DNA from: Polytrichum commune
Lineage: Eukaryota > Streptophyta > Polytrichopsida > Polytrichales > Polytrichaceae
DNA length: 64,000 nt
Direction: 5' to 3'
Assembly: GCA_950295325.1 (NCBI GenBank)
Contig: OX485808.1
Coordinates: forward strand, 2,546,501-2,610,500
Part shown: piece after piece, positions 1-64,000 of the stretch
Layout of the letters: every line of letters begins with the position of its first letter
Position numbering within the stretch: position 1 is the first letter of the stretch
Program-made: the position numbers and the translations under genes
The notes under the pieces: generated by a model
Seen by the model: the letters and a program-made list of their open reading frames with translations, nothing else
The model's database searches: none
Told to the model about the DNA's origin: nothing

Positions 1-2567
1 ATATTTTAACCTCTGCAGACTCTTCTCTTATTATGCAGAACATGAATATCCTTTCAAGCTTGGATGCTCAGTTTGACATGTTGATCCTTGGATAACTATT
101 GGTTGCTATAATAGTTGCTATGGATCTACCAGGTTAGCCTAGTCAGACGTCTACTGCTTTTGTCTGAATTTCGTGCGAAATCTCTGTCCACATTCCGCAT
201 TCGAAATTCTAGTCTGCGTCTAATATGTGGACTCTTGTGACTGTCAAGCTCACATATGGAATGCGCAATTCTATGACCGCCACTTACGTAAGTTTTGTCC
301 ATCAGTTCCGTTTTTCGAGGTGACATTTGTGGTCACGAGAATCTCTCTTCAGGAACCAATCATTAGCAGGTAATAATTGCCTCACAGACTCCCATGATTT
401 TCCATGAGGCTGGTTAGGTGCATTTCATTGATTTGCTGTTGGAGCACCATTCCCCATGGAGGCAACCTACGGTCCACCCCTGTGACATATTTCAACATCC
501 CGCTGGGGGTTGTGGTGCTCCGAATAGGTTCAGCCTGCTGGTGTGACGTCGAATTTATATGATACCACAAGATCTTCGCCAGGTTCTGAAACTTTGTGGA
601 TTCTGTTATTAAATTTTCCTGATCACTTTCTCATATTCAGGAACCTGGACAGAATTGATTTCGTGATCAATTTGTGGTCATTATTCTTTGCAGATCTCAG
701 CCTCTGTACTTCTATCTACAGGATTGGTTGCAACTTGTGAGGTGAGGTTCAGATCAGCAGTCACTAGATGCCATGCTAGTAGTGGTCAGTAGTCAACAAC
801 GTTGCCCTCCAGTTTGCCATTCAAGTTGGTTGTCATCGCTACGGTACACTCAATATCGTGTTTGCTATTCTGCATGTTGCAATGCATAATTCCACTGTAA
901 ATTTCTTTATCTGCAGTACTCACGTGATTGAGTTCATGTTTTAGATAAATATTCCTCCTTCATGACCTGAAAGACATGTCCATCTAGATCGGTACCTCAC
1001 ACAAGCCCGAGTTGATGCCATTAGGCTTTGATACGTGAGTGATACGTCTTTGATTTTATTAGACTCGAGACAGTCTTCATCTACTTCTGGAACTGCAGCT
1101 TGAGATTCGCTCATTTTAGGATGTTACTCAGGGCTGTGCTACTCCAAAGTGGTTCAGCCTGTTAGCGTTAAGTTGTTGCGACAGTTTTTGTGGAAATTAC
1201 ACACGATCTTCGCAGGTTTCGAAAGTACATAGTAATATTTGAATTTTTTTGGAAACTTTTTCACATGTAAAGAACTCGGATAAACTCTATCGCAGTGGTG
1301 TGATGCTTCTAATGGTCAAGTCTTATTTTCCTTCTGAATTTCAGCCTCTTGCCACCATGCAACGGACGGGTTTTGATTTTGTTGATAACCCCGCGGTAAG
1401 ATCTGTATTAGCAACTACTAGAAGGTGAGCAGGGACCATATCAAATAGCCATCTTGAACTTGCACTTCCAGTTTGCATCCGGAGTTATTTTCAGTCAAGT
1501 TTGCTGTAAGATCCTCAACGCAGCTGAATCTTTTCTATTCTCTTGCGGTTACAGACACTACTGGAATCCAGTGGATTTAATGTAATATTCGTTTGTCAGC
1601 TTTGTGACATTCTAAGTCTCCATTCAGAGAAGTGTCATTTGTGACATTATTGTGCTCAATAAGTTGACATTAACGCAATCAAAAAGCATTTAGTGAGAAT
1701 TTGCCAGTCTGATAAGGGCATGCATCATTTGATTGCCTGCATTTTAAATACACCTTGCTGACCTCATAAAGGGTGCAAGATTTCGAGGAATTATTCATCT
1801 GAGGAGCAGCTTGTCTCTTGATTCAGCCACAAAGTTTGAGAATGGACATGGTTGAGTCCAGCATATAGGTTGTGACTTTCTGAGTTGTAGGATCAGGAGG
1901 CGGTTCCAGAGAGCTGACTGCTAACCTTAAGGAACCTTCACGTCGATAATTCTTTGTTCCTCATCGAGAATGTCACTGTTCCGAGTACAGCTTGAAATTC
2001 AGCGGTTTAATTACTGTGTCTCCTTTACCAGTGAGAACATGCTTACCAGGGTAACTTTCCTTTTTGTTTCTTAAAAGCGCCAAAATTCTAAATTCTGCGT
2101 TGTAGATGTGCTTAATTGTGGCTAAGGTGATGTAAGGAACACGGATGCCTTTGATTGAAAATTATGACATACTTTCCATCGGTCTTGACGTGATAATTGC
2201 TATCTTGGATTTTGGATCTGTTCCCAGTCGTGAGCTGGTGATCAGCTGATTCCGTTACTTTCGTGGATGCTGGTCAAGGATGTGCTGTTGAGAAGACAGC
2301 CTACTTATGCGAAAATTAAGATCCACTTCTGCGACTGCAGCTAAGGATGCAGCTGACGAATGTGCTATTCTAAGGCGGTTCACCTCTTGTGGCATAAGCG
2401 ATTTGTTGTGAAGTGTAAGCAGGTTCGTCTCCAAGTTTTGAGTTCACATTTAGCAGTTCTGTACTTGATTTTTCCTCATTGTCTTTGCATTAAGAGCCTG
2501 GACAGAAATTGTTTCAGTGGTGAATTTATACTCGTTCTTTATTGCGTACCATTCTGAAGTGGTGTAG
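1..2567. other. No gene seen; old diverged duplicated modules
   Basis: I can support no protein gene here. The stretch carries weakly similar blocks that recur further on: text around 520-680 resembles 1150-1330 (both run from a 'cct..tt' motif through an 'acgatcttcgc(c)agg' motif to a T-rich stretch). The block around 240-420 resembles 4060-4290, and 1820-2040 resembles 3170-3400, 3870-3990 and 4470-4560, each with an 'aggcggt..gag..agctgact' motif followed by 'ttcctcat'. These look like ancient tandem or segmental duplicates. No poly-A tails, TIRs or clear coding frames were found. Confidence 0.4.
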
Positions 2568-2783
2568 TGGGAGCTCTCCCTAGACAAGCACCTTGGAAAG
2601 TGTACACTCGATGAGATTCTTTTTGGCAAGGCTTCCCAGTTAAATCTTGGTAGATGGGAGGAGGCTTTGTGTCCGAAGATAGGCAACAATGAGGTGTCGA
2701 CTAAAGAGAGCTTCCCGGTTGGCATTTCATGCATGCATACAAGGACCTTGATTTTTGGAAATTTGGTTTTGAAGCTTGATTAG
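2568..2783 (+). CDS. Exon-like open frame, unknown product
   Basis: An open frame of 71 codons runs from just after an in-frame TAG (2565-2567) to a TAG at 2781-2783 and has no ATG near its start, so it would have to be a 3-prime exon entered through an acceptor such as the TAG|TGG at its left edge. The predicted peptide has a soluble, mixed composition (LDEILFGK, RWEEALCPKIGN, STKESFPVGISC) that looks more protein-like than the antisense frame over the same bases. I recognise no domain. No second exon was paired with it. It could be a chance open frame. Confidence 0.2.
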   Translation, partial: WELSLDKHLGKCTLDEILFGKASQLNLGRWEEALCPKIGNNEVSTKESFPVGISCMHTRTLIFGNLVLKLD

Positions 2784-3588
2784 AAAGAGAATGTCCTTAC
2801 ACATGCTTAAGAATTTTATGTGCAAGATAATATACCATGGGCATGTTTTCAGTTTTCTGATATCCCGGATGTGGGTTCTGGTTGAGGAGGCAATAGGAAG
2901 TGCAGAGGGGCCATGCGAGTAGCGGTTTAACCGTTGTTTTCATTTGGAGTTGTGTTTCGTGCAGCCTACATGGTACTCAATACAGCTGAATCATCTTGTA
3001 TATATCATGATGGCAATCGAAACATATTTTCTCTAAATTTGAGAAAGTCCGTACATATATTTGTGTAGAGTCTGAGTGCACTTGGTCGACATCGTGAATG
3101 ACCCCAAAATTTGCGGGGCACAAGATGTGTTTGAGATACTGCCTCTGCATAGGATGTCTGTACGTATTCATTCAGTCACAAGGATTTGAGCATTCATGCA
3201 GTTGAGTCCAACTAATTTGAAGCTGATTCTATCTTTGTATACATCGGCAAGGTTGAAAATTTCATAATGCTTGTGGTCTGGTGATTTTCAAGTCCAGGAG
3301 GTGGTCTCAGGGAGTTGGCTGGTAATCCAGAGCTTCTCATTCAACATGTTCCTGAGCACCTTTCACACCAGTTACTGTATCATTCTGAATTTTCTGCGAT
3401 GATAACTAATCATCGAGGTTTGATGACAGAAAGTCGGTTGACTCCACCAACTGTGTCTGCATCTTACAAACCACTGAATTCCATGAGACGCAAGCTGTGT
3501 TCGCGGGTTTCGACTGTTGCAAATGTAAGCATATTTTATCCTTCTTTTGTCATGGCTTACAACTGCAACGCATGTGATAATCACTCAG

Positions 3589-3804
3589 GACAAATTTAGT
3601 GTGAGAAGATTTGCATATGAAGCAGCGGATTGGTATGCAGGGGAGGACCTCAATGGAGGATTTCTTGAAATGGAGGGGCTCAAAAGGGAGGACAGTAAAT
3701 GCAAGAGTGCTCTGTACCAGGGAACTTTCCTTGCATCAAGAACTTACAAAACAACCAAGGATTTGCATTTCATAAAAAAATATAGAGGACTTTCCAGGGG
3801 ATGA
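3589..3804 (+). CDS. Exon-like open frame, terminal exon, unknown family
   Basis: A good acceptor (ATCACTCAG, ending at 3588) is followed by an open frame of 71 codons ending in TGA at 3802-3804. The peptide begins DKFSVRRFAYEAADWYAGED, continues through a charged stretch (EGLKREDSKCKS) and has the motif ALYQGTFLAS near residue 48. A related motif, TWFKGTFLAM, lies at similar spacing in the open frame at 6923-7192, so the two are probably paralogous exons of one duplicated gene. I do not recognise the family. Upstream exons were not identified. The frame may belong to a decayed gene, because neighbouring modules in this part of the window are degraded. Confidence 0.35.
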   Translation, partial: DKFSVRRFAYEAADWYAGEDLNGGFLEMEGLKREDSKCKSALYQGTFLASRTYKTTKDLHFIKKYRGLSRG

Positions 3805-4659
3805 AGGAACATCATGCACAATTTTGGAGGGATGCATTGTGTGATGGTAGACCGCGCGCTGGTAGGTATGATTCATGATCACGAGGCGGTCCGAGATAGC
3901 TGACTATGAACTTAAATGTTTCCTACCATTATGTTCCTCATTCATTGAATTAGAGTACAGGTTGATTTAGCGGTGCAATATTGGTGAGTGTCTAGCTATG
4001 AACACCTAGACCAAGAAAGAATCATCATGATCTTCAGTCTGGAATAATGTATTGTGAGAGGCATGCTTCTGCATGTCACTATTCGCAATTCCACCGTTAT
4101 CTCTTACGTGTGGTGACTTGAGATGTTGTATGAATTACACATCTTAGGGATCGCGAAATATATACTGTCCATCACTTTTATTTCTTGAGATGACATTTGT
4201 GATCTTGGGAGAGCTTCAATCTGAGAGCGAATAGGAAATGAGATGAAGTTTGCCTCACATTGTAGCATTTCGTGATTTGTGTGAAATCTATACAGGAACT
4301 TGCCAGGTTTACATAGCTGTGAGACTTATGGGAAGAAGATGCGTTTGAAGAGTTGTCTTATATAATGGTCTTGAGCATGCACACATGGTTATCGGCATAC
4401 TTGTAGCTGGTGCTAGGAGTTCTTTCTTTGGAGATATTGGCAAAGATTGAAATCCTCACAACTACTGGCATGAAGGGATTCGTAATCTCAGGGAGTTTGT
4501 CTACTGACTTAAAGATTTCCTTTCTCGATTAGCATTATGTTCCTCATCAGTTCGTTCAAAAACACGTAGAAATTAGAAATTTCTGGTGCGGTTATAGTGG
4601 GTAATACTTGAGGACATCTTGACCAAAAATATGTTATGAATTTATAGCCAAGGTGATTA

Positions 4660-4890
4660 GAAGAAGCTGCGAAATTGAAGATATGAATTCTGGAATCTCG
4701 AAACTGAATTAGTTTGCTCTTTAGCATCGGGATGAGATACGATGTCGAGATGCCATGGAAGTTGCGAAGTAGTAGGTGACTCTGAGCTTCACGGTTCACG
4801 CGTGGTTCTTCCGGGACAATGTGCAAAGCCATCGGCCACCAATTCCCTTCACGATTTGAGAAAGTGCAATTACGCATTCATCTAAGTCAT
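4660..4890 (-). repeat. Exon module U, copy 1 (minus)
   Basis: This is one of three copies of the same sequence module. Read on the minus strand it contains an open frame of about 120 codons with HIVPEE, LLRNFHG, TSYLIP and FNFAASSNHLG. The same peptide string recurs in copy 2 (5470-5735, plus strand) and in degraded form in copy 3 (6370-6690, minus strand). The DNA also matches directly: the stretch around 4730-4890 and that around 6500-6680 share long near-identical runs in the same orientation. Recurrence of one reading frame suggests an ancestral exon, but the function is unknown and copy 3 contains stops. Confidence 0.55.
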
Positions 4891-5220
4891 ATTTTATCCC
4901 AGCTCACATTCTTGCAAGATTAGTTTCAGCAGATTGGTGTTTATATGCAGGTTCCATGTTGGTCGCTAAATTCAAATCCCTGGATTTCCCCTCTTCATTG
5001 CAAGTATGACCACGAGTCAGGAGGGCATGCGAGCCGGGATGAAACAAAGCTTAAATTGCATGCATCATTGATGCACTTTCTCAAATCTTTGAGGTAGACG
5101 TGTGTTCTTTAGATACTGTTCTCTGTGGACCCACTTCTCGTGGGATATGAAACACGTAATTAGTGCGAGATGATTAGCAAATCCAAACCGAGCCCGTAAC
5201 CAGTTGCTTCATAATTTTCG

Positions 5221-5475
5221 GAGCTCATGTGAATATCTTATTCAATTCAAAGTGAAGATTCTCATGCTCATTAAGTGGTCATATAGATCCCCCCAATCAC
5301 GTTGACTATTGATCCTGGAATGGTTAACATGTTTTGAGCACGTAGTTCAATCTCTTTTAAACACATGATTACTTTTTGGCGTTCGTTCTTAGATCCACAC
5401 CTAATCGCATACCACTCTTTTTGCAGGTGTTCAGATTAATGTCGTTTTGGAATTAGGCAAGTCTACCCGAAGGGA
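5221..5475 (+). repeat. Repeat family B, copy 1
   Basis: The block from the 'ttcataattttcggagctc' region to 'ggaattaggcaagtctac' matches 34580-34850 and 59500-59760 in the same orientation. Shared landmarks, in order, are a 'tgctcattaagtgg' motif, a homopolymer after 'atag(a/g)tc', an 'acacatg' motif, 'gtccgttctt(a/g)gatc', and 'gtgtcc' followed by 'ggaattagg'. It carries no coding potential that I can see. A plausible splice acceptor (tttttgcag) lies inside this copy at about 5417-5425. The class of element is unknown. Confidence 0.55.
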
Positions 5476-5735
5476 ATTGGTGACTGATGATGGCTGTGCG
5501 CATTGTCCCGGAAGATCTAGGTATGAACATTAAAAGTCAAAGTTACCTACTCATTACTACGCAACTTCCATGGCATCTTGACATCGTATCTCATCCTCAA
5601 ACTGATCAAGAACTTTTTAAATGGTTCAGATTCCATGTATTGAATTTCGCAGCTTCTTCCAACCACCTTGGGTGCAAGGCACTGATGACCAGGCTGGCAA
5701 CTACTCGTGGAGATTCTTGGTATGTATACCTCCAT
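5470..5735 (+). repeat. Exon module U, copy 2 (plus)
   Basis: The plus strand matches the reverse complement of 6370-6625 and of 4660-4860, so copies 2 and 3 form an inverted repeat around a spacer of about 630 bases. The open frame in this copy includes RIVPEDLG, DIVSHPQTDQE and FNFAASSNHLG; an alternative frame gives QIPCIEFRSFFQPPW and DDQAGNYSW. Copies 2 and 3 both end near 'caggctggcaactac'. The family is not recognised. Frame use differs between copies, so all three may be non-functional. Confidence 0.55.
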
Positions 5736-6369
5736 TCAGTAACGCTATTCCGAGTTTTTACATAGCTCAATTCGGATTTCAGCTGTGTAATCTACATACT
5801 CGCATTCCAATTAGCATTGCTCATCTATCATAGTGCAACTCGACGTTTAAGGGTTTCGCCAATCAACATAATGACTTGATTGAATCATGAAATTAGCGAT
5901 GACAAATCGCATTCTCCTAGGATTCATAGTGCATCTGAAATTCTAAAAGGTGATCTACCTGCATCCCTCGCCGGGCAGGATCCTTATTTCCTGAAATCCC
6001 AACCTCGAGGGGTCTTACCCGGGTTAAATACGGGGCAGGATTCCTTGTCTTGGCCATGTCTTTTCCTTCCAAGTGATAGGTAGCTTCGCAATTTATGGCT
6101 ATATTTGCCTTCGAGATTGATTAGTAGTTCTGTGGTTTGAAAGCAGCAGAACTTCAAACAACATCCGCACATGTACCTTCTCTTACCCTTTGAATGAAGG
6201 CTTTTTGTTGAAAGATGAACAGTAAGCCAAAAGAAAAGGAAAATTTGAAGGTTGTGCATTCATTTTGTTTCATTTCTTTCATAGATAGGTAATGCGAGTA
6301 TGTAGATTACACAGATGAAAACCTAATTAAACTATTCAAGAAATTGGAATAGTAGTGCGGAATGCAGGT
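5736..6369. other. Spacer between inverted U modules; nothing recognised
   Basis: About 630 bases without a recognisable gene. A short GC-richer patch at about 5955-6050 has two similar 'gggcaggat' segments and an open frame, but no domain. It would be the loop between inverted module copies 2 and 3. Confidence 0.3.
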
Positions 6370-6690
6370 GTATATGCCGAGATTCTCCAACAGTAGTTGC
6401 CAGCCTGGTCAGTGCCATAACAACCAAGGTGGTTGGAAGAAGCTGCGACATTGAAGATGTGGAATCTGAACCAGTTTTCTTCAGTTCTTCAGTTCCAGGA
6501 TGAGATACGATGTCAACATGCCATGGAAGTTGCGAAGTAGTTGGTGCTCTGAGCTTTGGGGTTCATACGTCGATTCTTTCGGGACAATGTGCAGTCATTG
6601 GCCACCAATTCCCTTAATGGTTTGAGAAAATGCAATGACGCATGCATCTAAGTTATGTTTCATCCCCATTCACATGCTCTTCTGACTCGT
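6370..6690 (-). repeat. Exon module U, copy 3 (minus), degraded
   Basis: The minus strand repeats the module of copies 1 and 2: a 'cacattgtccc' segment, 'cttccatggcat', 'tcgtatctcatcct', 'gcagcttcttccaaccaccttgg' region and 'gaccaggctggcaactac'. Stop codons interrupt the frame that is open in copy 1, for example after the HIVPKE-equivalent segment and after LELKN. One frame still reads HIFNVAASSNHLGCYGTDQ. The copy therefore looks like a decayed exon. Confidence 0.5.
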
Positions 6691-6922
6691 GGCCATTCTT
6701 GCAACGTAAAGGGGAGATCCAGGGGTTTGAAAGTAGCGACCAACATTGAACCTGCATATTAACACCAATCTTCTGTAGAGATGCTCGAATTATTGGATAG
6801 TCACCGGAAGCATCTACACTGGCATTGGCATTTTTATGACGCCCTTTGGCCTCTTTGCAGTCTTCTTGTCGGACCAATCATAGCCTTCATGAGCAGCAGG
6901 TGAGAGTGTCGTCCTGGTAACG

Positions 6923-7192
6923 ATGCTGAGTTGGATATTTATGACATATTTCTGTATTAGAGCCACCACCCGTCCTGATGATAGATCGAGGTTCTGTTCA
7001 CTCGTTGACGCCTTGTATCATTTTGCAGCGAGTAAACTTTATTTCCCAAATATTCGCTCGAAGCGGTACTTCAAGAAGTGCATGACTAAAGATAGCACAT
7101 GGTTCAAAGGGACGTTTCTTGCCATGGTGCAATTTTTACAAGGGATACCTAAGCTGGAATTAAATAGCAGTGGAGAACAGAAATTCAAGTAG
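6923..7192 (+). CDS. Exon-like open frame, paralogue of the 3.6 kb exon
   Basis: An open frame ends in TAG at 7190-7192. Two possible acceptors lie inside it: 'ctgtattag' near 6960 and 'cattttgcag' ending at 7028. The second would give an exon beginning at 7029 whose peptide includes KLYFPNIRSKRYFKKC and DSTWFKGTFLAMVQF. The KGTFLA motif and its spacing match ALYQGTFLAS of the exon at 3589-3804, which suggests gene duplication. I recognise no domain. As with the first exon, it may be a remnant. Confidence 0.35.
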   Translation: MLSWIFMTYFCIRATTRPDDRSRFCSLVDALYHFAASKLYFPNIRSKRYFKKCMTKDSTWFKGTFLAMVQFLQGIPKLELNSSGEQKFK

Positions 7193-7667
7193 TTTCATGT
7201 TTTCACTTCTACACAATCGTATTGGAATTTTGGTGTTAATCTCCACTTGAATGAGGGATTCCATCAGTAGCAACTATTTACAATCGTTTCCTTGTAGGAT
7301 GATTGTGGACCTCTTGCCCTCTTGAATGAAGATTCATGTTTCACATACTGTACTTATTAATACAGTGTCATCTTTGCAGGTCCTTCAACGACCTTCATCG
7401 ATGCATGGCAACCAGCCCTGACCTGATTTTCTGCTAGAATGGAGCAAAAGGAAAATCAATATTTTAATAGCAGTGGAAGTCTGCCAATTTCTGAATGTCA
7501 CAGCAAGAAAACTGACGCAGCCTCCACGACTCCATTTACTGGCAAGTGTAATATGTGCAAGCACGCGACGTATCTGTTAACCTTATTTACTGCAAGTTGA
7601 GCAGGCTGTTGACTATGACTCCGGAAACGATTGAAGAGTTCTATATGGACCAACGGTCGCAACACCG

Positions 7668-8974
7668 TCAGCCGGCGCCACATTCACCTTCAGTCTCGCA
7701 TCCGTTGTAGCTGAATCCATCGCAGTCACTGTATCCATTTTCACAGGTTCTCGCAGACCTGGCCGCAGGTGTAACTGCAAAAGTCTTCGATGAAGCTTAA
7801 TTGCATATCAACTATATCAATGCAAACTGACGACCATGTTGGTGTCACGGTGCGATTGCAAAAAAAAAGCCGTCCTGCGCGGGGGGCACATTACAAATGG
7901 AATTGTTGCAGTTGAGGGGGTTGCCCCAGGTCCACTTCTCACACCCGTTCCTCCGATCCCCATCGCAATCCGTGAACCCAAGGGCACATGTAATGTCAGC
8001 GCAAGTGGAGTTGGAGCAGATCATGCCGGAGCTGCAGGTGGCATTAAAAACACCGCAATTGAAAGCGTCACTCGTCAGGTCAGTCTCACATCCGTTGTAG
8101 ACATTGCAATCGCAACTTGCAAACTCTAAGGAGCATGAAGGAGGTGAATGCTGTGCATGTGAAGTTCGAGCATGTGCCGGAGCATGTGGCATTGCAGGCT
8201 CCGCAGTTCGCAAGGTCACTTGTCAAGTCAGCCTCACATCCGTTGGTGGCATTGCCATCGCAAATCTTGTAGCCTGCATGGCAAGTGAACCCGCAACCTC
8301 CCCCAACGCAAGTGGCATTGATCGCTGTTCGTCGGGGCTGCGCATGTGTTTGCACATTTTTCCACAGTCAGCTACTTCGTTGCTGGTGTTGACCTCGCAT
8401 CCGGTGCTGGCATTGCGGTCGCAAGTTTGGAAACCCTAAGTGGCAACTCAGCCCGCAAGCCCCCGCCGAGCAAGTGGCGTCGCCGTTGAGAGCGTTGGCG
8501 CAGGTTTTGCCGCAGCCGCCGCAATTGCTGACCACGTTCTGGATCGGCAAGCAGCTGGAAAGGTTGTTGTTATGGTAATGCCAAAGCTTGAGTCCCTGAG
8601 CACAATGCATCTTGCAAATGCCACCTCGGGAGCACGTCGAATTGCCGTTCTGCGGGACGTTGCAAGACACACCACAAGTTCCACAGTTTTTTGGATCTTT
8701 TCCACGTTAATCTCGCAACCATTGCTGCTATTGCCATCGCAGTCCCTCGACTCACGAGTATTGCAGAAGTTGCTGCACGTACCGTTTTTGCATATCCGCT
8801 GGCTGTGAGGACCACTGGGCACTTCGCACCACAGCTGCCGCAGTTGTTCGGATCTGAGCTGAAGGAGGTACGCCCGTTCTTGCAGGTTGCAAAACCAGAG
8901 GAGTACACTCCGTCTTTGCTTGTCACGGCATCTGTAAATTCATAACAACTTCTCAAGGTCATTAGGCTCATCAA
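7668..8974 (-). pseudogene. Cysteine-rich tandem-repeat protein, frameshifted pseudogene
   Basis: The minus strand encodes about eight units of a cysteine-rich repeat of the form CDGN..NGCE.DL.SD..NCGACN..C, followed by C..GF. Clear units include DCDGNSSNGCEINVEK, ICDGNATNGCEADLTSDLAN, CDCNVYNGCETDLTSD, FTDCDGDRRNGCE and the terminal YSDCDGFSYNGCETEGECG, with TGA at 7668-7670. The repeats can only be followed by changing frame several times: near 8790, at the A-run near 8690, near 8430, near 8340 and near 8120, plus a break near 7870. That indicates a decayed gene rather than introns. The N-terminal part reads DGVYSSGFATCKNGRT. Such repeats are known from myxobacterial extracellular proteins and resemble the plant STIG1 cysteine pattern; an extracellular adhesive or wall role would be usual but is inferred. 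The segment is GC-richer than its flanks. Confidence 0.6.
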
Positions 8975-9246
8975 GTTTCCAAAAAAGCAAATGCAGCAGA
9001 ATCAAATGATCACTGCTTCAACTCATGATTCTAATAAGCTGATGGAATGAAATCAGATTCCTCAGTTTTTGTTACATTGCAAAGTGAAGAAGTCAAGCTT
9101 AGATTCAGAACCATGTCTTACAGTAATCATGCTACCCTCTACCTTCTAATTAAGGGGCCTCTTAGCTCAAGAGTGCTCACTTTTGTCCACGTCTCAATAA
9201 GTTTGCAAGTGCTCTGTAGATGAAGTGATTCGCTTACCGATCTCAG

Positions 9247-9450
9247 CTACTTTGTACACCAAGACAACAACCAGAATCTAAATGGCTCCCTACGTGCGAT
9301 GAAAAGCCATTTGTCAAACGTACACTGAATCTCCTCCAGTGTTTTGCTTTTCCCACATCCACTTCCGCTATTGAGAAGTGGCTCCCAAATGCCCACATCT
9401 TGTTGAAGGTGGTAGTAAATGCTTGATTGATTGACGTCCTCCCGTATCAA
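9247..9450 (-). CDS. Exon-like open frame upstream of the Cys-rich pseudogene
   Basis: An open frame on the minus strand has a plausible protein segment (QDVGIWEPLLNSGS, SKTLEEIQCTFDKWLFIA, EPFRFWLLSWC) and runs into a TAG at the left end. It lies about 270 bases upstream of the cysteine-repeat frames on the same strand and could be an earlier exon of that gene, but I could not verify a donor/acceptor pair. No domain recognised. Confidence 0.2.
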   Translation of the reverse strand: MIREDVNQSSIYYHLQQDVGIWEPLLNSGSGCGKSKTLEEIQCTFDKWLFIARREPFRFWLLSWCTK

Positions 9451-9719
9451 GATATCTCTTCACAGCATCACAGAACCAACTTCGGAGTTGGAGTTTGATC
9501 AACTGAACAGGTTTTGATTATGATCAGATCTGTGTCAGAATCTATTTCGCAAGGGTTAATCCACGCTTCAGTACAAACGTGCTTATGAAATGATGAAATC
9601 TAGGAAAATCTAGGAAATTCGAGTCCACTCACGGACAAAGATCACTAAGATCGATATAATTCCCTGACTCACGACGAATCAGTTTCTAGTTGCAGATCTT
9701 TGTCTCTTGTATAGCGTAC

Positions 9720-10016
9720 CTAAGGATGGCGTTTCATGTTGAGGTAGTTGCAGATGTACAATTGTTCCACATAATTGTACTTTGTTTCTAAAGGGTCAAC
9801 CCTGGTCTGTGCAGTGGAGAATTTGGCAAGGTTGTTTTCAGGCACAAATGATGCCTTGGAATACTGTGTTAAATTACAGTTGGATGAGGGATTCTCCGAC
9901 CACAACCTCTTGATATAAGTAGCTAGGCTTCCTGTTTTCCTACATTGAAGCATTTGGTTCAAGACTTGGGTGCTACGATTTTGTTGTGAATCCTCACTTT
10001 GCAATGCGTAACACAA
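9720..10016 (-). CDS. Exon-like open frame, minus strand, unknown
   Basis: A minus-strand open frame of 98 codons (LNQMLQCRKTGSLATYIKRL, FVPENNLAKFSTAQTRVDPL). Its 3-prime edge reads CCTTAG followed by GTACGC, a usable donor, although the preceding codon is a stop in this frame. It might be a more distal exon of the gene whose remnants lie at 7.67-9.45 kb. The family is unknown and the call rests only on length and composition. Confidence 0.2.
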   Translation of the reverse strand: MCYALQSEDSQQNRSTQVLNQMLQCRKTGSLATYIKRLWSENPSSNCNLTQYSKASFVPENNLAKFSTAQTRVDPLETKYNYVEQLYICNYLNMKRHP

Positions 10017-11464
10017 TGCTGAGTAAAAGAAATCATATTCATAGTTTCAATAGCCCGGGATGGCAACTCTCTAGAGAACGAATGTTTCTAAAGCAAGTCT
10101 TAAGAAATTAGAAAAATTAGAAAAAAAGAGTTGATAGGCCTTGTGAAACTGTCACCATGGCCTGAAAGTTCACACCTCTGTCCAGTTTTCATAGTCAGGT
10201 GGTGCAACGCAGATAGAAAATAAGTACAACTGCCGAGACGTAGAGAGCTTCAAGTGTGCCTTGTATTGAATTTCACAAGAATAAAGTTTAAGACAAACTC
10301 CCGACAAACTAGTACGTCTGTCTTAAACTTCACTCGAAGTTACAAACCAACTTCCTATATATATGAGGAAAACTCTATTTCGGAAATTGCAGATACAGTC
10401 ACAGATAGAGGGTGTAAAAATGACTGGTATTATAGGTGAACGAACCTGCAGCCCGAGTCCTTTGGGAGAATCCGTCTCTGCATATGGTTAAATTGATATC
10501 ATCATGTGAGACGGCTCCAACAATCTGAGACCCATCCATAACCTGCCAGCTTCAAATCAATCATGACTTGCCCACATCATGGAAGAATGTGGCAGAGAAA
10601 ACCAGATCAGTACAGAGTGATTTTACAGATTTCTCACCGAGCTTTGACCTTGAACATCGAGTCAATATCCTTTTCGCAACTTATCTATTCCTTCGGTAGA
10701 TGTACAAACAAGTTACCAACACATTTTTTTGCCTATAGAATTGTAGGCTATGTCAGAAGTCCTGTGTGAATCTATGAAGATGAGAGGTCCCTCGACCGCC
10801 ATTCACCCGCCGGCAAATGTGTTATTAAGGAGCAGGTTAATTTGCTCACAAGAGCAAAGACATGATGATGTAGGCTCAAGGCTGTAATCTCTCTGTTATA
10901 GGTTTAAACTTAGAACTCCCGGTCACTAGATATATTATAATCATTCCATGATTCAATTCTATTTTAGATTGCTTAATTTCTACTTTAACCTGTTGCATGA
11001 TGTCAGGTCTTGAATGCCTGGCAACAAGTGGAAAAGCATTCTCTTTTGAATTCGATGGACGTGCTCTCAAATCTACTGTACTATGTACTTTCTGGAGTCC
11101 TTGCAGACTCCCTCATGCCTGTCTCATGTCTTTAAAATCTCAAGTCCTTTGAATCTCTGTTAACACAGCAGCAATATCGAAGACCTGCCGCACTTGTTGG
11201 TAATCACCTGATTAAATAAATGTATATTGCATGATATGGTTTTTGTCTGCTTAAGGAGGGAGCGGAGCTGGGTTGACCTTGCTTCATTCTTTGTGGATGC
11301 CTTCCATGGGTCTCATCTTCCTTGTGGGACATTGTCAATGTCAATGTCAATAGGCAGCTGGTCATTACAAATACCTTTCATGGTGGAGTTTTTGTGAGGT
11401 TCACCGTGAAATTCTTGAGCAGTGCCAAAGATGGAAACCTCGTGGAAGCAACTGTGGATTGGCC

Positions 11465-11749
11465 ATGAGTAAAATCCAAAAAATGCATTTACTTGAATCT
11501 TATGAATCATTTCGAAAATATGTGTTGAACGTCTCCAAGTGGTTCAAATATTACATGGAAAAACCTGCTCGACTGGCCACAATACGAAAGGATTCATATG
11601 GATTTACATTGATTAATTTGCCAGAGTCCATCTCCGATACTTGGGGTTCAGATCCACCAATTGCACTTCCAAAGCAAGCAGAGCAAATTTTATTTTCCGA
11701 AGACTTCGATGATGCGAATCGGTGGGTACTCTTCCGAAAATACCCTTGA
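11465..11749 (+). CDS. Open frame of 94 codons, unknown protein
   Basis: The frame starts at ATG 11465 and ends at TGA 11747-11749. The peptide is protein-like and aromatic-rich (ESYESFRKYVLNVSKWFKYY, EKPARLATIRKDSYGFTLIN, SEDFDDANRWVLFRKYP). There is no signal peptide or membrane segment. No family is recognised. It could be an internal exon read through into an intron, because the flanks are AT-rich and non-coding. It is the longest plausible sense frame between 10 and 12 kb. Confidence 0.3.
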   Translation: MSKIQKMHLLESYESFRKYVLNVSKWFKYYMEKPARLATIRKDSYGFTLINLPESISDTWGSDPPIALPKQAEQILFSEDFDDANRWVLFRKYP

Positions 11750-14700
11750 AGGTGCAGAGAGTTTCATCATGACCACAGTGCAACAAATCACAGGTTTGTC
11801 CAAATGTTGATATTTTCAGGACTATGTAGAAGCAAAAGGATTTGTAGATATTAGACGAAGTTCTTGCGGATATTTATCTGACACTTCTTTTGACATTATG
11901 ATATCAAACTATTGTTGAAACCAATATTTGACATGTTCATGCGGTCAGAAAAAGTTTGGAAAAACCCATAAAACTTTCTCTATGTCAAATATCTGTCAAA
12001 ACAAAAAATATCAAAAAAATGATGTCTGTTTCACGCGTGTCCTCTTTCTCCAACACCGAACAGGTGAACAAGCGCTGTCATGTATCCTAAGAAATTTAGA
12101 ATCATGGAGCAAAGTAGAACCGACTTGCTTTAAAGTCTGTCGATTTGTGAATGTCATGTGCTGATTATCAAACAAGCTGAGTACATGTTGCGAAGAAAGT
12201 GAAAAAGGCTAGCTTCAAGCAAACTAATTGTTATTGAATTTACTGACAAGTATACTAAAAGCAAGCACGCAACGGGACTTCTGACCTAAATCACTGCAAT
12301 TTGAGCACTGCAGCTAGATAGCTAGCATAAAATTGGCCAAGGGTATCAGAGGATGAATCAAGACTCTGCACGGAGTCATCACAATTCAGAAACGCGCGTT
12401 GGTGTGATCGATCACAACATCTTAAATAACATGCAGTGATGATCACCGATGAAATTCAATGCAAGAAGATAGTGATTAGATACTATATCTCCTGAGTTGT
12501 CACCAAAATCTGAGCTGAAGCTGAAGCTTGCAGGTAAGTCGATGAAACCGAGGTATAAAGAACTTGAGCCCAGGTTGCATGCACCAATATGGTGGAGCTT
12601 GGTCTCAAGGCCGGTCCCTGATCTTTGTGGAATGATTCTCAAATTCAGGCCCAAACTTGAACTTGTAGAATTTTCAAGTCTGATGACTACAAGTAAAAGT
12701 TCAAGCTTGAGCTTGGAAAACAAAATAACCCAAAAAGAAGGAACCAAAGCTACATTGTTTGTTTCTTTCTTTAAAAGTTGATCAATTTTATAAAATTAAA
12801 AATTAAAACCAAAATGATCAACGCCAAGAATGAATTAAAGAACCAAGAAGACACAACCACTTGGAGGGGAGGCAAGGCCCTTCAAGTGTTCCACAACATC
12901 ACATAAAGAGAACACAGAGCAACCAACCACCACAAACAAAGCCCCTAACCCGCTTCCAAGAATAACCTGCCAAGACCACCCCTAGACCACCCCAAGTAAA
13001 ACCAAACCCTAAGAGTTAGGAATCTTCCAATTTTGAGCCTAACTGTTAAGGTAGATGTGCCTAATGCCAACACAACATTAATTTGGACACCTATATCTGA
13101 GTGGTATGTGGTTAGGTGTGGATTTATGAACAAACATCCAAAACACATGTGTTTAAAAAAGATTGGACTATGTGCTCAAAATATGATAATCGTTCTAAGC
13201 TCAACAACCAACATGACTAGTCAACAGTGGACCTGTGTGACCACTTAATAAGGATGAGAATATGCTTTTTGGTAATGAATATCAAAATATTCATATGAAC
13301 TCCAAAATTATAGGGAAAAGTTGCTACAACCTCAATTTGGTTTGCGAACCATTTCATTGTAATTGCTTGTTCCATATCCTACAAGAGGTGAGCTAATCGG
13401 AAAGAAAGTAACCATTAAAGACCCATCTACCGTAGGCACATGTTGTACGCGTCCTCACAGAGGCCACCCCTTGGTTGGCTCATAGTAGGGCCACATCGGG
13501 GGGTCTAGCCAGGGCCCAACTAGCCCACCCAGTGTGGTCAGGCTGTCAGTGAAGCCACTTTGGGATCACGTACAAGTAGAGGCAATGCCTAGGGTTGAAA
13601 CATCTTTTTTTTCATGAGTACATTGATCGTTGGCCGACCCCCTGCCCGTGTTTGTCTCTCTATGTACATCATGTAAGGTCCAAATTCTTTTACCTTAGCC
13701 CACCAAACCTGCAAGCTTGAGCTTGAGCTTGAGCTCAAGCTAAATGTGGTTCGGTCTTGGCAATTAACCTATCTTATTCTGGATCATTTAGATGTGGAAG
13801 ACTTAAGGTAGACAGACCCAAATCTGTTAGATGTAAGCAATTTTGCATAAGTGTAGTAAAAGTGATACTGGAGTGGTTTTTCAGAGGTTTGAAAATTGAT
13901 ATCACAACGTTTTTCAAAAACATCACAATTTATTTTTAAGTTTTGAAAGCATCATAAATTTCCAAAGGCAAGATTCTCTCCCCACCCATATTTACAAGAT
14001 ATGCTGACCTTTTTCCAATAATTGGGAGACTTGTAAAAACTTGAGTACAAGCAGTGACCTTTTTAAGGAACCCGAAATTATGCCACTTTAACTCACTCAT
14101 TTCATCATGTTGAATGTGACAATGACCTGTGCGAAACTTCACATGATTTCCCATCACGCTAGAAAATGACGGCTACATGTGTGGAACTTCACGGCTTTGA
14201 AAGACTCTCTATGTTAAGATTGGGGGGGTTATCGGAAAATGGGTCTGTCTACCATAACCAACAACAAATAGCACAAAGACATCCTTCACAGTGAAAGTCA
14301 CAAATTTTAAGAAAGCCTCAATCAACACAGAAGCCAAAAAAACAAGACGGCATCAATTTGTATGTAGTTTGGGAACTTTGGTCTGCCAAATCAGGGAAGA
14401 CCATCATTTAGAATGGACTGAGAAAATCTAGAGAAGCTAATAATGAATTTACATATCGCCATTAAACACTACCAAATGCTCTCAGCATAGCTTGAATATA
14501 ACTCCATCTGAAAAGCATAGCTGCTCTTCGTCCAGTCCAGCTCTCAACTCATTGCAAGTGATTCCCCAACTAGTTGTGATTTGGGTGCTCTTGATCACCA
14601 TTCGATGTAGATCTCAGATGATGCAAGAATTGCTTTGTACATGACGCTCAGCACATGTCATACCTCACCATGTCTGTTTCTCATGTGTAGAACATTTCTT

Positions 14701-15574
14701 GTTGCTAAAGTACCAATCCAGAATTTTAATAGAAAAAGTTTGAAAAAAAAATGGCAGAAAAAACCAATCAGAGCTATATCAATCATAAATGGATCGGAGG
14801 TTTTTTGGCCAATTGGAAACCTGTGAAAATGTTTAAATAATTCAATTGTTTTTTAAAATATCAGATTTTCCTAAGATTTGTGCATACCGATCAGGTCAAA
14901 CGCTTCACACATCTCAAAACACCAGCCTCTGCAATTTCTCTCAACAGGATGCATTATGGAGTCGGCGGTTGAGGCTCTAGTTTCCTTTGTTGATGGAGCT
15001 TCCTGATATTGTTTTGAAGAAGGCCCATTAAAGGCAACCTAGACTGTGGCAATATCCCTTCTCACTTTGCTATTCGATGCTGATCTTGTAATTTGGACCT
15101 CTTCCAAGAGGGCAGTTGTGTGACTTATGCTTCCAAGTGCGCTATAATCTGCAGTGGATAGACGATTACGACCATTTTGAACTAGATTTGAAGCACACAA
15201 TAAGGTTGTCGAGAGCCTCACGACTGATTATGGACTAGATAACCAGCGGGAGGAGAGTGGAGGATGAGCAGGGGGAGCAGCGAGTCGTCCTTCTAATTGA
15301 GTTGGTTATCAATTGACTGATAACTCATGAACGTAATCTGGGAATTACAGATGATATTGTGTCTACATGGATGGAGATTTGTGATGAGTTTTGATTACCC
15401 TTCTACGCTTCCATGAGCGTTCAGTTATGTTGAAAGACCATTTGTGCGTCCTCCATAATTTGACCAATTGTATGCCTATTACAATGGCTAGCCAATGGGG
15501 AAGGGGTAGTTAGCGGTCTAGAATGCCATGGACCATGCCAAAATTCAATGCGACCTGAATGGAACTAATTGCAA
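11750..15574. other. Mostly featureless AT-rich DNA
   Basis: No gene is supported. The stretch 12490-12760 has open frames on both strands created by a purine/pyrimidine pattern rich in 'aagcttgagc'-like words, so they are probably not coding. A GC-richer patch at 13440-13570 has short inverted words but no clean TIR. A weak minus-strand open frame lies at 15039-15221 (STADYSALGSISHTTALLEE), unassigned. Confidence 0.3.
13714..13740. repeat. Short GCTTGA tandem repeat
   Basis: Three GCTTGA units are followed by the inverted word GCTCAAGC, giving a small palindromic low-complexity patch. Similar words are scattered through 12530-12715. Confidence 0.6.
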
Positions 15575-15790
15575 CTACTTGAACAAAAATCCAATGTAAT
15601 TCATGGCGATCATAGACAAGTATGAACAACACACTCCATGAGCTCGCTCCTCATGAGATTCAGTGGCTCTTTCGGCCAAAACGAAGAAAGCACCGCCTAT
15701 TTTGGCACTGCTTTTCGAAAATATTTGTGGATCTCCTTGAAGGATTTGATTAGAACCATCCATGTCTTGCACAGCAGCTCCACTGTCCAA
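15575..15790 (-). CDS. Exon-like open frame, minus strand, unknown
   Basis: A minus-strand frame ending in TAG at its left edge reads FLDSGAAVQDMDGSNQIL and later GGAFFVLAERATESHEERAH. The composition is protein-like but I recognise no domain. It could be the terminal exon of a gene whose upstream exon lies at 16342-16461 on the same strand, but no intermediate exon was found. Confidence 0.25.
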   Translation of the reverse strand: MDSGAAVQDMDGSNQILQGDPQIFSKSSAKIGGAFFVLAERATESHEERAHGVCCSYLSMIAMNYIGFLFK

Positions 15791-16341
15791 AAATTGTGAT
15801 ATAATCTGCCATGGGGCTCCTCGCTGCCGTGTAATTTCTATCTAGTAAAGTAGACGGTGCTAAAACCATCACTTTAAGGCTTTAAGCATTGAACCTAAAT
15901 AATATTATCAGATTTTGAGATCTTAAGTGATTCCCGTTAGCGAGTGACAAGGGATGCCAATACACCAAAGTATGTTGTAATAAGTTGCAAAGTCTTTGTG
16001 ATAGATGACCCAAAATCAGCAGGTGAAATCTATCGTGGAGGTGGTGGACATCCTCAGAATCTAATAAGATTTTGAGGTATCGGTTCAAATTGCTCTACGT
16101 TTCTTTGCTACTAGAGTCAACTTCCAAGGGAATCTTTTGTGCAAATGTGCTGTTTGACTTAATTCCTCATCCAAGTCGCACACTACAGAAGTGAAGTAAT
16201 TTTCGAGTGAAATCAGCTTCACTATGAAACGTAGCTAGCAATTCGGCACCCAAGAGTCTCGTAGTATATAGTCCTAGTGATGTGATTCCTTTTCTGATGG
16301 CTGGCATGGACACAATTTCTAAATGGCATCGGTGTCCTTAC

Positions 16342-16461
16342 CTCAGGGATACTAATTTCTGTGCAAGTCTCAACACCTAGATTGCTCAAATTGCAATCAT
16401 CAGCATTCATATGTATGAGGAAGATTGTTTCTGCTTGCTTACTTGCAATCCTCTTCATCAC
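16342..16461 (-). CDS. Possible first exon with a strong GTAAGG donor
   Basis: On the minus strand an ATG (16459-16461) opens a 40-codon frame (MMKRIASKQAETIFLIHMNA, then DDCNLSNLGVE, EISIPE) that ends exactly at GAG|GTAAGG, a near-consensus plant 5-prime splice site with GT at 16341-16340. The product is unknown. The open frame at 15575-15790 is a candidate later exon. Confidence 0.25.
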
Positions 16462-16750
16462 ATTTTGCTTAATTTAAGCTAGAATTCAAGGCTCTGAGTA
16501 AACCAAGAGCATTCAAGACAGTAAGAACTTTGTGAATCCTGTGACTGACAATATTTTTGATACTCAGTTTTGTTTTAGAGTAACTGGAGATTGCATGTAT
16601 TTTTCCTGTGATACATGAAACACTACTAAGATACGAGTCCTACACAATCGTCCCACATCAATGAAAGAACAATGCAAATTTATCATTGTGCTAGATTTGT
16701 AAATTTTCCAATCACATAGGACAAGTTTTCAATGATATGAAATTCATACA

Positions 16751-16878
16751 AAATCTACAAGGAATGACAAATAATGTTGGGTTAACAATTAGTGTTGATG
16801 ACACTACACCGCGGTTTGCAATTAGTATTGAGGAAGACAATTAGAATTGGTGACACTAAATATCATGTTTAGTGTAAC
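16751..16878 (+). mobile_element. CACTA-like family A, copy A1 (3-prime fragment)
   Basis: This 128-base piece matches the right ends of A2 (38142-38519) and A3 (40379-40754): 'acaaggaatgacaaataatg', then 'attagtattgag.aagacaat' and the terminus 'tcatgtttagtgtaacta'. The left part of the element is missing. Confidence 0.6.
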
Positions 16879-17099
16879 TACTCCTCATCATCAATGTCAA
16901 AACCTCCATTCATTGCAACTTTTGCGTGGTCGAGCTTGAATTTACGAGGGAAATTGAAAACTCGTGTTGGGTTTCTTGCAAGCTTTGTATTCAAAGACAA
17001 AGCTAAACATTTGAGATCGCTCCCATAAAAAAAATTAGAAAAATTAGAAAAATATAATAATAAGTGGAAAAATATCATCACAAAAACATGAAATTCCTC

Positions 17100-18746
17100 T
17101 GGGATGAGAATGTGGCCATCCACATGATAATGTCTATTAATAAAGTTAGATTGTGTCCAAACCCTCACTGCAACCATGCTCCAAGTATATGGTAGGAAAT
17201 TTGGAAAGGTTGTTTTCAGGCACTTTTCAATCCCTTGTTTCCTTTGTTTGGTTTGTTACTTGAGTGCTATAATTTTTAGGGGGATGCATTGTGATACAAT
17301 AACAAAACCAACCATAGGGGTCCTCATCCAAAGTCATAATACAAATTTCATATCAAGTATCATAACATTATTTAGCTATAGAGGGAGGTTGGGTAGGGCC
17401 AAGAATATGTCAAATTAGGTTTGGAAACTATACCTTGCAGATTTCGCCTAGTAGATTCAGCAAGAACTCTAAAAATGATGAAGACGTTTATTTTTTGAAT
17501 GGAATGGACTCATTGAACTGAATAATGTTATGACTATTATTATCTTACAAAGTCATAATACAAATTTTGTTTGATGTAATTAAACAAAAGTTATCTTCCT
17601 CCTTTACAAGGTAACTTCTCCAACATCTTGTATAACACATGCATAAAAAAAAATTGGAAGTGCTAAAATCATCTCCAAAAGCTCAATAATTTTAATCAAT
17701 AGGCTCAAGAAAAAATAAAACATAAAATATTAAACCTTTAATGTTATCATCAACGTGAATTATGGTGTTGTTTTTCTTCAAGCTAGTCTATATCTCTGTG
17801 TAATCCTTAAATGAGTATCATGAGAATAATTGGGACCTCGAGTATATGTATTGCCTCCTTTCAAAGGTGTACACGTCAAACATACATGAACAAGTCAGTT
17901 ACACCTATTTCCCCAAGGGCAAGCTCTTAGGGTCCCACATGGTTGCCAGTTAGTTAACCTACAAGGGGGTAACTACCATCCCTCTAGAAATGAGGTGCAA
18001 CAAAAGATAGAATCCCATGTGATCTTTCAAAATCAATTATTACAAAAATATTTGAAATTTTAGGGTATTTGAAATTCACTTTGAGAATACATTGATTACA
18101 TTCCAATCTTATCCATCAAATATGCAAAGCATTCCACGAACATGCGTATTGCTTCATAGCCTCCTTGAAAACACCCATTTGTCTCACGTGGTTCATAAGT
18201 CTACAAGGAAGTCCAACCCCCCCCCCCCCCCAAGGTGGTTAACTATCCAATTCACTTGGATACCCCCACTATGATTAAGTCACCTATCTTAGCATTGTTT
18301 GGGCTTTATGTGGCTACTTTAACCTCAGAGTTTCCATGGTATATGGGGTTAGGAGTTGATGCCTTACAAAGAGAGGGCATCATCTCAGACGAGTGTGCCT
18401 CTCTCTCATCCAATACAAGAACCATGAAATAGTATGCAATCTAGAGGCTACTTTCCTAAGTTGATTTGACACCGGAATTAGCTTCAAAGACCCAGCATTA
18501 GGCTAGTCCAAGTCATTCAAGATAAATTGGCAACAAACCTATAAGGGATCAACTCTTTATGTTGGATGGATGAGAGATACGCTCGTATACAATAATCCCC
18601 TCTCTCCCATTTGAATGGGATAAATTAACTCAAGTTCCACATATTTATTTCCTTGCATGTAGTTTTCGTTAACATTAGATTACCCCTAGAACCCTTAATG
18701 CACATTTTTCCTCACTTACATAGAACCTTTCATGTTACATTCACAA
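17100..18746. other. AT-rich intergenic DNA with a 15-C tract
   Basis: No gene recognised. It contains a run of 15 C at 18217-18231 and, at 18430-18600, one copy of repeat R2 (see 36835-37015). Inverted 'agttaacc' words at about 17952 and 18240, each next to a G or C run, may mark the ends of a 300-base element, but no target duplication was found. Confidence 0.3.
18430..18600 (+). repeat. Repeat R2, copy 1
   Basis: Matches 36835-37015 in the same orientation: 'gtatg.a.cct.gaggttact', 'agttgatttgac', 'agcttcaaagac', and 'tatgttggatggatgag'. Non-coding; class unknown. Confidence 0.5.
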
Positions 18747-19389
18747 TACACTAAATAATCCCTTTATTGTGGGTGAGAAACCCTTTATTGTGGGTGAGAA
18801 AGTATCATGAACCACTCTGGTTGTTTAGCCAAGGTGAAAATAACATGGGTCCGACACCCTAGATCTTCCCCTCAATCTTCCTCAAGATTCTCAACCAACA
18901 TCTTACATCAAATAAAATAGTCACCTTACATCAAAAGGAGCCTAATATAGAATTTTTGTCCACATCAACTTTTTGAAAAAACAACTAATCTAGTCCACAC
19001 TCGGGGGGTTCACTGGCGAAAATCATAGAACAACGTGCGATAAAAAATAGGGTCCAATATATTCATTGTAGATAAATTTTGTAAAAAAATGTACATGTAA
19101 AATAGGGGATTTTAAAATAGTGAAACATGTTTACATGTAAAATACCATCACATATAATATTTTCAAGCTTTTTACATGTAAAATACCATCACCTTATAAT
19201 CTTTTCTGCAAGGTAAATAACCCCCCCAATAAATAGGTCCCGAACGCACGTGTATGCAAAATATAAGAGGGAGTGAACCCCCCGAGAGTCCACACCAATT
19301 TTAAACTAGAGATTTGACGTGGGTTAGAAGTTAATGTGGATTCTATAGAACTACTATGGCCCACACTAATAAGACTTTGTAGTATAGTT
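18747..19389 (+). mobile_element. CACTA-like family D, copy D1, split by element H1
   Basis: The left end TACACTAAATAATCC and the right end (gtagtatagtt, degraded) bracket sequence that matches D2 (20495-20847) once 19000-19286 is removed: shared landmarks include 'gggtc(c/g)gacaccc..gatctt'-like words, 'gacgtgggttagaa..taatgtgg' and 'cccacactaa'. A 21-base unit starting CCCTTTATTGTGGG is duplicated head-to-tail at 18760-18780 and 18781-18801. There is no coding sequence, so it is non-autonomous. Confidence 0.55.
19000..19286. mobile_element. hAT-like MITE family H, copy H1
   Basis: The 287-base element has perfect 15-bp terminal inverted repeats, CTCGGGGGGTTCACT at the left and its reverse complement at the right. 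It is flanked by perfect 8-bp direct repeats AGTCCACA at 18992-18999 and 19287-19294. Subterminal 'acgtgcg' words occur inside each end, as in the other H copies. There is no coding capacity. It is inserted in CACTA-like copy D1. Confidence 0.88.
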
Positions 19390-20239
19390 CAAAATCTCTA
19401 TCTAGACTCTCATCAAGAAGAAGACATCAAATTAACTTCCAATTTCACTTTATATAGAAATACAACGGGGGTAATTTTGTGCGATGTTTGTGCATGACTT
19501 TACTTACTTCTCTTCTCTCAATTCACTTGAATATGTCTAAGTGTTGATATTATAATGTAGTCCATTTTCTTTCTAAGCAAAACCATGAACAAATCTCCAT
19601 TTGTATGATATACACTTGCCTCAAAAGGCATGCTCCTTTGGGCCATTGTGCTCCAAAAGAATTTCTTATTCTTTGTGGGTCACTTCTAAGCTATTACTAT
19701 TGGTCCGGTTATGTGCTGCTATTGACTCTACATAAGAAATAATTTATTAAAAAAATCATATTAAGAAAATACTAATCTATAACTTTGCATGTGAGTTTCA
19801 ATTTTTTGTGAGACAATAAGTAGCAAGAATCCATAACATTATTAAGCAACTAGTTGATGGTTTTTTTCCAAGAAAAGAGGTTATAATTTCAAAAACTGTA
19901 ATAAATTACTTGTCGAAAACTCTATAGTACATGGTTTGAGTGCTCCCATAAATAATAAATCCAAGAATTTTAAAAGAAAATTATGTTTGACGGATACTTG
20001 ATCCCACGGAACATGGCCAAGGAGTTCAATAATGTTGTGTCAAAACTATAGACAAAGCTACGTAATAATTTATATCAAATTATATATTGAATGCAAATAG
20101 AAAAAACCAACACTGGCATATTTGCATGTATTCAAATCTTTCAAGTCCGGCATGTCATTTGTGTTCGACATGATGAAGCTAAGGATGTTGAGTTCAACAT
20201 GCTAGTTGTTGTTATTTTCCCTTAAAATGAAAATTTCTA

Positions 20240-20242
<3 letters not shown>

Positions 20243-20288
<46 letters not shown>
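20243..20288. repeat. (GA)23 microsatellite
   Basis: A perfect GA dinucleotide run of 46 bases. Confidence 0.95.
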
Positions 20289-20290
<2 letters not shown>

Positions 20291-20494
20291 TGTGGCTCTC
20301 CGGACCTTTAAGGTTAAGGGTCAAATGTCGAAACATACTCTTTGTAAACAATAATTTTAAGAATAAGAGGGAATTGACAATCCCAATGGGCATGTCATGC
20401 AATTAAGAGCATGAGGATGATGTTGTTTCATCTAGTAACTTATAGTTACTTGACTACCAAGGGGGTGTCGTAACATTGACAAGCTCTTGTTAGG

Positions 20495-20847
20495 TACACT
20501 AAATAGTCCTATTAGTGTGGGCAAAAAATTAGCATGGGCCGCACTAATTTTTCTAGTTAGAGTGTAAATACCTTGGGTCCAAGACCCCGGGTCTTCGCCT
20601 GAGTCTTCATGAAGACTTCTAACCAAACACATGAATTATTAGTTATAGGACAATAGGAGCACAAAATAAAATAATCACTCACATTAATTTCCTAAAAAAA
20701 ATCAATATGGCTCACACTAATTTTCTACTAGAAATCTAGCATGGGTTGAAAACTAATGTGGCCCACATTAATTAATTCTCATTATGAGAATTAGCGTGGG
20801 CTCTAAAATTTACTGCGACCTACAATAATGTGCCTATTTAGTGTAGT
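20495..20847 (+). mobile_element. CACTA-like family D, copy D2
   Basis: Termini are TACACTAAATAGTCC at the left and GCCTATTTAGTGTAGT at the right, an imperfect inverted pair of the ACTACACTAAATAG type shared with families A and E. The interior has repeated 'cccacactaatt'/'aattagcgtggg' words in both orientations and no open frame. It is the uninterrupted counterpart of D1. Confidence 0.6.
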
Positions 20848-21216
20848 TCTTGGTATAATTTATGTCTAGTAATGGATTGCTTAATTTCATTGGACTAGAT
20901 TGGGGCCTTTGATTTTGAATCTAGTGTTGGTTAGAACTAAAATATATGGGAGTAATGGTATTTCACATTGTATTCACCTTTCCCAATGATACATTAAGAT
21001 GTATTATTTTGTTGAGCATCATATTTAAGAAGTAATAGATCCACCATGTGGTTGATCATGCGGGCACATGTTTTATGTGAATAACCATTTGGTGTTCATT
21101 GAGAAGTCAAATTTTCATTCAAGTCAAGCTAATTTTCATTCGCTTATTTCACATACTACACCTTTTCTTCCAACGCTATGTGCAACACTAAAGGTCAGTT
21201 CACAATGCACATGGGG

Positions 21217-22821
21217 CACTGGTGGGTTTTTTTATAGGATTTTGTGCACCACATGCGGCATAAGGGGTTTTGTTTAGGGGCTATTTACTTCCAAGGCACG
21301 AATTGAAGGTTCCCTATAATAACTTAATTTACTACAATGACTTATTTGTTTGCACCCTATCATTACTCATATTCCCATGCCAATACAATTTATTATAGTC
21401 TGCATTCCTTTTAAGTATTAAAAGTAATTCATGTCAATACTAGCCATTGCAAGAAGCTTGTGCTTGAGGATCGTATTACAAAACACAACAACATCATTTG
21501 ATCACATAATACAATCCCAAAATGAAAACATTGACTCCCACGTGCTTACACATCAAAACCTAATAGACTGTTTAAACCATGAAGACTACATATTCAATAC
21601 TTCAAACCGGCTGACACTAAAGCATATAGAAGACAAACACTTGCAAATATAATATTCTAATACATCAAACAACAACATCACATCACACTTGCATATCGTA
21701 CACAAACATATCAATAACTAAAATATCATGCACCACACTCATTGCAAATGTGCAGGTGCATTCACCAAAAAAAGACAATGATTATGTGGTAAAAGCATAA
21801 TACCTGCTCCATAGGAGTTTGCACATGAGCACAAAGAAAATCCTATAAAAAATTTTGACAACCTCATAATATGGCAACCTCTTGCGAATTCATAATCCCC
21901 TAGCTCCCCATTCATGCAAAGATACCATAATTCAAAACTTGAATAAATCATGATGGTGATTTGATACTCTAATATATTCCCTACCCATAGAGTAATCATC
22001 ACCAAGACAAGTCCCATGTGCCTTATACATGTAACATTGAGTTAGATGCATAAAAAACAACAAAAAAGACATGAATAAAGAAAGAAATTGTTGAAGCCTA
22101 GAATGTTCACCCATACCTCGTACATGAACCCTAATATGCATTTCTTTAGGTTAGAAACATTTTAGCTCCTCCGCATCAATCTTATCTAATGTGTATACTT
22201 TGTCAGTAGCATTATAGCTTAGGGTCATAGTATGAAATAATGCAATCCACATCAATTCATTTGCTATGGGCATGAGCATATTTGATTTTGTTATGGCCCG
22301 GATGTTTCATGTAATATCATAGCATCAGTTTGATATAGGAAATGTGAGGATTTTGCTTCCCATATCCTTCGACTCGGGTCAAGAGGTCAACTGGCTACCT
22401 TAATACCCCAAATGTATGCCCATTACATTGCTTCATGGCCTACGCCCTCCCAAACTCCTAGTAGAGAACCAAGCTCCAAACCCAATGAGCATTCCATAAG
22501 CTAGGGAAGATGGCCAGTGACTACACCACATTTTTCCATCCATATTTCAACGTTTGTCGAATGAATTTTTCATCCATCCAACATGCAACATGCTTAGTGC
22601 ATGCTTATAACCATTTCATATTAAACATAAACTCTAGGATCCTAAACTTCAACCCCTATAATTAGGTCTACAACAACTATTGCCCACATTTTATACCTAT
22701 CTACTTTTAATGGACCCTTCATTATTTGGAGTTCCTTTATCATTTTTATTTCAAATGAATTTAATCCTCCCTATATTATGTCACGCATCATTTGTAAAAT
22801 GCATTAAGTGACCCACCCGTG
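21217..22821 (-). mobile_element. hAT-like family H, copy H2 (1.6 kb)
   Basis: This is the longest H copy. Its ends are CACTGGTGGG...(left, diverged) and AAGTGACCCACCCGTG (right), flanked by ACATGGGG at 21209-21216 and ACATGCGG at 22822-22829, an 8-bp duplication with one mismatch. Compared with H4 and H5 it is inverted: the region near 22640-22800 matches the left ends of H4 and H5, and 21225-21400 matches their right ends. The central kilobase is extra sequence with no transposase that I can recognise. Confidence 0.75.
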
Positions 22822-22827
22822 ACATGC

Positions 22828-23080
22828 GGTCCTAAGTCCCAAGTCCCACATGTTAGCAAGTCCTGACATGGAGGCAAAGTTCCAACTCTTGAGCCTCAAG
22901 ACTCTAATTATCATTAGTTGGATCCTTATTATTTTATGCAAAATATTTGTGGGACTTGTGCTGAATGTTGGAGCTAGGCTTTTGCTTGACCCAACTCCCA
23001 ACACAAGTCCCAAACCTCACCTCCAAAAAGTGATGCCATGTAGGCATTCATGTCATACTTGGGACTTAGGACTTGGGACC
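22828..23080. mobile_element. Small TIR element with GGTCCTAAGT termini
   Basis: A 21-bp inverted pair (left starts GGTCCTAAGTCCCAAG, right ends CTTAGGACTTGGGACC) matches at 19 of 21 positions and encloses about 210 bases without coding sequence. The outer sequence GTTCACA at 21198 and its complement at about 23088 suggest that the true left TIR extends further out and was split by insertion of H2. Confidence 0.6.
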
Positions 23081-23099
23081 CCGTGTGAACCGGCACTAA

Positions 23100-24015
23100 T
23101 TCAATGCATACACATTAATTATGAACCAACATTAATTTATACTTACAAGTGATATAATATAATTGATATCCAACTACATCTACAAATTCTCAAAAAAGTT
23201 GGACTACACTATATTACATGTCGTTGCATAATTATCATAGCAATATCCGGTTGTATGATTGTGTTCCATTCTATATTTAGCATCTGACATGGACGTCCAC
23301 TACCTTACCTTCACGGAAAGAAACTTAGAAAATAAAAAGAAATTGACACCGGTACGAAGAAGGAATAGTGCCAGTATGGATAGTATGAATATTGTGAATA
23401 GCGTCGGTATTTTCAATGATTCCCATAAATAATGCCAAGATTATAACTCCACCTAATTTTCCAAGTGTCGGTTGAATGTATGAATAGTTTACTTTGTTCG
23501 AGGACCCATGAAATATAATTGACATATTCCAGTGCCATGGAACCAACCCACAAGGCTTGATAATGTTATGACAATCTCCTCATATTATTTTTTATTGAAG
23601 AAACTAAGATAGAAACTTATTATGTATGGTTGGGACCATTGATACAAGTGTTGATAGATTTGTACTAGGGCAACTAAGTTGGTAGACAAATTTGTTAATA
23701 CAAACATGGAAACTGCATGGTTCTAAGCCACAACTTTTGCTCACAATATAAATAGCTCCTGCACATAGGATCTTTATATAACTAAGAATCGTGTATAATC
23801 CACAATGTCTAGATTTTAGAAACCCTAGGAAAGTGTTTGGGTGTTTGTGAAGTCAGTGTTTGTCATATGGCACTCGTGAGGTCATCGTATGCATCACACT
23901 AAACCATTGTTTATGGATGTTCGATTTTTAATATAAGGTGAGTTGGGAGGCGACAATTCAAATATAAACATTCATGGAGTTGGTTATATTTCATATGTCA
24001 TTTCACCGCTACTGT
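23100..24015. other. AT-rich DNA, nothing recognised
   Basis: No gene, TIR or LINE similarity was seen in this stretch. Confidence 0.3.
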
Positions 24016-24755
24016 CCTCCCTCTTTAGTATGACACATTTGGGAAACACGAGAAAAGTTGTATTATCGAGGTGTCGTCTTCTCATTAACATGACAAATGG
24101 CGTAAAGTTGTTGTATTATTGAGGGAATATGAAAACATAAGTAATATGAGCTTCAAACTATATACAACAGGTTTAAGCAATATAGATGGTATGAAATAAT
24201 AATTCATAACTCCAAACAAATATGAATATTCTCAAGAACTCTTGAAATAGGAGTCCAAAGATCTCTAATGTTGCCTACCCAAGTTAGCAACTGTCATCTT
24301 ATCTAAATTCCATACTAACTTTTGAAAATTAATAATTTCATTAACACCAAAATGCAAAGAGTTCTCTAATAAGAAACTAGACAACAATGATGCATGACGT
24401 TTAGCATCAAGATATTGGTGATACTATATCACCCGTGTACCAGGCAACATACTAAGCAGGAGGCCACTCTAACCCTAACCATGTCCATTCTACACTAGTA
24501 ACCCTAATTATCGCTAAGTTCCCAATTATAAGTGAAGTTCTCAAGTAGATCTCAAGTGAAAATGAATGTATTTTAGATGTACATAACATAGATGAAAGGA
24601 ATTTTAGCATTAATTGCCTCTTAAATATGACAAAGCGGAGATTCTAAATGTCGTATTATCGAGTGTCGTAGTCGTATAAAAGAGGGAATTTTGAACTAGA
24701 AAGTTTGGTCGCACAAAAATGTGTCGTAATATCGAGTGTCGTATTAACAAGGTTA
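24016..24755. mobile_element. Probable TIR element with 'tgtcgtattatcgag' ends
   Basis: The left end (CCTCCCTCTTTAGTATGACA, then 'gttgtattatcgaggtgtcg') is inverted at the right end, where 'gtgtcgtaatatcgagtgtcg' and 'gtcgtattatcgagtgtcgt' occur twice about 90 bases apart. This arrangement is typical of plant DNA transposon ends with subterminal repeats. The interior has no recognisable transposase. The exact ends and the target duplication are not resolved. Confidence 0.45.
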
Positions 24756-25086
24756 GACTATAGGATTGTGTGCATCATACCATGCCACTTGTCATGATCA
24801 CAACAATCACATCTTCTTCATTCAAACATGAACCATGCCCTCACCATGTCACACGTGTGTTTGTTGACCAATATGGTATAACACGACAAGGGGGCAATAG
24901 TAATAATAGACCTTTATATGTTGGTTGCCAATTCATCCCAATTTAAGCTCACCTGACTAATTTGGGATCTTTGAACCTAATTCAAGAATTAAGTTAGCTT
25001 AAAATAAGAAAACCGTAGGCTCTAGAGTAGAAATCAATGCTTTCACCCTTCCATCCCCCTGTTCGTCCTCCCCCTCGGTAGATGTT

Positions 25087-25594
25087 TTTTTTTTGGCACA
25101 AATTGAGAAAATCAATTGCAAAGGAAACCAAAATACAACCAACCCGGGCGAGCCAGCGCAGCCCGAGTGGAAATCAAGAATTGATGCTCATCTGAGGTCT
25201 ATCCATCCAAGTGACAACTAAATTACTCCGAGTCACAATAAGGTTTTGGCCCCCCACATCATGTCAAACTCTTTAAGGACATCATGACAAACCACGTCCG
25301 GGGCCTCTTCCAAATCCTTCAGCGCCCATTTCCACTTGATCCTACCATAATCCTCCAAGGCGTCCCAAACGACTTGACGTGTTTTCTCAACGGGTTATCG
25401 TAGGTTGTTGAAAACCAAATCATTCCGTTGGCGTCGGATAATCCAAGGAATACCACTTCTAACAAAGAACCAGATACGATTGAACTTTCTAAGTGTTTTG
25501 CACAAAGGTTGATCGAAGAGAGATTGCATCATAGAAAATGACTTTTGCGGGCCAAGATTCTTCTTCGTTGCAAAGAGTTGACAAATGATGTTGG
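25087..25594 (-). mobile_element. 5-prime-truncated LINE with 17-bp target duplication
   Basis: The minus strand encodes the C-terminal zf-RVT-type tail of the same LINE family as 52.2-57.4 kb: NLGPQKSFSMMQSLFDQPLC and PWIIRRQRNDLVFNNL match NLGPMKSFSMMQCLFDQPIC and AWIIWRQWNDLVFKTL there. Its 3-prime end is marked by 'aatttgtgcc' followed by an A tract (T run at 25085-25094). The flanks are CCCCCTCGGTAGATGTT (25070-25086) and CCCCCTCAGTAGATGTT (25595-25611), a 17-bp duplication with one mismatch. This is a textbook truncated target-primed insertion. The reading frame continues upstream for about 75 codons before truncation. Confidence 0.88.
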
Positions 25595-25611
25595 CCCCCT
25601 CAGTAGATGTT

Positions 25612-27957
25612 AAGAACATTCACCCTTTATTGATCACACATTGCTCCCTTGTAATTCTAAGCACTTGAATTCTAAAGTGGTCAGCCTTTCACTTCAGACA
25701 ATTCATGATCTACGCTATTCTACTAAAGTCCACATTGATTGAAATAGTATTACCCCTTTGTTAAGATGAATTCACACAGTGTAAACTCAATCCCATGTTC
25801 TTACAAACCAATTTATCAATAGGTTCTACCAATTTCATTGAAATCATGAATCAAGTTTACTCTATAGACAACCAATTTCACTTGAGCTTTCAACCTTTTT
25901 CATAGCATGTTGTGAACAATTTCATGATTTGGTGCCCATCTTCACAACTTCACAAAATCAATTTCATGAACTGCATAATTTTATTTCACAAAGAATGGTA
26001 CATTATGTATAAGATTCTCCCAGTTCCTCCCCACAACTAAGGTTGAGGCATCTATAACCTATAAAATAAGAGAGTTTGTAAGGGGAATGCAAATTCTTAG
26101 TCTTTTTTTTCATGAATATGGAAATTGCTACAATTTTTTTAAGTGGTAAAGTTTATTAGAACACACATCTAGCAACGTCACGAAACCTCCAAGCCAATTT
26201 CATGAAATACAACAAGCTTTTGTAGATGCTAGACACATCTTCTTCCACTTGCCATCATATAGTCCATTTCTCAATGTTGCAGAATGAGTACTTGGCCACA
26301 TCAAAAGTTACATCCGATGGACTGTTCTCCTAAATCATTGAACGTTATTAGGTGCCACATGTCAAGTCGGTTTAGAATAATCATAAACTTGTTTAAAAGG
26401 TTCATGAAATTGGTAGAACACACTATGGTAAACATTGGTTGGAAGGTTCATGAACTAGCTTGGAACCTTCATGAAATTGAGTTTGCGCTTTTGTGGAGTC
26501 ATCTTACAAAAGGAGTAATTTAGTCATCTACCAATGAAGGTGGTGGCATTCTCAAGAATGAATTTAACTTATTATGTGTACTTATTATGCAAGATTATAG
26601 GATGTGGGTTTTAGCACCATCTACTTTATAGTGTTGTAGAGGGCTATTAAGTTCAACAAATTGAGTGCCTTAATATGATTCAATGGAGGAAGTTGTGGGT
26701 TCCAACGAATGCAATAATGGCATGACATTAGAGTTGTTTGTAGAGTAAAGGAGCTAAAACCATGGGATTTGTCCCAAACCTCGAGTTTATGAGGATTAGC
26801 ACAAAGTAACCCAAGTTTCCCTAATGCTTAAATTATCATACACAAAGAGTGGTTTTGGGTTATTAAAAGCCCACTTTCTAGATTGTCCTACTAGAATGGG
26901 TGGGCCAAATTAGCCTTGCATAGGTCGATATGGGATTTAAGACAATGGGTCCCATGCGCATACCATGTGTTGGTTTTGAGTCATCTACCAATGAAACTTC
27001 AAGCCCTTGCAACTTTAGCATATAAATTCAATTAAGACATACTTTGGTGCGTCAAAACCCACGTCAATTGTTGAATTCATAAAATCCTTAGCAAACAACC
27101 CCTAAAGGCCAAGATGAACAATTATGTCCGAGGAGTCATCACTGACCAACAATAACCTTTAAACTTTGGGCATGTAAAGGACTAAAAATTTGTGTGAACA
27201 ATTTCAAGTCTACAAAGTCTTTATCCATACAGCCAGATTTACCATACGAGGTGCCGATTCCCTTTAACGAGCCTATGAATAAGACCAAACCATTCCAGAC
27301 AAATTTCGAGACGCTTTTAACTACAACCTTTAAGAAATGAGAATGACGAGGTTTAGCACCATCCACCTAGTTATATAAGGCTGGGGTGAACCAACCTGTA
27401 CACTGGTTCCTTGGAGGCAAGGGTTTAAGCATCCAACAAAGAACGAGTGTATGGGTTAGTTCACCCAAATCGTGATATAGAAGCCTCCACAACCCGAGCA
27501 GTAAACCACACGAAATCTATCGGACACTTTAACACAACGCTAAAACTTGACCTCCACAAGCCCTTGTAACATAGTAGTAGTAGGAGGAGGAGTACGGAAA
27601 GTGAGCAGGGCCCCCACGATTTTCCTTTTGCAGTAAGAAGAAGTACCGTGGCATCTGTCGCCAAGGCAAAGGAAAACTCGGAGCAGCAATGGTCAGGCTT
27701 TGTTTGCGGTGGCCAGGACAGTCACTTGTTTGCTTGCGGAAGAAAAGAAAAGAAAGAAAGAGAAAGGGGGAAAATGAATAAATAAAAAGGCTTGAAAGCT
27801 GTGTGTTAGCGCTAGAGGTCCGTCCGTAAGCCCCCATGAGTGAGGTACGGCTAAATTAGAGCGGCCCCAACTAATAAGTTGGCTATGGAGTGCAACCCGA
27901 GAGGATCCCAATTTCCCCATTCCCAATGCCCAATCTCAACCTCCACCACCACCTCAG
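25612..27957. other. Intergenic AT-rich DNA with one weak open frame
   Basis: No gene is supported. At 27146-27340 the plus strand is open for 64 codons to a TGA and reads SIQPDLPYEVPIPFNEPMNK and TKPFQTNFETLLTTTFKK, which looks protein-like but has no start codon and no recognised family. A TATATAAGG word at 27371 and a GC-richer patch at 27540-27700 might be a decayed promoter or exon; I cannot support either. Confidence 0.25.
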
Positions 27958-28200
27958 TGATTGGGGAGATTTTTGGGCATAATCAATTGAGACCCTAGTG
28001 TTTGCAAGTCCAACCGGTTATGTGTTGACATCCTTCGGTTTTCCTTTATTAAATTGGGGTATATTCTATAGATTCTTCTAAAATGATCGGTAATTTTCTT
28101 GCAGTCTTGAACTTCAACCGGTTATTTCTCAAACTCAACCAGTTCATCTGTAACTAACTGCCGGTTCTCCCCGATCATAGCACCATCTCCAACAAAGTTT
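27958..28200 (+). repeat. Repeat family C, copy C1
   Basis: Starts at 'ggggagatttttgggcataat' and includes 'ccggttatgtgttgacat', 'ggggtatattctatag', 'cttgaacttcaaccgg' and 'ctgccggttctcccc'. The same order of words occurs in C2 (34990), C3 (42080), C4 (43899) and, truncated, C5 (51748). Non-coding; no TIR identified. Confidence 0.65.
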
Positions 28201-28329
28201 AGCCCTCCATCACGGACTCGAGAATTCGAACGAGGCCCGAAGGAAAAAAGGACGCCATTTATGGGACGTGGTGTCACATGTGTAATAGTGTCACTTCCCC
28301 TATTTTGAGGTGTTCGCTTGCTTATACTG

Positions 28330-28834
28330 AGGGTCACTTCACACACGAGCCAAGAGTAGTGACCACAAAGTTGTGAGAGCCTGAACGAAAGTGTCCAAAG
28401 GCCGTCCAAAGACACCTCCAAAATCATGTAGTGTGGTCACGGATCCTCGCGTGTAGTGTGAAGTCGTATGTGACCGGGCCCTCAACCAAATGCTATTTCG
28501 ATGAATTTCTATTCACGCAGGTCCTCATGCATGATAAAATAGAATAAAGCAATGGTTGTGAGCGTTCGGAGTGCCATGGACTCCCGGTTTTGTGTTTGGC
28601 CTACCTTCAAGAGGTGGTTTTTGAATATAGTCCAAGTGACCATGAAACATGATCCAATTGATGCCATGTAGGAATCCATATAGACTTTACATCCATCTTG
28701 CATTCACTTAGTACTCCGTTGGTCCCTCAAGCGGTAGTGTGAAGTGAACTTGGACCGGCTCCGCATTTTCCACCAATGACAGTGCTTGAAGTGTATTGGT
28801 CACGGGCTCTCAATCTCGTGTGTGAAGTGGCCCT
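28330..28834 (+). mobile_element. TIR element family F, copy F1
   Basis: Ends are AGGGTCACTTCACACACGAG and its near-complement CTCGTGTGTGAAGTGGCCCT. The interior matches F2 (inverted) and F3, including 'cctcaaccaaatgct', 'catgataaaatag', 'catgaaacatgatcca' and 'gactttacatccatcttgca'. Inside each end lies a second partial inverted pair around 'tagtgtgaagt.' and 'gaccgg'. There is no coding sequence. No target duplication is visible for this copy. Confidence 0.75.
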
Positions 28835-29804
28835 AATGATCGACAACTTCACCATTAGTGTCACCTCATAATGCTTGGCGTTGCAGTGCACATACTAGTA
28901 TCTTGGCACATATATGTTCAATAATGTGATGAGGTGTATGCCTATGTTACACAAAGGTCTACAAGTTGACTAAAAGTGTGCACAAATGACACTTGGCATT
29001 ATCATGCTCAACAATATATTCCTTTTGCCTACTAAAATGTAAAACTACCATCTCAAATATCCCAATGTGCTACGCTAAACATCATAATGTGAGTCATTTT
29101 TCACTTCAAAAACTTACTTATTTTGACGAATTGTATCATGTTGACAATTAGTGGACGTGATACGTTGAGACCTCTAGGCATCTAGTTTAGACTATTCACC
29201 AATAATGTGTGTGACACGAAATACTATAAATGGTGCAGTACCCTCTCCCGCACCATATCTTGTACTCCATTCCATTTGGAGGTTCCCAACCTATTGACAA
29301 GCAATCTTGGGCCCGATTTTCAAGGAAACGGGTTCCAAAAGAAGAGAAGAGAAAGTAGTATATATGGGCATCGTCTTCGAGTCACTAGGAACATCCTTTC
29401 AACATAAATGGCATGGCATTGGATATGGCCACCCACACACTCAAAATGACGCCCAACAAGCCTTCCATTGGACCCAACTTGCAGTCAAAAATGATCCAAA
29501 CTTTGTTACAATATTAATATCACCAAAAATACAATATTAACCATGGTCGTATCTCTTATCACCTACCCAAAAAGATGCCTACCACGTAAATACCCATCAC
29601 AAATTTGCTACTATACATATAGGTCATTCAAACCCTCTAGAGAAATAACACCAAGACATTGGAAATGTGAAACTGCTAGGTATGACATTTACAATCCCAT
29701 CAAAGATTTGTTAATCGCCAAAATATTACCAGGTCTACAAAACATCCTACACGTGGAAATGATGGCCATACACCACCATATGCACTTTGCTATCTCATAA
29801 TTCA

Positions 29805-30548
29805 TGAATATACATGCGTTGAAGCCTTTGGGGGGGGGGGTAATTTTTAATTCATGTTTCATAATACCTTTTTTTCTTTATTTCTACTTTGCATCATCAT
29901 CTTGCACCCTTGGTAATTTGACCTTAAATGAATTTCATTTAAACTTAACCCTATGTTAATTCAAAAGATGCCTCTTCTATGTTGTTTAAAATCACCGTAT
30001 GTGTGGTGTTTTAAGGCACCCCTTGTCAAAAGCCTTAGTAGCATAAGGCAACCCATTGACATAAGACACGGATTGCCTTATGTCATTAAGTTCGTCGATA
30101 AAGGGTAGAATACAATAATGACACGGGATTGAGATACCAAACAATGATAGGGATACAACATGACAAACAGGAAAACAACTAGAAGAACACTACTAAACAA
30201 TACAAAACACTACAATAACACAACCAGGCACTACAAAAACACTATTGAATGCTTAAGAGTTGAGGTTGTGAATGGAAAAATCTTGTGATCCTCTACAAGG
30301 TTTGTATCATCCTAAACATAGTGCCCTATGTGTAGTTCTACAAAAAAACAAATACATGACATTATAGGGTAATGTATATTATTTAAAATGCAATATGTGG
30401 ATACAAATGATGCTATGTTACATTGAATATTTTTGAAAAAAAAATTCTTGCATGAGGAGTACCCTATATTAAGTCTCGCCCTATTTCTACAATTTTGTTA
30501 GTTAAGTACACGGGTAAACAACATCCTCCCACTACTTACTACCATAAA
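29805..30548. mobile_element. Insertion of about 740 bases inside the RNase H domain
   Basis: The RNase H reading is continuous up to HFAIS near 29800 and resumes at DEPSHIFTHSL near 30549. The intervening sequence has no coding match, carries an 11-G run at 29830-29840 near its left end, and has a hairpin around 30050-30090 with stem CATAAGGCAA / TTGCCTTATG. Its exact ends and class are unresolved. Confidence 0.45.
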
Positions 30549-31473
30549 CCATGATGAACCATCCCACATTTTTACACATAGCCTCAAAATCCTCTACCTA
30601 CTCATGAGTGCACAATTGATCAATGCACAAATCAAACACCCCACACTACATAATAGCCACTTGGATAAATATCTCAAGGATCCATGGTCCAAATGTTACA
30701 CTTTCACACACAAACCATCAGGCTCCACAAAGTCTACGCCCATCCTAATATTGAGGGTAATGAACAAATGGACAAACTAGCCAAAATGGGACGTAAGCAA
30801 GATCACAAAAACGTTGGAGCACCACATAGACACACACACACCCCACACTACATACCACTTCCAAAAGGACTAGTGGCACTCTATGTATGAAACACCAAAA
30901 TAAAACCCATTAGACACCTCGACAAACACATCCATAAATATGACAAATATATAACCTAAGAATCTTTGCAAAGTAAACACATCAACTCCACATATGGCTT
31001 GGAAATATAAACATTGATAATGAGTTGTCAAATAATTTATGAAAAACCACAACCATAATTGATAAACAAAAGGCATGCCTCATCAAATTTGAACTAGACA
31101 ACACATGGGCCATGGAAGTAAGAAAACTATCCTTTGACAAAGAAGCCTATCCTTCACGAACATGCCGAATTTGTAGCTCTTCCGATGCAAATACATGGTT
31201 ACGTGTAATACTTACATGCAAACAACAACACATCCATGCATTAATAACAAAAGACATAACAAAGTGGTTTGGGAGCTAGGAAAGCTCATTATATCAAATA
31301 CAACTTCAAGACACTACACATACATAGATGTTGGTACTCACAATGGACTACCCCAAGATAACACAATATTGCCATGGGCTACTACCATGTACTTGCAGTG
31401 CCCAAAAATGTCATTGTAGTGCTAGACTCAAACCCGATAGACTACCCATACAACAACCCCCCCACTAGTAACT

Positions 31474-31882
31474 CACGGGGAGGTCACTTCATTGTCAAGT
31501 TGACACCACGTGCGGACAAAGTTTGCTACCCCTATATTACATGCCATATATAATTTTAAAATTTATGATATTTTTTCTACATATACATAACCATTGATAG
31601 TATCTTTTGAATACTATTTTTAAAATTTTAGTCATCTTTGTTTTTTTAGTAATTGTTTTAGTTCAATTATGTGTCATTCTAGTTAGAAATGATATGTTTT
31701 ATGAAAAAAACAAATCATCAAATTTAGTTACCACTTTTGACTATGTCATAGGTACTGTGTATATCTACTCATGAAAACAATTTGATAAAATTTTGACCCA
31801 TTTTGGTGGTGCAACTTACCAAAAGAAGATTTTTTTTGGTCGCACATGGTGTTCAACTTGACAATGGAGTCATCTACCTGTG
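31474..31882 (+). mobile_element. hAT-like MITE family H, copy H3
   Basis: The 409-base element starts CACGGGGAGGTCACTTCATT and ends with the inverted counterpart (CACAGGTAGATGACTCCATT read on the minus strand). The inverted similarity extends about 50 bases, including 'attgtcaagttga'. It is flanked by perfect TAGTAACT at 31466-31473 and 31883-31890. It sits in the LINE relic: removing it and one duplicate joins the words for PYNNPP with those for TSNLTHTF, as expected for the LINE tail. Confidence 0.88.
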
Positions 31883-32383
31883 TAGTAACTCCTACCTCAA
31901 ATCTCACCCATACATTTTATAACATTTACATACTGAAATGATAGATTGTTTGAAAAATCCCTTGCCATAAGGACTACATAATATCAACCACTCATCTATA
32001 ACATCATTACACAAGAACGGAAAGTAGCCCCCCTCATGGTCATTGTAGCCAACGCAAGGGCAACCACACACATGTTGGCATCAATGAAATGCTTAGAAAC
32101 TAAATCAAAGATCTCAATTCCCAAAATAAAAAACACATTCAACCCAATTATCACAATTGCCACACAAAATGCACACTATGTACTCATTCATAAAAGACGA
32201 CTAGAAAACCGAGAATATGTTGCCGACCTCCAAGACCCACCTCTGATCATCACACCAATGATTTCGTTACTTTATTGCCAACTAGGGTAGTGTCTATCCC
32301 CTAAAAAGGGTGAGGTGGTTCTTCATCCAAAGTTATTGCCTTTGGGCATGACTATTGATGTTGTACAAATAAACACTCTATTC

Positions 32384-33034
32384 CTCATGTGGGACACTTA
32401 TTACATTTTACGAACAACGTGTGGCATAATATAGGGAGGATTCAATTCATTTGAAATAAAAAATATAAAGGAATTCCAAATAATGAAGGGTCCATCAAAT
32501 GTAGACAATGTCGTTGCAAGTAAATTAAATAGGTATAAAATGTGGGCCATTACTCATTAGTGGAAATAATGTAGGGGTTGATTTTTAGGACCCTAGGATT
32601 TATGTTTAGTATGATTTGTTTGCAAGCATATTGCACGTGGGATGGATGAAAAATGCATTCAACATATGTGGAAAAATGTTTTGTTGTGTTCTATAATATG
32701 ATCCTCAACAACAAGTTTTTTTGTAATGGTTTGTATGGAACTATAGTTACAATACAATGTATGGACATGATTTTTATATGTATGCAATGGTATGTGTGGA
32801 CATGGTGTTATGTACATACAATGATTTTTCTCATTACTTAAAGGGATTAAAGACGATAATAGTTGCTTTGGATGGAAAATATACGTAATGCTAGGGTGCA
32901 CACAAATAGGTCATTTTAGATAATTAGGTAATTATAGGGAACCTCTAATTCATGTTTTGGAAGTAAATAGCCCTTAAGCAAATACCCTCCACCGCACATG
33001 GTGCACCAAAATCCTATAAAGTGCCCTACCCATG
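32384..33034 (+). mobile_element. hAT-like family H, copy H4
   Basis: Right end AAGTGCCCTACCCATG and left end CATGTGGGACACTT form a diverged inverted pair of the H type. Flanks are CTCTATTC (32376-32383) and CTTTATTC (33035-33042), an 8-bp duplication with one mismatch. The interior matches H5 over most of its length ('ggcataatatag.gagga', 'gaaataaaa..tataaagga', 'ccaaataatgaagggtcc', 'aaatgtgggccatt', and 'tgcaccaaaatcctata'-like words at the right). There is no transposase. Confidence 0.8.
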
Positions 33035-33165
33035 CTTTATTCACCTTGGTCTCGAACGCCTTAACATTGGAATTCATCTTCTCATTCTATACAAGGTAGG
33101 AGCATCTATTGTTGTGCAACATGACCTTATAAGGGCTAAGTTCCATGTGTTGGTGCCGGTCCATT

Positions 33166-33231
33166 TATTAAGTGGGTGAGAAATGAGTGACATCACCCCC
33201 AAAATGGGTGATGTCACCCATTTAATGGTGG
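33166..33231. repeat. Extended hairpin with GTGACATCACCC stem
   Basis: GTGACATCACCC at 33187-33198 and its exact complement GGGTGATGTCAC at 33206-33217 are separated by 7 bases; weaker pairing extends outward (ccattta...gtgggtga against tcacccatttaatgg). The stem contains TGACATCA, a bZIP-type core, but no role can be inferred. Confidence 0.6.
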
Positions 33232-34560
33232 GGTATTTCTATGTGGGGTGCTGGTTTATTTTGATTTCCTACTTTCTTACCAAATTTGGTGACTAATAAG
33301 ATGTCACACTTTGTGAAGGTGACCGGTAATGAAGGTCATCATCATTTAAATTTTGATATTTGACTTGTACAAGAATTCCCATACATTTGTTGAATGAATT
33401 TTCAATTATGTGTTCTTGGTGTCCATAGGTTGGTACATATGTCATCTATGGAAATGTATAAATATTTTTTCTATTTTACTTTCAGTTGAAATCGTGATAA
33501 TGCATTGTTTATAAGTGATTTTTTATACATTTGAATAGTCTTTTCTTTTCTTTTCTTTTATTAAACCCAACACTTACTATCACATTGCATTTTATATATG
33601 TATTTTTTGTTGTTAAGATATAAATTCTTGAAAACATCACGAGATACACCTTCCCATGAGTTCACGATGAGAACTCCAACGATATAACATACAATCATTC
33701 TCTTCTTTCCTTTTCATTTTTTCTCACAATTAGGCTTTGAGTGTACAAAGAGTGCATGATGCAAGAGCAAGAAGCCCTAGGGGTACCCCAAAAGAAAGGA
33801 CTTGAAGAACAATATGGCCTTTAGTACCCAAGCATCACCTTTAGCACCACCATTTTTTCACCCATCCACCCAATTATTTTTCAAAAAATTGACTGAGACC
33901 AGTACATGGAACCTTGCCCTAATTGTGCATTTGTCGCACCTTGCTTTTGGGCTAGACATTGCTCTCTTTCTTTCATGATTGCTTCTCAGGCACACACTAC
34001 CTGTATTTGAGTGGTATACTATGGCAAGACTTGTTGGTAAGAACATATTCAAAGTCACATGTGTTATGACAAGCATTGACTTTGTGCTCAAAATATAAAC
34101 ACTAATATGGGTTCAATTGTTGTTAATGTAATTGGGAGGGCCTATGTGACCACTTGAAGAGAAAAAGGAGAATCTTCACTTTGACTCCTTCAAACTTTGT
34201 ATCCCAACTTTGATTTCAAAAACTAAAATGACAATTATATTTGTTTGCAATGGCTAAACACATGAGATAATCCCCAATCGGATTCGAAGGTCAAACTTGT
34301 TGCAATGCCCACAAAATGATCACATACCTTATACAATATACCGTAGGAGATATGAAAGTTCAACACTTTGGTGTCGAAATGCTATTTTTCGGAGGTGACA
34401 TGATTTTTTAAGAGGTTCCAACTAATAGAAAAGTGACATTTGGCACTTTGCTCAATCTTGGAATTAATTTGTGTCAAACAAGTTTATTGCCTACAATGGA
34501 ATAGATGGGTTCTAAACGCTTTTCTTTTCTTTTCTTTTTTCCCCCCGACCAGCCCACTTC
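33232..34560. other. AT-rich DNA, nothing recognised
   Basis: No gene, repeat ends or LINE similarity was seen in about 1.3 kb. A minus-strand open frame at 33858-34091 has no recognisable features. Confidence 0.3.
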
Positions 34561-34579
34561 TTCTAGGCTTTGAAACACG

Positions 34580-34850
34580 TAATCAAATCAAGGCTGTAAC
34601 CATTATCCTCATGATTTTCCAGATCTCACTTGCATATATAATTCATCCAAAAATGATGATACTCGTGCTCATTAAATGGTTGACATATAGGTCCAAAAAA
34701 AAAATCATGTCGATCAATAACCCTAAATTGATTAACAAATTTTAAACATGTAATCCAATCTCTTCATAGCACATGATATATTTTTGGTGTCCGTTCTTAG
34801 ATCCACACCTAACCATGTAGCGCTCAAATATAGGTGTCCGATGAAGATAA
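34580..34850 (+). repeat. Repeat family B, copy 2
   Basis: Matches 5221-5475 and 59500-59760 in order and orientation ('gctcattaaatgg', 'gtgtccgttcttagatccac', 'caaatataggtgtcc'). At the position where the other copies have C runs, this one has a run of 10 A at 34695-34704. Confidence 0.6.
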
Positions 34851-34989
34851 GTAACCAAATAGGGTTTGTCTTCCCTATGTACGAGCAAACCGTTCCCAAA
34901 ACCACAGAAAGACTCCGAGCACTGGGTTACTGTTGCCCTAAAAGATTTGTATCATATCTTAGCACTGACAGGAAAAGGCCAATGCGACA

Positions 34990-35178
34990 GTGTCTTGGGA
35001 GGAGTTTGGGCATAATCGGTAAAAATCCAAGTGTTTCTTCCAAGTCCAAATGTCCGGTTACATGTTGTGACCGTTTGGTTTTTTCTTCATTAATTTGAGG
35101 TACATTCCATAGATTTCTCTAAAACGTTTGGTGATTTTCCTGACGTCTTGAACTTCAACCGGTCATTTCTCAAACTCA
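34990..35178 (+). repeat. Repeat family C, copy C2 (left part)
   Basis: Matches C1 from 'ggagtttgggcataatcgg' to 'tttctcaaactca'. The copy is interrupted here by MITE T; it continues at 35383-35400 ('tcaaccattatatctata'), is interrupted again by F2, and resumes at 35862 ('aactaagcggttggttatcccc'), which together correspond to 'accagttcatctgtaactaactgccggttctcccc' of C1. Confidence 0.65.
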
Positions 35179-35382
35179 TACACCTCCCACACCGGCCCAT
35201 CCGGCCGGGCCCTAGTCAGCCCAGATGGTGCCCCCCCTCCCCAAGATGGGGTCGCCCATTCAAGTCGCATGGGACAGACACCCAAAGCCCCCCCGGATGG
35301 GTGGATGCAGTCCACCCGGTTTGTATCCGCACCGGTCGGGCTGGCTGGGCCTTGGCTAGTATGGGTCAGTGTGGGAAGTGTA
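35179..35382. mobile_element. GC-rich MITE T with TACACYTCCCACAC termini
   Basis: The 204-base GC-rich element has long imperfect TIRs: left TACACCTCCCACACCGGCCC, right (minus strand) TACACTTCCCACACTGACCC, with further pairing of 'ctagtcagcccag'- and 'ggcccagccagccc'-type words. It is flanked by TCA at 35176-35178 and 35383-35385, a 3-bp duplication as made by CACTA or PIF/Harbinger elements. No coding sequence. Confidence 0.7.
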
Positions 35383-35400
35383 TCAACCATTATATCTATA

Positions 35401-35861
35401 AGGGCCACTTCACATGTAAGACTGAGAGTCATGACAAATGCATTTCAAGCACTCTCGTTGGTGGAAAAGGGGGAGCCAGTCCAAGTTCACTTCACACTAC
35501 GCTTGAGGGACCAACCGAGTATGTGAATGCAAGATGGATGTAAAGTCTACATGGATTCCTACATGGCATCGAATGCATCATGTTTCATGGTCACTTGGAT
35601 TATTTTCAAAAACCACCTCTTGGAGGTAGGCCTAACACAAAATTGGGAGACCATGGCACTCCAAATGTTTATTCTATTTTATCATGTGTGAGGACCTACA
35701 TGAATAGAAATTCATTGAAATAGCATTTGGTTGAGGGCCCGGTCACATATGACTTCACACTACATCATGTTGGAGGTGTGTTGGGACGGCCTTTGGACAC
35801 TTTCTTTTGGGCTCTCACAATTTCATGGTCACGGCTCTTGGCTCGTGTGTAAAGTGGCCCT
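35401..35861 (-). mobile_element. TIR element family F, copy F2
   Basis: The inverted relative of F1 and F3. The left end is AGGGCCACTTCACATGTAAG (this copy's diverged end) and the right end is CTCGTGTGTAAAGTGGCCCT. It retains the internal landmarks 'tgcaagatggatgtaaagtc', 'catgtttcatggtcacttgg' and 'agcatttggttgagggccc'. It lies within the split family C copy. Confidence 0.75.
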
Positions 35862-35900
35862 AACTAAGCGGTTGGTTATCCCCGTTCACTGCAACATAAT

Positions 35901-36834
35901 CACTTGCAAATATTTTCGGTGTACAACTGACAAATATAAATAGTAAAAAAAACAAAGTAACCTATTACGTACCATAATTTTTTTCAATGTTTAACTCTTA
36001 AAAGACGTAGGGACTTGATGTATGGCATGTTTAAATAATTTTTTACGAGCCTCATCAAGTTTTAACATTAATTTTCTCATATTGGAGGTTTGAAATCTAA
36101 TTAGGGGATTATCTTATGCCAAGGGTACATTGAAAATATTCTCTTACGTGACATCGATGATCAAAACACTAAGTTTGTATATGAGGGCACTATGTTGTGT
36201 ATTTCAACCTAAGCATTTGATAACAATAAGGCATTTAACCCATTCGAAAGTGCACTTGGTTATTAAGTTGATTTCATAAAGGCTCGCTTTTAACACAATT
36301 ACCTCAAATTTAAAGTATGTAGCTCAAATACATGTTTTGTGCATGGAAAACCCCAGATTAGTACTCTTAGATGCTCAAGAGTCAACAATGCAAATTCTCA
36401 TTTTCTCTTTTACACACAAATCACCATCCCAACCCCATTCCTAATGCTCTTCACAAAACACGCATGCACATAAAGACACACACTCTCTCACACACACACA
36501 TATGTTTTGGAAACAACAATACGTTGTCACCCAATTATTGTAGGATCGTTTATGAAGCTCGACGATAAATATTGTGGGGCCATACTCTTGCACATTTGTA
36601 GTGTACTCTTAAGTTTGGGAATTAGAAGTCCGTGTTCGACAAAACCGACACAAGAGCACACTTCTCAAGCTCCGAGCAATATTATAACATACTTTGATGC
36701 CTTTCATACCTCACAGGCTGACACAAGAGTTGACACTGAGACATCGATAACAAGTTTTAAGAATCTCTTGCCTCGGAAAATTGACATGTTTCAGAAACTC
36801 ACAACACCACTCCCCATTCTATGGAGTAAAAGCC
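35901..36834. other. AT-rich DNA, nothing recognised
   Basis: No gene supported. The plus-strand open frame at 36507-36875 has no domain and overlaps the start of repeat R2, so it is probably not coding. Confidence 0.3.
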
Positions 36835-37015
36835 ATGCAATAGTATGTAGCCTGGAGGTTACTTTGTTTAGTTGATTTGACTCTGGAATCAGCTTCAAAG
36901 ACACTCAACATTAGTGTCATTGAGGTTAATTAAGATGAATCGACAATAAACTTGTAGAGGGTTAAGTTTTTATGTTGGATGGATGAGGGGTAGATTCATC
37001 TGTGATAATTGCCAC
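36835..37015 (+). repeat. Repeat R2, copy 2
   Basis: Same orientation as 18430-18600, sharing 'agttgatttgac', 'atcagcttcaaagac' and 'tatgttggatggatgag'. Non-coding. Confidence 0.5.
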
Positions 37016-37496
37016 TCTCTGGAATATGCTAACAAATATAGGTGCAGCCATCACTCCGCGCTTTCTTTGCAACAAGTTGTAAAATGACGTAATTTATTGA
37101 TGTTGAGGCAAAGGTAACTTAAGGTAGAAAAGGTGCTTAAACCAACACTTGAAGTTATTGCACATACATACGGATATGTGGTTGATATTTAAGAAAAATT
37201 ATATTAGTTCTTGGGCTAAACGTAGGCATAAAGAAAGAAAGTATATCTTTAGCCTCAATTGAATTTTTGATGAATATTCAAAGTCAAAACCACTAGCTTC
37301 CGTAAACCGATCCATTGGCCATGTGTATGACAACCTTGCAGATGATGAGGACCCCCACCTTCATTGCCTTGAACAAATACAAACATTGTAGGGTACTAGA
37401 CCCAAGCTAGATCAAATTGTCACCTTGCATCATGGGTACCGACCCCCTAGTGCTTTGTGGGTCTACCTCCTTGGCATTGTGAATAGATTGGCTAGA

Positions 37497-37514
37497 CCCC
37501 CCCCCCCCCCCCCC
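37497..37514. repeat. Run of 18 C
   Basis: The longest C/G homopolymer in the window. No inverted G-rich partner with a target duplication was found near it. Confidence 0.95.
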
Positions 37515-37689
37515 GCTTAGCACATGTATAGAATGGCTAGAATAGGCATTGACAAGCCACCCTAAACCCTCCTTGATCCAACCTGAGAGTGGAGCTCGTT
37601 ACCTACCCTACATGGAGATAGTGGAGGTCATTATTCAATATTGAAGTCTTCAACACATGTCAAATGCTATTTTGGCTGTCAAAAAAGTG

Positions 37690-37727
37690 TTTTTGTTTGT
37701 TTGTTTCTTCTTCTTCTTCTTCTTTTT
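37690..37727. repeat. Compound (GTTT)n / (CTT)n microsatellite
   Basis: Three GTTT units run into six CTT-type units and a T run, followed by a G run. Simple-sequence DNA. Confidence 0.85.
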
Positions 37728-38141
37728 GGGGGGGAGGAAGGGTACGTCACAAAAATGTGCTCAGCAAGTTTCCACCCTTCATAGTGAAGGCCTCTCCAAA
37801 TATTGCTCGTCACAAAATTTAGTGGTTGCAATTTGCAAATAAAAACATCATTGGATTCCATACACTCCTCCCCCCTAGGGAATGGTTCAAAGCAGTAGAG
37901 TGTTGACAATTGGGAGGCCTTTATAGGTGTTGGTGTTGGGTGGGTGTTGGTTTTAGCACCCTCTACCTTAGACCCGATTGGCTTAGATATTCAATCATGC
38001 ATGCATGTGTCCATTAGAAACTCTGAAAACATACTTTATGCTACCAGATTATTGATTGTTGACTCTTTGCAAAACAGGCCACGAAAGAACTTATCAAGCA
38101 TCAACAACTCATTTGTATGACTCAGATAATATAAGGCTTTG

Positions 38142-38519
38142 CACTACACTAAATATGAAGTTTAGTATCATGTGGTATTTTATGTCACTATGGTAATTTT
38201 TTGGATGACACTTCTTATGGATAAGTGAACAAATATTGTCATGGACAATGGATGAGTTCATTCATTGGCCAAAGTTGTACCTTCTCTTATCAACAATGTG
38301 TGATGAAATATTGTCATGGATGATTGAAATTTGGGTCAGAAATCACTTGGTAAGTCGCAGTAATTGCAATACTGTAATTGTTTGATCCCCAAAAAATTTA
38401 CAAGGAATGACAAATAATGTTGGGCTAACATGCAGTGTTAGTGACACTACACCACAATTTACAATTAGTATTGAGCAAGACAATTAGAATTGGTGATACT
38501 AAATATCATATTTGGTGTG
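38142..38519 (+). mobile_element. CACTA-like family A, copy A2
   Basis: The left end CACTACACTAAATATGA and right end TCATATTTGGTGTG (diverged complement) enclose 378 bases closely matching A3. Landmarks are 'atgtcactatggtaa', 'tattgtcatgg' twice, 'cacttggtaagt', 'aaggaatgacaaataatgtt' and 'caagacaattagaattgg'. CACTA is the signature first pentamer of En/Spm-type elements; this copy has no transposase. Confidence 0.7.
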
Positions 38520-38529
38520 CTTATTTACA

Positions 38530-39609
38530 TTTACTCTCAAAGATAAAATGGGCTTCAAGAAAAAGATCCATAAGCTACACTGCAGCCATTGGTTGTAGCC
38601 TCCTACAACATAAGAACCCTCCTCCAAGAACTATTCATGAGAAGTGCCATGGAATGCTTAGGGTCAGTATCCACTCGCCCGCCAGGTGGCACCTACATTT
38701 TCACTAGAATATGGTGGACTAACATTAAAACTAACCCTTATCCCCACACTTAAACTCATGAGTTATCCTTTTACTTCAACAAGAGTTTAGGTCGGGAGAT
38801 GGTTGTTTTCAATACAATATATTCCATGTTTGGTACGTTTCTGGTGCATGCTTGGATTTTAGCACGAGGTTAAAACGATCCATCATTGTTGTCTCTTGGA
38901 GACAACAATGATAGGATATGGGTCATGCAGGTGTAGATGTTGTACATGATGCATCATTGGGGGCAATTTACAATGAGTTTTTGGTTGGCACATTAGCCTC
39001 AACCTCAACTAAACCTCAACCTTTGCTCCAATTCAACCTCAACTCACGTCTTCTCAACATCAATTCAACACCAACCTCACATTTTCATGTCAACTTCTTC
39101 CTCTAAAGCACTTAGTTTTTTTCCTCCTTTCTTTCAACCTCACATTCTTCACTCACTCCTTCTCAAGCTTGCAACTTGCATGCTCTCCCCGAACTCCCAA
39201 AATCTAGCTTATGTAACATGTGATCCAACACCATGTTTGGATGAACATGCATGACATCTATCAAAGACCACTAATGAACATGGGATGAACATAACACACA
39301 ACGCACCACTTATGACATTTGTCAAGTGCTCCACCCTAACTCATGAATATTGGAAATGCAAGGATTGAACCACAAGGTGGAAGGGTCATGCAAAGGACAT
39401 GCTTTAAATTGGTAGGCGAGACCCGCCCGCCCTTGTGGGCACGTAGGTTAAGTTGTTCAATACTTGGAGGTTGTATAAATTTATTTCACCATTCCATTTA
39501 GGATAGGCAAACTGAAAGAAAATTGGGCATTGCAAAGCAAATCTTGTCTTAGATTTGGCATTCAAGAGAACCCAAATAAGTTGTCTTGGCAGAAAATGAA
39601 GGTGATCAT
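38530..39609. other. Intergenic; nothing recognised
   Basis: No gene supported. It includes a stretch around 39000-39090 in which 'caacctcaa' words recur (low-complexity), giving an open frame that is not likely to be coding. Confidence 0.3.
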
Positions 39610-40017
39610 GTCAAGGGGGGGGGGGGGGAGGGGCATAACTAACTTCTATTTCTAACAACCTCTATCTTTTACAACAAACAAGAGCCCACCCATTGCAAGG
39701 TAGGTAGTAAACCCCACCCTGCACCAAGGGGATACTTGAGCAAGGTAGGGTCAACACACTCAAATTCACATCATATTACCCAACGTTGGTTTTCTTTTCT
39801 ATCTTTCATGAATAATAGATCTTTAGTTTCAAAAAACCACTATGTCTTGGTCTAAGTCCACTTTACACCCATGACCAAGGCTTTCAAGAAGAGATGTGGA
39901 TTTCTCTTAATCATGATGATCGGACCACCACCATGACCACAAGAAATCCCAAATCATTTTTCCTTACGACCTTTGGTCACATGTGTAAACAATCCTTATG
40001 CCCCCTCCCCACCTGAC
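39610..40017. mobile_element. Possible G-run TIR element
   Basis: The left sequence 'gtcaa', a 14-G run (39615-39628), then 'aggggcataac' is inverted at the right as 'ttatgccccctccccacctgac'. That gives an inverted pair of about 20 bases interrupted by the G-run length difference. No target duplication was found, so the call is tentative. Confidence 0.35.
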
Positions 40018-40378
40018 CTCAACATAACCTCACTTAGCCTAAAAGCTCATTTATTAAATATGGCTTCCACACCATCGTTGCTATCTAGTCTCGAGCCTAC
40101 TTGGCAAAGGGCATGGCATGGTTTTAAAATTGAGCTTAAGCCTTAAGCACCAACCCTCCCATTGGTACCTAGAGATGATGCAAGAATATAGGGCCCTCAA
40201 TATTGTTGCCTCCAACCCTTGTGTTTTGGTTGCTTTTAGTTTTAGCTCAGAGAGTGCAAGGAGCTTCATTAACAAAAACCAATGATACGGTAGATGAGTG
40301 GTAAGGCATTTGACCTTGCTCCAAAAAATATCCAACATGTCATTACTTGGTAGATAAAACAATGAACATTTATGAAAG

Positions 40379-40754
40379 CTACACTAATCGTGATATCAGT
40401 GTTGATGGTATTTAATGTCACTATGGTAACTTTTTGGATGATGCTTCTTATGAATAAGTGAACAAATGTTGCTATGGGTGATGGATGAGTTCATCCATTG
40501 GCCAAAAACCTACCTTCTCTTGTCAGCGACTTGTGATGAAATATTGTCATGGATGATTGAATTTTGGATTAAAAAAATCACTTGGTAAGTGACAGTAATT
40601 GCAACACTGTAAATATATAATCACAAAAAAAATTTACAAGGAATGACAAATAATGTTGGGTTAACATTTAGTGTTGGTGACACTATATTGCAGTGTACAA
40701 TTAATATTGAGCAAGACAATTAGAATTGGTGACATTAAACATCATATTTAGTGG
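40379..40754 (+). mobile_element. CACTA-like family A, copy A3
   Basis: Matches A2 nearly end to end. The left end is degraded (ctacactaatcgtga) and the right end is TCATATTTAGTGG. Non-autonomous. Confidence 0.65.
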
Positions 40755-40970
40755 TCTTAACTAGAACCTACTTGAAAATCTCCGGAACAAGTTCTTGTAG
40801 GTGCATCAGCTAACTAGGATGCCTCCACCATAACCGAGAGAGCTTTACTGGGTTTTTTTAGTTAAAATTTTGATTATTTGGTAAACCCAAGCAGAGCTAG
40901 GCCTTTAGAAGTTGTTTTACCCAATTGGCAAATTCCATGGTGTCTCTTAGGGTCAAATGAGAGGAATGTG

Positions 40971-41472
40971 AGGGCCACATCACACACGAGCCAAGAGCCG
41001 TGACCATGAAATTGTGAGAGCCCAAAAGAAAATGTCCAAAGACCGTCCCAACACACCTCCGAAATCATGTAGTGTGGTCATGGATCCTCAAGTGTAGTGT
41101 GAAGTTGTATGTGACCGGATCTTCAACCAAATGCTACTTCAGTGAATTTTTATTCATGCAGGTCCTCACACATGATAAAATAAAATAAATCAACGGTTGT
41201 GAGCGTTCAGAATGCCATGGTCTCCCGGTTTTGTGTTAGGTCTACCACCAAGAGGTGGTTTTAAAAAAACACCCCAAGTGACCATGAAACATGATCCATT
41301 TGGTGCCACGTAGGAATCCATGTAGACTTTACATCCATCTTGCATTCGCATACTCCGTTGGTCCCTCAAGCGTAGTGTGAAGCGAACTTGGACCGGCTCC
41401 GGCTTTTCCACCAATTAGAGTGCTTGAAGTGTACTGGTCACGGGCTCTCGGTCTCGTGTGTGAAGTGGCCCT
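40971..41472 (+). mobile_element. TIR element family F, copy F3
   Basis: Ends AGGGCCACATCACACACGAG and CTCGTGTGTGAAGTGGCCCT are inverted with one mismatch in 20. The flanking bases are GAGGAATGTG (left) and GAGGAATCGC (right): the first seven of ten match, which may be a decayed target duplication of Mutator-like length. Same orientation as F1. No coding sequence. Confidence 0.8.
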
Positions 41473-41668
41473 GAGGAATCGCAGAGACCTATCTTTAGAT
41501 CATTTCATTGAACACTCAAGGCCAAGGGCCCTAGCAAGTTTGTTCCCCTGATTTCTGGGCTTAGGTGCAAGTCGAGGCCCAAGTGGCAAACCTACCGCCC
41601 AGACAGACAAGGAATTCCAAACGGTTCCACTATTCCAAGTTTTCACTATTCAGATAGGAATGAGGTAA

Positions 41669-42035
41669 GGTCATCGCCAGCCCATTCCCGGCAACGGTAA
41701 CTACCGGGAACAGTGAGCCCGGGCTTGGGCCAACGGGCTCGGAACCCAGCCCGTTATGCACAGGGTCCCTGTAAAGCTACTCCCGCTCTCGGCACATTTT
41801 TGGAGTTTGCCGAGAGAAGTTGTCCTCCCGCTACACACTGCCTTATCCAAAAGTAGCTTGTGAAGCTGGGACACCTGTGTGCCGGGGGGCTACGTGGCTG
41901 GAGACCTGTGTGCCCGGGGACCCTTGCCGGGCAATGGGCTGGACCCCCCTCCCGCCAAACCCTCCCTCCATTGAGCAGGGCTCCCTGCATCCCGCCCTGC
42001 CGGGAGCTGATGCCGGGAATGGGTTGGCGATGCCC
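41669..42035. mobile_element. GC-rich Tourist/PIF-Harbinger-like MITE
   Basis: The 367-base element has 24-bp TIRs starting GGTCATCGCCAGCCCATTCC at the left and GGGCATCGCCAACCCATTCC (minus strand) at the right, with 22 of 24 positions identical. It is flanked by TAA at 41666-41668 and 42036-42038, the TWA-type 3-bp duplication of PIF/Harbinger elements. It is much richer in G and C than the surroundings. Open frames inside it on both strands reflect composition rather than coding. Confidence 0.85.
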
Positions 42036-42079
42036 TAAGGTAGGATGAGTTAGAGACTTTTGTGGATGAAGCGAGACAA

Positions 42080-42275
42080 TGTCCGGGAACATTTTTGGGC
42101 GTAACCAGTTGAGATCCAAGTTTTCTCAAGCAAAACCGGTCACATGTTGACATCTGTTGGTTTGTTCCTCGTTGATTTGAGTTACATTCTTTAAATTCCT
42201 CTAAAACGATGGGTACTTTCCCTAAAATCTTGGACTTCAACCCTTGTTTCAAAATCAACGGGTTCATTGTGAAGC
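42080..42275 (+). repeat. Repeat family C, copy C3
   Basis: Begins 'gggaacatttttgggcgtaa' and follows C1 through 'cacatgttgacat', 'gatttgagttacattc' and 'cttggacttcaaccc' to 'tcaacgggttca'. Diverged, non-coding. Confidence 0.6.
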
Positions 42276-42865
42276 AAGCACCTATTCCCATGGAGGTGGA
42301 ATAGTGGAACCGCAATTAATTAGGTGTTTTTGAAGGCTACATAAATATGTAGGGGAATGGAATGGTCTTGAACACGAGGGTGAACTAAGAAGTGACTAAG
42401 TTTGAAAGTAAGCATAGATTTGCTCAAGAAATGTCCAACTCTCTCTCTCCCACTATCACTCAATCCACAAATTTGGTAAGCATTTGAGGACCTTGTTTCC
42501 CAACACTTGCCAAGGGGGCCGTAAAAACATGTCCATGTAAGTTTGTTATTTACTTATCCTAAATAACTTTAATAGCTTAATTCAAGGTCTATGATCCCGA
42601 AATTAGGGGTGACATGGCTCAAAGTAGTAATATATGGGTTTTATATAGTATTAAACATCCTCGCCAACATTACAAAACCACACAACATTTGAATTAACTT
42701 ATTCACGCCTTAAACAAGGTTTTCTTTACATGTTAGCAAGAACTTCCGAATATTGTTACTGATAACTAACGTAGATGGGTATTATTTGGTCAAATTTTCT
42801 GGTTTATGTGTAGTGATATGTATTTACACGACAACATGTAAGAGGGACATGATAAAGCAGTCACT

Positions 42866-43172
42866 ACTACACTAAATAGGATATTTAGTGTTATTACCAC
42901 CCTACTGTGCTCAACACTAATTTTCAATTCTTTGACAATTAGTGTTAGCCATAAATGTGCCGCTACCTTCCCTACTGCCACCTCACTTATTTTATTAATT
43001 TTCATATCCTTACTAACACTAAATTCAAATATGTAACTTCCACATATGACCATACTTGATATTTAGTGCTTGAATTTACATTTAATGTTACTTACTTTCA
43101 TAGAGTTATTGATATTTAGTGTATGCATTCGTATTTAGTGTATCAAACACTAAAAATCCTATTTAGTGTAGT
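42866..43172. mobile_element. CACTA-like family E element
   Basis: The terminal inverted repeats are 27 bp with one mismatch: left ACTACACTAAATAGGATATT, right ending AATCCTATTTAGTGTAGT. It is 307 bases long with no coding capacity. The interior differs from families A and D although the first 13 bases are shared. Additional 'tagtgtta' and 'aacactaa' words occur subterminally. The target duplication was not resolved. Confidence 0.75.
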
Positions 43173-43419
43173 TGTGGCGCATTGTGAACCCCATCACCCT
43201 AATTTATGCACATGATTAATACACTTTGATAGTGCAACCAAGGATTTCCCCAACCCCATCATGTAGTTGGATCTAGACTTGGATCGATTTAATGTTGATC
43301 TTACATGCTTAAGAAGAATGTAACTTTTGAAACGCATGTATCCAAACATGACCACCTTCCATTGAATCATGTATGTAACTTCCGAATAATGTCTCCAAGG
43401 ATTCATACATGTTTCGATT

Positions 43420-43535
43420 CTCATAGGGTTTAGAGCAAAGGTCGTGATTAGGGTTTGTTTAAGGCTAATTAGGTTTAGGGCAACGACTGAGATTAGGGTT
43501 TGTTTAGGGCTAATTGGGTTCAGGAGCACTGCATT
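43420..43535 (-). repeat. 45-bp tandem repeat (15-codon period)
   Basis: Units begin at 43444 (gtgattagggtttgttt) and 43489 (gagattagggtttgttt), with a degraded unit before them. Because 45 is a multiple of three, the minus strand reads a 15-residue repeat, SPKQTLISVVALNLI then SLKQTLITTFALNPM, in an open frame at 43194-43547. It might be a scrap of a repeat protein or a chance open minisatellite. Confidence 0.6.
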
Positions 43536-43597
43536 TACAGAGGCCACGCAGAGTGTTACAATACACCAATGTGTAATTTCACAAACGGTTATAACAT

Positions 43598-43898
43598 ACT
43601 ACACTAAATATGATATTTAGTGTCACCAATTCTAATTGTCTCGCTCAATACTAATTGTAAACCGCGGTATAGTGTCACCAACACTAAATGTGAGTCCAAC
43701 ATTATTTGTCATTCCTTGTAAAACTTTTGTGGGATTATAGATTTACAGCGTTGCAATTACCGTCACTTACCAAGTGAATTTTCATCCAATTTTTAATCAC
43801 CCATGACAATATTTCATCACAAGTTGCTGACAAGAGAAGGTAGGGTTTGAGACAACGGATGAACTCATCATCATCCATGACAATATTTGTCCACGGAG
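43598..43898 (-). mobile_element. CACTA-like family A, copy A4 (inverted, truncated)
   Basis: The plus strand starts ACTACACTAAATATGATATT and runs as the reverse complement of A2/A3 up to the 'catgacaatatttgtccac' region, then stops abruptly where family C copy C4 begins. The outer 5-prime end of the element is missing. Confidence 0.65.
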
Positions 43899-44420
43899 AT
43901 ATTTGGCAAGATCAGTTTAGGGTTTATTCTTTCCAAGTCCGATTGGTTACATGTTGTGTGAACTTTCAGTTTTTTTATTTATTAATTCGAGGTATATTCT
44001 CTATATTATTCTAGAATGATTGATAAGTTTTGTGAGGTCTTGTTCAACTAGGTTATTTCTCAAATTCACCGATTCATATTTGTAACTTAAGGTACAAAAT
44101 TATCATGAAGTCTCGAACTTGAACCGTGTTATTTCTCAAACTCGCCGGTTCATATTTGTAACTTAAAGTACTAGATTATCATGAAGTCTCGAACTTCAAC
44201 TGGGTTAATTCTCAAACTCATCGGTTCATCTTTGTAACTTAAGGTACCAAGTTATCGTGAAGTCTCGAACTTCAACCGGGTCATTTCTCAAAATCAACCA
44301 GTGCATCTTTGTAACTTTAGGTACCAAATTCTCCTGAAATCTTGAACTGCAACCGGGTAATTTCTCAAAATCAACCAGTTCATGTGGACTAACTGCCAGC
44401 TCTCCCCGGTTCTCGCCCAC
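43899..44420 (+). repeat. Repeat family C, copy C4, with expanded array
   Basis: Starts 'ggagatatttggcaagat' and follows the family C order, but the 'cttgaacttcaaccgg' segment that occurs once in C1-C3 is repeated five times here (see 44038-44398). It ends 'aactgccagctctccccgg', as in C1. Confidence 0.65.
44038..44398 (+). repeat. 76-bp tandem array, five units
   Basis: Units begin 'tcttgttcaac', 'tctcgaacttgaacc', 'tctcgaacttcaact', 'tctcgaacttcaacc' and 'tcttgaactgcaacc', each followed by 'ttctcaaa' and, in all but the last, 'tttgtaacttaagg'. Unit lengths are 73-77 bases; the last unit is partial. Confidence 0.85.
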
Positions 44421-44431
44421 ACTTACTAGTG

Positions 44432-44460
44432 GCAGTGAACGGAGTTTGCCCGTTCACTGC
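44432..44460. repeat. Perfect 11-bp hairpin
   Basis: GCAGTGAACGG at 44432-44442 and CCGTTCACTGC at 44450-44460 pair perfectly around a 7-base loop. It lies just outside the end of C4; the word CCCGTTCACTGC also occurs at the end of C2 (about 35880), so it belongs to the family C end. Confidence 0.7.
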
Positions 44461-44640
44461 TGCTCACCACCAGTATATGTGGGCGGCCTATATGACCAAG
44501 TGTCGCTTGAGCCTCGGTCATAGGACCATTAGTTGGACACCATGGCGCTCAAAATTGTCTTTTGGAAGGAAGGCAATCCCCATGCCACACGTACCACAAT
44601 ATTGCCAGTCTGCAATAGAGTACACATGCTATATCAAAAG

Positions 44641-44667
44641 TATTATTATTATTATTATTATTATTAT
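44641..44667. repeat. (TAT)9 microsatellite
   Basis: A perfect 27-base trinucleotide run. Confidence 0.9.
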
Positions 44668-46271
44668 GATGTAAGGCCAACAACCCTGCCACCGTCACCG
44701 ATTGCAATGAGGAAATCGTCAAAATTAAGTAAAGCAAAAGCTGATGACTCTTTGGGCATTTAATCGATGACCCGTCGGTGAGTGTGCTTTGTTTCATAGT
44801 TACTCTTTTCACCACAAGCATATGAGTCCTCGGAGTTTGATATACATTATTGGACCTATGTCGCTAGAATATTTGTAAAAAGTCTCATTATCAATAGGGA
44901 CCACCTCCGACACGAGATCATATCACGTGTCATGTAGCCCTACTCCGTATATCCGCTTTGGATCGTTGTTGTGATTGAGGTCTAGCATCCCTCGTTCACG
45001 CCATTTGCATATTTTTCCTACCGACGCATGACAATTTTCAAGGAATCATATGTTGGTAGTGTTTGGTGACATGCAATTGCTTGCAACGTGCATTGACGTT
45101 GACTTGTTCGAGAAACAAGGGTTTGATTTGGAGACCTAGCATTTGGAGTCTCTCTACTCCATAGTTGGAGTTTACACCATGACACATGTTCTTGATGATG
45201 TCACTACTGGGATTGTGGGTATTACTACAGACTTGCATTTGACATAATGGTCCTTTGTGTTGAAGTAGCCGTTTGTCAAATGGTCACTTTCACACCAAAG
45301 GACCATTGAGTCAATTGCAAGTTTGTGTTTGAACCCACCATTCTAGTTATAGAAAGATTTGCCCACTCGTGCACATATACAGTTACTTTGTAAGCTCCCT
45401 TGTCATTTGGCCCCGCGATCATGGTAGATGCGCAAAGCCTAAGATAATAATGAGAACCGAAAGCCTGAGACAAACTTTCAGGCATGTCAAATAGCTTGGA
45501 AAGTTCCCACAACAAATATATATATATATATAGAGTAAAGGCTAAAGAGTCTACCATTTTGTTTCAAAGAATAACATAAATTTGCAAAGTATTTAAAGAA
45601 ACGAGCCTTTTAGGCATGTTGAATAACTATAATAAATTTCACAAAAAACCATAGACTTTAAAACCTACAAAGTGTCTACTTAATTAAACAAAAATTATAT
45701 GCAAACTACAAAAATATGCAAAGTATACAATAACTCCATGTAGTAATGGTCTAGTAACTATGTACAATAAATATGTGAAGTACTAGGTGTGTAACTCCTT
45801 TGCTCAGTGACTACACTACATATTAGTTAACCATGCATGTGATGTGGGTGGAGTTGATGGCTAAGAGCTTGGTTTAAGATCCATGAGGACCTGGGTTCCA
45901 AAAACCCCTCGCCATCCACTTCTCCTAGGCTAGCACCCTAGGTACTTGGAAACGCCATGTTGGACCCTACTTACCGGTAGATTTGACAACTAAGTACGAA
46001 TGTATTTTGAAATATTAAACAATTTACAATGAAATTAACCTTACTAAAACCATGATGAAAAACAACGAAAGTGGGCTCCACATGTCCCATGTCACAAGTT
46101 GTTGGAGTATCTTTAATGTAATACAAATAGTTAAAAAAAGAATGCAGGTCATGTGGCACATTGTGTTGGAATATCTGTAATTTAATTTTTACCACATGAA
46201 AAGTATGAAAATGACCATGGTCATTGCGATATGACCCAAACGACAACTATTTGATCAAAGGTGTTAGGTTT
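44668..46271. other. Intergenic; hairpin at 45246-45307; no gene
   Basis: No gene supported. A 62-base imperfect hairpin lies at 45246-45307 (AATGGTCCTTTG paired with CAAAGGACCATT). At about 45857-45910 the words 'tggctaagagcttgg' and 'ggttccaaaaacccc' loosely resemble tRNA A and B boxes, as in SINEs, but the B box departs from consensus. A (TA)n run lies near 45516-45531. Confidence 0.3.
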
Positions 46272-46544
46272 AGGGGCGAAGCCAAGATTTTGACCTGAGG
46301 GGGGCTGACCTCACAATATGGAAATATCCAGTGTTTATTTTATTATCAAATTTCAATACATGATCGTATTTGATTATTTATTGAGAAAATTTGGACTCAT
46401 TGAGATGACATCCCCGTATTTTTTCATAATGTCATTAATATCCAAAGATTTGGCAACATGAGCAGAGCTAGGGGGGGTTTTCCTTCAATGTCGGGGGTTT
46501 GTGCCCCCCCCCCCCCCCCTAGGCCCCCCTTGGCTTTGCCCCCT
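46272..46544. mobile_element. TIR element with AGGGGCGAAGCCAAG ends
   Basis: Left AGGGGCGAAGCCAAG and right CTTGGCTTTGCCCCCT are inverted with one mismatch and one extra base. The 273-base interior is AT-rich and ends in two G/C-run blocks including 16 C at 46504-46519. The type is common in plant genomes (short non-autonomous elements). The target duplication is unclear (GGTTTAG at the left, GGTTAG at the right). Confidence 0.6.
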
Positions 46545-46849
46545 GGTTAGATCTATTTACTATATCAATTGTAGTCATGTTAGCCCATTTTCAATACAAA
46601 TGAAGTCATAATTGATGTCGCCTTGGCCCTACTATCCTAGGAGAGTGCATCCACACTCTGTCAGCGCCTTTCAATGAGATTGCGCCTAAAGAATTTGTGA
46701 AGCCACAAATGATGTGTTGGTTTTTTTATTATAAATTGGGACAAAGTATAGGATCACGTTCATGATTACAACTTACAAGCTTAGTTTATAAATAGGAACA
46801 AGTGCTATGATTCTAAAAGAACAAAGTTGTTATTTATAGGACATGTCTG

Positions 46850-47045
46850 GATCCAGATGATAACAAAGACCCTTTCAATGGTAAGTCACAAAACTATAAC
46901 CTCGGTGCTAATGAGGGTTTTGTAATATTTTTGACTTCCAAGTTAATTACACGCTTTATTGACAGTTTTTCTCCGAAAATGAAATCCCAATCAATTGCTT
47001 ATTTTCTCAATGGAAGTCAACATATATATATATATATATTGGATT
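46850..47045 (+). repeat. Repeat R1, copy 1
   Basis: Matches 62570-62770 in the same orientation ('tggtaagtcacaaaa', 'gtgctaatga.g.gttttgtaat', 'gacttccaagttaatt', 'tttattgaca', 'tcaattgctt'). Ends in a (TA)n run at about 47022-47039. Confidence 0.55.
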
Positions 47046-47699
47046 TTGGACCTTGAAGATGAAGTGCATTCAATATGAGTTATATGCACAAGCGGCCTTT
47101 GTAGTAAGTTTTTGCTATGACTCAAAACAACAAAACCCAAGGAACAAAGTCTCCAGGAAGACTGAGATAGTGTCTATAAGGGTTCATGTCACATTGGATT
47201 AAGGTTCTTAATAACATCTTAGGGTGATTCTCATTCTTTACTCTCTTCAATGTTACTTATCCCATTCTTTCTCTTCCTCATTGGTTCATATGTGATGGTT
47301 CCGTAGTGAGTGTTGTCTAACCTATCTTCAAGGTAGGTACTATCACTCTAAGGTTCGGACCTAATTCAGTCGTGAAGCTCAATAGCTTGGCAAATTGTCA
47401 AGTAACTCATAGGCAGGACAACATGTCCGGGGCAACGTCTTTTGAGTAACCATCTTCGTCTTTATTTGTGATGAATTATGCTTTGCATGTAATTCAAATT
47501 AATTCCAATTATACTTACTTCCATCCATCGGCAATTCTTCAAAAGACTGTAACCATCACCGCCATCTTCCGATAGACCTGGTGATACATCTCAAAGAATA
47601 TCCATTCCGTCAATACATTAGATATGTATAAATTTATCAGGCTATAACCCTTGATTAATAAGTTTTTATCATTCACAATATTTGCAAGCAAATAATCTT
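47046..47699. other. Intergenic, nothing recognised
   Basis: No gene or repeat recognised. Composition begins to change toward the pyrimidine-rich region that follows. Confidence 0.3.
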
Positions 47700-49070
47700 A
47701 TCTCACAGGGTAAGGTCTGCTTCTTCTCTCAGTCTGACTCTATAGTCATGGCTTACGTCAGCCCTCATTTTCTCTCTTGAATGGCTGGCGATAGTCGTTA
47801 TTTTGTTTACCAGGCGATATCCTCTCTCAGGGTAATTTCTTCTGCCTCCCTCTCTCTGGTAATGCCTATAGCCCTCGGACTCCTTTACTCTGGCTATGGC
47901 CCGTCAATTACTCCTGGCGATAGCCCTGCCCATCTCAGGCTTCTCTTAGACTCTACCCTCTCTGTTTATCGCCACAGAGTTTACTCTAGGCCAATTGCCC
48001 GACATCTCCCTCATGGGAGTTACTCATCTCTTGACCCTCAGCGGTCATGTCTCTTTATGCACGACTTCAGAATATGGCCTTACTGTCGTCTAATCGTCTT
48101 CACTCCCCTCTCACAGGGTAAGTGATTACCTTACAGCTTAGCGCATGTTTAATCTTCGTCCACTCACAGTAGTCTCAATACTCTCACATCTTCAGACTTT
48201 ACTCCATGGCCATTTGCCAAGAATATGGCATTCTTCACCAAATTGACTACTTGTTGATATGTCCGCCCTCGGACCTTACAGCCTATTGCCCTTCCAGCAT
48301 ACAACTACATCTTTATCTCAGAAAGACTATTGCCTCAACAGGCTTTGCCTTCTCTGAGTCCTTGACTCAATCACATTTCTCGCTCTCGGCCTATCGCCGG
48401 ATTATCACAATGTATACTTGCCCTCGTGACTAATTTCATATCCACACATACACACTTTACTACTTGCCATTTGCTCTGAACCCAACTCAATCTCCACTTA
48501 AGACGACTCGCCCCGACATTGACGACTACGACTATATTCCAATCGTTCATAGCCAACGGAATCATATCACACAATCACACGACCATTGCTCATCAAGATA
48601 ATATTTCACTCGTATTCAAATATAACATTGTGCAAGACTGAATCACTCAGTTCTTTTCTGTCTATTGCTACTGCTCCATCGCGGAGTTGCTAATAGCCCT
48701 CAGACTCTATCACAGAAAATCTGATGTCGCTAAGCCTATTGCTAACACTGGGAGACTACGTCAAATTCTACGTTGGGAAAATAGCCTTCCTTCTTCTGGC
48801 TCGCCTCCTCCTTATGACGACGAAGGAGGAGGAGACGGTTGGAGGCGATAACCGATTCTTGATGCCAATAGCCGCCAACTGTCGCTCTCCGACGCCAGGT
48901 ACAGTCGAATTGCCGGATGATTATCATCATATTTCGAAAATTGCCTCATTCGACTGGGCGATAGCCAAAAATTGGTCTCACAACCTTCAAGAATGCAAGG
49001 ACAATTTTACTTTCGAAGTCCAACGGAGCGGCCAAGGACCATGGGCTTCATCCAGATAGTAAAGGAGGCG
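47700..49070. other. Compositionally distinct CT-rich region with CGATAG/CTATCGCC words
   Basis: Unlike its AT-rich flanks this stretch is rich in CT and GC and keeps returning to variants of GGCGATAG, CTATAGCCCTC, TATTGCC and TATCGCC, at irregular spacing. The resulting open frames (114 codons at 47781-48125, 111 codons at 48724-49059) have low-complexity-like composition and no recognised domain. It may be a degenerate satellite or the body of an unfamiliar element. No TIR or LTR was seen. Confidence 0.45.
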
Positions 49071-50315
49071 TGCTTGGGGCAGGGCCCAGCCCTAGGCAAA
49101 TGTAATCTAACATGGGGGCTTCAACGACAACCCACCCAAATTTAATTAAAATCTTAAAAAAACCCTACACAAGGTTTTCTAAATAAAAATATATGGTGGT
49201 AAGTGGCAAATGAGGTTGGATGAAAGTCCTAATCTTACTTTCATCCATCAGATTATGCATGCGACTCACAATCTTCATGTTAAGAGTTGCAAATTTTCTA
49301 ATTACATTGGCTTCCTAATACGATTCACCAATCATAAAGAAAACTAACGCTATCTTTATAATCTACACCCCCGCAAACTATACGGCCAAGATAACTTATA
49401 AACGGAATATCATTATACCAATATCATAAATTTATTGGTAAAAATTGTGCACACATGCTTGATCCCCCGAAAGGGTCAAACGAGACGGTGGAATGCTTGA
49501 AGTTTTGTCCAAAGTGTGACGTCATGGAATGCCAAGCATGTCCAAAGCGCTCCAAATCTCGTCTTTTTAAATTGTCACAATATTTCGGGTACCGGTCCCG
49601 GGTAAAGCGGAGGACCGGTGGGTGAGAATTCAATCATACACTTTGTTGCATGGTTTGATTGACTCGATTCCAAGCACATGTAGGCACGTTTTTTCTTGGC
49701 AACATTCGAGGGAAATAAAATTCTTTGAAGGGGTCGTGAAAGCCCCGCATCTCCTTCACCAATTGGGGGCACTTTATAAATGATGCCTCGGCATTGTATG
49801 TGGAGAACTAACCGCTAGTTACAAATGAACCGTTGAGTTTGTGAGATAACCACCGGTTGGCGCTCAAGACTTTTGTTCGGGAAAATCATCTTCGAGGAAG
49901 CTATGGAATATATAGAGAGAAGAGAAGAAACGTTGTCCTTAGTGAGCTTATGGAATATACCCACAAATTAACAAAGAATAACCGAAATGATCACAACATT
50001 TAGCTGGTTGGACTTGGAAGAAACACAAGGATTTTGACCAAATATGCCCAAAAATCTTCTTGGATGAGTTTAACTTTAAGCATTAGTTCCACCCCTCCTC
50101 ACGTTTTTCTAATTTATAAAAAAAACAATTATTGATAGAGACAATTGAATTTTCTGCAAAAGCTCAAGGTAAATCACCCGGTCAAATTGTGTAGATCCGA
50201 TACCTAGTAGCTCATTGCCCGAAAAGGCTAGGGCATAATGAAATTCTAGAGAAGAGGCGCATATTCCCAATCAAGATCTCATCATCAATTTATAGGGAAT
50301 TGTAATTTTGATCAT
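49071..50315. other. Intergenic, nothing recognised
   Basis: No gene supported. The minus-strand open frames around 49424-49772 overlap each other and show no domain. Confidence 0.3.
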
Positions 50316-50323
50316 GTTGGGAC

Positions 50324-50885
50324 CACGGGTAGGTCACTTAGTGCATTTTAAAAACGACGTGCGGCATAATATAGAGAGGATTAAAATCATTTGAAATAAA
50401 AATTATAAAGGAATTCCAAATAATGAAGGGGCCATTAAATGTAGACAATCTCATTATAAGTAAGTTAGATGGGCATAAAATGTGGGCCATTGTTTTTTTG
50501 TAAAATTAATATAATGGCTGAAGATAAGGATCCTAGAAGGTATGTTTAGTATGTTTGCTATGGTCTCTTATGTGTTTTCTTCATAACTTTGTTTGCAATG
50601 ATATTACTGTTTGCACCCTTCTTTGTTTCCATGGTTTCCCTTAACACTCCTCAATGCGTTAGGAAGTAGATTAGCTTTTATTACTTAAAAAGAATATAGA
50701 GTACAAAAAATTGCAGTGACTTGGACAATATAAGTAATGGAAGGGTGCAAACAAATGGGCCATTTTTGAAATTTAAGTAATTATAGGGAGGCTTTAATTC
50801 AGCCCTTGAAGGTAAATAGCCCCAAAACAAAAAAAACCCCAGCCGCACGTGGTGCACAAAAATGCCTTAGAGTGACCTACCCGTG
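50324..50885 (+). mobile_element. hAT-like MITE family H, copy H5
   Basis: Perfect 15-bp TIRs, CACGGGTAGGTCACT at the left and its exact complement at the right, with perfect 8-bp target duplications GTTGGGAC at 50316-50323 and 50886-50893. The 562-base interior matches H4 over most of its length. Subterminal 'cgacgtgcgg' and 'ccgcacgt' words are inverted. There is no transposase, so mobilisation would need an enzyme from elsewhere. Confidence 0.92.
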
Positions 50886-50941
50886 GTTGGGACTGAATTT
50901 TGACTAGGCTAGAACCAATAGTCTCATGACACGTGTCTTGG

Positions 50942-51279
50942 CTCGGGGGGGGGGTAGTCATTGGTTGGAGTAGCAATATACGTGCGAACAAATGATAGGG
51001 TATTTTAAAAACATGGGGGCAAAAATTTATAATTGGACTTAAGAGTAATATAGGGTATCAAAAATGGCACTGGACATCTTTAAAGTACTATAGGGTATGG
51101 AATAATAGGGAATTTGGAATTATAAGTAATGCAAGCCAGTTTTCTATTAACCCAAAGTAGAAATTTACATAATGATAGCATGTGAAAAAAAAAAAATTGA
51201 AAGTAATACCCCCCTATAAAATAGTGGTTGTTCGCACCTATATCCTTAACTTTCTAACACACTGCCCCCCCCCCCCGAG
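50942..51279. mobile_element. hAT-like MITE family H, copy H6 with expanded G/C tips
   Basis: TIRs begin CTC followed by a G run (10 G at 50945-50954; 12 C at 51265-51276 on the other side) and then TAGT / CAGT. Flanks are perfect 8-bp repeats TGTCTTGG at 50934-50941 and 51280-51287. Subterminal 'acgtgcgaac' and 'gttcgcac' are inverted. Compared with H1 (CTCGGGGGGTTCACT), the homopolymers are expansions of the G6 in the terminal repeat. It lies only about 40 bases from the target duplication of H5. Confidence 0.88.
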
Positions 51280-51747
51280 TGTCTTGGTTTTGAGTGCTAA
51301 AGTGAGGAGGAACGAGCAGTTCAAATGAGCGGTTGTGGCAAACTCTAGACATCGGTATTGTTCAGGCCAACTTTTGGCTTCAAAAATTCACAATAATTTC
51401 AATTTAAGAAATAAAGCTACCTACAAAATTTAGAGTCCTCCTGATTTCCATCTTCCTACACATGAAAAAATTGCACCGCCTTATACTTCTCCAAATTTGG
51501 CACATAATCTCTTAAGTGATCGGTTATGAACGCTTATACTCTAACCGTGTCTCAACAACGATGGTCCTACCTCACAACAACATTGCTCCCATGTTTCAAT
51601 CACATTTTCATCATGTGTGGTGCACGTTCCCGGTTCCCAATGAGCCATTGCAACTAATATTATGCAATATTCTGAATGAAACTCCTTAGTATGCCTGAAA
51701 TAGAACTCCCTTTAAGTGTATTCTTGTTCATGTTTTTGGCACTGTTC

Positions 51748-51870
51748 GGAGAGATTTTGGGCATAATTGGTGAAGATCCTAGTGTTTCCAAGTCGGACCG
51801 GTTACATGTTGACGTTTTTCCATATTTTCTTTATTAGCTTGGGGTATATTCTGTATATTATTCTCAAACA
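51748..51870 (+). repeat. Repeat family C, copy C5 (truncated)
   Basis: Carries the family C left part ('ggagagattttgggcataattgg', 'ggaccggttacatgttgacg', 'ttggggtatattctgtat') and breaks off after 'ttattctcaaacac', before the tandem unit. Confidence 0.6.
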
Positions 51871-52223
51871 CACTTTACAAAATCAAGCCATGAGGTGTAA
51901 TCAAATGCTTGCCCAGATAATTTTCTTGTGTACAAATACTTGCAATTCACAATCTAGGTTCACATATGAGCTCACGGTTATGATCAACATTAGAAGAAAT
52001 TTTGTTCACTTCAACCATCCTTTGCAACTTGGCCATTGGAACTAATGGCAAGAAATGTATGAACAAATTTTGGTTATCAAGTGGAAGTTTTTGGTTGTCA
52101 ATTGTCCAAACATTGTAACAAAAAACTAAAACAGTTTATTTTTGCTCTCTGTCTCTCTCCTTTTTTTATTTTTTTTATACATGGGCTAGACTGTGATATG
52201 ATTATGGGGATGGACAATTTACA

Positions 52224-53314
52224 GTGTTGGAGGCTAGTGGCAAACCCCCTAGGACCACACACAATTATCAAGGGGGTGTTGGACCCAAGGTGGGTCCACA
52301 CCCATACCAAAAGAACAAGCAAGTTGCTAAAACGTCGTGGTTGCAAGGAAAACCAGGTCAAGTATGGGAACAAAGCATGTCCATGACTGGCTCTTGGGAG
52401 TCAATCCAAGTTTCCACCAAGGCTCCAACTGAGGATGGTTTTACCTTGGTCACTAATAGGCGAGAAAAGGGGAAGGCTAGGTTAGAGACACACCAACACC
52501 AACAAGCTGAAATTTCACCCTCCACCATAGACTGCACGAAGTCAACACCGGGAAACATAGAGGGTAAGGCAAGCAAATAATCCATGCAAAAAAGGGTAGA
52601 GAGTCTAGAAGACCACAACAGGGGCTTGGAGGAATTACCTCTTGGGATGGATGCTGGCAATATTTCACATACCCATGCAACCCCAAAGCCACGTCGAAGA
52701 GGTACATATCAATATGAGGTCTTTTTAATTATAGAGGGGATCATGCTCACCAATATGAAATGGTGTCCACGTAAAGACTTTGGCACCAAGAGACGGGATA
52801 TTGCAAGAGAAAAAGAAGATTTGGTTTATGATAACCCTCGAGCAAATTTTACTTTAGCATAGTCCCATTCAACTGGGAGGCTCGCCAACCTACTCACCTA
52901 GGACATTTAGAGGGTAGGGAGGGACAAGGTGAAGACTCGATTGAGGATTGTGTCCTGGAAACCCAAAACTTGGATCAATCGAGCTATCAATCCCTTGACA
53001 TTATTTCAATGCTTGCCAACATGATGGATGGGGCAGGGGATAACATCTCATCCACACCTACCTTTAAACATCCAAGGCTTGGCGAGGTTAACTCACCCCT
53101 AGTGAATGAAGAATGCTCAACCTACATCTTGAAGCATATTAGTCTTATGGAGGAGGAAGACTTAGAGGTCTTTGTCGACGCCCTTGATGATAGGTTGGTA
53201 CCAACCTCACCAACTCCCCAAGAACCAAGGAAGATAGGACTTTGTCGCTCATCCCCGAGAGTACACAGCCCACCTCCATCGGGGACACAAGGAACGTGGA
53301 GGACCTCACGTTGA
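52224..53314 (+). pseudogene. LINE ORF1 remnant
   Basis: Two open segments (52224-52580 and 52970-53314) lie upstream of the endonuclease. The first reads PYQKNKQVAKTSWLQGK and TEDGFTLVTNRREKGKARLE, with the FTLVTNRR motif typical of the junction region of plant LINE ORF1 proteins. The second (SSTPTFKHPRLGEVNSPLVN) is acidic and low in structure. They are separated by stops. No zinc knuckle is visible. It would bind LINE RNA in an intact element. Confidence 0.5.
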
Positions 53315-53510
53315 TCGGAGATGGGCGTTGTGAGCTATACAAGGTACGTACTAAGTGTTCGAGGAATGAAGTCCTATGCGCAAAGGAAAACCCAACAAGG
53401 TAGCAAGGTGGTGCTAAGCTTCAACTTGTGGAGAAACTTTAGTAGGACGTCCAATGAAGATACGATTAACCATGGCTCAGGTAACAATACCCATCCTTCA
53501 CATCCACTCG

Positions 53511-54058
53511 ATGAAAATACATCTCTTATCCATTAATGTACATGGCATAAACAATGATAAAAAATGGGAATCATTAGAGACTACATAGGTACATTTCCCC
53601 CAATTAGAAATGTCATTTGTTTGCAAGAGCATAAACTAAGAGGGGATAATGTGGATAGGAACATTCAAATACTATGTGAAAGTGATAATTTTTGGTCCTT
53701 CGAAGCTAGTCCGAGTGACGATCTTGAGGATAGGAAGATAGGGGCTGGGAGAGGGGGCATAGCCCTATGTTTCCACCCTAGAATGCAACCTTTGTTTTTT
53801 GATAAAGGATCATTTGCGGGGAATAGAGCCCAATGGATTAGATTCAAAAGGCTAGAAGGTGGACATCTTGGCACATATAATGTTTATTCTTCAAACATGC
53901 CTGGAGAAAGATGTGCCATGTGGAACGAGGTTTTCCAATCTCTCCCAACGGATTTCAGATGGATTATGACCGGGGGTTTCAATATAGTGAAGAACACACT
54001 GGATAGGTCCACATCATCATGTACTTGTCTAATGGGGCTAAAGGAGGAATTGGCATGA
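53511..54058 (+). pseudogene. LINE AP-endonuclease domain, inactive
   Basis: The domain begins HLLSINVHGINNDKKWES (from about 53520), shifts frame at an A run near 53560, then gives RDYIGTFPPIRNVICLQEHK (the QEH glutamate at 53627-53629), a GGIALCFHP segment and YNVYSSNMPGER. The GDFN motif reads GGFN at 53972-53983, so a metal-binding aspartate appears replaced by glycine. The domain nicks target DNA in intact LINEs. The frameshift and the lost residue show that it is dead. Confidence 0.7.
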
Positions 54059-54393
54059 GCGGATATTAAGAACAAATATAATGAATCCGGTCTTGAACTT
54101 GGTGAATGAAATATGGTGATAGAATGAACAAATATTTCTTCTCATCAGTAAGGGAGCATCCAGCATGAAGGCATATTACGGAATTCCATGATGAAGACAA
54201 TATGGTCGTTTCTTCAAACACGGACCTGGCTAGAGTTTGTAACTCCTTCTACTTCAAATTGTATGTGTGTTTGGCCATGGATGAGCAACAGACAAATTGT
54301 GGGGCAACACTATTAAGCCACATACTATGTAAATTTTCACCAGCTGCCCAGAGGATACTAGAGGCACCACTCACATAAGAGGAATTCTCTAAA

Positions 54394-55257
54394 GTGGTCC
54401 AAGCACTTGCAAAAGGAAAGAGCCCATGCCAAGATGGTTTGACGATTGATTTCTTTAAGCCCTATTGGAGCTTCATGAGTGGCAACTTCACAACAATGGT
54501 TAATATATCGTTAGCGCGAGATCAATTTCTAAAAGAAGTGACGTGTGGACTCATTGCGCCCTTGTTAAAAGAAGGGGATCGCTTGAGATTGACCAACTAG
54601 TGGCCAATCACACTCTTTAATACCACATACAATATTTTTGCTTAAGCTTTGCAAAGGTGGTTTCAACCATTACTAGTGGAGGTAATTGACAATGACCAAA
54701 TTGTTTTTCTCCCGCTTCGATTCATGTTGGACAACATCCTACTCACACATGAATCAATTTAATGGGCAAAATAATTATGTCAAGAATACATCTTCCTTAA
54801 AAATAGACTCTAGCAAAGCCTATGATAGAGTTGAATGGGCATTTATGTTTCAAATCATGGGGAAGCTAGGAATGACAAATTCCTTTATGAAGATGATTAG
54901 GTTGTTGTTCCAAGATGCAATTGTTTCAGTTAACATTAACAACCAAGTGATAGAGCCCTTTGAACTTCGTAGAGGAGTTCGCAAGGGTTGCCCTTTAGCT
55001 CCGTACTTGCTCATTACCATGGCCGAGGCACTCAATGCGGCAGTTAAAAATGCAATGAGACTTGGCAATTTAAAGGCATTGTCATTCCCCAAAGTAACCC
55101 CCAACAAATTATTAGCCAATATGTTGATGACACATCATTCACGGTGAGGGTGGAAGAGACTAGCGTTGATAACCTTGTTGGGATCTTGCATAAGTTTGGA
55201 ATTGCCTTTGGTCTAGAGATTAATTGGCATAAGAGTGTAGCCTGTTGGTGCGGCTGA
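54394..55257 (+). pseudogene. LINE reverse transcriptase domain, inactive
   Basis: Motifs in order: KGKSPCQDGLTIDFFKPYW (54411 on), LIAPLLKEGDRLRLTN, a TAG at 54598-54600, then WPITLFNTTY, LPLRFMLDNILLTHE in another frame, SSKAYDRVEWAFMF (54805 on), RRGVRKGCPLAPY (54970-55008) and, after a further frame change, SQYVDDTSFTVRVEE with the catalytic YVDD at 55120-55131. Several frame shifts are needed to follow it. It is a plant non-LTR RT by motif set. Confidence 0.8.
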
Positions 55258-55376
55258 GGATTGTTGCCAAGATGGATGGAGAAATACCACTGGAAGTGGG
55301 CCAAGTATGGAGATTTGTCAAAACTACTCGGTACCCTTTTGGTCTACAACTATAAGTGTAGGATGTTGATCAATTT

Positions 55377-57070
55377 ATGGTACATAGAGTCAAGGGCAAG
55401 CTCAAGTATTGGACTTTTGTGAACCTATCGCCAACAGGCCAAACACTCATTGTGAATCAGGTCATGATGTCATTCCTCTTGTACTTCATTGTAGTGTGGG
55501 TTGGTTCCAAGAGTTTTTCGGGTAAAACCAAAGTCATCCTTTGCAACTACTTATGGTTAGGATCGAAAAACACGGCCAAAGCACGGATAAGTTGGGATGA
55601 TTGCACGATGCCAAAAAAGGTTGGTGGCCTTAATCTTACTTCGCCGGAAGATGCTACGAGAGCCCTTATAAGCAAATGGATATACTACTCCCCATCCATT
55701 TGAACCTACAAGTTATCATTACATACTACATTACACAGTTGCAACCTTCATACCATGGTTTGTGGGGCCCCTCCTCGCTTTGGTTGTTCTCCCCTAATTT
55801 CTACATCAAAGGTGGATCCAAAGTGTGGCACAACATTACTCAATTTTGGAAGTTGATGGCAAGGAAGGTGGCATACCTCTCTCCATCAATTCTAGAGGAT
55901 ATTATGCAACTTAATCTTTGGTGGAGAACGGAATATCAAGGTATTTATTTTGACATTACCATGGGAAGGGCTCTTACCCTTTACCGGAGAGGTTTGAGAT
56001 ATTTTCGTGACATTTGGGATCCAAGTAGGAAGGAATTCCTTAAATGGGAGGTTGCCAAAACCAAATTCTCCCTTACCAAGAATTTTCAAGACTTTTGGGT
56101 CAAATTGTTGGAATTTTATGAACCTTTCCGCGATACGATGCTCGACCACCAAATGGCCGACTTATTTCACAAGAATGGGTTGGCTTATATAAGAACACAA
56201 AGGATGTATTGCCCAAATGGGTGATTGATGTCGGGAATCTCAAGGATATTAGGCCTAGGCCCGTGCAATTCAACATGGAGTTTATGAGTACCTTTCCTAA
56301 GTCTACATGTGGTGTGCAATACTTCATTCTTATGGAAGTAAAACCGAATACTCATAATGCAATTCCTCCAACGGCTTTCTTTGGGTGGATGTTACACGTT
56401 AGGGTTGATAGTCTGATACGTGGTAGTGGCCAAACCCAATTCAACATGTTCTTTGGTAAACTTAACCAACTTCTTTTGGACCCTGCATGTTGGTGGTGGC
56501 CTACGCATGGTTACCCCCTTCCTTGCATATTCTGCTAAGATGGAAAGGAAATGGATTACTACACAATAGGCCCTTAAGAAGTCGATTTCTCATAAGTGGA
56601 GAAATAATATATCCCCCCCCCCCCACCTCTCCTACATGGAATATCATTCGGCACAAAAATAAGGCACAAAACAATGATGCCTTTATTTGGTCAATTATGT
56701 ACAAGGCGATGGCAGTGAATGAATGGTGTGAAAAAAAACTTGACAAAGATTAATAAGAGTTGGCCTCACTGCAGCTTGCACTCAATACAATAAGTTGAGC
56801 ATAGGTTCTTCAATTGCCCTTTTTCTCAACAAGTTTGGTTATATGTTGCTAACATTTTGTGGCATTTTTTTTGCAAAAGGAGGTAACCTTGGCCCCATGA
56901 AGTCCTTTTCGATGATGCAATGCCTCTTCGATCAACCTATTTGCAAGACACTAAAACATTCAATCCCATTTGATTCTTCTTAAAGAGTGGTCTCGCGTGG
57001 ATTATTTGGCGCCAATGGAATGATTTGGTTTTCAAAACTCTACAAATGGCCCATTGAGAAAACACATCAA
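55377..57070 (+). pseudogene. LINE RT C-terminal and zf-RVT-type region
   Basis: Fragments in changing frames: YWTFVNLSPTGQTLIVNQVM, ARISWDDCTMPKKVGGLNLT (55580-55640), a long segment to 56224 (RALTLYRRGLRYFRDIWDPS, DHQMADLFHKNG), NKAQNNDAFIWSIMYKAMAV (about 56655-56715) and VEHRFFNCPFSQQVWLY (56794 on), then KSFSMMQCLFDQPICKT. This matches the copy truncated at 25.1-25.6 kb. A 12-C run at 56613-56624 disrupts it. Confidence 0.75.
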
Positions 57071-57379
57071 GCCATTTGGGACACCTTGTAGGACTGTGGT
57101 AGAATTGAGTGGCAACAGACCCTCACGGATTTGGAAAAAGCTATGGACATTGCTTACCAAGATGTCCTTAACGATTTTATTCAACTTGGGGGGGGGGGGG
57201 GGTCAAAGGTCTTATTGTAACCCATAACAACTTAGTTGTCACTTGGATGGTTAGGCCCCAGACGGACATTATTTCTTAACGTCTTCTTGTGTTTGCGTTG
57301 GCTTCCCCTTGGTGGATGTTCTCGGTTCCTTCTTGCAACTGAATTTTCAATTTGTGCCAAAAACAAAAACAAAAAAAAA

Positions 57380-58139
57380 CACAGTACATAACCGCTTGCC
57401 CCAAAACAATCACAATAATATAATGGCACTCAACTTGATTAAGAACATTTGCCCCAACATCATGAGGGATGCCGAATTTAGGTTGAATGGATGACATGCA
57501 CACTTGTATGCAAAAGTCATATGTGTGGATTGCAATATGATCTACATATCACCTATAACTTTGTTTATTTGACCAACAAGAACAAGATTGCTAACAAAAG
57601 GAAGAAGTCAAATTATGGATTCGGCAGAGAGAGGAGAATAAAAACATGCCCATCTCGAAGTAGGGATCGGTTTGGATATAAAATAAACCTCACTTAAGGT
57701 ATACAGTGATTCTCAGCATTTTTACCCTCCGTGGTAGGTGTTACATACCTATCGCTTAAGTTACTACTGGAGTATGGTTTATATTCTAATAATAGTATCA
57801 TAAACATCCCACCTAAAAGTACGCCTAGGAAGGTAAATTAAGACTGTAGTGTTTACACGTACACCCCAATTTGGATAGAATGAATTTAGTTCTTTGTTTG
57901 TTAAGACCCGGAGGCGGTTTCATATTATCCAAGGCTCAACTCATTGGAATTCAAAATGTACGGCTGGAATCCGGGTGGATGACACAGAGGCCGGGTCAGC
58001 ACCATGCTTTTAAGGAGACTTAGCCGGGATTCTGGCCAATAGAAATTGATTTTATAGTCCGGGAAGCCAAAAAGCTTATGGGGTAAAGGCCAAAAGCCAA
58101 CGATACAAAATTGATTTTCAAGTTCCCGAAGTCTAAGGC
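57380..58139. other. Intergenic after LINE poly-A; nothing recognised
   Basis: No gene or repeat recognised. The sequence directly after the A-rich tract has no matching copy near the LINE 5-prime end. Confidence 0.3.
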
Positions 58140-58517
58140 TAATAATACCCATGCTCCAGCTAGTCTAATTGGTTGAGTTGGCTCGGTGTGGCAGGGCATC
58201 ACTGAAGCTTCAGTGATTGTTCGACCGGAGTCGACGGGCAGGTGCTCCGCTAATCACTAAGTAATTTCACTTATTTTGTGCATCAAGAGTTGCCCGACCG
58301 GAGCCAGCGGGCAAGTGCTCCAGTTGGTTGGCTGCAAGGGGGGGGGGGTGTCTTGCAGTCAGCCAGTCGGAGCACCTGCGGGGCTTTGTCCCCGACGCCC
58401 TAGCTAGCTGCCGCCTCCCTCACTGGGCTCCGAACCGGGGGACTGGTTGGCTGGGACCTTCATCACCCCGGTGTGACAAGTCTATAAAGTACATCATGAT
58501 GGTTTCAAAATGGTTAA
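58140..58517 (-). other. GC-rich tail with direct and inverted 30-base repeats
   Basis: A GC-rich block adjoins the 3-prime end of the LINE fragment at 58.5 kb. CGACCGGAG..C..CGGGCA(G/A)GTGCTCC-type words occur directly at 58219-58251 and 58291-58322, and inverted (GGAGCACCTGCGGGGC) near 58371-58386. TAGTCTAATTGG at 58161-58172 fits a tRNA A box and GTTCGACCG near 58219 approximates a B box, so a SINE or a tRNA-like tail is possible. An 11-G run lies at 58338-58348. Confidence 0.35.
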
Positions 58518-58935
58518 TTATTTATGGTGGCGGTGTGTGTTAGCCTCCGTGAGATAAAGACTAATGTCGACTTGATGGTCCAATTGAAAGAAAGACTCGA
58601 GGCTCCTTAAAAATGCATCCTCAAATATTGATGAAAATTTATCTATAATGGGGTTATATAAGGGACACTCTAACACAAAGTGTGCTTCATTTTCTACTAC
58701 TTTGTAAGAGCAAAAGTGGCATAGTATGTTATTTATAGGGATTGGGATAGTCAACCACCATCCAATTCCTAGTGAGATTGAAGTTGGGGGTACCATGCAC
58801 ATAAAACAAGGCGAGGTCCCAAAGCAACTTAGAAAGGGGGAAAAAGAAGCATGCAACACTCCATGGTTATTAGGTGAATGTCGAAAGTCGTTAGAGAGCT
58901 TACTTGTTAGAAGCCAATTGTATTATGATGCATAG
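58518..58935 (-). mobile_element. Second LINE family, C-terminal fragment (zf-RVT)
   Basis: The minus strand is open for 113 codons and reads WLTIPIPINNILCHFCSYKV, VENEAHFVLECPLYNPI and FFQLDHQVDISLYLTEA. The CHFC...HF..EC set is the zinc-knuckle of LINE reverse transcriptase tails, different from that at 52-57 kb. A related fragment lies at 63235-63437 on the other strand. The rest of the element is absent. The frame here is unusually intact. Confidence 0.7.
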
Positions 58936-59499
58936 CGTCTAGTTTACAAGAGTTTTTAAGAAACAAATGTAATCCAGTGTCACTCTAAATATAAAATGTT
59001 TTGTAAACTTGTTTATAATCTAGAAGGGGAAATTGTTATCAGGTATCTTACTATCCGTGTACTATTTGCACCGGAGACCTTGTAGTAAACTACATTGACT
59101 ACGATGGATATTGTAGGTTAGGGCATGTTTTACATTGGTGTCCAACGACCATGACCAACGCTTTCTAAAATATCTCATTGGTGCAGACATTAGTGGTGGT
59201 CCCACTTCGATTACACAAGGTTACCAAAAATAAAAGCAATCATAGATGAGCATGGTAGAAACTTGAATAACAAAGTGATATGAGAAAGGGATATGAATTT
59301 TTACATGTCCAACTATGGATCATGTTTAGTAGTCATGTGGACTTTTAAGGCGAGAGAACCCAAATAGGTTTCCTGACCCAAAAAAAACCCGACCATGTCG
59401 TAATAGAAATAAATATTTTTGAATTATTGTTTTTAGACTATCTTGATGTTCAATTATTTTCATCGTCATTGTGCATGTAGCCATTTGCCTCTTAATTCT
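58936..59499. other. AT-rich DNA, nothing recognised
   Basis: No gene or repeat seen. Confidence 0.3.
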
Positions 59500-59760
59500 T
59501 GGAGCTCGTATGAACTTCTTGTTCTTTGTCAAAGTGAAAGTTCTTGTGCTTGTTAAGTGGTCATATAGTCCCCCCCCCCCAATTATGTTCACTATCAAGT
59601 CGAGACTAATTTGCATATCTTGAGCACATTGTCTAATCACTTTCAAACACATGTCTTTTGTGGTGTCCGTTCTTGGATCTACTTCTGTCCACACACTCAA
59701 ATATAGGTGTCCAAATTATTGCAATGTTGGAATTAGGAACATCTACCTTACATAGGGAAA
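59500..59760 (+). repeat. Repeat family B, copy 3
   Basis: Matches copies at 5221 and 34580; contains 11 C at 59570-59580 at the position where copy 1 has 6 C and copy 2 has 10 A. Ends at 'tgttggaattaggaacatctacc', as copy 1. Confidence 0.6.
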
Positions 59761-61989
59761 ATAACCCAAACAAGAACAAAATCACACTTGCGATAAGTTA
59801 AAAGCACCTATAGCGGGACATGAAAAAATGCGGCTCATAGGTCAGATAATCCAAACATCATTGTCAATGTGGAATACATTACATAGAGTGTGTTAACTTT
59901 GGAATAGAATGTTATAATATTATAGTTAGAAGATCCACAAGCTACAAGTTGTCATGCTAGGACTAGGGTTAGCATCTTTCACATCCTCAAGGGCCATGAG
60001 GCCATTTGGATCCAAAGAATTTGCGGAAACTTGCAATCTCAATTTTCAAGGTCCGATGCATAGAAATATAAACTAATGATACAATCTCATTATCTAACCT
60101 AATAACGATTTGAATTTGCTACTTCAAGCTAGAAGATAGTCCCCATCAAAGAGCGAAGAGTATCCGCACCAAACATGGTATGGAGTGCTCCAACACTATC
60201 TCAAGTTTTCGGGTGGCGGTACCGGCATAATGATTCTCCCTGAAGTTAGAACCAACCCGTGTATAGTGAGGATCATCCTCAGTCAACGAATAGCTCATAT
60301 AGCAACATTGATTTCTCCCCCCAAGATATTACTTTATTATTATAAAGAGCGATATTGCATTGTATCATGTGTTAAATAATAAGTGTCTGATGCCTTAGTA
60401 TCGCTCCTTGATATAATGGGGATATCCCTAGGGTTTGGTGGACTTTGACTCACGATGAGTGGCCTTGCTCAGTTTGCCCCCCCCCCCAAAGATGTAAAAA
60501 TTCTTATATACTTTACCAGGCATCAGGGTATTCTAGTGGGGATGCTTTAAATAGTAGCTATATTGTGGCTCTTGTCATATACGTTACTTGTTTGGACAAC
60601 CATATCTCCAAGGTGGCATCAATTGAGGGTGACAAACACTTGGCAAGTTGGGATCAAGAAGTGAATGAAAAGTCTTCGCCTCCACAATTTTTTTGAAGGT
60701 CTCACCTTAGGAAGGTGCAACAAGTGTCTTGCTAAACGATTGAGATGATTGCGAACTTCGTTTGGAAGTTGATTGACTTTGAGTCGATTACATCATACTA
60801 TATATTTGATTTACTGTGGCCCATCTTGTTCATCATTGATCCATGTAAATGATTATGCAATGGGTGGCAACTAGAGAAGGTGTTAGGAGTCACTTTATCT
60901 TACATGACAAGGCATGAACAATACTATGAAAGTTGACATAACATATCAATTTTAATGTCACGCTAATTCAAAGATATAGTGTCCCTATTTATTTTCAAGG
61001 ATCAAGAAACCTAATACACTTGCATCTTTATGGTACATACCTTCGAGTTGACTCGAAACCACATGCATTATTCATTGTGGACGAAGAAGGTATACTTTTT
61101 GAGATTTGCAAGATCTTACAATTGGTTCCATGGTTCTCTTCCACTAGATAGTTCTCAATTTTTTTGGATGTGCATTTCTAAATTAACATGGTAGAAGATC
61201 ATAAAACTATACAATGAAAGAGAATGAGTGGCAAAACAATGCGATCCCCATGAAGAAGGTAAGCACATGTCCTGTAGGTTTGTGATCAAATTTGTTCAAT
61301 TCAAACTCACAAAGCACAAAGTTGAAACATTAAATGTTGATCATGGGGTTATGTTGGAAACGCTTATGATAATTCATGAAGTTTAAAACGGAGTCATAAT
61401 GTTTCCACCTTCCAAATATACGAGTTTACATCACAAAGGGGAATTTCTTGACCAAATGTAGCAAGTTTGAAGGTACCGCAGAGGGCTTTCTATTCCAGCA
61501 TAAAACAATTACATTCATCTCAAAAAGCGTCACGTGTCATGCTCACATTTGCCACCACCCACTTGTATCTTACATGGAAACTACATTCTGGCACGTGTAA
61601 AGATGATATAGGGAGCCCTCTACGGTACTTTGAACTCATCATGTCGGGCCACAAATGATCTACAAAGAAAATGAGAAACTCGACCAAACCTTCATTTTTC
61701 TACTCCGAAAACCAATAATGTTGCATGGAATCTGCAATCCATGTCGGGTTTGCATGCGACCCTAGTCTATGCCCATGAAGATGTGAAGTGTCTATCTTTG
61801 TCGCATGGGCATTAACATATGCAAGAATAGTTGCATAGCAATATCAAATGTGATACTACTCAAGCATGTCCAAATTTTGTTTTCCTTCTTCTTCTCTTTT
61901 TTTATTTAATTATTTAGATTTTGAGTTGTTTGGTGGCGAGCAAAGTTTCCTTTTCTTTTCAATAGCATTTTATGAAACTAATAAATGAA
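59761..61989. other. Intergenic, nothing recognised
   Basis: No gene supported. There is an 11-C run at 60477-60487. Open frames at 60185-60379, 60445-60696 and 61467-61658 show no domain or splice context. Confidence 0.3.
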
Positions 61990-62131
61990 TTACTTTGGGT
62001 TACGTGTGGCTTGGAAGCAATGTGGGCTCTATTCTCTGAAATTCATGATTTCCCCTCGGGTTGTGTTGGTTCTCCCGAGGTGGTTGTGTTTTAGTTCCTT
62101 TCTTGCAATTGATTTTTCAATTTGTGCCATG
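61990..62131 (+). mobile_element. LINE 3-prime end fragment
   Basis: Matches the last 140 bases of the 25.1 kb and 57.3 kb LINE copies ('gatttccc.tcggg', 'ggttgtgttttagttcc', 'ttgcaattgatttttcaa', 'tttgtgcc'). The A tail is replaced by an (AT)n microsatellite at about 62132-62153. Confidence 0.7.
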
Positions 62132-62153
62132 AATATATATATATATATATATA
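62132..62153. repeat. (AT)n microsatellite at LINE 3-prime end
   Basis: A run of AT dinucleotides directly follows the terminal 'tttgtgccatga' of the LINE fragment, probably grown from its tail. Confidence 0.85.
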
Positions 62154-62569
62154 ATGTAGTTTCCTCCCAATTATTCAACTAAGGACAATACGCCCCTTGG
62201 TTTCCACAAACTATAGTGAGTTGGCCAGTTCAACGTTTGAATGGCAAAAATACAAGGTTAGATCCAATGCAATAATGGACACATGGCAAAAAAATTATCC
62301 TCAAATTTTTTTATTAACCATCAAATTGTATAGACAACTTCGAGAGTTTTGTGAAACGATGGATGAAGACTCGTTTCACGCTTTGAATTGAACATAAGTT
62401 GACGATTACTTCTTTATCTTCTTAAATTGACGTGCTCGTGTCAATAATAGAGACTGAGACATCCATAAGCCCAAACATGACCTTACATTATATATATCTA
62501 TAATGTAATCAAGCCTAATTAGTTAAGTTACTTTAAAACGAACATACTAAAATCAATACACTAATTTAA

Positions 62570-62770
62570 GTTCCGTTTTAGAACGACAAAGGCCTCTTCA
62601 AATGGTAAGTCACAAAATTTATAACATCAATGCTAATGAAGAGTTTGTAATGTTTTGACTTCCAAGTTAATTGCATGTTTTATTGACATTTTCACTTTCC
62701 GAATGAAATCCTAGTCAATTGCTTCATTACTAAGTAGAAATACACACACATGTTTGGACTTTTGAGACAA
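62570..62770 (+). repeat. Repeat R1, copy 2
   Basis: Same orientation and order as 46850-47045: 'caaatggtaagtcacaaaa', 'atgctaatgaagagtttgtaat', 'gacttccaagttaatt', 'tcaattgctt'. Confidence 0.55.
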
Positions 62771-63234
62771 CACAAACCACCGAGCCTAGCATCGACTTCC
62801 GTCCTATACATATCTAGAACAAGGAGTCCTCCCCTCCGTCTTTCTCCTAATTTTAGGAATAAAGAAAAACAAAATTGACTTCATTTTACCTAGGATATCC
62901 AATCCCTTGAATTAGACGAGCTCTAATTTTTGGCACACAATGTTTACTTTGACTTTGATACAAAAACACTATTCAAGACAAACACTATCGTGGCTTGGCA
63001 AATTGATATCAATTAAGTTGACTTTGAAAGACAAAAATTGCAATTTTAACCAAAAAAGAGAGAGCTCAAATGAGTTTGTAATTATAATTCCATCAAACAT
63101 CTAGTTGTCAAAACACAATGGCTCCACGTCATAACCCAACTTGAAGAAGAACGGCGAGGCTCAAGGTATGTGTGCAACGGCCTTGCGGTTTTGACAACAA
63201 TGTTGCATGTGGAAGTTTTCGGCTCTTTCCATTG

Positions 63235-63437
63235 ACTATGTCACTTTTGCTTCTATAATTTAGTTGAAAATAAGACTTATTTGATGACCTGTATACAACC
63301 CCATTGGAGACAAGTTCCCATCACTATTCGAGAATGTAGTTCTAGGGAGTCTCGATTCTTTATTTCAATTGGACCTTCAATTTGACATTAGCCTCTATCT
63401 CACGGAGGCTACCGCACACCACCACCCATGTCACTGA
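63235..63437 (+). mobile_element. Second LINE family, C-terminal fragment copy 2
   Basis: The plus strand reads LCHFCFYNLVENKTY (about 63236 on), then after a frame change PVYNPIGDKFPSLFENV and FQLDLQFDISLYLTEATAH to a TGA at 63435-63437. This mirrors CHFCSYKVVENEAHF, PLYNPIIDKFSSIFED and FQLDHQVDISLYLTEA at 58.5-58.9 kb on the opposite strand. It is the same LINE family, more decayed here. Confidence 0.65.
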
Positions 63438-64000
63438 GGCGCTATGAATGAAGGGTGTGTGGTCATGAGCAGACCACATCCAAGCCGTCCATTCACAAAG
63501 CCCCATCCTACGGTCTACGAAACTGCTCGGGCAACCCGAAAAGAAAAGAAAACCTTTGACGGATGAAAAGTCAATGCTTGCAAGATGAAGGGGTTGATTG
63601 TTCATCCCATCGTATGAGAGCATTTGTGTGGGATTTTGAAGGTTCCCAAAGGGTTCCCCAGAGTTCATTCAAATTACCCATATCCATGTACATGTTTTTT
63701 TTCTTTAGTTGCCAAAAAACCTCATGTATACAATATTAGTGCATGTATTACCATTGACATATTCTTCCTCATTGCTCATATGCTAGGGGCATTCAATGGC
63801 AATTTATGTAGAAACAATATGTGAGAAAATGTACAATGGAATATAAAACATAAATTTTATATTTGTATAGATCTACAATAGGATTTATTATACACCTATT
63901 TACATATAGAACATATGGTATTATAAATTGTGCTATTTTACTTTTTATTCTTGTGAAATAACCTAAAAAAATTTGGAATGATTAAATCATGTTTTGTATT
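63438..64000. other. Intergenic, nothing recognised
   Basis: No gene supported. A T-rich tract at about 63690 and AT-rich DNA to the end of the window. Confidence 0.3.

Follow-up and report, generated by a model that had tools for sequence, protein, structure and literature searches.

Six elements in the window

The 64,000-nucleotide stretch of Polytrichum commune DNA analysed here (the window) contains six elements, H1 to H6, each flanked by an 8-bp target duplication. A preliminary description had presented them as a single hAT-like MITE family with four perfect duplications out of six, and re-reading of the window bore out the positions of all six elements and their duplications as well as that count: the duplications of H1, H3, H5 and H6 are perfect, and those of H2 and H4 are each one base off. 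H1 (19000..19286) is a 287-bp non-autonomous element with CTCGGGGGGTTCACT at both ends and AGTCCACA on both sides (18992..18999 and 19287..19294). H3 (31474..31882) is a 409-bp non-autonomous element with the ends CACGGGGAGGTCACT and CACAGGTAGATGACT and with TAGTAACT on both sides (31466..31473 and 31883..31890). No strand is assigned to these two elements or to any of the duplications.

H5 (50324..50885, forward strand), flanked by GTTGGGAC at 50316..50323 and 50886..50893, is 562 bp long and derives by internal deletion from an element resembling the complete coding element E82 (described below): its positions 1-230 correspond to E82 1-231 (95.7%) and its positions 231-562 to E82 9372-9703 (93.1%). 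H6 (50942..51279, forward strand), flanked by TGTCTTGG at 50934..50941 and 51280..51287, is likewise a 338-bp internal-deletion derivative, in this case of an element like E87 (H6 4-168 to E87 5-168, 92.1%; H6 170-331 to E87 8260-8423, 87.8%). H4 (32384..33034, forward strand; 651 bp), with CTCTATTC on the left (32376..32383) and CTTTATTC on the right (33035..33042), is internally deleted and a diverged relative of E82 and of the coding locus L083, matching E82 at 82% over 232 bp (5' end) and 76% over 163 bp (3' end) and the 3' end of L083 at 80% over 164 bp. H2 (21217..22821, reverse strand), a decayed 1,605-bp element between ACATGGGG (21209..21216) and ACATGCGG (22822..22829), is placed in the H5 group by blastn to E82, with 75% over 232 at the 5' end, to which its right end corresponds, 78% over 193 at the 3' end, and 71% over 259 in the 3' part of the E82 gene. 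Within H2, tblastn located a frame-broken remnant of the C-terminal domain of this transposase-like gene (22154..22451, reverse strand), which matches residues 1398-1496 of the L082 protein in two overlapping pieces (52% and 49% identity, E 5e-24).

The common terminus first described, C(A/T)CGGG or a G-run variant, holds at seven of the 12 ends, strictly at three (H3 left, both of H5) and as a G-run at four (H1 and H6); the remaining five (both ends of H2 and H4, H3 right) have degraded to related forms, among them CACTGG, CTCATG and CATGGG. Subterminal CGTGCG words, also ascribed to the whole set, occur in exact form within 60 bp of six ends and with one mismatch at five more, the right end of H2 having neither. 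The designation 'one family' proved too narrow, for alignment separates at least four groups: H2, H4 and H5 are mutually alignable (74-81%), and H1, H3 and H6 align to no other of the six window elements. None of the coding elements fetched could be aligned to H1 or H3 as a parent, and these two are tied to the others by ends and duplications only; H1 shows just weak subterminal matches to E85 and E82.

The window was scanned for pairs of C(A/T)..G ends that match in inverted orientation at 10 or more of 15 positions and are accompanied by a near-perfect 8-bp repeat. Eight pairs emerged, five of them being H1, H2, H3, H5 and H6; H4 does not pass the end filter. As a chance control, each of 20 sequences from a first-order Markov model yielded 0-3 pairs.

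Genome-wide recurrence and target duplications

The genome search with TIR plus CGTGCG proposed in the preliminary description confirmed that the ends recur genome-wide. Across the 408 Mb of the genome, exact matches number 589 for CACGGGTAGGTCACTN{8,30}CGTGCG and 451 for CTCGGGGGGTTCACTN{10,30}CGTGCG (the H1 TIR plus CGTGCG), and an H3-type end has 3,199 matches with at most two mismatches; the reversed control gave 0 for each. The contigs C1-C7 of this genome measure 42-78 Mb, and C8, interpreted as plastid DNA, bears chlN and rpoA. A pattern designed to reveal further subfamilies, CACGGGTAGGTCACTR, had zero genome matches. The best 40 scored genome copies are 97-100% identical in the H1 group and 98-100% identical in the H5 group.

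Among 67 complete copies (the six of the window, 56 other short or mid-length copies and five coding elements), a perfect 8-bp duplication is present in 52, one within a single mismatch in 64 and a perfect 7- or 9-bp duplication in none. In a census of 64 copies, the 8-bp duplication is perfect in 49 and within one mismatch in 61, and none is perfect at 7 or 9 bp; of 4,032 swapped-flank pairs, 0 are perfect and two are within one mismatch. The three coding elements beyond this census are perfect at 8 bp and not at 7 or 9. Three copies (L022, L029 and L033) have no 8-bp repeat within one mismatch. The census copies are non-random, H1-type copies being the best BLAST matches and H5- and H3-type copies being those with both ends intact, all on C1, and two of them, L008 and L018, have common flanks. 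All 16 H3-type genome copies fetched have an 8-bp duplication with at most one mismatch.

An empty site was also found. An H6-type copy within L002 has CATTTTAG on both sides, and the flanks joined with a single CATTTTAG equal the sister locus L003 at 50 of 50 bases, compared with 39 of 50 when both copies are kept. The ends and the duplication census support the original view of these copies as non-autonomous TIR elements with an 8-bp target duplication.

Complete coding elements

Long H5-type TIR pairs were read on C1, and two of them, L002 (2.5 kb) and L003 (2.1 kb), hold a C-terminal piece of a gene through which coding elements were reached. A fourth such pair is L004 (1.4 kb). L001 (4.2 kb), considered as a transposase carrier, proved to be an H5 copy interrupted by a LINE-like insertion, which matches RNase H and PCIF1_WW. 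Also on C1, two H3 elements that at first looked long (2.9 and 6.8 kb) are each a pair of separate short copies.

Five complete coding elements, 5.8-9.7 kb in size, were reached from the longer copies; their ends are related and their 8-bp duplications perfect. They include E82 (C3:23844933-23854635), which has H5-like ends, and E87 (C5:50059283-50067708), which has H6-like ends. Their TIRs take the form C(A/T/C)CGGG.. and are exact over 15 bp in E82, 26 bp in E85 and 11 bp in E87; those of E86 and E88 match at 12 of the first 15 bp. Identical 8-bp repeats (CATAGACT, AATCTAGA, AAAGAAAC, GAAATCAC and ATTTCAAC) flank all five coding loci at which both ends were sought to the end. A sixth coding locus, L083, has no left end within the stretch fetched.

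Each coding element contains a single long frame, which is unbroken in four of them and there measures 1,493-1,549 codons. The next-longest frame in each of the five elements has just 120-272 codons, and in E85 the long gene occupies 4,647 of 5,802 bp. In a genome search for the gene, nine of the matches listed fall in frames that stay open for 1,490 codons or more, and its C-terminal part is present at no fewer than 152 places, many of them fragmentary. Comparison of the L082 and L083 gene copies (dN/dS 0.11/0.93) shows that the gene is under purifying selection between them. All six homologues have D, D, DxxH and E without variation, at a spacing of 119/47/195, and the candidate active-site residues are D707, D826, D873xxH876 and E1068 (L082 numbering); this DDE assignment, made from sequence, was judged by eye from the conserved residues, their order and their spacing. 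The six homologues of the approximately 1,500-amino-acid protein have no transposase-family match in Pfam up to E 10, searches of NCBIfam and of PDB by sequence or by profile gave no transposase match, and viral and prokaryote scans with a protein alignment gave no relative.

It is improbable that this gene is cargo and that the true transposase is encoded elsewhere and acts in trans on these ends. The activity of the protein is predicted from its residues, and the many scattered fragments of its C-terminal part would suit a passenger; however, the gene is the sole long frame of every complete element, fills most of E85, is under purifying selection and has kept the DDE and DxxH pattern.

Relationship to hAT elements

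The preliminary description had assigned the elements to hAT, in which case they would simply be hAT MITEs, and the same genome would hold a hAT transposase that moves them and whose full-length copy was missed. The group resembles hAT elements and hAT MITEs in its 8-bp duplication (61 of the 64 census copies within one mismatch), short TIRs, subterminal repeats and many small non-autonomous copies. The terminal consensus of hAT elements is (C/T)A(A/G)NG. CACGG agrees with it in the A at position 2 and the G at position 5, but the ends here are CACGGG, CTCGGG, CCCGGG or degraded versions, which depart from it.

hAT domains are plentiful in the genome (150 scored of 1,060 candidates), and 20 loci were fetched from the 150 listed matches. 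In three of them (L047, L052 and L060) a full-length hAT element lies within 8-bp-duplicated ends, which are of the ordinary CAG type, CAGAGCC or CAGTGTT (CAGAGCCCAACATT; CAGTGTTGGTYTGT), unlike the C(A/T)CGGG ends of the present group. Shorter CAGAGCC pairs occur in L042 and L046, and low-scoring or short candidate pairs in, for example, L043, L055 and L058; relaxed and extended end scans gave no further convincing pair, and none of the end pairs of the 20 loci begins with CWCGGG.

Longer copies with matching ends do exist, as had been anticipated, but they carry a different gene. Neither the dimerisation domain PF05699, the feature to be looked for in such copies, nor any other hAT model matched any of the six homologues up to E 10. 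Profile comparison with hAT proteins of the same genome gave an hhalign probability of 0.15, in a test of low sensitivity with low-diversity profiles. The coding elements have largely refuted the hAT reading, which, with full-length hAT ends compared at three of the 20 loci fetched, is now very unlikely.

Superfamily is assigned to plant MITEs chiefly by duplication and terminal sequence, within five main classes (PMC12550479), so that a MITE with an 8-bp duplication will probably be classed as hAT. The coding elements show that this would be a misassignment at least for groups H5 and H6, and probably for the others.

Probable origin and mobilisation of the short copies

The six copies are likely to be non-autonomous derivatives of cut-and-paste DNA transposons whose complete coding elements of 5.8-9.7 kb share the genome and encode a putative RNase H-type DDE transposase. 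The encoded protein would bind the TIRs and the subterminal CGTGCG-like words, and its predicted active site (D707, D826, D873xxH876, E1068) would cleave both ends. Insertion at cuts staggered by 8 bp, followed by gap repair, would produce the 8-bp duplication, and internal-deletion products retaining both ends could be mobilised in trans. H5 is such a product of an E82-like and H6 of an E87-like element, with H4 and H2 being more diverged; H1 and H3 are probably of the same kind. Since several coding copies are open and the short copies are nearly identical, activity is directly testable.

Comparison with known superfamilies

MuDR/MULE, Kolobok and Dada have a C/DxxH motif in common (PMC3706591), which the present protein shares, and Zisupton shares the 8-bp duplication (PMC12730594). 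In contrast to these likenesses, no Pfam match links the protein to MuDR/MULE, Zisupton/KDZ, Dada or Kolobok. The MULE transposase domain matches none of the six homologues up to E 10, and a MuDR-type 9-bp duplication is never perfect in the 64 copies, which have 8 bp instead. The KDZ domain PF18758 matches none of the six homologues; genome searches for it and for the P-type RNase H domain were empty and are weak negatives because the control genomes were also silent. Dada duplications measure 6-7 bp, and TIRs are missing from the Dada families treated in the same paper (PMC3706591), whereas TIRs are present here and 8 bp is the sole fit among 7, 8 and 9.

The protein may still belong to a known superfamily (P proper, MuDR, Zisupton/KDZ, Merlin or Novosib) and be too diverged for the searches used. 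This is possible but doubtful; it would be compatible with the derivation of the six copies given above and would affect the name alone. Duplications of about 8 bp have been described in hAT and P elements (PMC3706591, PMC4168063) as well as in Zisupton (PMC12730594), and the DxxH motif with a long spacer before E suits P (PMC8230255), but the six homologues have no transposase-family match in Pfam up to E 10, the KDZ and P-type RNase H searches were empty (weakly negative, as noted), and the target sites have no P-type palindromic motif. An evenly balanced case can be made that the group is a previously unnamed DDE cut-and-paste superfamily, with a transposase of about 1,500 amino acids and a P-like active-site layout, which is abundant in a non-angiosperm green plant and has given rise to MITE ends in their thousands, which would be labelled hAT if annotated by duplication length. 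Among the matches listed in the open-licence literature, no report of this transposon group, or of P elements in plants or mosses, was found. The list of six TIR superfamilies in land plants in a 2022 review does not include P (PMC9033089); a P-like reading, if true and if the host is counted among them, would add a further transposase lineage for land plants.

The Drosophila P transposase is about half the length of the present protein, and P-element ends begin with CA, as do part of the ends here. No homology to P or THAP9 was detected by Pfam or PDB, by sequence or by profile. P elements have a palindromic target motif around the duplication (PMC4168063), unlike the present group: 52 target sites gave 110 palindromic matches, against 134.7 (SD 9.8) for controls with swapped halves and 124.6 (SD 9.5) for shuffled ones, and thus no palindromic excess of the P-element kind. 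The first spacing, 119, is also well above the 73 of P, in which D230, D303, D339 and E531 of the Drosophila element are spaced 73/36/192 (PMC8230255). On the other hand, the P superfamily (Drosophila P element, Galileo, 1360, THAP9) has duplications of 7-8 bp, with 8 bp in most P-element insertions (PMC4168063), in line with the 8 bp found here. Its signature of D, D, D(2)H, an insertion and E (PMC8230255) is found, by the by-eye assignment, in the same residues and order in all six homologues, with a spacer of about 190 residues before E (195 here, 192 between D339 and E531 in Drosophila). P transposases are further marked by an RNase H fold with a GTP-binding insertion domain, and the present protein may have a P-element-like fold. 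The elements of the window probably belong to a P-like group of transposons that is as yet unnamed and whose host is a non-angiosperm plant.

Six short elements and their copies in the genome

Six short elements with terminal inverted repeats (TIRs) lie in the window: H1 (19000-19286), H2 (21217-22821), H3 (31474-31882), H4 (32384-33034), H5 (50324-50885) and H6 (50942-51279). When the window was re-read, positions and flanks were as the preliminary description had given them, and the 8-bp duplications are perfect at four elements and differ by one base at each of the other two. That description was true as an observation, with some details loosely stated. Its terminal form, C(A/T)CGGG, is strict at 3 of the 12 ends and takes the G-run variant at 4, but five ends carry degraded relatives; the subterminal word CGTGCG is exact within 60 bp of 6 of the 12 ends, with a one-mismatch version at five more. 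A single family is borne out for H2, H4 and H5, which mutually align at 74-81%, but not for H1, H3 and H6, which align with no other copy. Scanning the window for the termini gave 8 matches, including 5 of the six elements; 20 Markov sequences yielded between 0 and 3 apiece.

The assembly comprises 408 Mb in 64 contigs, seven of them of 42-78 Mb, and the window lies at C6:2546501-2610500; contig C8 contains both chlN and rpoA and is plastid-like. Since flowering plants are not known to keep chlN in the plastid, the host would be a non-angiosperm green plant, possibly a moss. Exact patterns of TIR plus CGTGCG recur in the genome, with 589 and 451 matches, and an H3-type end with at most two mismatches matches 3,199 times; the reversed controls gave 0 in each case. 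Forty candidates were scored for each of H1 and H5: identity is 97-100% for the best 40 of 1,490 H1 candidates and 98-100% for the best 40 of 1,927 H5 candidates.

Target-site duplications

Duplication length was surveyed in 64 copies: the six in the window, 20 H5-type (long copies L001-L004 included), 19 H1-type, 16 H3-type, two coding elements and the H6-type copy within L002. The H1-type copies were chosen as best matches, and the H5- and H3-type ones as intact pairs from contig C1 only, so the sample favours young copies. The 8-bp duplication is perfect in 49 and has at most one mismatch in 61, and the 8-bp length first proposed stands, a perfect 7- or 9-bp duplication occurring in 0 of 64. 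When each left flank was compared with every other right flank (4,032 pairs), none was perfect and two were near-perfect. Three further coding elements, perfect at 8 bp and not at 7 or 9, bring the totals to 67 copies, 52 perfect and 64 with at most one mismatch. The exceptions are L022, L029 and L033; L022 has GTCCAAGG at both flanks, provided that its first element base is mutated. Two H5 copies 21 Mb apart in opposite orientation, L008 (C1:7853834) and L018 (C1:28964663), have identical flanks and therefore represent one event, which suggests an inverted segmental duplication.

An H6-type element sits within L002, with CATTTTAG at either flank. Joined with a single CATTTTAG, the L002 flanks agree with their sister L003 at all 50 bases compared, but at 39 of 50 when both copies are kept; this empty site is embedded in a short local tandem repeat.

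A LINE-like insertion occupies ~274-3957 of L001 (C1:35138600-35143250). One of its frames matches RNase H (E 4.5e-8) and the adjoining one matches PCIF1_WW (E 5.8e-10), which is an unusual combination. Its 65% DNA relative lies directly left of H3 (window 30612-31418), and plant-type LINE fragments with endonuclease-like and reverse-transcriptase-like frames were seen by eye at window 53561-56535.

Coding elements and the ancestry of the window copies

L003 encodes a 196-aa frame without a Pfam match. This frame has 152 matches in the genome (150 of 1,153 candidates scored), and nine among the matches listed fall within open frames 1,490 codons long or longer. Loci fetched around some of these matches yielded five complete elements. 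E82 (C3:23844933-23854635; 9,703 bp) is flanked by CATAGACT, with inverted ends exact over 15 bp and an unbroken stop-to-stop frame of 1,502 codons. Such frames are also unbroken in E85 (C3:22755306-22761107; 5,802 bp; AATCTAGA; ends exact over 26 bp; 1,549 codons), E86 (C3:22477311-22483661; 6,351 bp; AAAGAAAC; ends matching at 12 of the first 15 bases; 1,493 codons) and E87 (C5:50059283-50067708; 8,426 bp; GAAATCAC; ends exact over 11 bp; 1,518 codons). The frame of E88 (C3:50427924-50434917; 6,994 bp; ATTTCAAC; ends matching at 12 of the first 15 bases) is broken, the longest piece having 1,185 codons. The second-longest frame in the five elements has 120-272 codons. In a sixth coding locus, L083, the gene is broken into two frames and the left end is absent from the stretch fetched; a TTTAGGG run is present there. 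Positions 1-4083 of E82, ~4 kb upstream of the gene, have no frame above 108 codons and no L083 alignment, and are possibly captured host DNA.

The ancestry of the window copies, like their ends and duplications, can be read directly. H5 is E82 minus ~9.1 kb (ends 95.7% and 93.1% identical) and H6 is E87 minus ~8.1 kb (92.1% and 87.8%). Both E82 ends align with H4 (82% and 76%) and with H2 (75% and 78%; 3' part of the gene 71%), and H2 retains a broken stretch of coding sequence from the new protein's C-terminal domain. Alignments of H1 and H3 to the five coding elements are short and weak, so these two are tied to the group through their ends, the CGTGCG word and the duplication.

Relation to known superfamilies

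Assignment of the window copies to hAT was probably a wrong guess: coding elements with related ends encode a protein without a Pfam transposase match, and the hAT ends found are not CWCGGG. A genome search for hAT domains listed 150 matches of 1,060 candidates. Three of the 20 loci fetched are full-length, ordinary hAT elements with ends and 8-bp duplications, namely L047 (4,195 bp; ends CAGAGCCCAACATT) and L052 and L060 (4,794 and 4,757 bp; ends CAGTGTTGGTYTGT), and none of the three has CWCGGG ends; in the remaining fetched loci, end pairs were short, doubtful or absent. When the new protein was compared by profile with this genome's hAT proteins, the probability was 0.15; both profiles were of low diversity, and the hAT side consisted mostly of C-terminal frames. 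Separately, L056-L059 (C1:28932500, C7:27949300, C6:31200900, C5:45439200) carry a hAT-domain gene whose frame reaches 1,084 aa, several copies being 94-98% identical; GC-rich tandem repeats border the shared stretch, and no convincing TIR or duplication was found.

Beyond Pfam, whose scattered matches (E 0.1-0.6) involve unrelated families, the new protein has no transposase match in NCBIfam or, by sequence and by profile, in PDB (best profile E 0.73, unrelated). The relevant passage of a 2022 review names six land-plant TIR superfamilies, Tc1-Mariner, hAT, Sola, MuDR/MULE, PIF-Harbinger and CACTA (PMC9033089). In a survey published in 2025 and covering 207 plant genomes, MITEs are assigned to five main superfamilies from their duplications and TIRs (PMC12550479). 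Repbase is described as treating transposases without PSI-BLAST convergence as separate superfamilies (PMC4455052), and mariner-type DNA transposons are reported in Physcomitrium (PMC7466625). Among the literature matches listed and the passages cited, we could not match the coding group behind the window copies to a catalogued counterpart.

The protein and its comparison with P elements

The alignment of six homologues has 1,585 columns, with 48-82% identity to the first; two of the six lack part of the N-terminus, and one of these two lacks part of the C-terminus as well. Between L082 and L083, dN is 0.11 and dS 0.93; dS is saturated for the other pairs. By eye, the N-terminal half of the alignment contains zinc-finger-like Cys/His sets and an RGRP AT-hook-like stretch. 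The C-terminal domain (GSWW.GRVQ...FKYD.TD.QWID) may bind DNA or act as a reader-type module; the 152 genome matches given above are to this domain (for example, C3:23852985 and C3:22756005), many of them isolated fragments or 199-aa frames.

For P elements and Galileo, the passage cited reports a palindromic target motif (PMC4168063). Target sites of the new group, by contrast, lack palindromic excess: the 52 perfect-duplication sites, taken as single sites and not as a consensus, gave 110 matches, against 134.7 (SD 9.8) for half-swapped and 124.6 (SD 9.5) for shuffled sites. Close P kinship is therefore less favoured, as far as single sites can tell. The likeness to P is one of layout rather than of established homology, and we infer catalysis and a P-like fold. 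D707, D826, D873, H876 and E1068 (L082 numbering) are invariant in all six homologues, with a spacing of 119, 47 and 195, against 73, 36 and 192 in Drosophila P transposase, for which the cited passage names D230, D303, D339 (in the D(2)H motif) and E531 and places an insertion domain at 339-528 (PMC8230255).
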